A stretch of DNA of 64,000 nt from Calvatia gigantea (taxonomy: Eukaryota > Basidiomycota > Agaricomycetes > Agaricales > Lycoperdaceae). The notes below the pieces were generated by a model that saw only the letters and a list, made by a program, of their open reading frames with translations, was not told the origin of the DNA and did not search any database. The stretch covers positions 124,001 to 188,000 of the forward strand of contig JACAAK010000001.1 in the NCBI GenBank assembly GCA_025093985.1. Direction: 5' to 3'. Position numbers and translations under genes: made by a program. Positions within the stretch are counted from its first letter, which is position 1. The number at the start of each line of letters is the position of its first letter. Below, piece after piece: positions 1-64,000 of the stretch.

Positions 1-3000
1 TCGACCACCTATACCAATCCCACGAAGAAGACATGCCTATACTCATCAAAGTCGAAACACACAACCACCCAACAGCAGTCTCACCCTACCCAGGCGCAGC
101 AACCGGCTCAGGCGGCGAAATCCGTGACGAAGGTTCCGTAGGACGTGGTTCGAAACCCAAAGCCGGCCTTGCAGGGTTTCACAGTTTCCGAATCTCCTCA
201 TACCCGGCTTCGAACAACCTTGGGAAACGGATTTCGGTCGTCCGTCGCATATCGCATCTGCGCTCGATATCATGATTGAGGGCCCACTTGGTGCTAGTGC
301 GTTTAATAATGAGTTTGGGAGGCCGGCGTTGGCGGGGTACTTTCGTACTTTTTCGGAGAGTGTACCGATTTCGGTGGATGGGAAGGAGAGGGAGGTTAGA
401 GGGTATCATAAACCAATTATGATTGCTGGTGGGTATGGGAATGTAAGGCCAGGATGCGCGAGGAAAGTGCCGTTTAAAGCCTGGAGCGAAGATCGTCGTA
501 TTGGGAGGACCAGGGATGTTGATTGGTCTGGGCGGAGGTGCAGGCATCGAGTCAGGTTTCAGGAGCCAGTTCGGCCGAGTTGGACTTCGCGTCGGTGCAG
601 AGGGATAATGCGGAGATGCAGCGGAGGTGTCAGCAGGTTATCGATGCGTGCGTTGGACTTGGTGATGAGAATCCAGTTCAGAGTAGTTCACGATGTTGGT
701 GCTGGGGGGCTTTCGAACGCCTTGCCGGAGTTGGTGCATGATTCGGGTCTTGGAGCGACGTTTGAGATTCGGGATGTGCAGGTGGCGGATACCTCGATGT
801 CGCCTATGGAGATTTGGTGTAATGAGAGTCAGGAGCGGTATGTGCTTGCGGTGAGTGCGGAAGGTATTGAGGAGTTTGAAAAGATTGCAAGGAGGGAGAG
901 GTGTCCGTTTTCAGTTGTGGGAGTTGCGACAGGAAGAAGAGGAATTGGTGGTGACGGATCGGTTGTTAGGGTGGGGAGGTGATTAGGTTGAAGATGAATA
1001 CCTTGTTTGGGAAGCCTCCGAGGATGTCGAGGAAGGATATGCACAGGAAGATTCGAGAGACCGGAGTTCGACCCCACGTTGGCTTGCCTACCTTCCTCCC
1101 TCTGTATCGTCAATGAGGGACCGGTTGAGTCAAGCGGTGCAGGAGGGTACTTCGCCTTCCTTCCGTTGGTTCCAAGTCATTCCTTATCACCATCGGCGAT
1201 CGGACAATCACCTGGTCTGGTCACTCGCGACCAGATGGTTGGACCCTGGCAAGTTCCCGTCGCAGATGTTGCTGTCACTCGTTCATCATACGGTTTCGAC
1301 ACCCTCACGGGCGAGGCCATGGCCATGGGTGAACGTACCCCTCTCGCACTCCTTAATGCGGCAGCCGTCGGCACGGAATGGCCTGTAGCCGAATCAATTA
1401 CCAACATCGCAGCCGCATCCATCTCTGACATCTCCCGCATCAAACTCAGCTGCCAACTGGATGTGCGCTGCGTCGAAGGAAGGTGAAGGTGCCGCGTTAT
1501 ACGAAGCAGTGCAGGGCGATTGGCATGGAGCTTTGCCCGGCGCTGGGTGTGGGTATTCCTGTGGGAAAAGATTCAATGTCTATGTCGATGAAGTGGAAAG
1601 ATGGTGAAGAACAGAAGGAAGTCAGCGCGCCGTTATCGTTGATCGTCACTGCCTTTGCCCCTGTTGATGACATTAGGAGGACTTGGACACCACAACTGCA
1701 GGCGGACGCAGGGCGAGCCTACAGTGTTGGTGTTCTTCGACTTGGCTGGAGGTAAAGCGAGGTTAGGAGGATCCGCGTTAGCACAAGTGTTCAAGGAGAT
1801 CGGGACCACCTCAGCCAGATGTCGAGGACCCCGGAGTGGTGAGGGCGTTCTTCAGGGGTTGCCAGGAGGATCAAAGACAAGGAACTTGGTTTGGTGTTGG
1901 CGTACCACGATCGTTCAGATGGCGGCTTATTCACCACGATTGTGGAAATGTGTTTCGCGGGTCGTATTGGTGCGCAGATTTCGCTAGATTCTTTGCAGTC
2001 GCAGGAGAGCCCTCTGGCGGTATTATTCAATGAGGAGCTCGGGGCTGTTTTCCAGGTGAAGGAGTCGGAAATTCACAAGTTGTCGAGTGTGTTTGTCAGC
2101 GCTGGGTTCCCTTCGACTTCGATCCATATAGTTGGGGCGTGTCAATGCAAGAGGGAGACCAGACTGTATCTATCGTCCAGGGCGGACAAATTATCTTCAG
2201 CGAGAAACGCTGCGGGTCTTCAAGCAGGCTTGGGCGGAGACTTCGTACCGCATGCAAGTCATTCGTGACGATGCCACAGCAGCGAGAACAAGAATATTGA
2301 CCTTATCCAAGACGATACCCACCAAGGCCTCTCCTACGACCTCACCTTCTCCTATGAGCCTTCTCGTGATCTCTTCCGACGACCCAAGGGTCGCCGTTCT
2401 CCGCGAACAAGGTGTCAATGGACATGTGGAAATGGCTTGGGCATTCACTGCTGCAGGTTTCGACGCTGTCGATGTCCATATGTCTGATATCCTGAGCGAT
2501 GTCCGTCTCCCTCAGTGACTTCCGTGGACTCGCCTGCTTCCGGAGGATTCTCCTACTGGTGACGTTTTGGGTGCCTGGAAAAGGCTTGGGCACACTCTGC
2601 TCTCCTTAACGATACTGCTCGTAACTGAATTTGTGAATTTCTTCACTCGTGACAACACCTTCGCTTTTAGCGTCTGCAATGGTTGTCAATTCCTCAGCCA
2701 CCTGCGCGAGATCGTGCCTGGCGCACAAGATTGGCCGGATCTTAAACCCAACAAGAGTGAAAGGTTCGAAGCCCGCGTATCGATGGTGGAGATCGTTGAC
2801 AACGCGGTCACAAAAAAATCTCCCTTCCTTTCAGATATGGGTGGATCGAAGTTACCAGTGGCAGTGGCCCACTGGTGAAGGTCGTGTGTCATTCAGTAAA
2901 GTGGGTCAGAAGGAAGCCTTAGAGGCTCAAGGGACTTGTCGCCTTGCGTTATGTTGATTCAGAGGGAAATCCCACTGAGGTGTATCCCTTAAACCCGAAT

Positions 3001-3187
3001 GGCAGTCCCTGAAGGTATAACAGGTGTCCAAACTCCAGATGGGCGCGTGTTCGCATTGATGCCACATCCGGAGCGGGTTGTTACGTTGGAAAGCAATAGT
3101 TGGTATCCGCCTGATTTTGCGGACGCGTGGAAGGGCAGGGGACCCTGGTTTAGGCTCTTCCAGAATGCAAGGAGGTGGTGTGGTTGA
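1..3187 (+). pseudogene. ADE6: Phosphoribosylformylglycinamidine (FGAM) synthase, 5'-truncated by the window and frameshifted
   Basis: Cytosolic purine biosynthesis enzyme that converts FGAR, glutamine and ATP to FGAM. The PurL ATP-binding signature ([10 protein letters not shown] then [14 protein letters not shown]) is at 48-135. The second synthetase half follows, with [14 protein letters not shown] near 690 and [13 protein letters not shown] near 1545-1590. The C-terminal class-I glutamine amidotransferase domain has its nucleophile Cys in VCNGCQ (2670-2690) and the His/Glu pair in MPHPE (3059-3075). About 1050 residues are collinear with fungal ADE6 without recognisable introns, and the stop is TGA 3185-3187. 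The reading frame changes at least ten times through single-base shifts (for example near 180, 197, 480, 545, 683 and 940). The conserved protein is therefore visible only piecewise. Identity is certain; whether it is a pseudogene or poor sequence is open, since an organism normally needs one working copy. Confidence 0.9.
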
Positions 3188-3571
3188 TTTTTCCCACTCG
3201 GCTCTTATCCTTCCGGTGCATAATTATCCATAAACTGTAACTAGGGTTCATTTTTGTGAAGGGAACTAATTCTCCAACGGAACTGGTGTTTATGCTTGTT
3301 CCCTCAACTTCGCGCCTCAAGATGTGAAACCATGATTTAAGAACATCGCTCCCTTGATTAATAGATCACTCACGTAGTACCTACCCACCTCCAAATGACT
3401 GATGACGGCCGAAGGAGTTCCTATAGGAAAATGAAAGCATTTTGACCTTGCTGCGTAACCGGTAAACAAAGCGTTTGATTGGGATTCCACTATACAAATA
3501 CTTGAATCATTTTTGTGGTTTTTATAACTTCGACTGGCGTGACTGGGATGCTCGTACCTCATATTGGTCCC
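3188..3571. other. Intergenic, nothing recognised
   Basis: This is the short gap between the convergent ends of the FGAM synthase and the AMP-ligase gene. I see no conserved motif or convincing reading frame here. It presumably holds the two 3' untranslated regions. Confidence 0.4.
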
Positions 3572-5863
3572 TCAGCCGCCCCTAAGTGTCTTCCCAGTCG
3601 GCGATTTAGGAATCTGTTCGCGGGTTTAAGCGAAGATACGTTGAGAACAAATAAAAATAATTACCTCGTCGATAATCTCTATGCTGCCTTTCAACCACTT
3701 ATACCTACTCAAATTGTTCGGGTACCATTCCTCCAGCTCTTGTATCACTATAGACGATCCGAGCGTTTTCCCTTTTTCGCTCAATGTAATCCATGCACGC
3801 GGAACTTTTTCGTCGTTGGTGCCACCTCAAGCTACCCTGGCGACAGTTACACCCGAAATTAGTTTTTTTTGGATGTGTCATTAAAACTTCCTCTATTTCC
3901 ACAGGAGAAACTTGCGCTCCTGATACTTTGAATAGATTCATCTGCGTGCTGAATAAATGATATGGAAGGTAAAATTGTACCTTGGCTCGGTCGGCATACT
4001 GTAGCTAAAGACGACATAAATTTGAGCATGGAGTTTGAGGGGGCTGAATCGGTTGTGCTCACTAGAAGTAATGATCTTCATCTACTCTGAATCTATCGCC
4101 TGTGCGGAGCCAGCCATCGACGAATGTTTCTTTGGTGATTTGAGAATTGTTCCATCATCCTGGAACCACGTTTTCCCCACGAAGCCACAGTTCGCCAACC
4201 TCGTTCCAGTCCGCCTCCGTGCCATCTTCACGAATGATACGCGCTTCCATTCCTGGTATGAGAACACCAGTCGCAGCGAGGTGAGTTCCCCCGAAGCTGA
4301 CCATTGAGAGAACCCGGAAAGGTTGGCAGAGCACCGCAATGGTCTGCAAAGTTCCTTTTTGATCATTCCGATACCAGAATCCCAAGAATATGGGACTTAC
4401 GCATTCAGACAATCTATACCCTAGAGTTATAAATCAGATCTCGGGGCTGATGGTTATGTTGTGGTTGCATTTACCTTCCGTGAAGTGCACTTCCTTTGGG
4501 GATAACGACATCAACTTTGTCAAGAATTTTCGTGGAAGGTAGACCGCTCCAGTGGTGATAGAAAGGACAGAGCTGAAATCACTTTTGTTCGCTTTTGGAT
4601 GTGTCAAAAGCTGTTATATCATGGATGGAACTATGCTCACAGTGGTCAGATCCTGTATTTACGCCAGGATGGCAACCTTCCCTACTTCGGGATGGCATCT
4701 AGAGCGGCCTCTGTGCTCCACCTCGAAGGATGACGAGGCGGCACTGGTTCAGGAGAGGGCGTAAGCAGGAAAAGTGGAGGCCGGAAGCAATGATGCATCG
4801 GTAGATACAGCAAGCGAAACCTGAATCCTATCTACAGTACAAGGAGTAGGCAGGCCAAGGGACGTCAGATTGTATCAACAGTCAAAGCTTTCAGGCTGTT
4901 CCATGGTGCTCAACACACTGACTTGGGCCCTTGCTTCGAAAAGCGCAACTCCCTGTCTGATGGAATAGACTACATTACCATAATAGACTACATTACCATG
5001 AGTGACCACGATGGCTTAATATATTTTTAACCTTAGCGCCTGAAATTCGTGCGAGAGGAGGACACCTTTGGGGGGTCCGCTTGTGCCACTCGAAAACACT
5101 AAGTAGGCGATACTATCTTTGGGTACCTTGCGATCATTTGCTTGAGGTATCTTCTTTATATGGACACTCTGCATGAGGATCCCACTAACGTCTGCCCCTT
5201 ATCGACCTCGTCCATGAGATATATTTTATCCTCTAACAATTCCTAGGTCCATGGCAACGAGGAGGGGACTGTGCGATAGATATTGAGGCGCAATGATCAG
5301 ATGCGTGTGGCCCTGGAGAGCTGAAGTGCACGCTTCAACTCGAAAGGCGTTTAGTAGCAAGAAGTGAGGGCATAAGGGATAGCAATCTTCAAGCATGAAA
5401 TCGAGAGGATCACAAAGTCCTATGCAGCAGCACCGCGTCACTCACGCTGGCAGAAAATTGTGGGAATCACTTACAGAAGAGTTGTCGCTCATTATTCCGA
5501 TCACTTCTCCACTCCCAGGCCGTAACCCAAGCCCTCCGAGCGGAATTGACGCGGTTAGAGCCGTCGCCAGATTTTAATCTTCTGTCGTAGTTCAAGGAAT
5601 ATTGTACTCCCAGTGGCCACCTCTACTATATGTGCGGTATAATTGGGCCATTCATCCTGCTCCGGGCGCCCTGCCAATGCCAGATATGCACCGAGAAACG
5701 GTGGCAACGGGGGCATTTCAGGGTACAGCGACCTGATATGCATGCTGAAAGAAAGACAAGCTTGCGGCGTGAGGGTGGTCATTCCCAGGCCTCCCGCCCT
5801 GTGTGAAAATAAATAACTCGCAAGAATCATGATATGAGGTTTTTTCCCTGCGGATGACTCCAT
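3572..5863 (-). pseudogene. AMP-forming acyl-CoA synthetase / 4-coumarate-CoA-ligase-like, decayed
   Basis: ANL-superfamily adenylating enzyme, which would activate a carboxylic acid as acyl-AMP and then thioesterify CoA. Read on the minus strand, the order of motifs is intact. There is an N-terminal YPEMPPLP segment near 5720, a TPFELKRALQLSRAT segment near 5330, and the AMP-binding P-loop YLVFSSGTSGPPKG at about 5060-5110. Next come LLPGMEARI-like and GELWLRGENV (about 4160-4260) and VSGAQVSPVEIEEVL near 3890. The C-terminal lysine region IPKSPTGKTLRG follows an intron and ends at TGA 3572-3574. The frame is broken by single-base shifts, for example in the A-run near 3862, and by an in-frame TGA near 3830. 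The 5' start is not resolved. The substrate cannot be told from sequence. Confidence 0.82.
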
Positions 5864-6446
5864 ACCACCCCGAGGTGAGAATCGAAGTACCGGCTATAAG
5901 CCCAATTCGAAGAGAAACTGATTATAATCTGGTTAATCCATACCTCGGCTTGAAGAGGGTGATTGGAGTCAATTTCGAACCGCTAGGCATATAGAGTGAT
6001 AATATGTTTGCATTAAATATTTGACACCGTTTCAGGATGAGGGGAACTGAGTAACTTACGGGAAGGGTATCGATTGACGTTAGTCATAAGGGTTGGAGTG
6101 CTAAAGCCAGGACTGAATGCTGCCAAAGGAATTATGAAACTAGTCTGAAAACGCACAGGACAAAGGATGGGGTTCTGCATAGATTGTGCTCCCTCCAGTC
6201 CAGCAAACCCACAGAGGGCGAATGCGGGAGTGAAGTGAGAATTTGATAGGGAATGAGGCGCTCTATGCCCTGGAAATAAGTTTAAGGAACCTTCCGGGGG
6301 TCTGTCACCACGAGGATGAAAGCCTCCCTCTTCTTGAATCATTTGGAAAAGCATATACCCTGCTAATCATCATGCCTCACATACTTGCATAGCTGCAAGG
6401 CCTTAATCTATCCCAACATATGTGAAATGCCGCAATAAGTTTCAAG
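5864..6446. other. Intergenic, no recognisable gene
   Basis: A 113-codon open frame on the minus strand (6013-6354) crosses this stretch but contains no domain I recognise. It may be 5' sequence of the neighbouring ligase or noise. Confidence 0.35.
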
Positions 6447-6519
6447 TCCTTCTTAGCTCAGTTGGTAGAGCGCGTCACTAGTAATGACGAGGTCAGTCGT
6501 TCGAGTCGGCTAGAAGGAA
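6447..6519 (+). tRNA. tRNA-Thr (anticodon AGT), intronless
   Basis: A 73-nt cloverleaf can be folded by eye. The acceptor stem TCCTTCT (6447-6453) pairs with AGAAGGA (6512-6518), followed by discriminator A 6519. The D arm is GCTC..GAGC. The anticodon stem CGTCA (6473-6477) pairs with TGACG (6485-6489) around loop CTAGTAA, which gives anticodon AGT at 6480-6482. The T arm has stem AGTCG/CGGCT (one G-T pair) and loop TTCGAGT. The loop lacks an intron and all stems pair, so the gene looks functional. Confidence 0.93.
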
Positions 6520-6663
6520 CTCTATGCGATTGTCTAACGTGTTTTGTTTCAACCTCGGCTATGTTATGAGCAGGCCGGAAAAACAACTGCCCATCGACAA
6601 TTGCATATAATAAACACGCGAGAGCTAATCTATCAATGTGCTGATTGCAGCAAAAAACAGCTC

Positions 6664-7969
6664 TTAGGACGTAAGCCTGTTCACGCTATCATGAGTAGGA
6701 ATACTTGGGAACGGATTCCTATCTGGAAGGACCATCCTCATTCGTGCCTCAAGGCTCATCAACACATCCTTGGTATAATAATCCATCCACAGTTGACCAT
6801 CGACCACGTAAGGATTTACTATCAGGAAACGAGCGAATTCGTCTGCGAGGTTGTCAAATTGACCCTCGTGCACCATGGAAAAGGAGCTGTACTTTGAATC
6901 CCAAAACGTACGATTTGGATCCAGAGGTAGGTCATGCTGACGTAGTGCATGCGTCCTGTCGTTTGAGTCCCTTTGCTTTCGCTGATCATGTCCTTTCCTA
7001 TGATGATGCAGTTTAGTCAGGCAAGGATCAATGGCCATGTTGGTGGATACATTTTTGCCTTCCGTGGATCTTGTGAATCAGAAATGCGAGCCGAATGTAC
7101 GTGCAGTCGTCCCAGTGTGGTAAATCCACTTCATCGAACCGAGATAAAAACTCCCGAGGAGACAAGTCGACCTCCATCCTGCAGTCGTTTAATTTCTGTG
7201 CCAAATTGCCAGGAGACCGTACATTTATCTGGTGCGGCGCAAGCGGTCTTGGCTTCTCGGAGTCATCGGTATTTAGTTGTACCTGTGATGTTTTCGTACT
7301 TAGAGATCGTGCGATCGGAATGGCAAGTTTTAGCCAGTCAAAAGCTTGTGGTAATCCGCCTTCGGTTCCCAAGCCCCGTGTCAAACTTGTTGGAAACACA
7401 GCAGCTATCCTCCCTTTAACTGCACGGGAAAAGGCGATTCGGACGTCGTCGATTGATTGGGCATTCGGGAGATTTTGTTTGTTAGCCAAACGGTTGTACC
7501 AAATCTACCATCAGCACAGAATCCCGGGAGCTTACGAGAAACGTACACCAAGACCGGCATGACTTTCACTGGCCCCCGTCATCAAGCTCAGGGACTGATA
7601 CAAAATGCTGGAGTTTGTCCACACTCTCGGATATCTGCTCTTTATTTGTACTATCCACCATCCAGATCAGTGCATCTCCTTCCCGAATGTACATTTTCAG
7701 AAGTGCCATCTTGTAGTCCATTCCACCGCACCCAGTGCCATAGTCAAATCCCGTCATGGTTATTTGGTCGCCCTTTTCGGGCCCGGTAGGAACGACGAAT
7801 TCCTCGATGTTAAACCCAAAGGTGGGTATCGTCATAATCAGTTATTTTTCTTTGAGAAGGCACTAGCAGCGTAGTTTTTCCGCTATAATCGAGGCCAGTG
7901 ATGGTTATCCGGTATTGTGTATCGGATACATGGGAAGTAGCGGTTGATGAATTGGCGTATGAAAGACAT
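6664..7969 (-). pseudogene. Arf-family small GTPase with C-terminal extension, frame-disrupted
   Basis: Membrane-trafficking type GTPase. Minus-strand reading starts at 7969. The Walker A loop GLDYSGKTTLL lies at 7864-7900. Switch I resembles Arf (TIPTFGFNIEEF, 7800-7835) and is followed by a G3 region in which the usual WDVGG is degenerate (FDYGTGCGG). A strand reading ALIWMVDSTN comes next, then the guanine-specificity motif ANKQNLPNAQS (7450-7489). After the GTPase core comes a C-terminal extension of roughly 150 residues with FARFLIVNPYVVDG and DYYTKDVLMS near 6720-6850, a layout known from mushroom Arf-like paralogues. At least three single-base frame changes occur: before the P-loop, after the VDSTN exon, and in the extension. 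One intron lies near 7500-7550. Family assignment is firm; function of the extension is unknown. Confidence 0.8.
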
Positions 7970-8699
7970 TGTGAAGGTAATGGTAAATCCGCGCCTTGTT
8001 CAGTGTCTTTAAATGGGGATGCTATGACTTGAATCGAATCTTGAGTCCTGAAGGGTCAAGGTAGTTCACACGGAGTCGTCTGCGGACAGCGGAGCGTTAC
8101 CGCTCCCGTTAGCGGTGGCCTGCGCCTTACCTACGTCGCAACACTGTTCAGTTGGGCTGATAGGTGAGGCTGAGTGTTGCAACGTGGCTGTGTCGCAGAA
8201 ACCACCTTCAGTTCCTACCAGTCAGATCAGAGTGAGGCTGCGGTGTTACTGGAGGTAGTTCGAAACGAGAAAGACAACAGTTGACGGCCTGATCACGCGA
8301 ACCTGATAGAACATGGCTAATGCATGCAGGCCACTTGGATTAGTGAATGGACGTACACAGCTGTTTGCAATAGTGGAATACGGCGATTGGAATACTTCGG
8401 GTCTTCAGCTGGTTGGTGGTATCCGTAAAAGATTCCTTCGAGGAGCGTGTATTTCAAATCATTACCAAACAAAGTCTTCAGTACCTTCCCTATTTCCAAT
8501 TCCCAAAAACAACCCACTGGCACAAGAAAAAGAAAAGAACCGTTCAGAAACTCGCGCTCATTGGAAACAGTGTAAAAACGGTGTCGGTTGTATATTGGGG
8601 AAATGGAGGGGTTTATCAACTTGATTCTGAAAAGAAGGAAAACAAAACGAAAATTGCGAATGCAGGTTATATGTCACACTTGATCGAATGAAAAAAAAG
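7970..8699. other. Intergenic, nothing firm
   Basis: A minus-strand open frame (8317-8619, about 100 codons) has protein-like composition but no recognised motif. The sequence at 8040-8160 contains a GC-rich imperfect hairpin around 8090-8115. I assign no gene. Confidence 0.3.
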
Positions 8700-9089
8700 T
8701 CACAAAAAAGAAAAATGGAACGTTCGAACGCAGTTGGATCTAAATGAACCGCGAAGCAAGTTGAAACACGAGCTGCGTACACCTGTAAGATGTACACCTG
8801 CAGGAACGGAAGGCGTGCAAATGGCATCGGTAGCAGCGACTACTGCAAACCCGGCTTCATGTCGCCTCGCCAAGGCCATCGTAGCGCCAGCAGCGGAAGT
8901 AGAAGTTGTAGGGGTGGAGGAAAGAGATGCAGAGGTATGAGCCATCGAGTCCGGATTTGTGTGTATATCGTCACGAGATGAAGATGGAATGAGTATAAAC
9001 GAGGAGGAAGGATCTAACACGCCAGCACCAGCGTCAAAATCATCATAAACTTGTTTTTGAGATTGGCCAGTAGGGCGGCCGCCATCGAG
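8700..9089 (-). other. Open frame continuing after the stop codon of the BCS1-like gene
   Basis: Directly after the TGA at 9090-9092 the same frame stays open to 8700, with a Ser/Thr/Ala-rich, protein-like composition. The TGA would be CGA with one C-to-T change at a CpG. The frame could therefore be the lost C-terminal tail of the ATPase, or simply its 3' untranslated region. Confidence 0.4.
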
Positions 9090-11899
9090 TCAGGCTTCGC
9101 TCCAGGATGAAGAAGATGAAGGGGGAACGTTCTCGTCCTCATCATCGCTTTCAGTCTCGGGTATGAGGGGTTCGTCCCCTTTCTTCTCCTCAATCTTTGC
9201 TTCAACACCCGCAGCAACAGCAGCCTCCCTCTCCAAAGCCTCTTGCGCAAGCCTCTCCGCTTCCTTCTTCTTCCTCTCCTCCTCCTTATCCTTCAATTGT
9301 TGACGCATCCTCTCGAGCTCCTCTTCCTTCTCCTTCTCCGCAAGGCGCTGCTTGACTTTCTCCAGCTCAGCTTCCTTCTTCTTGAGCTCCTTCTCCTCTT
9401 TCTCTTTCTCCAGCGCAGCCTTGCGTCTCCTCTCACGCTAAAAGACGAGTAGTAGTTAGTAGATGTAATCGGTAGTGGCTGGGGAAACACATACTGCAGC
9501 CTTGTCCCTCTGCTCCCGGAGGTCTTTCTCCTTCTTTAGCCTCTCCCGCATCTGCCGCTCCTTCTCCACCCACTCAACAACACCATTAGCAGCAGCCTCC
9601 GGCTGTGACTTATTCTTCAGCAGATCTACCCAAAGCAAAAAGCGCATTAGTATACAATCCCCATCACGAGCACAAAAAACCCAACTCACAGCCCTGAAGC
9701 GCAGCTACAGAAAACTCTTCCTCCGGAATCCCATCCGCGAACTTCTTCGCGAGTTCATTTAAAGCTCCCTTATCTAGTGGAGCCGCTGAGTGTCGGCTCT
9801 GCAGCACGCTCTCCGCAGGCGGAGGCGGGCGGTACGCAGTGTTCGACGCACCAAACTGCTCAGACCCATTAAACCCGTTCTGCGTCGGCGTCTGTGGTTG
9901 AGCGGACTTCTTCGATGGTGTTGAAACTTCGGATTTAATTGGGGTCGCTGGGTTTGGTTCAGCTGCGCTTCCGCTGAGAAGAGACGAGGCTGAGGACGCG
10001 AGAGACCATAGAGAGGATACACCCGAGCTCGAGGGAGATGGGGAGAGGCCTGTAGGTGTGGAAACGGATGAAGATGAAGTGGGCGTGATTGGAGCAACGA
10101 CGTGGGTTTTCGAAGGCGATTTCGGACCTTCCTTAACCTCGACTGGGATCTCTACACCCTCAAGCTCAGATTCGTCAATAGGAATTTCATCCTCAGCACA
10201 CGGGAAGAAGTTACGGAAGAGAGCCTCAGCTTGCCATTTACTAGCATTTCGGAACTCGATCCAAACATCCATACGTCCAGGCCTGGAAAGCGCGGGATCC
10301 AAACGCTCGAGGTGATTAGTTGTCGCGAATAGGAGACGACCCTCCGCCGCAGCAACGCCATCGAGGGCGTTGAGGAGACCGCTGAGACTGAGGGTATTGA
10401 CATCACTGAGGTGATCACGACGCCTGCTGCTACGCGAAGGACCGATGGGTTTATCCCCATTCTCACCCTCTTTCTTATCTTTGTCCTTGTCATCATCAAG
10501 ACCCGAGTCATCTCGACTCGTGCTACGCGTAAACGCCGCATCGAGATCTTCAAGCAGGACCACGCATCGCGCGGGGACACGGCCCATTAGAGTCGTGAGA
10601 GTCGAGTCTGAGATCCATGATGCGGAAAGTGAGACGACGTAGATGTCGAGCTGGAGTGCACCAGCGAGAGCGTGGATGAGTGAGGACTTTCCAGACCCGG
10701 GAACACCGTGGAGGAGATAACCGCGGCGGAACGGGGATACCACGGTCAGCGTACCACTGTAAACGAGAGGTTGGATTAGTTCACAACGGCCTCGGAAATC
10801 AAGCCAAGTCATAATAATAGTCATGATCGAACAAGGGGGGGGGGGGCACACAGCCGCCGGGACAGATCGTGAGAAACGCCAGTCAAAGCATGTGATGATG
10901 CCCTTGTGACGGAACTGTGACCCGATCAGGGGTTGTGGGGCAACACGTTTTCTGAAGCGAAGAGGAATGTGGGGTTCAGGATATACACACACACCTTCTC
11001 AGAACGCAGGAAATCCTTTGTATCCTCAAGGAGCATCTCTTTAACACCAGGATTCAACACAATACTAGCCATGGGACGTTTGTGTCGTGAATCTGTCCAA
11101 CGCCAAGACCCGTGAGAGTCTGCAAAGTATATTTGGATGCGGTGAATAGCTTCAGCCTCGTATTCGCGCTTGGCCTGGAGAACGAGCTGCTTGAGAATGC
11201 TGTTCGAACGTGCCACGACACTGTGAACCAAAACAATAAGGGATATTGAAATAATGAATGGAAGTAGTCACGGCCGCATTTCTCACCTGATAGACAGCTG
11301 TTCACAGCCATCAGGCTTGCGTCCACGCCTGACGCGCAGCCAATGACCGCGGTACCAAATGGTATGGGTAGTGTCAAATGTCGGCTGGAAGACGACGCGA
11401 GTCTTGGGACGGCCCTCGCTATCGTACTCGCTCTCGTTGCAACCCGCCTCCTCCTCTTCCTCCTCCCAGCCGTCGATTCCAGACAAACCGCCAGGCCCAG
11501 AAGTCCGCGTTGTAGTCTCGAACTCACGAGAACGCTGCCACTCTGGACGACGGGACAACCATAGCATAAGCCAATCAAATGGATAGTCCTCCTCGCTAAA
11601 ATGAGCTGTGAGGAAGAAAGCTGTTGAAAAAGGGGGGGGAGAGGGGTGGGAGTTAGAGAGGACTGTGAGTCAGAGAGCCCGTGTACTCACAATTCACAAA
11701 ATGGGACCTGTGAAGAGGAATGGGAGTAAGTAGAGTTATGATGTTAAGAGTGACGTGGGGACATGTACCAGGCTGAGCTGGATACCCTGCGTGCTGTTTC
11801 AACTGTTCCACCTAGGACAACGAGCTTCATGCCATCAACGACGGACGAGCCGCCGACGCCGCCGACGAGAGGTTGGATGAGGGACTTGAAAGCGTCCAT
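9090..11899 (-). CDS. BCS1-like AAA ATPase (mitochondrial-type chaperone family), 7 exons
   Basis: Member of the BCS1 family; classical BCS1 translocates the Rieske protein across the inner mitochondrial membrane, but mushrooms have many paralogues of unknown client. Start ATG is at 11899. Exons by GT-AG fit are 11769-11899, 11691-11707, 11288-11620, 10995-11220, 9690-10756, 9495-9625 and 9090-9437, giving about 750 residues. Domain order is a short N-terminal region with a possible membrane segment, then the BCS1_N domain (FDWLMLWLSRRP to LRSEK). The AAA core follows with Walker A HGVPGSGKSSL (about 10690), Walker B VVLLEDLDAAF (10545) and sensor FATTNH with LSRPGRMD (10270-10330). An acidic insert lies between B and sensor. 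The tail is Ser/Pro-rich and ends in a Lys/Glu-rich coiled coil. Oddities are a 17-nt exon 2, and one extra C near 10730 that splits the conserved WYADRGIP/FRRGY junction between two frames. Confidence 0.9.
11691..11707 (-). other. 17-nt microexon of the BCS1-like gene
   Basis: The segment joins the preceding TG and the following CT to encode a conserved W-S-H-F-V-N-S stretch. It is flanked by introns of 61 and about 70 nt, each with GT and AG borders. Confidence 0.7.
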
Positions 11900-14526
11900 G
11901 GCTATTGAGGGTGGATAAGTGTGTCAGCTTGCAAGTCGAGCTGGCTGTTGTGAAAAGAAGAGAAGCTGTTGAAGCCAATGCGGGCGAATGGGTTCGAGAG
12001 AACAAAGAGGGATGTGGTAAATAAACTGAGCTGTGTGACACGGCTGTGCAATCAGTTGGTTTGGATGACTAGCTATGTTTTGCCAGCGGCTGCGGTCCCG
12101 AGTGACTGATGGGTGTGTCGTCAAGCGAGCGCTGAGAGTAAACCACGAGGCTAAGAAAACAAAGTCAGTTCTTCTCAGAACGTGTCACTAACAAGCCTTT
12201 GACTCAGGGAAAAAGCGCTCAAACAGGTATTATATCCCCTCCGGCTCGCGGCCCGCCCCATCACCGTAACTGAGGGTCGTCGGTCAAGCTTTCAAGCCTA
12301 TGCCTCACATACATACATAAACACAGACGAGCACGACCCGCAGCCACAAACCGAAGCACTCGAGTCACTTCATGTGTGCCGTGATAGATGCGCAGTGTCC
12401 TGTAATCGATTAACAGAATACAACTTGTCCAGCCAAGGCGTTTATCAGTTAGATAGATAAGCATTGTTTGCAAACGGCAATAGTGCCACAAGCTTCTCCT
12501 CTTGGGAGTGTTCGACTATATTGGTTGCCCTTTACCGTCTCCTTCCCTCCTCGAGTTCCCTCAAAAGGGGTTCAAGACACGATGCACAACGTCTGATGCT
12601 CGCCTCATGCTACCGGTTTTCCCAACTCCACAACGAAGCAATCTAAATGGAATCGACATCATTTCCACCATCAGAGAACAATCTACCATAGTAGTATTAA
12701 TAACCTCTGACATCTCTCGATCCAAACTATGTACGGAATGCCCTCTTCTTCTCCACCCCAATTCTTGAATTATGTATCACAATCAGCCTTACGTCCGGCC
12801 GGGGTTACGGCCTATCACGGAATTGCTGTGGAACATGATCGCAATTTGCGACTGCTTCCCAACCATCTGACTGATCCCCCCCCCCATCAAGAGCACCCTC
12901 GAAATGTTTCGCCCAATCCGCCATATATATAACTGCGAAGGATCAGCAAACTTTCTTCACCGAACTCGAAACAAAGCCAACCCGAACCCATGTCCCCCGC
13001 TCTCAGGCCTCAGGCCTCAAACTCCGCCCCAACGCGAGCGGAATTCGCGAAACCTGGAATCCACGGACGAGATATTTAGAACGTGGGAACTGCGGAACTG
13101 CATTCATCGTCAACCGTAGCGGTTACCTGTGCGGTACAGGACTTCGTACATACGCAACAGCATTGCCTTGTACCTGATGGGGGAAGTTATTCTGAACGAC
13201 TTGGCGCACATGTTTTCCTACCCCGTCCGGGGCGCCTATAGACAAAGATTCCCGGCCGTCAATCTGTTCATCACTTTCTTGTCTGTATGGGGCATGCTCA
13301 TAATCGAAGCGTTTTGCAAGAGTTCCTACTATATCGTCCAGGACTTCCTCTCACTCATTTTCTCCTTTTTCGATAATCACCTTTAGTGAAACTCTGGTTT
13401 TTACTCGGATTATTTCCCATTGGTATAAAGCTTGGACTTGGACTTCGGCTTTCAGGTGGATTGAATGATGATTACCCTCTTTCGAAAGGACGTGCGTCTA
13501 ATCAAGAGCTTCAAGACAACTGGACGGCAGAAAGGGTTGGATGAGTCAATCCGCGTACAAACGAGCGGTACCTTTCACCTCTTAGGGCACTTGTCAGTTA
13601 AACATCGTCCCTGCCCTCCGTTGAAAGCTCTTGATTGAGAACAATCGTTACCCTCCCTGACCCATCACTACGTATCCACCAGCTTCTCCGTTCTTCCTCA
13701 AATGACTATCGGAACTCCTGCCCGCTTTCCTGGTCCTCTTTTAACCTTCCGCCTCTTTACTTTAATTACGACCCAGAGCTTCTTCCAGCGTCTCGAATAC
13801 CGCTTCCTTGAATTACTTTGTTCCGACTTACCGACATAGAACCTCACAACGCCTGCCTCATACCTCATTTGGAGTTTAGCTTCGCTGAGGTGTGCTATCC
13901 ACGATTATCGGGGACATTACACACCACTACAGGCGCGGGCGACGACAACGACATCAACGCGAGAAAGCCAGATATGTAGATGTCCCCCCAGTGTACTCCT
14001 TGCCAACCCACACCGATCATTTGTGGTGCGACGTCGCTTGTTTGTGCATCGGGAACGTCAAAGGTACAGTACTGGCGGTAGTCAGACCCAGGTCCCCAGT
14101 ACTTTTAACCTACGATCCGAGAAAGTTCTGATCGGTGTACGGCTCAGTCTACAGCACAATTTCTGCAAAAGTACTTTTTTTTTGGGCTGGAACGTTGTTG
14201 CCTAGTAAATGATGGTATCTGGCATTAATCCAAGTGACTCCAATCTGCCAACTAAATTGCATAGCTGGACGCGGTCCTATCGTACTGGTACTACTGTTGT
14301 CGAAAAAGTGGGGTTTGTATGAAGGGTCTTGGATATGTGTTTGTCCAAATACCTGGAATATTTCAATAATCATGAACGAGTGTCACTGTTAATTGCCGGC
14401 TATCCGCACATCCGATCACAAAATACCATCTCAAATAACAGTATTCCAAGTGTACAGAACACGCTTAGAGTAGGGTACTGCAGTGTGTGCTGCAGGTAGA
14501 AAAAACCCCACCACTTCACAGAGGAT
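11900..14526. other. Intergenic, 2.6 kb, nothing recognised
   Basis: Only scattered open frames under 90 codons occur, with no domain or repeat that I can identify. The CT-rich stretch before 11900 is presumably the promoter and 5' leader of the BCS1-like gene. Confidence 0.4.
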
Positions 14527-14817
14527 TTAAAGAAAAGCACTGCTCAAGTGGGTGCAGATGCAGACGTTATCTGGGATACAAAGTGAAACAGATTGTTAGA
14601 CCATAAGCGAGAATAAAACACTTACTCTCAGTCGCAAAAGCCACCACTGATGCCTTGGGCTTGGGCGATGCAGTTCAAGCTACATGACTCATCTCCCCGG
14701 CTGCCAAAGAGACTACCGTCCACGCAGCTGACTCCCTGGGGGGATGGGGTGGGGGCACCCATGACCACGGTAATCGAACAAGGAGATGAGGGAGACGAGA
14801 GTGAGAGCAGGGTTCAT
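14527..14817 (-). pseudogene. Plectasin-like CSalphabeta defensin precursor, copy A, broken
   Basis: Read from ATG 14817, a hydrophobic signal peptide is followed by the six-cysteine defensin pattern. The pattern ends in GGFC, then an intron (GTAAGTG to CCCAG) and a last exon with the closing C-I-C pair; stop TAA is at 14527-14529. It shares layout and wording with the intact copies at 40517 and 61268. Two single-base shifts disrupt it: one in the signal peptide and one just after GGFCD, which creates a TGA. The expected TATA element in the shared upstream region is also altered compared with copy B. It is most like copy B at 28733-29009, including about 370 bp of upstream sequence. Confidence 0.8.
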
Positions 14818-15190
14818 ATTGATTTGTCAGCCAGCGAATGTTATATGTGAATTGAGCGACAGAGGCTCGTCTGGTTGGCCTTCATATTTGAGCCGAGCGA
14901 TGAGGATAGCGCGAGCAGGTTATTGTTGTGGCCGCTGAAATCGAGATAAGAATCCTATGCACCTATGTAAAGTTGGAGGTATGCATCCAGTTAACCACTG
15001 GAAGCTACCGGAATCATGGACGTTTCCCAACAATGTTTCCTTGACCACGACACTGCCTATGAAGATAAATTGCACTTATTTTCGATATCCTCGGGTAGCA
15101 GTTTGGAACCCTCGTCTCTTGTGACAATCATCTGCGGTGCAGAATGGCGCTTGCATATTTCCGCGTTTCCACCTACATCAATGGTCGTTA
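14818..15190. repeat. Upstream region duplicated with defensin copy B (29010-29403)
   Basis: The two blocks align without rearrangement. Shared landmarks include TTATTGTTGTGGCCGCTGA, CATGGACGTT and TTTCCTTGACCACG. With the genes included, the duplicated unit is at least 660 bp. This is a segmental duplication of a whole defensin locus with its promoter. Confidence 0.75.
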
Positions 15191-15929
15191 ATAGACAGAG
15201 CCAGTGGTTGTGCTGTCCCTGCGGCCGCCGGTGTACACCACCTCCGTCATTTAGGAATATTATTTTCGTAATCCACGCAGGTCAGTGTCTTCTATAATAA
15301 CAAAACATCAGTTCATCCGGTTTTACAATTCGCTCTTAAGTGGAGTAAAACCATGATTTTCATGTAGGGGAGGAATAAAGTAGGGATTTAACTATATTGT
15401 GATGTGAATTGAAGGCTTAGTCGGATTTTGGCTTGCCGCAAGATGCAAACTATCCCGTGGTTTCAAGGCTGGAGTGGATTCAGACATACGAGAGGCCAGG
15501 GGTGGCCTTTGCAAGTATGACTGAATTCTCATCGCTTGTTTGGTGGAGGGCATGTTGCCCGCATTTTGGATGACCAAGTTCCCGAACGCCGGAGTTGCGC
15601 GTTGAACTGCGCCGCTTTGATCTGACAGAGGACTTGCGGCGTGTGCCGCCTAGGGTTGCTTGCCTTTTCCCTTGGCTGTAGATTGGTGGGCTCTGCGTTC
15701 GACTTTCAGGCGTTCATTTGCTGATTTACGCCCACAGGAGTCGAAAAGAGTCGAAACAAGACACATTTGGCAGCATAGGGGCTAATCTTGTGGTTTGTGA
15801 GTGTGGGCTCTGTGTGATCCCAACCCTAACCCCGTTGTATTCAGGCCAAGGGTCAGGTCACTTGACTTTGAACCTTACTTAACCTTAAGAGTCCTAAAAT
15901 CCTTAGGCCTTATCGATCATTAGGACCAC
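15191..15929. other. Intergenic, nothing recognised
   Basis: The stretch precedes the NACHT gene and contains no supported gene. A single AACCCTAACCCC string at about 15822-15833 is isolated and not a telomeric array. Confidence 0.4.
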
Positions 15930-18264
15930 ATGCTCCTATATTCACGTCTCACGCAAAAGCTCAAGCGAAAGAAGAAAGGGAGGGCCCAACCTCTCCCGAA
16001 CAGTGACACTGACGTCTTTCCAGGCGGCAATATTGACCCTTCTGCCACCGACCCTCCCCCCGTCGACTCTCCTCCAAATGATTACGCCGCTGAGAACCGT
16101 GAGCTCCTCCTCCAAATACTTGCAAACGTATGTACGCGTTCCTATCCACCCAGACCCCAACTAACGACTGCTGGTTAACTTTCCGCACCGCACCCGCTCA
16201 TATCCCTGTAAGAGTTGCAAACTCATAAAGCGTATTTCTCATATGTGTGCTGCAGGGCCTCCGGTACCAGCAAGAAGAGTTAAAAAAGATCGGTTAGCCG
16301 GAAAACCACTCTACATTATATGATGAGGTGATCGACCCTGTATTAGTCGATTTGCACAACGCGCAGGGAGAGGTGGACATTCTCTTCCGACACTCGCTGA
16401 AGGGTGCTGGGCTACACTCCGTAGAGCGTTACCCCCCACCCCGATGTCACCCTGGCACGCGAGTGGATCTTAGGGAAAAGATCCACGCTTGGTTGGTGGA
16501 TGGGAGCAGAGAGCACGAAATACTGTGGCTCTTCGGACCTGCAGGAGTGGGAAAGTCTGCAGTGGCTCAGACCATTGGGGAACTCGCCGAAGAATTTGGC
16601 ACCTTCGGGGCTGCTATCTTCTTTTCCAGGGGAAGAAAAATCGATGATTCATCGCGCTTTGTCTCCTCCATTGCCTGCCAACTCCGAGCCGTACAACCAT
16701 CATATAGGCGGATGGTCGATGATGTAGTCGGGAAGAACCCGTCCATCGTCAGCGGGGATAAGCGAACTCAGTTCAGGAAACTCCTCATCGAAGCCTTTTT
16801 CTTCCCTGAAGCCCGAGGGAGAAGACCATCCCAAGCTATTGCTTATCATTGATGGGTTAGATGAATGCCGGGAAGAGGATGAACAGTTGGAACTGATTAG
16901 GCTCATTGCAGGATCCGTTAAGGATCCCGATTCTGTTCCCTTTCTATGGTTGATTTGTAGCCGCCCAGAGCACCTATCTCAAGGAGCTTTTTCGCAATGA
17001 TGGCCTCTCCGATATCTGCCTACAGTTGGACCTTCTCCCTCAGGAGGCTGGTGCCGAGACTGATATCCGTAGATACCTCACGGATGGCCTAGAACGCATA
17101 GCCGCGAAACACGATAACCAACGTCATTCCGATACAACTTCATCTCTGATCAACGACTCGGAAAAAGTCAACAAAATCGTCCTTGCGGCGTCTGGGGTTT
17201 TCGTGGTCGCTTCATCCTTACTCGGATTCATTGGTGATCCCATTGTCGCTGACCCTTCTTCCCAAATGCAAGTTGTTCTTGACGTGATAGATGGCATCTC
17301 TGTTGTTAGTGGTAGTAGCAACCCCATGGCGCCCATTGATATGCTCTACATAGGAGTGCTCGAAAAGATACGGGATGATGACCGGCCAAAAACTCTTGAA
17401 CTTCTCGGAACTTGCGCTGTTGCTCCACCGATACCTGCACTGCACTTAGCCAATTTGATTGGAATCACCCAAGAAGAGTTCTACTCCCCCCTTCGAACTC
17501 TACATGCCTTTCTTTACGTACCGCATCACTCAACAGCAAGCCACGAACCCTTACACTTCTTCCACGCGTCCTTTCCCGACTTTCTATTTCACGGTGATCG
17601 CTCGCAGGACTACTACCAGGATCCTGATATGCGTCGATTCGAATTGGCGACAGCGTTTCTGCATGCCCTCAATTCCACCAGCATCGACTATTCACAAGAG
17701 CTCTCATGGCTCCCTTCAGACGTTAGTCAAGAGGATGACGCTACTCCGCCCGAGTCGGAGTCCCCTTTGTCTATATCGTATGACATATTGAGCTTCGCCG
17801 CCGCTCACACCTGGGAGCTTTGCACGGGAATATCGAAACCTCGAAACTGGGGTCCCCTACTTAAGATGGTGGCCATTTTCGATTTCAGGCGACTTCGATT
17901 GCTCTGTGATATGGTACCTGTTCAGCCGTTTGTTCGGTTTATTCGATGGCTTCATGAACTGGTGAGCGGGGTTGTATGAAATATATCCCTCATATTTTGA
18001 CATGACACTTAGGGGAAGGAATTACCAAAATTGAGGGGTATCGTTCGCGAAGATTGTCACTTTGATACGGATGAGCAGTTACTGGAGAAGTGCATCCCTC
18101 TCGCAAAGCCGCTTGTGAGCCCACTCTTGCCAATTTCTACTCGAGTATGGATTGCGTTTGCTGATCTTCGCTTGGCCAGAACTTGGGATCTGCGACAGAG
18201 GTTTATGATCTTGACAAACTACCTCGATATATCCTCGCTGGTTTCGGAATCGAGACTGTGGTGA
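15930..18264 (+). pseudogene. NACHT-domain NLR-like protein 1, with one stop and two frame changes
   Basis: Fungal NLR-type STAND NTPase, the class linked to non-self recognition and programmed cell death. The first exon (15930 to about 16125) codes a basic then Pro-rich N-terminus. After an intron ending CTGCAG (about 16256) the protein runs through a linker with CHPGTR. Walker A GPAGVGKSA (16540-16566) and Walker B LLLIIDGLDEC (16836-16868) follow, then FLWLICSRPE and the helical region with FHASFPDFL near 17570. The last exon starts after a short intron (donor at about 17963) and ends at TGA 18262-18264. No C-terminal WD40, TPR or ankyrin repeats are present, so it is a short-form NLR. Breaks are an in-frame TAG at 16295-16297, a shift near 16810 just before Walker B, and one near 16980. 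It is closely related to the minus-strand gene at 20903-23049. Confidence 0.82.
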
Positions 18265-18526
18265 TTCTTTTTGTTCCCGAAGCTGTAATGATATATCCCA
18301 TTGATGATATTGATTACCTATAACACGTCCTGCCTTTATATGTACATTTAGCATTTTGATGCATTCTCGAGTCGCCAGAATCTTTAATGCAACACAAAAT
18401 CTCCATATTAATTGGACGCATGGAGTCCACGAAAAATGGAAACATTTGATGCCCATCCAGATTCACTCCAATTCCACCATCTGGGTTGATATCACGACAA
18501 ATCCCATAAATCCCGCTTCCAGAATC
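18265..18526. other. Gap between convergent genes
   Basis: A short spacer separates the ends of NACHT gene 1 and the serine hydrolase. No feature is seen beyond presumed 3' untranslated sequence. Confidence 0.4.
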
Positions 18527-20735
18527 TCACACCCTAGCAAACCAAACTTCCGCAGACTCCTTTCCTTGTCCTTTAGGTGACGAGGCGTCCGAACCCTCCA
18601 TTCCCCAAAATCCACCTTTGAAGGCTAGACCCTCTTCTCCTTCCAATCCCAGGCCCTCGTCGCCGGGACTGGAAGGGAGGACCCATTCGAGTTCAAAGTG
18701 GTCGTCGAGGCCTATGAGCATATCTCCATCGTCCTCCCATCCCCCTTCTCCTTGTTGAAGAGTTGAGTCGGGCCTGAGGGAATTCGTACTCGAGAATACT
18801 TCTTGGGGTTTATCTCCACTACTAACGTCAGGGTATTCTTGCACGTCCGATGGAAAACCGAGATTGGAAGTTTGGATGGCACGAGGAGCATATCCTTCGC
18901 GTTTACGAGTATCGGCGTTGGACCAAACAACCGTAACATTGAATAGGTTGTCCGCAAAATGTTGTACTCGGAGGTGAGTTGCGAGGAGGCGGGGCCAGGG
19001 AATAATGAGCGTTGGGATTGTAAGGTTCGTTCCCTCGAGGAGGCGCTGGACTGGGAGAGTTGCCAAGAGGTTGTTGCAGTTTGTCTGGGCATGTGTCTGG
19101 TGGTGGATGCTCTCAGAGTCGTGGTTATATTGGGGAGTAGAGGAAAGGGAAGAGGGTACGAGACAGGGTTGGAGAGTCCCGTATGTGGGGTGGTGGTATG
19201 TCCTTTCTGCGAGAAGTATTAGCGGTGCAGTTGGCAGATTTGGGGGCTCGGGGCGAGGTGTCAAATTTTGTGAACTATTCACGAACGAAGCCCAGGTTTC
19301 TTCGTACCTAGTCCACAGTACATTGATGAGCCACTATCGCTCCAACAAAGATGAAAAACAAACACACCGAGAATTCCAATCGATATGATTACCCTCTCCG
19401 AACAGGATATCATCTGCAATCCTCCACTTGGCAGCCTCCATCAAATAGAACCCACCCGCATCGTTACTCAAAGAGATGATTGCGAGGTTGTCATTCGGGA
19501 ACCGCGCAACTTGGGTTCGGAAACCAGGATTAGTACCACCGTGTTCAATGATTTCGTGTCCACGGTAAGAGTAGCGCCATTGGCCTGCACCATATATTTT
19601 TGGGCTCTATTCAATTCATCAATTCGTATGAATATGGTGAGAGGAAAGGATCGGAGGGCGTACAAGTTCTGGGAATTGCGCTTTTCCTTCGGAGACTGTG
19701 ACACCAGTGGCGACATGTTGGACGACGGAAGAAGGCACAACTGTTTTGTTTGTGTAAGGATGTCGACCGCCGTTTAAGAGCATGGATGCCCAGATTGCCT
19801 GTGAATGACGATAGGTGTAGTACCGCGTTAAAAGGAACAAATATTGACATACTAGGTCGCGAGCTGATGATAGCACACCTCCCGCTCCCGCCCAAATCCG
19901 TTCCTCCCCAGGCCTGAAGAAGTAGGGTACAGTAGCACGTCGAGTACCGTTGACCCCACGAGTAAGATCCCTCATATGCCACTGGAATCCATCAGCGAGC
20001 GTTCCACGTTCTTCGGCCTCTCTGACGCTGTAAGTGGAAGAAGCCATGTTCAGCGGTCGGAAGAGGTGTTGGTCGACATAAGACTCGAATGTTTGGTTGA
20101 GGAATAATTCTGGGAGGTACGAGAGCGATTCATACATGAGATTGTTGTACTGGAAGGTTTGTCGGAATTCAGCTGAGGGGCGGAGGTGCCGCATTGTCGA
20201 AATCTAGTATGATCAGTCGGGAGTCGAAATGGTGAGAAATTTTCAACAACGCACCATTTCTGCGACTCCGCCCTCCCTCGGGGAACCCGAGAAATCATGA
20301 CGAGGCATGCCAGTACGATGAGAGAGCATATCCTGAATGTTTGTTCCCTTGTCCATGTCGTCGTCCATGAGTTTCCAGATGTCTCCGAAGACGTCCTTGG
20401 CATTCGTTGTCCATTTAAGTTCCTTCCCGCGCTCTTCACGAAGCGTCGAGTTTTCGATGAGCAAACCGACGGAACACGCAAGGAAAAGCTTGCTATTCGA
20501 TGCGATGCCGAAGACGGTGTCTGGCGTTACTGGGTCTCCATGGCCATTCGCGATACCATAGGACCCAAATTCATGGTGCCAACCAGTCCGAGAGGTATTG
20601 TCCTGTCTGACGACAAGCCACTGCAAGTCCAGACGAGTTCCATCTGGAAATGAGTGAGTTTATGTACTTCTCTGTGCTGGGAGTGATAAACTGGGCATGA
20701 ACCGAGAGTGCAAGGAAAAGACAAAGAGAAAACAT
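18527..20735 (-). CDS. Secreted beta-lactamase-fold serine hydrolase (class C / S12 type)
   Basis: Penicillin-binding-protein-like hydrolase; fungal members are esterases or peptidases, not known resistance enzymes. Start ATG 20735 gives a signal peptide (MFSLCLFLALSVHAQ). All three family motifs are present: SxxK as SNSK near 20500, YxN as YNN near 20140, and HGG (EHGGTNPGF) near 19530. Introns fit at about 20194-20250 and 19600-19660. A further minus-strand open segment (18527-19282) is the C-terminal domain, not a separate gene. It carries LFNVTVVWSNADTRKREGY and ends in FKGGFWGMEG..VWFARV. One single-base shift sits near 20630, between GLAVA and VRQDN. The gene lies between the two NACHT genes, transcribed in the same direction as the second one. 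Confidence 0.82.
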
Positions 20736-20902
20736 TGAAGGCTCAGGATCAGCTCGCCATGATAGCGTGAACCGCGCGAAAGTTTGTTATCTTATCTCAT
20801 CACACTTTTTGGATGTTCATCACTGACAGGGACACCGACTTGTTCAACTGACACCAATCAGCTTTGTTTCAGTTCCTTGGAATATAGGATTGGTGTTTGA
20901 AA

Positions 20903-23049
20903 CTATGACAAATAGGAATCCACCGAGCCCGTATCGTCCTCACTACTATAATCGTCGCTGGAGTTGCTCACTGTCTGGAGCTCTGGCATGTCATCACCAG
21001 GTTCCCCTTCGATCACTTCCATAACAATATCACGGGATTTACCAGCCTGGCCCAACCGAAGGCGTAGCTTAAAGTCTCCAGGGTGTGCGCTAATCGCTGC
21101 ACGGGACCAACCAAAAGCTGACATGAACTCTCCTACCTCATTCGTGAAGTGTCTGATAAAAAGTCTATCAGCGCTTATTTGGGTATCAGCGAACGTCTCC
21201 GTAATGATTGAGTTATTCTGATCTCCCTGTGCAATAAATACTTAGCAAGGGTGAAAGGTCTAGAGTCAACAGGTGAAAACCAACCAATTTGGAAAGCCAC
21301 GTGAGGAAATTCGGAAACCCGGGTGGTTTCCCTACACTCCTAAAGTCGAAATGTTCCAATTCAGCAATTATCCTCGGCGCATCTGTGTCAGGAACGTGAC
21401 AGCATGCAGTCCACCCAAAGTTCCATGAAAACACTTTCAGAGTTTCGTGGACTTTCTGCTGCTCCACGCTGGAATGAACCCACGCTAGCTCTGGAAGTAG
21501 GAGTGTAGCGGGTGGGGAGATGGAAAAACCGCATGTGAGTGGCAAATTCGCGGTGATTCCAACAAACAGCTTACCCTGTTTTTCGGCAGGGGTATAGGGC
21601 GACCAAGACTGCCACTTTAGAGAATTAATTGCAACGTCATAGTGTGTTGTCGGCAAGTTGATAGAAAGGGAACCAGAGCGATGCGGATCGACAAGGTAAT
21701 CTCCAAAAGAAGCATGGTAGAAGTGAAGACGCCGGAGGTGAGCTTCTTCCACGGGAGGGATATCAAGCACAGAATGAAGTCGTTGGAGAGACCGGTAGAA
21801 AGTGGCTTGGTCAAGAAAGAGAAAGCTTGGCCTGAGTGTGTGCTGTGAGTCGGGTATCAGGATACAATATGGACAATCCAAGGATACGCATAGTTGTTCG
21901 AAGAATATCCTCGGGGATATCAGAGAGGATCCGTTGGTAAAGGAGGTCGAGGGCGTGCAAAGGGTTCACAACTCCTGTTGAACCAGTCTAAGAAGAGAAT
22001 ACACAGATCGAGTTGGCGTCGGGGGTCGGCGCGATACCTGTCGCCAACGAATTTAACGATGGTTGAAGCAAAGGCGAAGAGGCCAGATGAAATGGAAGAG
22101 ATTTTTCGGAGTTGTGTCTCCGACCGCCAACCTGGTTCAAGGCGATCTCGATACTTCTGGTAAATGTCCCGGAAGCCTGCCCTGAGAACACGGATAACGT
22201 CTTGTTGTGCCTCAGTGTCGTCAATGACCAGCTTTTCACGTTCGCAGGTAATTTGGAAGTCGGGGTGGGAAAGTAGACCTTTGAGGTGCCACTCTGGTCG
22301 ACTGCATATCATCCATAGTAGCGGAAATTTTTCCACCTGCCGAACGTGATCACTGATGAGCTCAATGAACTCACACTGGGCTTCCTCGTCATCACACTCG
22401 TCTAGCCCATCGAGGATGATCAACAACGGCCGCCGAACGATTTGCGAGCGCCGAGTCATAAGGATCTGGAAGGGTTCAATGATGAGTTCCTTAAATTGGG
22501 TTCGCCGATTCTTTTCGAATATCGTGGAGTCGTCAACGAGGCGTTGATTGACAATGTGCTTATATTCGGGATATTTGACGGCGAGCTGGTGCACGAGAGT
22601 TGGGATGACACCATCTGGATCGTTCCTGTGGTTAAGTCGGGAGAAGAACACGGCAGCACCGAGATGACCAGAAGCCTCAAACTCTTCTGCGATGGTTTGT
22701 GCTACAGCGGACTTGCCAACTCCCGCAGGCCCCATAATCCAGAACATTCTCCAGTGGCGATTGGCATCAGTGAACCACTGAGCAATGCGACCTCTTAACC
22801 TCTTGCGGGTGTCCAGGTGGCACTTCGGTGGAGGATCTCGTGCGGACGAGTTGAACTCGGCACCGGGTATTCCTCTTTGGGGCGATGAGCTGTTGCACTA
22901 AAAGAACCCTAATTAAAACCCGCGAGGGACGTGAACCCGTGAACATGCATACCTGTTCCTCCAGAGTTAATAGTTTGAGCGATCATGGTGGAGTTGTTGA
23001 TTACAAGATTCTGTGCGTTGGGGAAGAAGTGCGGGGTGGACGCGGACAT
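20903..23049 (-). pseudogene. NACHT-domain NLR-like protein 2, frame-disrupted
   Basis: Same short NLR class as gene 1. A first exon from ATG 23049 encodes a Ser/Asn-rich start (about 30 residues). After an intron comes a PPPKCHLDTRKRL linker, then Walker A GPAGVGKSA (about 22715-22740), Walker B LLIILDGLDEC (about 22395-22430) and LLWMICSRPEW. The helical region includes LHFYHASFGDYL near 21710. The last exon, after a short intron near 21230-21290, ends with an acidic Ser/Asp-rich tail at 20903. Frame changes lie near 22820 (before CHLDTR), 21980 and 21840. Walker A and B residues themselves are intact. No C-terminal repeat domain is present. It stands tail-away from gene 1, with the serine hydrolase between them. 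Confidence 0.82.
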
Positions 23050-24608
23050 CGTTGCCACAGATTGTTCTATAGATCATAAATGGGGGATTTTGGAGCACCC
23101 CGCCGGTCACTAACCTTCATGGGACGGCCTGACGTTGGGGTCCGATGCAGTTGCTGGGATAAGTGCTGGTTTTGATATCATGGCCGGACGTTGGAGATTG
23201 CGTGCGACGAACGGCGAGAGCGGATTTTTTATTTGGTCTCCAGACGATTAGTGTTTTGATTGGCGACTCCTTGCGTTTCTTCAAGCGTGTCAGAAAAGAA
23301 TCCAAAGTTTCCAGTAGCATTTGTGGGTGGAGAGGAAGATGAAGATTGATAAACGCTGTACGATTGCGTGTGAAACCTCACTCAAGGGCCCGATTCGACG
23401 TAAGTATTGAAGACTTGCTGTGGTTAATTCTCATAAGGTCACATGTAGAGAGCGCTTGATATCTTGATTTTGGGCTGGCGCTTCCGCAATGTTTGAACGG
23501 TTCGCAACCCCCTCCAAGGGCCGCAGAGCACTGATATACACAAGCGCGAGCGGTGCTCAACAAAAGGACTGCGATATCAAATGTGTTGGCCGCAAAATAT
23601 TGGAACTGGTAGGGCAGGATCATAGCGTTCGTTCCTTCATGCGTTGAGCTGACCCGAACATGCCTGGCAATGGACGGATTTGCAGAGGTCACGTGTGCGG
23701 ATACCCAGTCGGAGTGATGGCCTCTGGAGGTGGAAAAGACATCTCGCGGCCGTTGTGTACGTTAGATATCCTGTCGTTCTCCCCCTATTACCTTGGCACG
23801 AAATGTTTAGGATGGAGACTTGGTGGTGTCTCCCGAGAAAACACTCTTCTACAGTTAGCGAGTGGCTCAGGGACCCGACCTACGACTCCAGGACAGCCTG
23901 ACGGGTCAGAAATGAACAGATCCAGCAAATTCGACCGATTTCGCTGTTTACCTGGTTGCATACATCAGTGTCCATACGAGCCGCTAGACGGAAATTATTA
24001 TAGTTAAAGAGCAACGATCAAGGTGATATGTCCAAGGACTCCACTCGAAGTGTGTGGAGTCGGGCATATTCGATCAACGGGTTACTTTTCCGCAGAGATG
24101 GATAACCGATATGAGAGGCGGTAGCAATGTATCTCTCATAGCAGCTGCCTAAAATATAATTTCAAAAAATAGGTTTTCCTCTCGACCTGGCACCCTACAC
24201 TACGCAAATTCCAGTTCAGAGGGTTTTGCCTATTACTGCTTTTGGCCGATGGAGGGGAAGCGACTTTAACAGGAATAACCTGGGAATATACTTGTCCGCT
24301 CTAGTGGAGATGCACCGAGAAAATACTATCGTCACCCGATATTCATAAGACCACCTACCACTGGAAACGAACCTTATATACCTGCCTCTAAGATATCCCT
24401 TCAACATTGCGACCCAGAATTTGCTTTTTATGTTCTATTAATCGGCCACAGATGGCAAGGAAACATTGCTCAGTAATAAACGTCGTTATGGTTGGGCTTG
24501 ATCGTTCCACTACTCCAAGTTCTTGATAGGTGCTGGCAATGATCATTATCTCTGCCGGTGGCCAGAACACAATTGGCATTCACATTTGGACTTTCCACCT
24601 CCCTCAGG
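23050..24608. other. Intergenic, with a possible serine-hydrolase remnant near 23560-23690 (-)
   Basis: Most of the stretch shows nothing. On the minus strand around 23560-23690 the reading EGTNAMILPYQFQYFAANTF resembles the VQHFADNLFNVTV region of the neighbouring hydrolase C-terminus, suggesting a decayed fragment. The resemblance is short and uncertain. Confidence 0.3.
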
Positions 24609-24615
24609 TATATAA
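24609..24615 (+). promoter_or_regulatory. TATA box of defensin copy E
   Basis: TATATAA lies 66 bp before the ATG at 24681, a normal distance for a fungal core promoter. The leader between them is CA-rich (CACCCACTAACCGACAAACAAAA). Confidence 0.65.
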
Positions 24616-24680
24616 CGGAGGGTTGAACAGAGTCCCAGTATTCAAACCGCGCAACAACACCCACTAACCGACAAACAAAA

Positions 24681-25091
24681 ATGAAGATTACTCAGCTCTC
24701 TTTCGCCCTCACCGCCCTCTTCGCTACCAACATTACTGGTGCGCTCGGCCGCCATAACAATGCCCAGACCACCGCTGCGCCATGCGCTGATGATCAAGAT
24801 CAGAGCATTGTTAACATCCAAAATCAGGACACCACTATCGAGATCATTAAGGGCCAGACCGCCACCGCTGAGAGTGTTGCTGCTACTCAGACCGCTTATG
24901 CCAATAAACATCACAACAGGCGTGGCGTCGTCTGTAAAATCGGAGGTAACCCCGAGTGCCTCCTTGATTGTCTCGCCCGGGGCCACAGAAGTGGCATTTG
25001 CGATGACAGTAGGTTGCCTGTCCTTGTTGAACCTAGAGCAGTCCGTCTGACTTGGTGAATTCTAGATGATGTCTGTAACTGTGTCGATTAA
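24681..25091 (+). CDS. Secreted CSalphabeta defensin precursor, copy E, intact, with propeptide
   Basis: Two exons, 24681-25008 and 25066-25091, with a 57-nt intron (GTAGGT to TCTAG), give 117 residues. Residues 1 to about 22 are a signal peptide. Residues 23-79 form a Gln/Thr/Ala-rich propeptide holding one extra Cys (35). Arg80-Arg81 is a dibasic Kex2-type cleavage site. The mature domain from Gly82 has Cys85, 93, 97, 107, 113 and 115. The spacing C-x7-C-x3-C-x9-C-x5-C-x-C is the defensin pattern shared with the plectasin fold. The 26-nt last exon encodes VCNC. The mature peptide is acidic (about three Lys/Arg against six Asp/Glu), unusual for an antimicrobial defensin. A TATA box is 66 bp upstream. 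By family knowledge it would be secreted and antimicrobial or signalling; activity is inferred. Confidence 0.85.
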
Positions 25092-25119
25092 GTAGTCTTC
25101 TTCAAAACCCTCAGGGAGG

Positions 25120-25340
25120 TGTTTTTTTTTCTTGTCTGGAACACGAGTTCGTAGCACGGGCTTTCGAGTTTGCCCTGTAACTTCTGAGAGAGATTGATAG
25201 ATATATGTTGTTAATAGATGACAGGTTCGTTATAGTCGCGGCTATTTTCTATGACTTTTGCGTCGCCTTCAAACAATGGTGAGGGCTTTAGCATAAATGT
25301 TCGTTAACGTTCAGGTACCAAAGCATCCCACAAGGCCGTC
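25120..25340 (+). repeat. 3'-flank module shared by defensin loci
   Basis: The block beginning TTTCTTGTCTGGA and running through GCTTTCGAGTTTGCCCTGTAAC to CAAAGCATCCCACAAG recurs at 34068-34147 (part), 39880-40075 and 60835-61030. At 39880 and 60835 it adjoins a minus-strand defensin, so it marks the end of an E-type gene standing tail to tail with a C/D-type gene. Confidence 0.7.
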
Positions 25341-25344
25341 GTCT

Positions 25345-25690
25345 TTCGGTTTTGTTGTCCATTTGAGTTCAATCTTCCCGCATTCGTCACGAAGCGTCGA
25401 GTTCCCGATGGATAGACATACGGAGCACCTGTGTCTGGCGCTACCGGGTCTCCACGGGCGTTCATGATGCCATAAAATCCAACTCGAACTTCAAGTTGTC
25501 AACCGGTCCCAGAAGTCTTGTCCTGTCAGACGGCAACCATAGCGAGCTCCCGCGAGTTCCGTCTAGATATAAGTGAATTCGTGTAGCTTTGTGTGTTTGG
25601 AGTGACGAGCTGGGCCTAGATAGAAAGTGGAAGGAAGTGACAAAGGAAGAGAACATATGCCGGCAACTGCCGAGAGGACACTCTGCCTCT
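25345..25690 (-). pseudogene. Serine hydrolase N-terminal remnant
   Basis: The minus strand repeats the start of the hydrolase at 18527-20735. It has a degenerate signal-peptide region, then FYGIMNARGDPVAPDT (compare GSYGIANGHGDPVTPDT) and NSTLRDECGKIELKWTT. Several frame changes and a missing SxxK segment show it is dead. It directly abuts the defensin E 3'-flank module and ends beside the start of the next gene. Confidence 0.65.
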
Positions 25691-25696
25691 CCCATC

Positions 25697-26834
25697 ATGC
25701 TTACCGCCATCTTTACCTGCTGTCTGAGCAGGAGGCAGTCGCCTGCACCCGTGAGTGCTGGTCATACCACTAATTATCGCTTCTACACTGCTCATGCACA
25801 TACACCGTACAGGACGACCCACGCGAACGCGAGTACCTCATCCCAAGAGAACCCCAACAGTAAGCTCTGCTCCCCAGCCGTCCAAGTCCACACTACCTAC
25901 ACTACTCTGCAGCACAACCATCGACGATGCAGCAACTCGTCGACAACGAGAACTACAAGGCCCGGCTCACTCATATCGTACGCGCAAAAGAGGGGTCTGT
26001 CCAACCATCCCTCACTCTAAATTAACGCCACTAATTCCGTTCCCAATATAATTTCCAAAATTTCAAATTTCTACTTAGGAAAATGGTCAACCTCCACTCG
26101 CGTTTACCATTCAACCTCCACAACAGAAACCTCTCCGCAAGCACAGGAACGGGTTTAGACCCCTCCTCGTCTCGTTCTGCGTCCGACTCGCTCATCGCTT
26201 CCCCGAATTCACCCCGGTACCCCATAACGTACGCCATTGCACCACCTAACTTCTATAGCAGCCCTCTGGTGGACTCGCGGCACGCTTCTGGGTCTCGGTC
26301 GTCTTCTGCTGTCAGCGGTCACGAAGAAGAAGACAACGACGTCGGCGGAGATAGGGGCGAGGATATGCAGGGGCATGGAGAACGAGAAGTGGAAGGGGAA
26401 CACCTAATCGAGGATAGAGTGCCCATTCTTAACTTGCGACTTGTCAACCCTGCACCCGCTATTGTCATCAACCAGAGACCTATGTTGACGCGTGGTCGGT
26501 CGGCCACGAAGCAAGTGGGAGGAGGGGAGGGGAGAAGGGTGGGTCTGGGTACGGGGCCGGGTCCAGGACCGCAGATTATCCCACCATCGCTTTCACTCCC
26601 GAAACTGGACTCGGAGGATGTAGTTAGTCCTACGAGTACGGTTATGCCCAACACCGTCACGCCTCCAGACGCGCATGTACGTTACCTTCCTCCCCCCCTA
26701 ACACTTTGCTACTGTTTATTTGCTTACGACTATATTACGAACAGGACGTATCCGGCGACAACTCGCGTCCAGCATCCACTGGGAGCTTCAAAATCCAGGA
26801 GACCCAACCGCTCGTCCTCAACTGGGAGATATAG
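25697..26834 (+). CDS. Unrecognised multi-exon host gene with N-terminal di-cysteine
   Basis: A set of GT-AG exons fits: 25697-25750, 25813-25859, about 25913-25995, about 26078-26680, and a last exon ending at TAG 26832-26834. The N-terminus MLTAIFTCCLSRR has two adjacent Cys that could be lipid-attached. The middle exon junction yields VRAKEGKMVNLHSRLPF. After that comes a long Ser/Pro/Gly-rich low-complexity segment with an acidic patch, and the end reads GSFKIQETQPLVLNWEI. The frame does not run cleanly through the third exon (one base out), as in most genes here. A lipid-anchored adaptor is possible but I do not recognise the family. Confidence 0.5.
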
Positions 26835-27282
26835 GCCCGCGCCAGACTACAGAAGCGCCGTCTTGGCGTGCTACCATTAACGACCTGATACGAATCTCAA
26901 CCCCTCCGCTCATCTACAAATACGTGGCCACTCCACTATTCAAAAGCATCCCCCCAGTTGTTTCTTATAACCCCAAGGGACACTCAAACCTGTGTTTAGA
27001 AAACAGTCCATACAAAACACTCTTTCGGATATCTCGCACATTTTTTTTGCATTTTTTCGTTTTACATCTGCTCATAATTTTCGTTTTTAGTGTTCTATAG
27101 TTTAGAGCATATCCGCTGGACCGTTAAAGCAATACCCCTTGTCCCCCTGCTCTCGCCATCGTTTATACTCTCTTATTGTTGTACCTACAGCTTTTGACTA
27201 CAAATGTAGTGTTTGGTACATACCCTATTTTGAATACGGAACCTGTTGAGTCATCAAGACCATATAGGAATAGTGTATACGT
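26835..27282. other. Intergenic, AT-rich
   Basis: This is the T-rich downstream region of the preceding gene. No gene or repeat is recognised before the fold-back element. Confidence 0.4.
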
Positions 27283-27285
27283 TCT

Positions 27286-27640
27286 CACCTGAAACCAATC
27301 AGGATTGTTACCCATCACAGAAGGTACCCAAAATCCTATTCAAAATATAAAATCGTGGGATATCTCGGGACGCCCCACAAGTTTTATTACAGATATAGAA
27401 TAGATTAATAAATTATTGCAAACTACCAATCCGGGAACCTGATTGAAAAACAATAAGCAGCCATTATTGAAAATCTTTTTTTTGTCTCTGCACCGGACAC
27501 TGATCCTTGCTCCGATTTTGAATCCGCTCGGAAATCGGTACCTTGCACTGAGTCTTCCACCAATTCAAAGTCGGGATGGGTATAAGGTTGAGTGGCCCAT
27601 GAGTGGGCATGAGAGTGGGACACTCAGGTTGGTGACAAAA
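27286..27640 (+). repeat. Left arm of the fold-back element
   Basis: Reverse complement of 27741-28098, with a handful of mismatches and small gaps. RNA from it would form a 350-bp hairpin. Confidence 0.85.
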
Positions 27641-27740
27641 CTTCTGTAGTAGAAACAAATTTCATGCAGCAATTATGAGTAATTATGTACCCCGAGCTAA
27701 GATGCCAAGAAAACAAAATACCAGATATGGGTGAGTACGA

Positions 27741-28098
27741 GTTTTTGCCACCAACCTGAGTGTCCCACTCCCGTGCCCACGAGTGGGCCACTCACCCTTA
27801 TACCCGTCCTGACTTTGAATTGGTGGAAGACTCAGTGCAAGGTACCGATTTCCGAGCGGATTCAAAATCGGAGCAAGGATCAGTGTCCGGTGCAGAGGCA
27901 AAAAAAAAGATTCTCAATAATGGCTGCTTATTGTTTTTCAATCAGGTTCCCGGATCGGTAGTTTGCAATAATTTAACAATTCATTCTATATCTGTAATAA
28001 AATTTGTGGGGCGTCCCGAGATATCCCACGATTTTATATTTTGAATAGGATTTTGGGTACCTTCTGTGATGGGTAACAATCCTGATTGGTTTCAGGTG
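27741..28098 (-). repeat. Right arm of the fold-back element
   Basis: Partner of the left arm. The near-identity of the arms suggests recent formation or ongoing gene conversion. Confidence 0.85.
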
Positions 28099-28101
28099 TC
28101 T

Positions 28102-28732
28102 GGGGTAAGTATCGACTTCAGTTCAAGCCTCGGCCATCGACCCCTCGGCCCCCGAACTCCCGAGAACCTGGGCACGGCCGAAGAATCCCTAATTTGATGA
28201 GTAAGACGAAAAAAGTATAATAACAATCACACGAGCAACTAAAACGAATCTAGTGCCCTCGTAGAGGGTAACCAAAACGCATACAAGGAGCAAACACGAA
28301 CAGGAGCGTTTTGTTTTAACAGTACCCACCAATAAATCTCTCCGGCTCCAACGCCTCATCAATATAACTTATATCATTTCTTGGATGATTTACTGTCTTC
28401 ACGAAGACTAACAAACGCCTGGTGCTCATATTCCGATCGTTTTCAAATCAAGGTAGAGCACGCTAGCCTCTCTGCACTAAGAATAATTTGCGTATTTCCA
28501 GGCCTCGAGAGCCATTTAAATCTCACGATGAGAGCCCCTACTGCGATCGGCCTTCAGGCAAGGGCTGCTCGACATCGAGAGAGGGGACAGAGATAACGTC
28601 GAACCCGTCATATAACCACAACATACATCATCAAGATTCAATACATCTCTTCCTACTAGATTTACGGAATACATTCAAAATGAAGGACAACGACCCCTCA
28701 CGGAGGAGGTCAATTAACAAATATTACGGCTC
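28102..28732. other. Intergenic, nothing recognised
   Basis: No motif, repeat or supported gene was found between the fold-back element and defensin copy B. Confidence 0.4.
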
Positions 28733-29009
28733 TCAATGAGTGCAGATGCAGGTGTTATCTGAAGTTTTACAAACATTAAGACACATTGGCCAAACAAAGT
28801 GAGGATCAACGGACTTACTCTCGTCGCAAAATCCACCGTGGATGCCTTCGCCTTGGGCGATGCAGTTAGCGCTACAAGGCAGCATCTTTAGGCACCAAAG
28901 ACTTCGCCGACCTGGCAGCTGAGTCCCCCTTAGGAGAGGGGGCGGGGGCACTCGTGGCCATGGTAGTGAACAGGGCAATGAGGGAGATGAGAGTGAGAGT
29001 AGGGTTCAT
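28733..29009 (-). pseudogene. Plectasin-like defensin precursor, copy B, broken
   Basis: ATG 29009 begins a good signal peptide (MNPTLTLISLIALFTTMATS, then APAPSP). The defensin domain follows with CSANCIAQGEG and GGFC, an intron GTAAGTCC to CTTCAG, and a last exon with the closing C-I-C and stop TGA 28733-28735. Three single-base shifts lie between the Ala-Pro segment and CSANC, so only the signal peptide is read before premature stops. The promoter still carries TATAAAAG (29073-29080). It is the sister copy of 14527-14817. Confidence 0.8.
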
Positions 29010-29403
29010 ATTGGTTTAATCAGCCGGCGAATATTGTTTGTGAATTGAAGGACAGAGGTTTGTATAGTTGGCCTTTTATATTTGAGCTGAGCGATTAGGA
29101 TAGAGCGAGAAGGTTATTGTTGTGGCCGCTGAGACCGTGATAGGGATCTTCTGTACCTATGAAAAGCTGGGGGATATGCATCCAGTTAACCTCGGGAGGC
29201 AACCGTGATTCATGGACGTTCCTCAACAACTGTTTCCTTGACCACACCTCACTGCCGAGGAGGACAAATTGTACTCAGCCTTGATATATTGTGAGTGTGG
29301 TCGTCTCAAATGGTGTTCAAGGGTTGGGCTCCGGTGACAATAATCTGCAGATGCAGAATAACACTCGTATACTTCTGCATTTCCATAGACACCCATAGTC
29401 GTG
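29010..29403. repeat. Upstream region duplicated with defensin copy A (14818-15190)
   Basis: See the partner block. The minus-strand TATAAAAG at 29073-29080 stands about 64 bp before the ATG of copy B; in copy A the same site reads TATGAAGG. Confidence 0.7.
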
Positions 29404-30808
29404 TTCTGCCCCATGGAGCTTTGCCTCATACTACAGGAAACGCGATTATGTGCGGAAGATTTTTGGAAATAGATTCTTGTTGCAGCAGGGATGGCGGATT
29501 GGAAGTGTATCTATCTTCAAGGCTGCGTCCCAGATATTATAAGCGCGTGACGTGGACCATCATGTAAATTGAGTCGCCCTTCAGATCGTTATCTTCTCAA
29601 ACGATAACAGAGTGACCGTAGAGCCTGGTGCTAACATTGGACAGTCGTAAGAGCGGGCTAGCGGTCCGAGGGTCCCTGGATACGTAGCTTTTGGGGCATA
29701 TCCTTTCTACCTTTCATGCTTGAGAGCGTGCTAGCGAGTCTTTATGATCCAATGTCCTCACATTAACCGACTGGATACTCCAGTGTCTGTGCGTCTCTAA
29801 CTTCAGAACACTCCATGACTTGATGTTCACAGACTGTCAACTTAGTACACAGCCTTTTCAGCATGCTTTCAGGTCAAGTTTGTCCATTGCTATGGTATCT
29901 GCTGAGGCGGTGGCCTCTCCTCTATTTACCCCCTACGCGCCAACGTCTAGTTGGTAGCCACCTACTTACCCTAAAATGATTGATGAAAGTTCTCCTCAAA
30001 GGCCGATCCGAGTTGTGAAGGGAATACGGGAAGGGCACGGTGAAGAATTCTCGATTATCAAACTTACTTTCTATCGCCTGTTTTACCATTCACACTCCGA
30101 CACGTCCCTGAGGAACGTCCACCACACTATTTCGTCATAGGTGAAACAGTTCGTCAGCGAGGATCGTCACTCGCGGAGGCCTTTGGTTTTCATGCAAACA
30201 AATATCCACACACCAACTTTTGGGAACAGGAAACAACATGTATACATGTGCGTGACCTTGTGTCCTTGCCTCAGAACTCTTTCCTATCCTTCCAGTCCTT
30301 CCCAGTGCTCGGGGAAGACCAAAGTGCTGTCTCCAAAATCACTCCTGAGGCCTCATCGATCAGAGTTAATACTGCCTTTTCCATCCACCAAACGCTCGAG
30401 GACAAGAGTAAAAGCACGGTCCCTATATTTTGTAATGGTCATGAGGAAGACAGGTGTCAAATGAGAGCCACTGTTGTCGGTTGCTATGACACGATTCAGT
30501 GGGTTAAACCACATCTATGTTTTTGGCCCCTGGGTTCGGGTTGGTCTTTTTTTTTTTACCAATGTATAAGCAAAGTTATCCACTGCCGGAAATTGCGCTT
30601 ATATGTTTCCATATCGGCAATTGACCAGGTTAGGCGTAGCCTGGGAAAAAATGTGTAGTACTGACAGCTCCTCAGCGGGTCGACGAAACATCTGGGCACT
30701 GGTGGATTAACATTCGCCTGCTTGATTAGGGGAAGGGGGTAGTAACATATTAACACGTCCATTCGATCCCCTTTTCTTACCGCTTCTTCCGTCCCACTGT
30801 CTCCCGAA
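29404..30808. other. Intergenic, 1.4 kb, nothing recognised
   Basis: Several open frames of 80-136 codons overlap on both strands without motifs, codon-level regularity or splice structure that I can support. Confidence 0.35.
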
Positions 30809-31385
30809 ATGTCGAGCAAACGCAGCGACGAAATCGAAGAAGCTGCCTCAGTTGAAGTCGCAAACCCCGTGGATTGTGCCATCCGGGCAACTCCACCCAT
30901 GAGCCCCACCAGCAAGCTCTTTAACTTGCTTTCGCGAAAGAAAAAGTCCAAAGCAAAAACAGGAGGGGAAGGGGGGGGAGATGATTAGAGACGGAAATCA
31001 GTGCATGGTCTCCCCGATGGATGATATACCACTTGTAATGGACTCGGGCATAATCGAGAGAGTTGTTGATCGCCGCAGCAACGATAATCCGGAAAGTACT
31101 ATGCATTTTCCGGACATAGCTCCTTGGGACTCCGTTGGCAGTCCACTTACGTTTACGAACCCGTTCACCCCCGGCAGCGGGAGAAAGATCGCTGCTGTTC
31201 CCCGTCTACCACATATACCGCACGCAGCTCCGACGCAACAAGTCAGCAGTGGAGTCGGGGGTCAGCCACAGGATGGACTGAACGGTTGGCGCCCCCCTGA
31301 AACATGGGTTGTATATGCAGATGATTGGCTGGGTGACGACTATAACTCAAGCGACAACGAGACGGGGGAGCCGAGGGGTGGCTGA
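30809..31385 (+). CDS. Unknown small protein, one frame change at a G-run
   Basis: ATG 30809 opens a hydrophilic frame (MSSKRSDEIEEAAS, then a basic stretch SRKKKSKAK). At the G-run near 30970-30977 the frame must shift by one base to continue into the downstream frame, which ends at TGA 31383-31385. The total is about 190 residues. The second half is rich in Gly, Pro and acidic residues (PDIAPWDSVGSPLTFTNPF, then WVVYADDWLGDDYNSSDNE). I recognise no family. Its last 280 bp recur inside the copia element from 33149, with a 28-bp deletion that breaks the frame there. The host copy therefore appears to be the older, better-preserved one. Confidence 0.5.
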
Positions 31386-31800
31386 GTTGACCGGGTTGGC
31401 AAAATTAAAGTAATGTAGTAGGAGAAATGACAAACTTTGAAACCACTGGGTAGACAAAACCTCTCATATCTTGGTTCGCCAAACGTCAGCTGTACCATTA
31501 CTATTTGTAAAACATCTTCGCGAAGTGAAGGAACTGGGGGGAGTCAGAGGGGACAACTATAAGTACCCTTCGTTAACTTCCACCCACCAACTCCATTCAG
31601 GTAAGTAAATAGTGTTACAACCAAAGCGAGGTTACATTAGAACGTTATCTAAGGGAGTGACACTGTGATACATAAGCAAGTGCAATGGCGTTCACCTGGA
31701 AAATTTGGGCGAAAGGATCGGTTGAAGCAGAAATGATCAGGCCTGTTATCGACCCAATGACCATAGCGTCCACTACTGGCAACAAACCCACAAATACCCA
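31386..31800. other. Host flank of the copia insertion, duplicated inside the element
   Basis: No gene is seen apart from the start of an E-type defensin remnant region. The whole stretch reappears at about 33397-33815 inside the element at roughly 98 percent identity. Confidence 0.7.
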
Positions 31801-31805
31801 CCCCC
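31801..31805. repeat. Target-site duplication, left (CCCCC)
   Basis: CCCCC precedes the TGTTG of the 5' LTR and is repeated at 39617-39621 after the CTTAACA end of the 3' LTR. The empty site ACCCACCCCCGAGATATT survives at about 33807-33824. Confidence 0.9.
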
Positions 31806-32213
31806 TGTTGAATCTCGATCCGTACCACTACGTTGGTTCAGTCTATTTATAGCTGAAACGGTTCTTGAGTACTTCACTCTTGAAGAGAGATAACGAACAA
31901 TGTACTAGACCGCACTCTAGGTTGCTGGTCATGGTCTATTAACTAGAACAATGTACGCAGTATGCTCTCTATATGCTACTGGCAGATAAGACCTCACCTG
32001 TATTAGGTAGAACGGCGCACAGACCAGAGACATTAGATATATAAGCTCTATGTAGTATGCGTACATTCTTTAGACAATCCAGTCTATTCTCTGCCCAATA
32101 TTCCACTAAGATATCCACTAGCTACGGTCTACAATCAGCATCTCAACAAACCCAGTGAGTACGACTCCCCTCCGCCACTAGCGTAGAGCTACCGTGGTGT
32201 ACTCGTCTTAACA
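31806..32213 (+). repeat. 5' LTR of copia family 1
   Basis: 408 bp, TG...CA bordered (TGTTGAATCTCG to GTCTTAACA). It differs from the 3' LTR only by G/A near the end (GCGTAGAGC against GCATAGAGC). Confidence 0.95.
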
Positions 32214-32225
32214 GGTTATGGGCCC
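32214..32225 (+). promoter_or_regulatory. Primer-binding site, initiator tRNA-Met half molecule
   Basis: GGTTATGGGCCC follows the LTR directly. It is complementary to the anticodon stem-loop of eukaryotic initiator tRNA-Met (GGGCCCATAACC), the known copia half-tRNA priming mode. The same 12-mer serves family 2 at 47617-47628. Confidence 0.8.
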
Positions 32226-32411
32226 CGACCGCCGCTCACTCAGACCGCGTTTAGCAACGCTGGTAGAGTGTAGGAGGCTACGGTCGTACGCAACCTGGGA
32301 GACGGTGGTCCTTTGGTCCATTTGATCCCTGAGTCTGCCCCATGTTGCGACGCGTGCATCACGCACTGCAGTCCTACATGATGCTAACGCATGTTTGCCC
32401 TATTCTTAGAT

Positions 32412-33293
32412 ATGTCCAAACCGGCCCCTGCTCCGCAGGGCTTTGTTCAAACCCCTAGCGGGCAGCTTCCCGTCCTTACTGGGACGGGTAACTACACTAT
32501 CTGGTCGCTTCGCCTTCGGTCTGCACTTATGTGCATTTCCCTAAACGATTGCTCCTGGACCGGATGGGACTTCTCTGGAGCCTTGGACGAACCAGTCCAA
32601 TACGAGCAGGCCTATGGACCTGAGCACCCTGCTGTCCCGGCTACTAGCACTTCGCCGGCACGTCCCGCACGACCAGGAACCCCAATTCCTGCGACTGCTG
32701 AGGAGCGCCGCAGTGTTGGTATGGCCAACAACCTCCGGATGCGCGCTCTTGGGTTGATTGAGGCAACTCTCCCCAACAGCATGCTCAAGCATTCCGCCCG
32801 GGATGCTCGCGCTCTCTGGTCTCAGTTGCAGGGTCAATACGGCCTTCCTGGACCAGCTCAGGTTTATAACGAGTTCATTCGCGCAATAACGTTCGAACTC
32901 CCCCTCGGCGGTGATCCCTCGCTCAAGATGAGCGAGCTCCAGCAGATTTTCGGGCAGCTTGACGCCATGGATAGTAGCATCGCCCCGGAGATCGAAACGA
33001 TGATCCTCCTCCATTCCCTCCACCCGTCTTTGAGCCATGTAGCTCAGACGCTCCTCACCTCGAACACGTCGCTCCATGAGCTGACGTGGGACAAGGCCCG
33101 AAGCGGCATTATTGCCGCTTACACCTCCAACCAGACAGCCCACGGCAATCCGGACATAGCTCCTTGGGACTCCGTTGGCAGTCCACTTACGTTTACGAAC
33201 CCGTTCACCCCCGGCAGCGGGAGAAAGATCGCTGCTGTTCCCCGTCGCAACAAGTCAGCAGTGGAGTCGGGGGTCAGCCACAGGATGGACTGA
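32412..33293 (+). CDS. Copia family 1 gag, 3' end replaced by host-derived sequence
   Basis: ATG 32412 opens a frame with UBN2-type gag features: LTGTGNYTIWSLRLRSAL near the N-terminus, ALWSQLQGQYG, and a run ending LHSLHPSLSHVAQTLL..LTWDKARSGIIAAYTSN. After residue 245 (NQTAHGN, about 33148) the frame passes into captured host DNA and adds about 48 foreign residues before stopping at 33293. The normal gag continuation is found 1 kb further on, at 34149. Confidence 0.85.
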   Translation: MSKPAPAPQGFVQTPSGQLPVLTGTGNYTIWSLRLRSALMCISLNDCSWTGWDFSGALDEPVQYEQAYGPEHPAVPATSTSPARPARPGTPIPATAEERRSVGMANNLRMRALGLIEATLPNSMLKHSARDARALWSQLQGQYGLPGPAQVYNEFIRAITFELPLGGDPSLKMSELQQIFGQLDAMDSSIAPEIETMILLHSLHPSLSHVAQTLLTSNTSLHELTWDKARSGIIAAYTSNQTAHGNPDIAPWDSVGSPLTFTNPFTPGSGRKIAAVPRRNKSAVESGVSHRMD

Positions 33294-34148
33294 ACGGTTG
33301 GCGCCCCCCTGAAACATGGGTTGTATATGCAGATGATTGGCTGGGTGACGACTATAACTCAAGCGACAACGAGACGGGGGAGCCAAGGGGTAGCTGAGTT
33401 GACCGGGTTGGCAAAATTAAAGTAATGGAGTAGGAGAAATGACAAACTTTGAAACCACCGGGTAGACAAAACCTCTCATATCTTGGTTCGCCAAACGTCA
33501 GCTGTACCATTACTATTTGTAAAACATCTTCGCGAAGTGAAGGAACTGGGGGGAGTCAGAGGGGACAACTATAAGTACCCTTCGTTAACTTCCACCCACC
33601 GACTCCATTCAGGTAAGTAAATAGTGTTACAACCAAAGCGAGGTTACATTGGAACGTTATCTAAGGGAGTGACACTGTGATACATAAGCAAGTGCAATGG
33701 CGTCCACCTGGAAAATTCGGGCAAAAGGATCGGTTGACGCAGAAATGATCAGGCCTGTTATCCACCCAATGACCATAGCGTCCACTACTGGCAACAAACC
33801 CACAAATACCCACCCCCGAGATATTCATGCACAAGCCTCGTGGCCAAATTGTGTCCAACTCGACGGTTGCGACAAGGAAAACCCTCCTCACCAGTAAATG
33901 CCGTTACTGGTTTGACCGTTCCACGGCCTCGAGTTCCAAGGTCACAAAGTGGGTTTTGTGACGAAAGTAGGCTGGGATATATCCCCGTGAACCTAACAAT
34001 CCATCTGACTTTTGGATTCTAGAAAAAGTCTTTGATTGTACCGATTAATTATTCTTCTTCGGGATCCTCAGCGGTATATTTCTCCTGTCCGGGCAATAAT
34101 TTCATAGCACAGGCTTTCCAGTTTGCCCTGTGACATTCGGGCAAGATT
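33149..34148 (+). repeat. Captured 1-kb host segment inside copia gag
   Basis: The segment from TCCGGACATAGC to GGGCAAGATT matches the element's own flanks, 31109-31805 joined to 39622-39952. About 17 substitutions, one short indel and a 28-bp gap (the flank has extra bases at about 31204-31231) separate them. It includes the uninterrupted insertion site and the E-type defensin remnant. Gag sequence resumes immediately on either side. Confidence 0.9.
33830..34048 (+). pseudogene. E-type defensin remnant, copy F (inside the captured segment)
   Basis: The 3' half of an E-type defensin gene is recognisable. It has a GGxC-like SGFCDE, an intron (GTAGGC to ATTCTAG) with the same phase as in copy E, and a 26-nt last exon ending TAA 34046-34048. 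The fifth cysteine is Phe (TTT for TGT) and the upstream part is out of frame with stops. The gene's 3' flank also matches the one downstream of copy E. Confidence 0.65.
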
Positions 34149-37100
34149 CCGCGCAACGAGCGCGCTTTACTCCACGACAGGGAGGTGGGCAGCAGCAGCA
34201 ACAGCGACAGCAGCAAGGCGGGCAGCGACCGCAAGGTCAGCAGCAGCCTTCGGGGTCTAAAAAGCCCCAGCAGCAACAGCAACAGCAGCAGCAGCAAAAG
34301 CCATCTGGAGGAGAAGGCGACGGCGAAAAGAAACACCGATGGCGCCCCCGAGGAAAAGGAAAAGGAAAAGGAAAGGAGGGAGGTGCGCAAGGCAATGCCG
34401 CCACCTCTTCCGGTTATATCCAGGACGTGGATTTCGTGTCGCAGGCACAAACCGTGCCGCCACCATCCACTCGTTCCCTCGTAGAAGCAACGCATCGAGC
34501 CAAAGTACCTCCAGTTGCATCTAACTCCGCTGCCACCGGCAGCAACGCCACTCCGCTCGCGTCGCGCATTACTGCGCCCGAGCCCGAAGCTCGTCGCAAA
34601 CCTTCGGTGAAAGCCAAGGTTACCGCCTTGAAGAATTGGGACAAACGTCTCGATTCAATTTCATCGTCGGGCGAGAGTTCGGAGGAGATGTGGAAGCGCT
34701 TTGACGAAATGGATGTCGATAAAAATCCATCCACCGTCACGAGGGAGGAAGACGAGATCGCGTGGCCGGCCCCTGTGTATAACAGGCCGGCGATTATCAA
34801 GAAACCCAAGCCGCTCAAGAAGAAGCAGGCACCGAAGGAGATCGAGTCAGTCCTCGAGTCGGTCTTAGATGACAACGACTCGGACACCGACTACGGTTCC
34901 GACGGAGGGTGTGGGTCAGTACCTTCAACTGACTATTATTCTTGCTCTGATGCAGAGTCTGATGTGCAGCCCCATCAATGGATGGGACGGAACGATACAG
35001 ACGCAGGGTCTGTCCGCCTCGGAGCGGGACGCCCTGGAGATTCCGAGGTTGAGTTGGGACGACCAGGTGGCCGCCGAAGAGAGCGGGGCACCTATGCAGA
35101 TGTAGCACGTCGTCCACCTCCTGTAGGGACTCGTCGTAGACACCGCTGTACAGACTTTATAAACTGCAATGTATGCTGGAAGCGCGCCCAAGGCGTTTCC
35201 CCTTCTGCTTATTCCGCTGGTACAACTAAGCTGGAAAGTAAGATGAACGCTACATATACCGTGAATAATCACGAGTATTCAGACAAGTTAAGGTCAGAAC
35301 TCCACGAAGAGCACGAGGATCTTAATCAGATCATCACATATCACATCTGTGATTTGTCTCAGTGCCAAAAGTGTCGAGAAGAAGGGAATAAACATTCTGT
35401 GAATAACGCAGACTGGCTCCTCGATTCTGGAGCATCGTACCATGTCACCGGTTATCTCTCTGATTTCGCAGAGGTTAAGATGGGCCATTTCGGGCTTATA
35501 CAAGCCGCTGGCAACCGGATTTATGAAATGACTGGACGAGGGTCTGTGATTTTCCAGCATGACGTGTCAGACAAGGGAAAGTCCAAGAGCGCTACTTCGT
35601 GTATTGCACCGGTCTTTTACATCAAAGAAATCACAGAACGGTTAATGTCCTCAGGCCAGATTCTTCGGAACGGCTATGTTTTAGAGGCAACCGTTAAAGG
35701 GACCACCATCCGTGATAAATCAGGAAGAGCCGTATTATCCGCCTGGCCTCATCGTTTGTATAAAAACAACGTACATACGGTGCACACGTATGTCTTGCAG
35801 AATAGCAAGGAGAAACCAGTCGCGTTGACATTACGCCAACTTGATTATATCGATTGGCATCGTCGAATGGGACATCCTTCGGATCGTGCGCTCTCCGAGC
35901 TTCCAAAGCACGTTGAGGGCATCGCGTCAATTCCCGCACCATCTACTCGGAAAGGCATTTGCGACGGCTGTGCCAAGGGGAAAATGCATAATAACCCCTT
36001 CCCGATTAATTCCAAGCGAGCCACCGCAGTCTTTGAGCTATGTCACTCAGACTTGCTGGAACTGCCCGTCATTAGCTACCATAAATATAAATGGGCAATG
36101 ACGTTCCTTGATGACTTTTCTTCTCACGCACATATAGTCCTCCTTCGAAAGAAGTCTGAGGCTTCTGAGAAGCTCATTCAGCTAATCAGCGCATTAGAGA
36201 ACCTCTCCGGAATGCGAGTCAAACGACTTCGCACCGATAATGGAGGAGAATATGTCAATGAAAGGTTATTGGCAGGACTCGCGGCGCGAGGAATTACCCA
36301 CGAGACCACTGCTCCCTATGCGCATCAGCAGAATGGGAGAGCAGAGAGACTGAACCGCACCCTACACGAGAAAGCCCAAGCTATAAGGCTACAGGCATGT
36401 CTACCTGACTCGTGGTGGGAATTTGCGTTGAACACAGCTGTGCATTTATATAATCGCACGCCAGTCCAGCGTCTGCAGTGGAAGACACCTTTTGAGTGTT
36501 ATTCGAGGGAAAAGCCAAATTTGTCCCATATCCGTGTGTTTGGATGCGGCGCGTACGTATATCTACCCGATGAGATCCGCCCAAACAAATTGTCCGCAAA
36601 ATCCGAGATGATGATCTTTCTTGGATACAAAGGCAGTAAAAACTACGTCTTTATGCGGCACACGGCAGGCAACGTGATCTTTATATCACCAAACGCCTTG
36701 TTCGACGAGGGATATTTCCCTAAATGCCCCGATTCAGTGCCGGATAGCAGTAACCGGCCTAATCACGGAGGAGAGAGAAATCTGCCTAGACCAGGATTAG
36801 AGAATGAACCACCTATTCCGCCATCTTCGGATGACGCTGGAATTGTTCCACCTCCACCTGATCATCCAGTTTCGTTACCCCCGGTTGCTCCACCATTTAA
36901 ACCGAAATATTCTCCGCCTTCACCTCCATTACCCCAGCGAGAGTCTACTCTGCCGGACAGCTTTGATTCACGACGGCCATCGCCTGGCAATACGCCACCT
37001 TGGATTCCCCCACCTGAGTCGCCACCTTCGCGTGGAACGACCGTTGAGGAGGAGCCTGATGTACAGGATAATTGGCATGTGGACAGAGATGTATGGGATA

Positions 37101-39183
37101 CCAAAAACCAGGAATTCCCAATCCCTGTTCCCAAACGTCGCGCTGTTGGTTCTGATCAGGTAGAGCCGCGTCGTTCTGAACGACGAGGCAGGCCTCCTGT
37201 CAGACCAGGTAATACATATGGAGAGAATAGGCGTCCCATTTCAATTGAAAGAGAAATAGATCGGACTCACCGACAAGAGCAGCAGAGGCAAAGGCAGCGT
37301 GTTCGCGCCAATGCCCCTTCGGACGAGATTATTCGAGAGCGAAGAGCAAGGACTAACCATCCTGAATATGTGAGGCAGAGAGTTCGTGCTGAGCGGTACC
37401 CGCCACGACCCTTTGACTTGCCTCCATTTCAGCTCCCTCCACGTCCGGAACTGCCGCCCATGCCTGAAAACAATGATCCAACATCTCACGATGTAAATGA
37501 CATGGACATTGAAAGGCTTGTCGCTGAGGGAGGAGTAAAATTGATCGATTTCTTGATACAGACGGTACACAACACCGCACACGGAGAGCCTGAAACTTTC
37601 CGTGACATGCTTAAGCTTCCTGAGCCTATCAAGGCAAAATGGATTGCTGCGTGTATCGAGGAACTCGAAGCGTTGAAGAAACGCGGGGTTTATGAATTGG
37701 TAGATCTTCCGAAAGGAAGGAGGACGGTTAAAAACCGTTGGGTATTTCTCGAAAGTCTGACGGCCGCCTGCGAGCTCGCTTAGTTGCGAAAGGGTTCTCG
37801 CAGATCGAAGGCATCGACTACAACGAGCTTTTCTCACCAGTTGTCCGCTACGAGTCCGCGCGTGTAAGCTTCGCACTCGCTGCAATCCATGATTGGGATA
37901 TGCATAGCGTTGACGTAAAAACTGCCTATTTATATGGCAAACTGGATGAGGAAATATACATGGAACAGCCCGAAGGGTTTCGACTTCCCGGGCAGGAAGG
38001 AAAAGTATGGAGACTCAGACGAGCGATTTACGGCCTTAAACAAGCCGGTCGCCAGTGGTGGAAAGAATTGCATCAATCTATGATTGAGCTGGGATTTACC
38101 CGCTGCAAATCCGACTACGCTGTATATTTTCACAGACATCCAAAGACGAAAGAGCTTGTAGTAGCCATTGTCTATGTCGATGACGTGAACTTCTTGGGAA
38201 AGAAAGACTCCCCCCTCCTCAAAGAGTTGAAGGGAAAGTTTACAAAAAAGTGGGAATGCAGAGATCACGGTCCCTGTGAAGAATTTCTTGGGATGAAAAT
38301 CTCGAGGAATCGCTCCAAGCGTCAAATCTTCATCCAACAGGTGAAATACCTGGATAAGATCTTGCAGCGCTTCCAGGTTCCGCAGTCTGCCGCGGCTAAA
38401 ACACCATTACCTGCTGGCTTCCAGTTCGTAACGAACAAGGAAACTGCAACAGTCCCCTTCCGTCTAAAGTACCAACAATTGGTTGGATCTTTAATGTACT
38501 TGATGATCGGTACTAGGCCCGACATAGCCTTTGCCGTAGTTAAGCTGGCACAACATGCCGCTAACCCCGCTCCTGAGCACTATCGCGCTGGAATACATGT
38601 ACTAAAGTACTTGTCTATGACAAGGAACTATGCATTGAAATATGAAGGCGATACTGGGAAATCCGCGGTGACGCTGGAATGCCTCAGTGACTCGGACTGG
38701 GCTCAAGATACAGAAACCCGCCGATCTGTTTCGGGAAACGTTTGTTTGATCGCGTCCGGTGCTGTCACTTGGACTTCGCGGCGACAAAAGACGGTTTCAT
38801 TATCGTCCACTGAGGCGGAATATAAAGAACTGTCTGACGCTTCACGTCAAGTGAAATGGCTGTCACAGCTTCTGGAGGAGCTCAAGATTGAGCACCCAAC
38901 TCCCATTCTTTATGGAGACAACGATGGGTCCAAATTCTGGACTGAAAATCCCATTGTTGAAAAACGATCGAAGCACGTGGATATTCATTACCACTATGTG
39001 CGAGAATTGGTCGAGGAGGGTATTATTGAAATTGGTGATGTGTCTTCACAAGACAATCCCGCCGATATCTTTACAAAGAATCTTGGCGTAACCAAAATCA
39101 ATCTCTTCCGCCCTGAACTAGGACTGATTTTCGGTTCCGATATCGAAGCATGGGATAAAGCCGCTCAATCGATGAAACGTTAA
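34149..39183 (+). pseudogene. Copia family 1 gag-end/pol polyprotein with one frame break
   Basis: The first part is a poly-Gln, Lys/Gly-rich gag tail. Protease follows with LLDSGASYHVTG (about 35415) and integrase with WHRRMGHPS, the CDGCAKGK zinc-binding region, FLDDFSSHA and RTDNGGEYVN (about 36230). A long Pro-rich spacer then leads to reverse transcriptase (AIYGLKQAGRQWW near 38025 and the catalytic YVDDVNFLG at about 38175) and RNase H (SSTEAEYKELSDAS near 38805). Stop TAA is at 39181-39183. A single missing A near 37752 moves the frame between VKNRWVFLE and the RT core; the truncated copy at 54106 has four A here, this copy three. All catalytic residues are otherwise intact. Confidence 0.92.
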
Positions 39184-39194
39184 TCTCCCTCCTT

Positions 39195-39208
39195 CAAGTG
39201 AGGAGGAG
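39195..39208 (+). promoter_or_regulatory. Polypurine tract of copia family 1
   Basis: AAGTGAGGAGGAG lies immediately before the 3' LTR and is the expected plus-strand primer. The same sequence precedes the LTR of the reverse copy near 54514-54527. Confidence 0.75.
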
Positions 39209-39616
39209 TGTTGAATCTCGATCCGTACCACTACGTTGGTTCAGTCTATTTATAGCTGAAACGGTTCTTGAGTACTTCACTCTTGAAGAGAGATAACGAA
39301 CAATGTACTAGACCGCACTCTAGGTTGCTGGTCATGGTCTATTAACTAGAACAATGTACGCAGTATGCTCTCTATATGCTACTGGCAGATAAGACCTCAC
39401 CTGTATTAGGTAGAACGGCGCACAGACCAGAGACATTAGATATATAAGCTCTATGTAGTATGCGTACATTCTTTAGACAATCCAGTCTATTCTCTGCCCA
39501 ATATTCCACTAAGATATCCACTAGCTACGGTCTACAATCAGCATCTCAACAAACCCAGTGAGTACGACTCCCCTCCGCCACTAGCATAGAGCTACCGTGG
39601 TGTACTCGTCTTAACA
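39209..39616 (+). repeat. 3' LTR of copia family 1
   Basis: 408 bp, one difference from the 5' LTR. It is followed by CCCCC (39617-39621). Confidence 0.95.
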
Positions 39617-39621
39617 CCCCC
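39617..39621. repeat. Target-site duplication, right (CCCCC)
   Basis: Partner of 31801-31805. Confidence 0.9.
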
Positions 39622-39853
39622 GAGATATTTCATGCACAAGCCTCGTGGCCAAACTGTGTCCAACTCGACGGTTGCGACAAGGAAAACCCTCCTCACCAGT
39701 AAATGCCGTTACTGGTTTGACCGTTCCACGGCCTCGAGTTCCGAGGTCACAAAGTGGTTTTTGTGACGAAAGTAGGCTGGGATATATCCCCGTGAACCTA
39801 ACAATCCATCTGACTTTTGGATTCTAGAAAAAGTTTTTGATTGTACTGATTAA
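39622..39853 (+). pseudogene. E-type defensin remnant, copy F' (host flank, split by the copia insertion)
   Basis: This is the host counterpart of 33830-34048. It has the same SGFCDE end of exon 1, the same intron and a last exon with Phe in place of the fifth Cys; TAA is at 39851-39853. The 5' part of the locus now lies on the other side of the retrotransposon (before 31806). It stands tail to tail with intact copy C, 660 bp away. Confidence 0.65.
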
Positions 39854-39879
39854 TTATTCTTCTTCGGGATCCTCAGCGG

Positions 39880-40075
39880 TATATTTCTCCTGTCCGGGCA
39901 AGAGTTCATAGCACAGGCTTTCCAGTTTGCCCTGTGACATTCGGGCAAGATTGGTAGATATATATTGGTAATGGATATCAGGTTCACCATAGTTGCATTT
40001 ACTTTCCACGTCTTTTGGACCACATTCAGAAAGCTACGGAAGCCCGGCCCAAACTTTCAAAGCATCCCACAAAGG
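39880..40075 (+). repeat. 3'-flank module of E-type defensin genes
   Basis: Same block as 25120-25340 and 60835-61030. Shared strings include CACATTCAGA, GGAAGCCCGGCCCA and CTTTCAAAGCATCC. Confidence 0.7.
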
Positions 40076-40516
40076 GTTTCAAATGCGAGGGGAGCCCCGT
40101 GGCTGGGTGAGCCAAGTATTCACGATTTCCCTCCTTCGCATACTTGTTCTCAACCCGCTTACACGTACTTAAGGGATTATGAACAAGCACACAAAATGGT
40201 TCGCAAACGAGATAAGATCTATCATGATGAGGGCTCATAAAAATTCCAAGGCTAACAGTCTAGAAAGGGCGACAGAAGGCTCGCCTCCAATCATAATCCC
40301 TACCCCATCCCAGCCTTAATTGATTGGCAAAAATTTCTACAACATCGTGACATACAGACCAACTTACTTCCACCCCATTGGCCTTTCTTGACATGTATGG
40401 TGAGCGCTCTCTTATATACGTTAACGAAAAACATTTGAAATTTGGTACTACTAGTTTTGGATGTTCCCTTCAACTCGAGAGCACCCCTCTCCACGGAAAA
40501 AACGCACGAGTGTTGC

Positions 40517-40782
40517 TCAATGGGTACAGACACAGACTTGTTCTGGTGATTATATGTGTTAAACAAGTCGAGGGATGGAACGAATATAAGCAACCTACGG
40601 TCATTGCAAAAGCCACCATGGAAGCCTTGAAGTTGAGCAATGCAACTAGCGCTGCAAGCCGCATCGGCTGCACCAAAGATACTACCTGCCTGGCAGGTAA
40701 TTTCTGTATCGGGGGCGGGGGCACCCGTGACACTAATAGCAAACAAGGCGATGAAGGTGACGAGGGCTTTGGTAGGTTTCAT
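40517..40782 (-). CDS. Plectasin-like CSalphabeta defensin, copy C, intact
   Basis: Two exons, 40599-40782 and 40517-40542, with a 56-nt intron (GTAGGT to ACCAG), encode 69 residues. Residues 1-20 are a signal peptide (hydrophobic core FIALFAISVTG), then APAP, a likely dipeptidase-trimmed start. Cys30, 43, 47, 59, 65 and 67 give C-x12-C-x3-C-x11-C-x5-C-x-C. The gamma-core GGFC is at 56-59 and the closing VCVC comes from the 26-nt last exon. Plectasin, the first fungal defensin described, ends with the same GGYC..VCKC layout. The mature part is strongly acidic with almost no Lys/Arg. No Kex2 site is present. TATAAAAA lies 46 bp upstream. Antimicrobial or signalling function is inferred from the fold only. 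Confidence 0.88.
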
Positions 40783-40827
40783 TGCGATTTGTCAACTAGT
40801 GGGTGTGACTCAACCAATTCAGTACAC

Positions 40828-40835
40828 TTTTTATA
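40828..40835 (-). promoter_or_regulatory. TATA box of defensin copy C
   Basis: TATAAAAA on the minus strand lies 46 bp before ATG 40782. It is in the same position as in copy D (61586-61593). Confidence 0.65.
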
Positions 40836-41548
40836 CTTGAGTGAGCAGGAAGGATGATGCGAATACCGCGGTATAGGATAGTCGGCACAGAGGAAACCGT
40901 CTTCGGCACCTATGAACGGCTAGCGGAATGGGACGACTAAACGACTAGAAGCTATGCTTAAGCAGCGGACAACTGCTCAGCAATGGTTCCCTGACCCCAG
41001 TTGTCTCGTAGCAAGACGACGTGTGGGGCGCGGATGTGATGTATTCCGTGGTGAAGAAACTAGAAGGCCGTTCCCGTGAACGTTTGTTGCAAAATACGGT
41101 GAGCCTCTGCGGAGTGCACTCGATTCGGAATAGCATGGTATGTTTTTCTGGGCCGCCCCTGACGTTATTAAGTACATCTTCAATATGGAGTGCCGCGTAG
41201 TCCTTGTCAGTGTAGTGGTGGACATGCTTGAATTTGGAGCTGCAGAAGGTGGCGTGAAAAGGCCACCATGGATTGACCTGCTAAGTAGGTGGACGGATTC
41301 CCACCCCTGGAAACAGTATTGGCAGAAGTCGTGGAGGCGCCACTTTAGTCGCCTGCGGCGCCATCAAGTCACGACTTAACTACAGTGGCTACAAAATGAC
41401 TTTCGCATGAGGAATGTTGCCAAATTAAGTATGGTACAGATGATGAGATTGCCAGGCTACGAAAAATACGCTACACCCAAAGGCGCCTGAACATTGAGAA
41501 TCGGACTGAACGAGCATCCATTGTAATAAATGCCTCCAAAGCCAATCC

Positions 41549-41700
41549 TCACCCTTCGAAAAAGACCAATTCAATGACAGCCCCAAGCTCATGGTCAATA
41601 TCCTCATCTCCGATGGCATCAAACTCCAACAACTGATAGAACTTCAATTCCTCATCCAGGCTTCGAACGGCATTATACCGTTTATCTGAGGACCATCCAA
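41549..41700 (-). other. Possible 3' coding fragment of an unknown gene
   Basis: A minus-strand frame of about 50 codons with an acidic, protein-like sequence (RSLDEELKFYQLLEF, then GDEDIDHELG and VIELVFFEG) ends in TGA at 41549-41551. It has no recognised family and the 5' side is lost at the 391-bp repeat. It may be a relic carried with the rearrangement here. Confidence 0.3.
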
Positions 41701-41707
41701 GTGAATA

Positions 41708-42098
41708 TACACATGAGATCAATAAATCATTTATAATCGAGAGATGTACGGTTCAAAATAATGTCCTCGCGAGATAAAGCAATGTAATTAGGTTGATTTT
41801 GACTCTTCTCAGCCTCTGCATCCAAGCACTGTCCCACCCTAACTTGAATCGCAAGACAAAAATTACAGAAGACCTTGAACTTGTTGCCGGTAACACTAGC
41901 GTAAACTTCAGAAGAGCGGCCTGTAGAAAATCTGTATAAACTCAGTAACTCGTTATACGCACGAGAACTGTATATATTAGTCACCTGTATAAACTGGTGA
42001 TAGAATGAGCTTGGGTCTGGCTACGGAAGGAAGGATAACATACCTCAGTAACTCGTTATACGCACGAGAACTGAGGTATTCAGCTAATGAGACTATGG
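41708..42098. repeat. 391-bp direct repeat, copy 1, with a truncated family 2 LTR
   Basis: Matches 42608-42998 at a constant offset of 900 bp, with one mismatch noticed. It contains the 214-bp host flank plus the first 177 bp of the LTR (41922-42098), then jumps back to host sequence. It has no TSD of its own, so it is a copied segment and not a separate insertion. Confidence 0.85.
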
Positions 42099-42149
42099 GT
42101 AACTATAACAAAGTGATCACCTTGAGTAGCGAAGGCACTACAGCACGCG

Positions 42150-42600
42150 AGCTGTTGTCTCGGGATGGCGGGGCTGTGTTTTTTGGACGAAACAGAGGAT
42201 GTCACGGATTTTGTTCAAATGGGGTGAGGTCCGGGAGTGGCCCTCGATTGGGTAGCAGATATATTTTTTCCACACCCTTGCATGTTGGGACACTCCCAAT
42301 AGCAAGTGAGCTCCACATTCCTTCAAGGAGTTAGTGCAGTATTGATAGAAGTGTTTTAAGCCCCTAGAATGGCCCAGTACAAAACAGCTTTTATCCCAAA
42401 GTCGACCTGTTTTTCCAAGTCCAACGTAGGTAGGAAATTCGAGGTCCCCAAGGTCCAACATGGAATACCTGTCCTATTCCCAACATTTGCCTGCTGTTAT
42501 GGAGTTACATTTGGACGTCGTGAATCCCTCAATATCCTGGACGAAGTTCAAATCAGTTGGGAAATGTCTAGTAAACTGCACCAATCTGCAGGAATTTTTT
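42150..42600. repeat. Further copy of the defensin C/D upstream region
   Basis: The stretch aligns with 61810-62330 (for example TATATTTTTTCCACACCCTTG and CACTCCCAATA). Part of the same sequence also occurs at 41040-41280 beside copy C. The upstream region of copy C is thus partly duplicated. Confidence 0.6.
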
Positions 42601-42607
42601 GCAGTGT

Positions 42608-42998
42608 TACACATGAGATCAATAAATCATTTATAATCGAGAGATGTACGGTTCAAAATACTGTCCTCGCGAGATAAAGCAATGTAATTAGGTTGATTTT
42701 GACTCTTCTCAGCCTCTGCATCCAAGCACTGTCCCACCCTAACTTGAATCGCAAGACAAAAATTACAGAAGACCTTGAACTTGTTGCCGGTAACACTAGC
42801 GTAAACTTCAGAAGAGCGGCCTGTAGAAAATCTGTATAAACTCAGTAACTCGTTATACGCACGAGAACTGTATATATTAGTCACCTGTATAAACTGGTGA
42901 TAGAATGAGCTTGGGTCTGGCTACGGAAGGAAGGATAACATACCTCAGTAACTCGTTATACGCACGAGAACTGAGGTATTCAGCTAATGAGACTATGG
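42608..42998. repeat. 391-bp direct repeat, copy 2, at the left edge of the family 2 element
   Basis: Consists of 214 bp of host flank, including the CGGCC target site, plus the first 177 bp of the 3' LTR of the full-length element. Confidence 0.85.
42817..42821. repeat. Target-site duplication of copia family 2 (CGGCC), left
   Basis: CGGCC before the LTR is repeated at 47992-47996 after the other LTR. Confidence 0.85.
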
Positions 42999-43184
42999 TA
43001 CTTAAGCAATATCATAAGGCAGGGTCGTATGCGAAAACTTCGTGTATCTAAGAGTCACGGCACTATGTTAAGTGTCCGTCTACGAAATAGGTGCCCACTG
43101 TGTAAGTCTAACTGGCACGACAGTGGGCGCTCTGATGGCCAGTATGGCACTCCGCATGTCTCGGAGCGGTTTGGCAATTCAACA
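42822..43184 (-). repeat. 3' LTR of copia family 2
   Basis: Begins TGTTGAATTGCC at 43184 and ends at 42822. It carries an internal repeated motif, CAGTAACTCGTTATACGCACG, found twice per LTR about 105 bp apart. Confidence 0.93.
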
Positions 43185-43193
43185 CTCCCCTTC
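43185..43193 (-). promoter_or_regulatory. Polypurine tract of copia family 2
   Basis: GAAGGGGAG on the minus strand lies directly before the 3' LTR. It overlaps the last codons of pol. Confidence 0.7.
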
Positions 43194-46100
43194 AAATCGT
43201 GGAGAGACCGAGCTCGGAGGCGAAATGCTTCACCTTGGGTGAGGGAAGCGCCTTGGTGAATACGTCGGCAACCATGTCTTCAGTTGGGCAGTAAACGAGG
43301 CGTAGTTTTCCTTCTTCAATGACCCATCGAATGAAGTGATATCGGATGTCGATGTGCTTGGTACGAGCATGAAATTGGTGATCATGCGCGAGTGCAATGG
43401 CAGACTGGTTATCAGAAAAGAGGGTCATGGCACCAAGTTGGATGTTGAAGACTTGGGAGACGAGGGAACGGAGCCATAGTGTTTCTTTCATGGCATGGGT
43501 AGCTGCAACGTATTCGGACTCTATGGTGGACAGGGTTATGAGTTCCTGTCATTTAGCACTCCATGAAACGGCACCACCATTTATCATAAACGTGAAGCCA
43601 GAAGTAGCACGGCAATCCTCAGCCATGTTACCATCAGCATCGGTGTACCCTTGTGGCTCCTCGTTCGAGCCACCATAAGTGAGCCATAGATCGCGTGTCT
43701 TCTTCAAATAACGGAAGACCCGTTTAACGGCCTCCCAGTGAGCCTCCCCTGGGTTCTTGGAGAAACACGATAAGACTTGGACGGCATATGCGATGTCGGG
43801 ACGAGTGCTGAGGGCCGCGTACATAAGTGTACCAACGGCTTCCTGATATGGGATGTGTGCCATACGAGCGATGTCGGCTGTGGTTTTGGGAGCGTGGTCG
43901 GAGGTGAGGCGAATGGATGGTTCCATGGGGGAACTGGCGGGTTTTGCGTCCTCGAGACCAAAGCGGCGGAGGGATGCATCAATATATGACCGTTGGGAGA
44001 GTAGTAACTTGCCTTCCTCCCGGATCCTCTTCACCTCAATGCCTAACAGCCAATGTAACTCCCCTAGATCTGTCACCTCTACAAAATCTGCCACCCGTTT
44101 CTTAACCCAATTTATCCGTGTGAGTTTGGTACCTGCGAGCGTGCAGTCGTCAACGTGAACAGCGAGGATGATGAGGTCGGGCGTGATGTTGAGAATGAAC
44201 ACACACGGGTCACTATCAGATCACGTGAACCCAATGTTGTCAACCAGGATTTCACATAGATGTTGATACCAACGTCGCCCTGACTGCTTCAATCCATAGA
44301 GAGTCTTGCGAAGTCGGCAGACCTTGCGAGGATGTTCTGGGTCTTCGAAACCAGGTGGTTGCCGCATGTAGATTACTTCATCATCAGTCAGCTTCCCATT
44401 TAGGTAAGCACCCTTGATATCAATTTGGTGAATCTCCATGTCCCGGGCTGCAGAGATAGCGAGGATCGCTCGGATTGATGCGAGTTTTGCAACCGGTGCA
44501 TAGGTATCGAAATAGTCAACGCCTGGCACTTGGGAGAATCCCTGTGCAACGAGGCATGCCTTGTAGCGGACAGCGTTCCCTTGGGCATCTTTCTTGACTT
44601 TGTAAACCCACTTTGATCCGATGACGTTTGCTTCGGACGGCAAGTCTGCGAGTTCCCACGTTCCCGCTTGCATCAGCGTGGCATACTCCTCTTCCATCCC
44701 ACTATGCCACTGTGGCCAGTCTGGCCTCCTCATGGCCTCCTTCAAGGTCTTCGGCTCCATGGACTCTGCTTCGTCCATCTCCAATGAGAATGCCCAAACT
44801 TCCTTCCAATCTGCCTCTTCAACAAAGGTAACAGCACGGCCTTCGAGGATGTCAAGAGCTTTCTGGCTAGGATTTCGGGTTCGACGTGGGCGTTCTATAG
44901 GTGTATCATCATCACCATCTGTGTTGGTGGTGACAGGTTTTGGCTCGGGTGTAGGGTTGGCGGCAGTGGGTGTGGTGGTGGGCTCAAGGGTAGGTGCTGA
45001 ATCCTTGGTACCTTCCAAGGTGAGCATTGATTCACGTCGAATCTCGCTCGTTAACTGATCCTCCCCTTCGAGATTTGGATTAGCGAATGTAACGTTCCGC
45101 TCAACACGAACAGCTCCGGTGTCTGGATACAAGATCTGCATGCCATTACTGTCGTCATCAAAGCCCAACCATTTCCCTTCCTTGGCGCGTGGATCCAACT
45201 TATCACCCCCTCCTTGGAAAACCCAACACACCTCGCCCCACTCATGTAGGTCCTTCAGGTCTGGTCTCTGTTTGTATACCATTTCAAAAGGAGTTTTTTC
45301 TGCGATCACCCTTGTACTAGTCCTATTCATCAACCATACAATGTGCCGTGCACATTCCGCCCATAATGATTTCGGAAGCCGTGCGACGTGGTTGAGTGCT
45401 CGAACGCACTCGAGGATAGTACGGTTTCGACGTTCTGCTATGCCATTGTGCTGTGGAGTGTCGTGGACAGTAAGTTTGACTTGAGTGCCTCGTGATTGTA
45501 GATATTCACGGAAAGCATTCCCTGTATATTCGCCTCCACGGTCTGAGTGTAGCGTCTTGATCCGGGCACGGAATTGTGTCTCGCACCATGTCTCGAAGGT
45601 TTTGTAGGCCTTCGGGACCTCTGACTTCGCTGTAAGGAACCCAATATGGGTCCACCTAGAATAATCATCGGTGAACGTAACATAGTACTTCTTTCCTTTT
45701 CGAGTCTCGGCTGTCGCTGGTCCCCAGACATCGGAGTGAATTTCGGCAGCAAATTCCTTTGCTCCCTCACTATGGCGCTCCTTTGCTACTCCTTTTCGTG
45801 TCGATTTTGCGAACACGCATGCCTCGCAGAAGAGTTTGGTACCCCCATCCACTTCTAGTCTCAATCCTGTCACCATTCCATCCCTGACTAACTTCTTAGC
45901 TGCATCAGGCGCGATGTGACCGAGATGGCGGTGTATCAAATCTAGTGTGAGTATCTCTCCAACAGCATTGACTTCCAGTTCGCCCTCGGCCTCTCTTAGA
46001 ATCCTATACAGGCCCTTTCCGCTTCGTGGAATTTCTGCGATGCGGGTCCCACTTGGATCACGGATAATACACTTCCTATTTGCGAAGGTCGTTGTAAATC

Positions 46101-47571
46101 CTGCCTCATCGAGGCGGCCAATTGACACAAGTGTATAGCTGGCCTCTGGGGAGTATAAGACTTCCTTTAGCCGTAATTTTGAGGTTGTCCCTCCATTCGG
46201 TATGTCGAGGATAACATCTCCCTTGCCAATAGCACTGAAATTCTGTTTATTTGCAGCACGGAGAGGTCGTGACAGGGTGCTCTCGAATGTGGTAAAGGCA
46301 TCGCGATATGGGGAAATGTGTTGTGATGTCCCTGAATCGAAAATCTCGATCCGCATTGTGGTAAGTGGTTCCTGGACCTGGCCTACAGTGACTTCATCAC
46401 TGATATCGCACACATTGGCGTCAGAGTTGTCCTCTTCGACGGCTTCCTCAATGAACCACTCCCCTTCAAGATCACCTATTTCCATTGTTATCGACGAGGA
46501 CACCCAATCATCATCGTCATCCACCCTGGTATCTGACTCATCATCTTCGGCACCAATCTCTACGGCAAGAGACTCATCGAAGTCATCTTCAACGATGTTA
46601 GCCGAACTACTACCACCACCCTTTCCCTTTCCTTGAGGGCCGGTCCCACCACTGTGGTTTCCATCCCGAGTGGTCTTCTTCTTAGGGCATTCACGCCGCC
46701 AGTGTCCGAATTCTCCACATTCGTGGCACTTCCCCTTTCTTCCACCCTTCTTCGGCTGCCATGCTGGCTTGCCTCCACCTCTGACAAACATGGCATCGTC
46801 TGCATCCGGCTTGGATAAGGATTTCCCAGAATGGTTAGATCGGGTGTGCTCCCATTCATCACTGATCAGAATGATCAAGACATCAGGGTCTATAGTATGG
46901 TTAAGGGATGAGTGAAGGCGGGTGGCCGAGAGCTGTCCAGATGCGAAATTTGAGAGCCAACGAGGTAGGGAAGATATAACTGTGCTTTGGTAGTCATCGT
47001 CACTGATTTGGACACTGACAGCTGACAATTCATTTCGCTTTGCACTAAGGCCATTCAAGAAGAGTCGAACATCACCCTTGTCTGGGCAATGGGATGCCAT
47101 GAAGTCGCGATGAAGGCATGCCTGTGAGAAGGCACCCTTGTAAGTGTATTCCTGAACAACATTGTCCCACATCATTTTGACACTGGAGCACCGAGCGATG
47201 GTCATAAGGGTTGAGTCGGGGATTTTTTGGAATAACAGGGATCTCGCGACACGCTCGTTTTGGTCCCATGTGTCAATCATCTCCTGGGTGACTGTAGGTG
47301 CAGGAGGTGTCAGAATGGCATCAGGTGAAGGTGAAGGGGTTGTTGATCCCTCTGGTGCCTTTAGTGTACCAGAGGTACTCGCAGAGGGTGAGGGCTCAGC
47401 CAGGGCAGGTCCAGGGAGCTTCATGCGCTTCTTCGTTCCGTCAAAGTGGCCCCAGAGGCCTCTCATCTCGACTTCGGTCATGAACCTGAGTGAAAACACA
47501 GCCCAGTTCGTACCTGCCAGCTCAAGTTTGGGAACAGAAGAGGGGAGAGCATTATTCATGGTTGAGGCCAT
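43192..47571 (-). pseudogene. Copia family 2 gag-pol polyprotein, interrupted by two TGA codons
   Basis: ATG 47571 opens gag (KLELAGTNWAVFSLRF). A CCHC zinc knuckle CHECGEFGHWRREC sits at about 46688-46730. Protease DSGTSQHISP is at about 46326, integrase has HRHLGH..CEACVFAK, WGPA, HSDRGGEYTG (about 45525) and GIAERRNRT, and reverse transcriptase has SKWVYKVKKD, GAYLNGKL and TLYGLKQSGRRWY. The RT metal-binding motif reads HVDDCTLAG at about 44135, and RNase H has ESEYVAATHA. TGA codons at 44221-44223 (before the YVDD-type box) and 43549-43551 (in RNase H) each look like CGA with a C-to-T change. Without them the frame would be continuous for about 1460 codons. Confidence 0.93.
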
Positions 47572-47616
47572 AATGTTCGCGCAAGCAATAATCTGTATTA
47601 GAATAGCAACAGGTCG

Positions 47617-47628
47617 GGGCCCATAACC
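47617..47628 (-). promoter_or_regulatory. Primer-binding site of copia family 2
   Basis: Minus-strand GGTTATGGGCCC directly after the 5' LTR, identical to the family 1 site and complementary to the initiator tRNA-Met anticodon arm. Confidence 0.8.
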
Positions 47629-47991
47629 TGTAGAAAATCTGTATAAACTCAGTAACTCGTTATACGCACGAGAACTATATATATTAGTCACCTGTATAAA
47701 CTGGTGATAGAATGAGCTTGGGTCTGGCTACGGAAGGAAGGATAACATACCTCAGTAACTCGTTATACGCACGAGAACTGAGGTATTCAGCTAATGAGAC
47801 TATGGTACTTAAGCAATATCATAAGGCAGGGTCGTATGCGAAAACTTCGTGTATCTAAGAGTCACGGCACTATGTTAAGTGTCCGTCTACGAAATAGGTG
47901 CCCACCGTGTAAGTCTAACTGGCACGACAGTGGACGCTCTGATGGCCAGTATGGCACTCCGCATGTCTCGGAGCGGTTTGGCAATTCAACA
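47629..47991 (-). repeat. 5' LTR of copia family 2
   Basis: 363 bp, TGTTG at 47991 to ACA at 47629. It differs from the 3' LTR by about three C/T or G/A changes. Confidence 0.93.
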
Positions 47992-47996
47992 CGGCC
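47992..47996. repeat. Target-site duplication of copia family 2 (CGGCC), right
   Basis: Partner of 42817-42821. Confidence 0.85.
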
Positions 47997-50087
47997 CTGT
48001 TTGTGATTTGCTTTATATCGAGGATGGTAGGTGAAATATTTCTTCCAGGAAGGGTTACGGCTTCCTTGCTTCCTTCGTTTCATTGCAGGAGTCGGAGAAT
48101 CGATCATAAGCTGGGCAATTGACAACAGGATCACGTGCGTGACGACTTGAGTGACTTTCCCAGACTTGACCTCTACCATTTATGGACAAAGTCGCAGTCA
48201 AGTCGACAAGTCTTCGACGTGACTTGTGCAACTTGTCACTCGAACGCACAACACTACCTGGGAAGGTCAACCCCACGGGATCTGAGAAGTTCAATGTTGA
48301 CAACGTCGGAGTGGAAATGGAAACGCTATGCGTGCTCCGCATCCTTATTAAACTGAGTGAGGAATAACGTTGGCTTGTTCACAGGTTATTTGCCGCTGAG
48401 TGTCATGACGGCCGATCTTGCAGTCGACAGCGCAGGATTCGAGTACTGACACAACAGTACTTGTGAAAAAAGTTTCTTTCGCCAGATGTTCCATGAGCGT
48501 TTGCTGACTCTTGTTGGCCACTGGTTTACGCCCAGTGAGAAACGGATTAAGCCGGGGTCACCTGGGGTGAGCTTTTTCGAGGGCCCGGGAAAAGCTCATT
48601 CCAGGTTCCTGCAGGACACACCGTGACGAAACTGAGTCGCCTGCACTAAGCCTCAGTGAGCTGGTCACCACTTCGACATTCCGTGTTATTCCGGGTGACT
48701 ACAGGTATTTGATATACATAACGATTTTCTCGAGCTACAGCCACCACTAGGTACCCCGCCCCAATCCCCCCTCCATTCCACTGAGTCGGCTCCCCTACAG
48801 TGGCATCCCGCCATCACATACATCGCGCCTTGCTGCCCATCGCCACCATCATCATGCGCATCCCACTGTGCCTTATCACTCCGATCTCTACACGTCCACC
48901 CCCCTGCTGCTCCGATCCCAAGGCCTCCGTCCTTCGTGTCATCATGTAGCTACAGGTTGAAGTTGTTAAAGGCGCTTGCGGCATGAAAGAAGGACAATAA
49001 CACACCTTTCATTCTATTTTCTTTTACCCTTCTTCCAGTAAATCTTTGCAACGAAACTACACCGTGCTCATTGTCAGTAATGTGTGCAGGTTGAGGAACC
49101 CAACACCTACATCCGCACCTGGATCCATCTCGGCCTGAATGAAGGAAGACTAAATGTAGATTTGAGTGTTGATATGACGGCATATGTGGAAATGAGAATT
49201 CACTATTTTAGTCGCCAATGCCGGAAGGTTGTGACTCGCTGTAGTCCTCCGCGATGTCCAAGTTTGTTTTCCGGCCGAGCACACCAATCACGAGCGTCAA
49301 GTTTCTTATGCAAATCAAGTTAGTGACCAAGAACGGAATAGTGAATAAGATCGACTCTGGTGATCTTCGTCAAGGATGGTGAAAATGTCCTCCACTTGCG
49401 ACTTGCGACGCTGAGCCTTTGAAAACCACTCCAGAGCATCCCAATATTCCCTACAATGCTTGAACTCAATGTGATGGCAGTCACGAAATCAGACTAGCAT
49501 TGTTGGTTCAAGAGAACACTTATCCCTTCGTCAAGTTCGAAGGTAGGTTTAGCTGTGTTGTTCGAGACATTGGGTGTCGATTCCGCAATTTCCTAGGCTT
49601 TCAAACCAGCTATGAAAGCACCAAACCCTGCCAATACGGCTACGGCAACCTGTTTTTAGCTGGCCGAATGTGTTTGCTGGTGCTCGCTTTGCTCTCGTGT
49701 TTGCACTCTCGCTGCCTTCGCCTTAATACTTTGCCACAGAACTGTAAGCAAACCATCACTGTAATAAAATGGTTGACCTAAACACTTCCAATGCATTCGC
49801 TGTTAAAGATTGGTCGTGCGGCCTTGGAAAGCCTAACAAGGGACCACAGGAGCTAGGTGCACTGCAGTGTATTCGGTGGGGAAAGGGGTTTGTTGGTGAC
49901 TAGGGTTTGTTCTGTTTGTGAGTTCTCGTCTCCTATTTGCATGTAGTTCTATTTGTGCATAGAAAACTCCCACAATGTCGTTGAACGTTAAAGCTTCGAT
50001 TATGCTCCCTATTATACCGCCGACTTGGTGGTGCTATCTGAAGCGTCCCATACTGTCCTCAAGCATGATACACGTTCCTATGTGACC
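47997..50087. other. Host spacer, partly matching the D-block spacer
   Basis: No gene is supported. From about 48460 (TTCTTTCGCCAGATGTTCCATG) it matches 62340 onward, and 49795-50087 matches 63120-63430 (for example TTCTGTTTGTGAGTTCTCGTCTCC). It is therefore the continuation of the segmental duplication that starts near 39880. Confidence 0.6.
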
Positions 50088-50848
50088 TGCACCTTCTCAA
50101 TGAATGTCGGAAAGTGGAACAAATCCGTAGGATCCACCATTGCTTTCAACCGCTGAAGGCGACCATAGTACTGGCCAAAGTACAAATGTTGCCCTGCCAC
50201 CACAATCAACCTCGCTGTTTTCCTGATGCTCGTCACTTACAGTCCTGCAATTTATTGTCAAGATGATTGGGGTATGCGCTGCAAGGAAATCTGGTATGTA
50301 ACGTCTCCACGAACTTGACTTCTCAGTGCTCACCTGTAACCCCAGCTTGGCGGGTTATTCGTGATTATGCTGTCAACCATCCCTTGAAATACGTGCGTAA
50401 ATACGATCTCCCACAGCATCCGAGTCAGGTCAAACCAACTTACCGTCAACGAACGAGAATCCGGACTGCGGGAACGGAGGCTCAGTGCTGGACGTAAACC
50501 CATGAAATTGAATAAGGAATAGTGCGTTCCTGTTGGCGAATGCCGTGCTGTCGAGCGGCACAGTGTTGACAACTGACCCTGGGCCTCCGAATTCCTCGAC
50601 TTCAATGAACCAATCCTACACGGGAGGTTTGAATGAAGGCGAACGCCCCCTCTCTTTGTAGGTATTGGCGCACCAGTCCTGATGAAAATCCTTCGTTTGC
50701 GAGGTATTCCATAAATGCTCTCTGGCTCTCCCGCATCATTGGTTGGTCCTCTGGCGTTAAAAGTGACATGACATAGAAGGTTTCATGTCCATCTGGGACG
50801 TCACTCGTATTTAACCTGCCGCCTTTTCCACCGGCGAACGCGACACTA
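50088..50848 (-). pseudogene. FAD-linked oxidoreductase (berberine-bridge type), C-terminal fragment
   Basis: Only the last part of a BBE-type flavoprotein is present. It reads GGRLNTSDVPDGHETFY and EDQPMMRESQRAFMEYL near 50700-50830, then WFIEVEEFGGPGSVVN near 50560-50610 and FPQSGFSF before an intron. It ends with the family's C-terminal signature YYGRLQRLKAMVDPTDLFHF and stop TAG 50088-50090. At least two introns fit. The upstream FAD-binding domain is missing because the copia fragment at 50849 abuts it. By chance the frame runs from copia RNase H into the oxidase. The second copy is at 63435. Confidence 0.78.
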
Positions 50849-53800
50849 TCAATGTACGTTTCCTTGGTAGATAAATAACAGGTAGTAAAGGTCCCATCAG
50901 AAACATGTTCACGAATAAATGATGTTTGATGTCTATGTGCTTGGTCCTTCCATGAAAACGAGAGTCCTTGGTGAGATCGATACTGCTGGTGCAATCCATA
51001 TAGACAGTGATGGGAAGTGAAACGGGCATCTCCAGTTCAGCTAGAAGTTGAACCAACCATAATCCATACTTGACAGTGTAAGCTCCAGCCATGTATTCCC
51101 TCTCAGTTGATGAGTCCCCAACTGTAGGCTGTTTCTTACTGACAGTGATAATAGATTTATCACCCATCTGAAGACACAACCAGTGACAGCTCGACGATCG
51201 TCAGGGTCCTCAGCTCCAGATGCATCAGAATAGCCAGTAAGGGTCAGGTGACGATTATCCTTGGATTTTCCTCCCAAGACTTGGACAATATCACGGAGTA
51301 CCAGCGAAGTATTGGAGTACATGCTGGGTAGCCTTCCAGTGCTTTGGTCCAGGGTTGGAGTGAATTGAGCAAGGAAGCGAGCAGCAAATCCGATGTCTGG
51401 GCGAGAGATGAGCGATATCCAGGTGAGAGCTCCTACAAGTTCACGATAGGGAGTCTTAGCCATTTGCTGTTTCTCTTCCTTGGTCTGAGGTCCATCAGCC
51501 TTAGAGAGTTTACAGCCAGGATCGAGTGGGAGTGATGTAGGATGGCAGTTCTGCATATGAAATCGCTTGAGAGTGGTATCGATGTACTGGCGATGAGAGA
51601 TGGAAATGGTTCGAGCTAGACGGTCCTCAATGAGAAGAAATCCCATGAGCCAATTCGGATCCTCCTCCTTCATGTCGAAGAGCTTGTGAAGTTGGGAGCG
51701 AACATGCTTGAGTTCATCCTGTGAGCATGAAGTACTGAACATGTTGTCGACATGGATGGCGATGATGGTAGTACCAGACTCCAGCTTGCGATAGAATACT
51801 GCATTATCGGTGTGGAGCTGTTTGAAGTGGATAGATGTAAGACGCTCAACCATGTACTTGTACCAGAGACGGGCAGCTTGTTTGAGTCCATACAGACTTC
51901 GGATGAGTAGTAGCGCCCTGTTGGTACCATCTTCAAAGCCAGGTGGTTGCTTCATGTAGATGATACAGTCGAGGTTGCTGTGTAAGAAAGCACCAGTGAC
52001 ATCATCTTGAGCACGTTCCCAACCAAGGGTAGCGGATAGGTGAAGGATGAGCTTGATTGACTCCAGACGAGTGGTAGGAGAGAAGGTATCGTCATATTCG
52101 AGACCAGGGATCTGATTGAAACCTTGGGCGACGAGACGAGCCTTGTATCGGAGTACTTCTCCTTCAGGTCCGAACTTGATCACGTAGGTCCATCGACAAC
52201 CAACAGCAGTCCTCTCCTTCGGCATCTTCTCAGCTCTCCAGGTTCCTTGAGTAGAGTGGAGAGATATCTCTTCCCTCATAGCTTTCCACCAGTTGTCGGC
52301 ATCAGGTCCAGTGATAGCCTCCTCGAAGCTCTGAGGGATGACTGGGCCATAGGCAGCTAGGTAGGCAATGTGAGCGAGGTCGCCTTCAGGAGTGTGCTCA
52401 ACAGCTTCGTGCTCAGGAATTGTAGGAGGTAGTTGGTATTTGGAGGTTGGATTGTTGAGACGATTAGCTCGAGCTTTACGTATTTTCTGACGCTGTTTCT
52501 TGGCTTCGAATTCCTTAACTGCTTGTTCCTTGTTGGCTTGTTTGATCCATGATGGTCGAGAGATTCGGGTAGTTCGTCGAGGCTCAGATGGATTAGGAAT
52601 GGAGGAAGGAATAGGATTGGGATTAGCAGTCGAAGGAGCTGGGTGAGGATCAGGAATGGATGGAGGAGTGGTGAATGGAGGATCGGAAGGTATAGGAGAT
52701 GAACGAGGGAGAGGCGAACCAGTCTCCTCAGGTATAGGGATGGAGTTAGGATGACTCCGAGAATGAGTGGGATCATCAATGTTCACCCCCTCACTTGTGA
52801 CAGGAGGCATAGATGTATCAATACCTGGGTGGTTCACTGTCTCATAGACGATGACATCCTGAGATACCTGAAATGACCTCTTCGAAGGGATCCATATCTT
52901 CCACGAAGTGGAGGCAGGATCGAAGCCACAGAATACCCCTTCAGTAGAGTGGGCATCAAGCTTTCCTCGTCGAAGTTCATGTGGTGTGCGAACATGGCAG
53001 CGTGATCCGAAAATTCGGAAGGCGGAGACACTGGGCTTCTCATTGAAGAATGCCTGGTAAGGAGTGATGTGGTTGAGTGTCTTGGTTGGACTGTGATTAC
53101 GAGCATTGCTAGCATACTGGTGAGCTTCAGGCCAAAAGCCATCAGCCATACCAGCCTCCTTCAACATGGTGAGGGCATGCTTATGAGTAGTACGATTGAA
53201 TCGTTCGGCTACACCGTTTTGTTGAGGAGTGTGTGGAGCTGACATCTCGTGGGTGATACCCTTGTCCTTGAAGTATGACTTGAGTGCATGTCCTGTAAAT
53301 TCGCCACCGCGGTCTGATCGAAAATAGACCACTTTGTTGCCAATTCGGTTCTCGAGAGAGGTGATGAGGTCTCGGAGGTGTTGTCGAGCATCGCTCTTCT
53401 GCTTAAGAAAGATCTTCCAGCCCATCCTCGAAAAGTCATCAACGACAATGAGGACATGGTGGTACCCTTCAATAGAAGTGGAGAAAGGGCCTTGGAGATC
53501 GGCATGAAGGCGCTCAAGGGGTCGTTTCGCTCGTTGCGAAGCTTGCTGAGGGAAGGGAGCTTGTGGATGCTTGCCGAGGGCACACCCTGCACATGCATTG
53601 AGTCGATCTGAGGTCTTGAGATCAAGCCCGGAGACCATCTGATGCTTAGCTAGGTGTCGGAGGTATTCCTCATTGAGGTGCCCAAGTCGGCGATGCCAGA
53701 GATCCAGTGACGATATGTCAGAGGAGATAGCAGCGAAGGCTAGCGAAGATGGAGGTGAAGTCTCGAGGGGATAAGAGCAGGTGAGGTGGTAGAGGCCATT

Positions 53801-54105
53801 TCGTTGGAGATGTCCTTCCATAACGATTTTGGCCTTCTTGTTAATTTGACCAATCCCCCCTTCTTTCGAATTTCAAGGCCTTTTTGATCCATTCGGCTCT
53901 CAGAAATGAGGTTGTCGCGAGCATTGGGACAGTATTTGACATCGAGGAGAGTGACGATGCGAGCAGGGCGGCCTTTCACGGTGACGAGGAGCTTAATGTT
54001 CCCCACACCTGTGGAATGTAGCTGAGGGCCGTCGGCATTGATACCTCCAATAATATCGTTGCGAGGTGTGAATGTTGTGAATGCCAATCGTTGGTTACAT
54101 ATGTG
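50849..54105 (-). mobile_element. Copia family 3, pol fragment without LTRs
   Basis: A third copia lineage is truncated on both sides. It begins within the protease (CNQRLAFTTFTPRNDIIGG), where the family 1 copy is inserted at 54106. It continues through integrase (LWHRRLGHLN, CAGCALGKH, VVDDFSRMGW, FRSDRGGEFTG, NGVAERFNRT) and reverse transcriptase (WTYVIKFGPEGEVLRYKARL, SLYGLKQAARLWY). It ends in RNase H (STEREYMAGAYT, KHIDIKHHL). The RT metal-binding box reads HVDNMFS, with Asn for the second Asp. Frame shifts lie near 53850 (G-run) and 51180. No LTR is visible, so this is a dead relic. Confidence 0.9.
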
Positions 54106-54513
54106 TGTTAAGACGAGTACACCACGATAGCATAAGCTAGTGGCGGAGGGGAGTCGTACTCACTGGGTTTGTTGAGATGATAATTGTAGACCGTAGCTAG
54201 AGGATATCTTAGAGGAATGATGGGCAAAGAGTAGACTGAATTGTCTAAAGAATGTACGCATACTACATAGGTCTTATATATCTAATGTCTCTGGTCTGTG
54301 CGCCGTTCTACCTAATACAGGTGAGGTCTTATCTGCCAGTAGCATATACAGAGCATACTGCGTACATTGTTCTATTTAATAGACCATGACCAGCAACCTA
54401 GAGTGCGGTCTAGTACATTGTCCGTTATCTCTCTTCAAGAGTGAAGTACTCAAGAACCCGTTTCAGCTATGAATAGACTGAACCAACGTAGTGGTACGGA
54501 TCGAGATTCAACA
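54106..54513 (-). repeat. 3' LTR of the truncated family 1 copy
   Basis: 408 bp, ends as in the full element, with about a dozen differences from the LTRs at 31806 and 39209. It is therefore clearly older than that insertion. Confidence 0.92.
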
Positions 54514-57500
54514 CTCCTCCTCACTTGAAGGAGGGAGATTAACGTTTCATCGATCGAGCGGCTTTATCCCATGCTTCGATATCGGAACCGAAAAATCAGT
54601 CCAAGCTCAGGGCGGAAGAGATTGATTTTGGTTACACCAAGATTCTTTGTAAAGATATCGGCGGGATTGTCTTGTGAAGACACATCACCAATAACAATAA
54701 TACCCTCCTCAACTAATTCTCGCACATAGTGGTAATGAATATCCACGTGCTTCGATCGTTTTTCAACAATGGGATTTTCAGTCCAGAATTTGGACCCATC
54801 GTTGTCGCCGTAGAGAATAGGAGTTGGGTGCTCAATTTTGAGCTCCTCCAGAAGCTGTGACAGCCATTTCACTTGTCGTGAAGCGTCCGACAGTTCTTTG
54901 TATTCCGCCTCAGTGGATGATAGCGAAACCGTCTTTTGTCGCCGCGAAGTCCAGGTAACAGCACCGGACGCGATCAGACAAACGTTTCCCGAAACAGATC
55001 GGCGGGTTTCTGTATCTTGAGCCCAGTCCGAGTCACTGAGACATTCCAGCGTGACCGCGGATTTCCCAGTATCGCCTTCATATTTCAATGCATAGTTCCT
55101 TGTCATTGACAAGTACTTTAGTACATGAATTCCAGCGTGATAGTGCTCAGGAGCGGGGTTAGCGGCATGTTGTGCCAGCTTAACTACGGCAAAGGCTATG
55201 TCGGGCCTAGTACTGATCATCAAGTACATTAAAGATCCAACCAATTGTTGGTACTTTAGACGGAAGGGGGTCGTTGCAGTTCCTTTGTTCGTAATGAACT
55301 GGAAGCCAGCTGGTAATGGCGTTTTAGCCGCGGCAGACTGCGGAACCTGGAAGCGCTGTAAGATCTTATCCAGGTATTTAACCTGTTGGATGAAGATTTG
55401 ACGCTTGGAGCGATTCCTCGTGATTTTCATCCCAAGGAATTCTTCACAGGGACCATGGTCTCTGCATTCCCACTTTTTGGTGAACTTTCCCTTCAACTCA
55501 TTGAGGAGGGGGGAGTTTTTCTTTCCCAAGAAATTCACGTCATCAACGTAGACAATGGCTACTACTAGCTCTTTTGTTTTCGGATGTCTGTGAAAGTAGA
55601 CGGCGTAGTCAGATTTGCAGCGGGTAAATCCCAGCTCAATCATGGATTGATGCAATTCTTTCCACCACTGGCGACCGGCTTGTTTAAGGCCGTAAATCGC
55701 TCATCTAAGTCTCCATACTTTTCCTTCCTGCCCGGGAAGTCGAAACCCTTCGGGCTGTTCCATGTATATTTCCTCATCCAGTTTGCCATATAAATAGGCA
55801 GTTTTTACGTCAACGCTATGCATATCCCAATCGTGGATTGCAGCGAGTGCGAAGCTTACGCGCGCTGACTCGTAGCGGACAACTGGTGAGAAAAGCTCGT
55901 TATAGTCGATGCCTTCAATCTGCGAGAACCCCTTCGCAACTAAGCGAGCTCGCAGGCGGCCATCGGACTTTTCGAGAAATACCCAACGGTTTTTAACCGT
56001 CCTCCTTCCTTTCGGAAGATCTACCAATTCATATACTCCGCGTTTTTTTCAATGCGTCGAGTTCCTCGATACACGTAGCCATCCATTTTGCCTTGATAGG
56101 CTCAGGAAGCTTAAGCATGTCACGGAAAGTTTCAGGCTCTCCGTGTGCGGTATTATGTACCGTCTGTATCAAGAAATCGATCAGTTTTACTCCTCCCTCA
56201 GCGACAAGCCTTTCAATATCCATATCATTTACGTCATGAGACGTTGGATCATTGATTTCAGGCATAGGCGGCAGTTCCGGACGTGGAGGGAGCTGAAATG
56301 GAGGCATATCAAAGGGTTGTGGCGGATACCGCTCAGCACGAACCCTTTGCCTCACATATTCAGGATGGTTAGTCCTTGCTCTTCGCTCACGGATAACTTC
56401 GTCCGAAGGGGCATTGGTGCGTATGCGCTGCCTTTGCCTCTGCTGCTCTTGTCGGTGAGTCCGATCTATTTCTCTTTCAATCGAAATTGGACGCCTTCTC
56501 TCCCCGTATGTATTTCCTGGTCTAACAGGAGGCCTGCCTTGTCGTTCAGAACGACGCGGCTCTACCTGGTCAGAACCAACAGCACGACGTTTGGGAACAG
56601 GGATTGGGAACTCCTCGTTTCTCGGTGTCCCATACATCTCTGTCCACATGCCAATTATCACGTACATCAGGTTCTTCCTCAACGGTCGTTCCACGCGAAG
56701 GTGGCGACTCAGGTGGAGGAACCCAAGGTGGCGTATTGCCAGGTGATGGCCGTCGTGAATCTATGCTGTCCGGCGGAGTAGACTCTCGTCGGGGTAAAGG
56801 AGGTGAAGGCGGAGAATATTTCGGTTTAAATGGTGGAGAAACCGGAGGTAATTTCACTGGATGATCAGGCGGAGGTGGAACAATTCCAGCGTCATCCGAA
56901 GATGGCGGAATAGTTGGTTCATTCTCTAATCCTGGTCTAGGCAGATTTCTCTCTCCTCCGTGATTAGGCCGGTTACTGCTATCCGGCACTGAATCGGGGC
57001 ATTTAGGGAAAATCCCTCGTCGAACAAGGCGTTTGGTGATATAAAATCACGTTGCCTGCCGTGTGCCGCATAAAGACGTAGTTTTTACTGCCTTTGTATC
57101 CAAGAAAGATCATCATCTCGGATTTTGCGGACAATTTGTTTGGGCGGATCTCATCGGGTAAATATACATACGCGCCGCATCCAAACACACGGATATGGGA
57201 CAGATTTGGCTTTTCCCTCGAATAACACTCAAAAGGTGTCTTCCACTGCAGACGCTGGACTGGTGTGCGATTATATAAATGCACAGCTGTATTCAACGCA
57301 AATTCCCACCACGAGTCAGGTAGACATGCCTGTAGCCTTATAGCTTGGGCTTTCTCGTGTAGGGTGCGGTTCAGTCTCTCTGCTCTCCCATTCTGCTGAT
57401 GTGCATAGGGAGCAGTGGTCTCGTGGGTAATTCCACGCGCCGCGAGTCCTGCCAATAACCTCTCATTGACATATTCTCCTCCATTATCGGTGCGAAGTCG

Positions 57501-59240
57501 TTTGACTCGCATTCCGGAGAGGTTCTCTAATGCGCTGATTAGCTGGATCAGTTTTTCCGAAGCCTCAGACTTCTTTCGAAGGAGGACTACGTGTGCGTGA
57601 GAAGAGAAGTCGTCGAGGAACGTCATTGCCCATTTATATTTATGGTAGCTAATGATGGGCAGTTCCAGCAAGTCTGAGTGACATAGCTCAAAGACTGCGG
57701 TGGCTCGCTTGGAGTTAATCGGGAAGGGGTTATTATGCATTTTCCCCTTGGCACAGCCGTCGCAAATGCCTTTCCGAGTTGATGGCGCGGGAATCGACGC
57801 GATGCCCTCAACGTGCTTTGGAAGCTCGGAGAGCGCGCGATCCGAAGGGTGTCCCATTCGACGATGCCAATCGATATAATCAAGTTGGCGTAATGTCAAC
57901 GCTACTGGTTTCTCCTTGCTATTTTGCAAGACATACGTGTGCACCGTATGTACGTTGTTTTTGAACAAACGATGAGGCCAGGCGGATAATACAGCTCCTC
58001 CTGATTTATCACGGATGGTGGTCCCTTTAACGGTTGCCTCTAGAACATAGCCGTTCCGAAGAATCTGGCCTGAGGACATTAACCGTTCTGTGATTTCTTT
58101 GATGTAAAAGACCGGCGCAATACATGAAGTAGCGCTCCTGGACTTTCCCTTGTCTGACACGTCATGCTGGAAAATCACAGACCCTCGTCCAGTCATTTCG
58201 TAAATCGGTTGCCAGCGGCTTGTATAAGCCCGAAATGGCCCATCTTAACCTCTGCGAAATCAGAGAGATAACCGGTGACATGGTACGATGCTCCAGAATC
58301 GAGGAGCCAGTCTGCGTTATTCACAGAATGTTTATTCCCTTCTTCTCGACACTTTTGGCACTGAGACAAATCACAGATGTGATATGTGATGATCTGATTA
58401 AGATCCTCGTGCTCTTCGTGGAGTTCTGACCTTAACTTGTCTGAATACTCATGGTTATTCACGGTATATGTAGCGTTCATCTTACTTTCCAGCTTAGGTT
58501 CACTAGCGGAATAAGCAGAAGGAGCAGCGCCTTGGGCGCGCTTCCAGCATACATTGCAGTGTAAAAAGTCTGTACAGCGGTGTCTACGACGAGTCCCTAC
58601 AGGAGGCGGACGACATGCTACATCTGCATAGGTGCCCCGCTCTCTTCGGCGGCCACCTGGTCGTCCCAACTCAACCTCGGAATCTCCAGGGCGTCCCGCT
58701 CTGAGGCGGACAGACCCTGCGTCTGTATCGTCCCGTCCCATCCGTTGATGGGGCTGTACATCATCTTCTGCATCAGAACAAGAATAGTAGTCAGTTGAAG
58801 GTACTGACCCACACCCTCCGTCGGAACCGTAGTCGGTGTCCGAGTCGTTGTCATCTAAGACCGACTCGAGGACTGACTCGATTTCCTTCGGTGCCTGCTT
58901 CTTCTTGAGCGGCTTGGGTTTCTTGATAATCGCCGGCTTGTTATACACAGGGGCCGGCCACGCGATCTCGTCTTCCTCCCTCGTGACGGTGGATGGATTT
59001 TTATCGACATCCATTTCGTCAAACCGCTTCCACATCTCCTCCGAACTCTCACCCGACGATGAAATGGAATTGAGACGTTTGTCCCAATTCTTTAAGGCGG
59101 TAACCTTGGCTTTCACCGAAGGTCTACGACGAGCTTCGGGTTCGGGCACAGTGATGCGCGACGCGAGTGAGTGGCATTGCTGGCTGTGGCAGCGGAGTTA
59201 ATGCAACGGGAGTATCTTTGGCTTGACCGTTGCTCTGAAG
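54106..59240 (-). mobile_element. Copia family 1, 5'-truncated reverse copy with multiple breaks
   Basis: The minus strand matches the family 1 element from the end of gag (about 59240) through pol to a complete 3' LTR (54106-54513). All pol domains are recognisable: protease LLDSGASYHVTG near 58290, integrase RTDNGGEYVN near 57480, RT YVDDVNFLG near 55540, and RNase H. It carries at least six frame changes: near 58200, 57050, 56640, a run of seven A near 56045, a run of five T near 54590, and one more. A TGA at 55701-55703 stands where family 1 has CGA. The 5' LTR and most of gag are gone. The LTR end is inserted into the family 3 fragment. Confidence 0.92.
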
Positions 59241-60834
59241 AGTCTTTTCGATTAAAGTTAGCTTAACTCACCTAATCATTACAAAGACTATTCTGTTATC
59301 AGCACAAGATCGAATTCATGTCGAAGCTGGGCATGGCGAGATATCTTCGGGTGACTCGAGGGGTAATATTTTTGATGCCGTTGAAAGCAGTAGCAGGACA
59401 TTATCAGTTGGTCAAACGGTAGTTACGCCAAGAGAGTACACCTTTGACAAACTTGGAATAAAGGTTCAGGACATTACGGTGGCAGCTGTCCAGGCATTCT
59501 TTAAAATTTGTAAACGAATTTGAGAGCCGTGATGTTGCCTCTGTCCCCGGGATTGAGAAGTGCAAAGCATTAGTAGTTTGTTATAAGACAGTGCATTGCC
59601 TAGAAGCTGACCGTTTAATACGAGTTGGACTTCTGGCCATGCTATGGGGGCATAGCTTATAACATGATGGTTTTAGAGGGCAGATAAAGCTAGTATGACA
59701 CTGTTAGAGTGCTTTTTAAACTTCACGTGCCGACCTAAATTCATGGTCTAGTTCTCATGATCGAGATATTTTTTTGTGCTTTGAGAGCACACTCCGAGAG
59801 ATTCCATGTTAAGCAAGTAGAAGTGGTCTGCAATAATGTTCGCAGCCGCACCATCAGAGGAGAAGTAACACCGTGTCAGAAGTCGGTACGGTGGATGGCG
59901 AGATCTGAACCGAACTACCACACCTACTTCAGCGAATCAACTGCCAGGCGAATTGGCTAATGATAAATCAAGTACGAAACTCAGGGGGAATAATCAATAA
60001 GTCATATTCACCAGTAGGATACAAGGGAATCCATTCAACTGAGATACGGCTTCGGCAAATCAACGGATAATCACTTGGCTATGATGCTCAAGACGACTTA
60101 CGAGAAAACGGGTTCTGCTCATAGCCTAGAGAGGAACGGGCATGGGACAGTATGAACGGGATGAGGGCCTGGTGAAATAGGGTGAATTCACCACCGGTAA
60201 TTAATAAGAGGTTTGATCCTTTCAAAAATGGCGCAGGACAGTAAGAATTTGTTACGTCTGAGATACGGGAATCTGATTAAAGTCGGGAAAGCTAGTTAGA
60301 CAATGGAGCGACCAAGGACCCAAAGTTCCTTGACAACAACCGTGACTATTCTCAAGACAGATTAGAAAAGGTCTAAAAGAGTAGGTGGGCTCGTCAATCA
60401 CAAGGAGATTGCTTGAATCCCAATGAAGTCAGTATGTGCCAGAACTAGAACCATCTCAAACATATACCAAGTTTTTGGAAAAGATCCTTAACACATCGCA
60501 TGCACATTTAACAAAGTTCCCGATATGCTCAGACTCGACGATACAAAATACACACTAACCAGTCGCCCAGACCAAATTCCAAGAAAAAGATGCTGAAGGC
60601 TAAACAACACATCATAGAATAGGCCAATGCAGGCCATTATTTGGCAAAACTTGAACCTTATGCTGAACTGCTAGGATGCCTCCTTTTTCATAACCGATAC
60701 CCAGACTGGCGTTCCAGCAAAAAACTGCCTGCATATTACATATCAATTGAAGCTTATCGGAGATAGCTGATGCATCTGTGGTCCCCTATCCTATTCCAAT
60801 CAGTGGTAGATCTTCAGAATCCCCGTTGAGATGT
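59241..60834. other. Intergenic, 1.6 kb, nothing recognised
   Basis: No coding frame above 67 codons, no motif and no match to other parts of the window was noticed. Confidence 0.4.
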
Positions 60835-61030
60835 TTTTTTCTTGTCCGGGTCACGGGTTCGTAGCAAAGGCTTTCGAGTTTACCTTGTAACTTTCGGCAA
60901 GTTTGATATGATATATATTAAGTAATAGATGACAGGTTCATCATAGTTGCATTTACTTTCTGTGTCTTTTGGGTCACATTCAGACAGCGACGGAAGCCCG
61001 GCCCAGACTTTCAAAGCATCCTGCAAGGCC
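60835..61030 (+). repeat. 3'-flank module of an E-type defensin gene, gene itself absent
   Basis: Matches 25120-25340 and 39880-40075 (TTTCTTGTCCGGGT, GCTTTCGAGTTTACC, GGAAGCCCGGCCCAGACTTT). The E-type gene that should precede it is not found upstream, while a C/D-type gene follows in opposite orientation. Confidence 0.7.
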
Positions 61031-61267
61031 GTCCAAACATGATGGAAGTCAAATTCCGGGCGAGTAAGTCAAATATTCGCGATTCTGGGAGTAGTCACGC
61101 AGAATCCAACTATCTCACTTCCACCTCACTGGCCGTTCTCGACAAGTATGGTCAGCATTCTCTTACATACGGTGACAACAAATATTGCGTTTTCGTGCTA
61201 CCAAGTCTAGGTGTTCCATTCAGCCTGGGAGCAAACTTCTCCACGGAGAAAAACGAGCGAGTGATCC

Positions 61268-61533
61268 TCAATGGTTACAGACACAGACTTGGCCTGGCGT
61301 TTACAAGCGTCAAACAAATCGCTATATGGAACGAGCACAGGCGACCTACGGTCATTGCAATATCCACCTTCGAAGCCCTGACCCTGAACTATGCAACTGA
61401 AGCTGCAAGCCGCATCGCCTGCACTGAAGATACCGCCCACCTGGCAGGAGACCTCTGTATCAGGAGTGGGGGCACCCACGACAGCGACAGCAAACCAGAT
61501 GATGAGGGTGGCAAGAGTACGAGTAAACTTCAT
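61268..61533 (-). CDS. Plectasin-like CSalphabeta defensin, copy D, intact
   Basis: Two exons, 61350-61533 and 61268-61293, with a 56-nt intron (GTAGGT to GCCAG), encode 69 residues, exactly as in copy C. Signal peptide 1-20 (core LIIWFAVAVVG) is followed by APTP. Cys30, 43, 47, 59, 65 and 67 give the same C-x12-C-x3-C-x11-C-x5-C-x-C spacing. GGYC (56-59) and VCVC are at the end. A longer upstream frame exists, but the ATG at 61533 fits the signal peptide, the TATA position and copy C. The mature peptide is acidic with one Arg. It is the least disturbed locus of the family here. Confidence 0.88.
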
Positions 61534-61585
61534 TGTGCTTTGGTACGGTTGTGTGGTTGAAGGAATATGTCTTAATTCAATACCC

Positions 61586-61593
61586 TTTTTATA
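61586..61593 (-). promoter_or_regulatory. TATA box of defensin copy D
   Basis: TATAAAAA on the minus strand lies 53 bp before ATG 61533, corresponding in position and sequence to copy C. Confidence 0.65.
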
Positions 61594-61599
61594 CCTTAC

Positions 61600-63434
61600 C
61601 TCCAGGTGAAAAGAAAGGGTGATGCGAAGGTCAAGATGTAGCGCAGTCGGCACAGAGGCAATTATCTTCGGCACTTATGAGTAGTTAGAAGAATGGAATG
61701 AACAAACGACTAGAAGTCACGCTTGAGTAGCGGACGGCCACTCAACAGCGATCGCTGAGTCCTGTTGTCTTCGGCGAGTAGGGCGCGGGCATGATGTTTT
61801 TTGTGGTCGGAAAACCAGAAGGCAGGTCACGCGAGTGTTTGTCGCAAAATGGGGTGAAGGTCCGCGGAGTGGCCCACTCGACTTGGGATAGCACGAGTAT
61901 ATTTTTTCTCCACCACCCTTGGCATTGTTGGGAACACTCCCAATATGCAATGTGGAGCACCACCTAATTCCTGTCAGAGGAGTTGTGAGCGTGCTAGAAT
62001 CTGGAATAGCAGAAGGTGTTAGTCTAAGGCCACCATAGAATGGCCCGAGTACAAAATCAGCTGTTTACTATTCCCAAAAGTCGAAAGACACTGCGTTGTT
62101 TCGCAAAGTCCAACCGTTGAGGTAGGAAATGTCGCAGCAGTTCTCCCATACTCACCAAACCGAATGAGGAATAACGCTGTCCTATTCCCATACTCTTTGC
62201 CATTGACTGTTATGGATGTCATGATTGGTGGCCGACACCGGTCGTCGGAATCCCTCCAACTAATCCTGGACCTGAGATCCAAACTCAGTTGTGGAAATCG
62301 TTCTTAGTATAAACTGACGCACCAATACTGACACAGAATCTTTATTCGCGCGGTGTTCCAAGAACATTTTCTGGCTCTTGTCGGTCATTTGATAGACTCT
62401 CTGACGTCAACGACGCTTGCCATAGAACGTTTGGTGCTGCGTCTGTTCTGACCAGAGATAACTTCTTCTGGGTGTGGACAAGAGACCCAGCGGTGTTGGC
62501 CGAGATGTAAGCGATTTTTTAATAGAACCCGGTCATCTTGCCTTTGAAAATGCACGAACTGGACGCATGGCTACCCGGGAAGAATGTATTGGACTCCGTT
62601 CCTCTTGTCTCGCGGACGCAGAGTTGTTGGTGAGATTGCAGTGCTGTTGTTCTCTACAGCCCTACCCGGACGGTGAGTGGTGGGAAGGGTGGGGTGAGGC
62701 GCCGAACACCAATCTGACAACACAAAGCGGGACTAAGCCGCAACAGTGGACGGGGATGGCGGCAGAAGTGATTGCTCTGGACGGCATGAACCTGTAGGAT
62801 TTCAATCTTGTCCTCTCTTCTCTATTCCTTACCTCGAAACCTGAAATCCCTTCTATTCGCGAACGAAAACTTACGAACGCTGATAGAAACTGCCCGAACC
62901 CCTACCATCCGTCGAAAACTTACGTTAACCATCTCATGAGGGGGCTGCCTCGTTCATTCTGACGGGACTGGTGGTCGGTCAGGGTCCGTAGGTTAACTAA
63001 ATTTGGAATAGCGCGATTCCGGTCACCCCTTGGCCTAACGGCAACGTTTGTTTGGCCCTTCACCCTATGACCACAGAAACGCAAGCGAGAAACCACTACT
63101 ACAATCTAATTGTTAGCCAAAACTGTGTCTGTGTTAAGGATTGATCGTGCGATTTGTAAAATCTGACTCCATGAAGCCACAGTGCAACGGGATCAAAAAG
63201 GGGTTGCCGGCCACTAGGGTTTGCCATTCTGTTTGTGAGTTCTCGTCTCCGGTTTGTGTGTGCTTCTGCTGGTTTTGCTTAGAAAACCATATAATATTGT
63301 TGAGCGTTACAACTTCGATGACGCTTCTTATCCATTACTGCCGAGAACTTGCCTTTCGACGTTTAACCAACCAGTGGAATACTACCTGAAGTGTCCTTCA
63401 TTGTCATAGGGAATAATATACGTTCCTAAACGAC
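61600..63434. other. Spacer of the D block, no gene
   Basis: Collinear with the C-block spacers (41040-41280, 42150-42600, 48460-50087). A plus-strand frame at 62474-62797 (107 codons) has no motif and no counterpart frame in the C block, so I do not call it. Confidence 0.5.
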
Positions 63435-64000
63435 CTACGCCTTCTCAATGGACGTTGGAAAGTGGAACAAATCCGTAGGATCCACCATTGCTTTCAACCG
63501 CTGGAGGCGGCCATAGTGCTGGCCAAAGTACAAATGTTGCCCTGCCGCCATAATCAGCCTCGCAGATCTCCTGATGCTTGGCACTTACAGTTTTGCAACC
63601 TATTGTCAAGATAATTGGGGTATGCGCTGCAAGGAAATCTGGTATGTAACGTCTCCACGAACTTGACTTCTCAGTGCTCACCTGTAACCCCAGTTTGGCG
63701 GGTTATTCCTGATTATGCTGTCAACCATCCCTTGGAATATGTGTGTAAGTACGATTTCCTGCAGTATCCGAGTCAGGTCAAACCAACTTACCGTCAATGA
63801 ACGAGAACCCAGATTGCGGGAATGGAGGCTCAGTGCTAGACGTAAACCCATAAAATTGAATAAGGAATAGCGCATTCCTGTTGGCGAATGCCGTGCTGTC
63901 GAGCGGCACAGCGTTGACGACCGATCCAGGGCCTCCGAATTCCTCGACTTCAATGAACCAATTCTGCACGGGAGGCTGAAATGAATTCGAATGCCCCTTC
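63435..64000 (-). CDS. FAD-linked oxidoreductase (berberine-bridge type), C-terminal part, runs off the window
   Basis: Flavoenzyme family that oxidises sugars, alcohols or alkaloid-like substrates, usually secreted. Visible exons end with HYGRLQRLKAMVDPTDLFHF and stop TAG 63435-63437. Before that come an exon with YPN and LDN residues and one with NNPPNWGYR. The exon at 63778-63969 has WFIEVEEFGGPGSVVN, TAFANRNALFLIQF and PPFPQSGFSF. Introns of usual length separate them and no frame break is seen, unlike the C-block copy. The FAD-binding domain and flavin-attachment residues lie beyond 64000. The neighbour of defensin D in both duplicated blocks is this gene. Confidence 0.78.

Follow-up and report, generated by a model that had tools for sequence, protein, structure and literature searches.

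A cluster of defensin-like genes and pseudogenes in a retroelement-rich region of the Calvatia gigantea genome

The window, i.e. the whole 64-kb stretch of DNA analysed here, comprises bases 124001-188000 of a 3.59-Mb contig in a genome of 46 Mb and 77 contigs. Within the first 10 kb of this contig, TTAGGG-like repeats (up to one mismatch) occur six times where 0.09 matches would be expected, so that the region probably lies close to a chromosome end; such repeats are present in the first 4 kb. The genome yielded 31 matches to DUF6534 but one to Fung_rhodopsin, a balance in keeping with an Agaricomycete and not with a relative of Aspergillus, an origin that the fungal homologs of B had first suggested and that was rejected. 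The following features were mapped, with coordinates given in window positions and in the direction of reading:

14817-14527, minus strand: p14, broken B-type copy with a stop after the fourth Cys, CxC piece kept
24681-25091, plus strand: gene A, intact, 117-aa precursor, intron 25009-25065 (57 nt)
29009-28733, minus strand: p28, broken B-type copy, CxC piece kept
31806-39616, plus strand: copia LTR retroelement, LTRs at 31806-32213 and 39209-39616 (99.75% identical)
33811-34148, plus strand: p33, A-type remnant inside the copia element, adjoining an empty insertion site
39615-39952, plus strand: p39, A-type remnant abutting the 3′ end of the copia element
40782-40517, minus strand: gene B, intact, 69-aa insect-type defensin-like precursor, intron 40598-40543 (56 nt)
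59234-54105, minus strand: another member of this copia family (95% over 5.1 kb), lying in inverted orientation between genes B and C
60811-61048, plus strand: r60, A-type 3′ flank without coding part, tail-to-tail with gene C
61533-61268, minus strand: gene C, intact, 69-aa paralog of B, intron 61349-61294 (56 nt)

Gene models rebuilt by script gave GT-AG introns of phase 1 in A, B and C alike, each gene carrying its single intron between Cys4 and Cys5, ahead of the CxC end. The splice positions proposed earlier (25008/25066, 40542/40599 and 61293/61350) are the flanking exon bases and agree with these introns. All three proteins display the six-cysteine framework C..CxxxC..GxC..CxC and exceed the curated Pfam threshold for Defensin_2 (PF01097), set at 20.4 bits, with 23.7 bits for A, 28.8 for B and 32.0 for C. 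Their translated N-termini are hydrophobic as judged by eye. With the signal end likewise set by eye, gene A encodes a propeptide of ~60 residues ending in RR and followed by a 36-aa CSalphabeta domain, while in B and C only ~9 residues, none of them K or R, separate the signal from Cys1; C is identical to B at 45 of 69 residues. An exon 1 motif (C-x5-15-CxxxC-x5-12-GxC in an open frame with an upstream M) matched four times in the 64-kb window (A, B, C and p14), and three of these matches splice to a CxC plus stop. In 300 random order-2 Markov windows, the motif averaged 0.027 matches (largest count, 1) and its spliced form was absent, bearing in mind that the motif was defined after the genes had been seen and that Markov null models are rough. 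Script-rebuilt models, Pfam scores and random control thus bear out the three intact, spliced genes at the coordinates given in the first-pass annotation.

The two B-type copies at 14527-14817 and 28733-29009, previously described as broken, are indeed disrupted by frame breaks and stops. In p14, signal peptide and mature part lie in different frames, with one TGA and one TAA, and p28 is spread over three frames (signal, first Cys, remaining Cys); the two are 77% identical over 550 nt, flank included. What had been read as one further broken gene, in the two parts 33830-34048 and 39622-39853, proved instead to be two A-type remnants, p33 and p39, which are 97% identical to each other. Their link to A is by DNA identity alone (~71%): in the alignment to A the CxxxC stretch is a gap and the CxC lacks its first Cys, and tblastn with protein A as query recovered no part of either. 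The 3′ flank r60 is 77% identical to A and 84% to p39. With p33 and p39 counted separately and r60 added, the family numbers eight loci (three intact, five broken or remnant) rather than the six initially proposed. Likewise, the statement that all members show a signal peptide, the Cys motif and one intron is less well supported: the A-type remnants are without most of these features, and the precursors differ between the classes, A versus B/C. The broader proposal of a paralogous family of CSalphabeta defensin-like peptides with pseudogenes is supported.

At two places, p39/B and r60/C, A-type sequence stands tail-to-tail with a B-type gene, which makes it probable that A and B were duplicated together as a pair. 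Gene A and p28 follow the same order, albeit 3.6 kb apart and with other sequence between them. The copia element at 31806-39616 is flanked on both sides by the 5-bp target duplication CCCCC and codes for gag within 32388-33148 and an integrase region within 34100-37783; a further ORF lies at 37732-39183. Positions 33149-34148 within the element hold a 1-kb duplicate of the element's target region, comprising the unoccupied site together with p33.

A and B share intron place and phase, as well as a 27-bp match across the splice donor (24/27, 89%), which suggests them to be old paralogs. Their nearest kin differ. Among PDB sequences, B matched insect defensins and engineered variants (best 2nz3, E = 7.5e-7). 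A B/C profile, built from B, C and 13 of the 44 homologs described below, again matched insect defensins, engineered ones among them (E = 1.9e-9 to 6e-4), as against E = 0.67 for the plectasin variant NZ2114, a weak match that leaves kinship possible. A search of a protein collection with a B/C profile, in which the C query carried one wrong residue, returned 44 proteins at E <= 10. Those named to species come from Aspergillus, Penicillium, Mortierella, Linnemannia, Amanita, Lyophyllum and Cyathus. Pechrysin and anisin1 probably belong with homologs P0011 and P0014-P0017. The homologs in other genomes are annotated; two of the 24 species-named models (P0019 and P0023) end before the CxC, which is also missing from P0021 and P0025, both labelled partial.

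For gene A, the same protein collection yielded two candidates, none at E <= 1, in a search that detects only proteins of comparable length sharing 5-residue words. Mature A matched the robber-fly peptide Dg3b in the PDB (6px8, E = 1.3e-6); its matches to insect defensins were weak (best E = 0.009). Matches of full-length A to Pizza proteins vanished when the mature part alone served as query and were discarded. A tree of 22 domains over 40 columns (P0015 and P0016 were left out, being identical to P0014) gave no resolution. Judged by sequence, then, B/C is an insect-type class with relatives in other fungi, and A is a candidate orphan subclass without homolog in the protein collection and the newest part of the cluster.

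The structure predicted for the B/C homolog P0005 consists of a helix plus hairpin. Compared with the PDB using Foldseek, the 13 best of 19 matches to this model were CSalphabeta defensins, with a best E of 0.23 that is not significant; by fold, plectasin and eurocin stood level with insect defensins. Hence, the original label "plectasin-like" suits the fold, whereas plectasin as nearest sequence kin is less well supported than the insect defensins. The structure alignment used 20 of the 44 homologs, omitting P0003 and 23 others (ends cut off, seemingly unspliced, or read in part), and one of the other alignments included 43 of the 44.

The 46-Mb genome was searched at the protein level with exon 1 of B, exon 1 of A and homologs P0006 and P0012, and at the DNA level with three segments; no family member turned up outside the cluster in these searches, which score first-look candidates only. 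The sole other DNA match was 56 bp on contig C45 and covered flank outside the gene. B-type searches recovered p14 and p28 (68-69% identical), whereas the A-type DNA search missed the known p33 and p39 (71% identical), and degenerate A-type copies at other sites may therefore have gone unnoticed. Candidate extra defensins on contigs C45 and C5 from a six-frame Pfam search were rejected, as they scored below the cut-off in frames without the full framework. This search gave weak matches in three of 14 control genomes too and was insensitive here, listing C below the cut-off and missing A and B.

Alignment of B with C shows 51 differences in 210 nt (dS 0.54, dN 0.24, dN/dS 0.45; NG86). The number of replacements, 24, compares with 30.5 under random placement of the same changes (P = 0.008). 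Such random placement left no stop in 29% of cases (P = 0.29) and both no stop and all six Cys in 1.8% (joint P = 0.018). However, the 200-nt flanks of the two genes (75-77% identity) match the coding sequence (77%) in conservation, with 71% for the intron, and the constraint accordingly appears mild or weak. Codon usage of A resembles that of three window ORFs with Pfam domains, none of 5000 random codings being as good, while B and C show no clear coding-like pattern (P = 0.26 and 0.10, respectively); the reference is rough, since these three stop-to-stop ORFs may include non-coding ends.

The peptides of A, B and C would be secreted and adopt a CSalphabeta fold with three disulfides. A would be freed at RR by a protease that we take to be Kex2-like, and B and C would need signal peptidase only. 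Once outside, the peptides would face outside microbes. Mature A contains three K/R and six D/E; after the signal (by eye), B has no K/R and four D/E, and C has one K/R. K/R numbered 0 to 2 in the 19 homolog domains scored. Characterised fungal defensins are described as targeting lipid II (PMC6272156), and a weak, target-specific antibacterial action through lipid II binding is a serious, if tentative, prospect for the present peptides, likelier for A with its three basic residues than for B/C.

A different role for B and C is somewhat less probable but clearly worth entertaining, namely that they kept the fold, lost the antibacterial job and now act as fitness or development peptides in the manner of anisin1 and pechrysin. 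Their near-lack of basic residues fits this reading, as pechrysin, a classical insect-type fungal defensin, is described as inactive on bacteria, likely for want of cationic residues (PMC4165938), and expression of anisin1, itself reported without antibacterial activity, accompanies conidiation (PMC6394349). With pechrysin and anisin1 both reported inactive, a plectasin-like role is not to be assumed for B and C. Yet AfusinC is anionic and, according to its description, active against Gram-positive bacteria, a positively charged residue in loop 3 possibly being important (PMC6181372), and the abisins of Agaricus are anionic as well, a comparison that concerns charge only (PMC4165938). Inactive pechrysin and active AfusinC together argue that charge alone does not decide function. 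We consider it improbable that A and B form a repeatedly duplicated functional pair in tail-to-tail arrangement, in which A would be a propeptide-released peptide of a class not yet described and B an insect-type peptide nearly devoid of basic residues. In this reading the two would be co-expressed and act jointly, retroelements would drive the turnover of the pair, and the B members would serve as partners or modulators rather than killers.

The intact genes could also be mere leftovers, the whole set, A, B and C included, being relics on their way out. That most loci (five of eight) are broken or remnant, and that the flanks of B and C are conserved as much as their coding sequence, agrees with such decay; but the three complete frames depend on splicing, B and C together retain six Cys and no stop (jointly significant, though absence of a stop by itself is not), and codon usage of A is host-like, and we regard this reading as rather doubtful. 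That A, B and C are chance open frames is extremely improbable: the genes are short, but no spliced match arose in any of the 300 random windows and homologs of B and C exist in named fungi. The best explanation as a whole, which we hold to be likely, is a defensin-like cluster that would evolve by birth and death, i.e. by duplication and loss, in a retroelement-rich region near the contig end.

Fungal defensin-like clusters, some with pseudogenes, are already published, and the present one is fairly ordinary of its kind. The density of six loci in 47 kb, emphasized at first, is not unusual given that Pyronema is described as having six defensin genes within 11 kb, two of them pseudogenes (PMC3778014). 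These pyronesins resemble the present genes in being clustered Defensin_2 genes with one intron and with pseudogenes among them (PMC3778014; PMC4165938); unlike them, they are packed more tightly, highly similar to plectasin and covered by RNA-seq, and the available text on them mentions no retroelement (PMC3778014). Among the zytrisins, some genes are adjacent and some are pseudogenes (PMC5234102), and the abisins and malpisins are further published clusters (PMC4165938). Likened by description and not by sequence, abisins 1-3 of Agaricus bisporus (fDEF1) come from a mushroom host with three paralogs on one contig, are anionic (-2.8 to -3.8) with mature parts of 39-40 aa, which we count as a likeness, and have one intron disrupting the helix or c-loop, much as A, B and C have theirs between Cys4 and Cys5 (PMC4165938). 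Members of fDEF1 and fDEF2 are described with a propeptide separating the signal from the mature peptide (PMC4165938), as in gene A, whereas B/C have at most a very short one and are not filed under fDEF1. Pechrysin of Penicillium chrysogenum is insect-type like B/C (PMC4165938); for it and anisin1 of Aspergillus nidulans, the accounts available report no cluster, unlike for the present genes. Insect defensin A, lucifensin, Anopheles-based defensins and robber-fly Dg3b have the Cys framework in common with A, B and C; insect defensins and Dg3b, the best PDB sequence matches of B/C and A, are animal peptides, in contrast to the present fungal ones. The cluster itself was not found among the papers surveyed, in a search made without the species name, which therefore says little.

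The locus adds a defensin-like cluster and its pseudogenes from a mushroom relative, including the putative new orphan subclass A, and widens the patchy spread of insect-type defensins over distant fungi. Horizontal transfer, brought up as a question for Pyronema (PMC3778014), is an issue to which this spread is relevant. Finally, the cluster offers natural non-cationic members with which to probe the role of charge in the CSalphabeta fold.

The copia element at 31806-39616 (+) carries an insert at 33149-34148 that is a 1-kb duplicate of the element's own target region. This insert shares 94% and 97% identity with the flanks of the element and contains the unoccupied insertion site. Possibly, it was captured during repair from another allele, or else two haplotypes were joined in the assembly.

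Further copia-type sequences were located as follows:
41708-43191 and 47627-47998, LTR-like repeats (~99%) flanking another copia element
43549-47727, region of that copia element holding gag, integrase and RVT_2
51041-53872 (-), an additional copia-type open frame of 943 aa with integrase and RVT_2 domains

The LTR-like repeats are accompanied by a 900-bp spaced duplication.

Domain pieces in the first 23 kb of the window, and further repeats, were as follows:
9664-10998, AAA frame, BCS1-like
16298-16852 and 21920-22897, NPHP3_N/NACHT domain pieces
19619-20203, beta-lactamase-like piece
20392-20735 and 25340-25656, repeat pair (66-76% identity)
27286-28098, inverted repeat of 813 bp (88% overall)
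49882-50652 and 63197-64000, repeat pair of ~800 bp (83% identity)

Of the 20392-20735/25340-25656 repeat, the second copy lies just downstream of gene A, an intact CSalphabeta defensin-like gene. The inverted repeat, with arms that are 94-96% complementary, is perhaps a foldback element.
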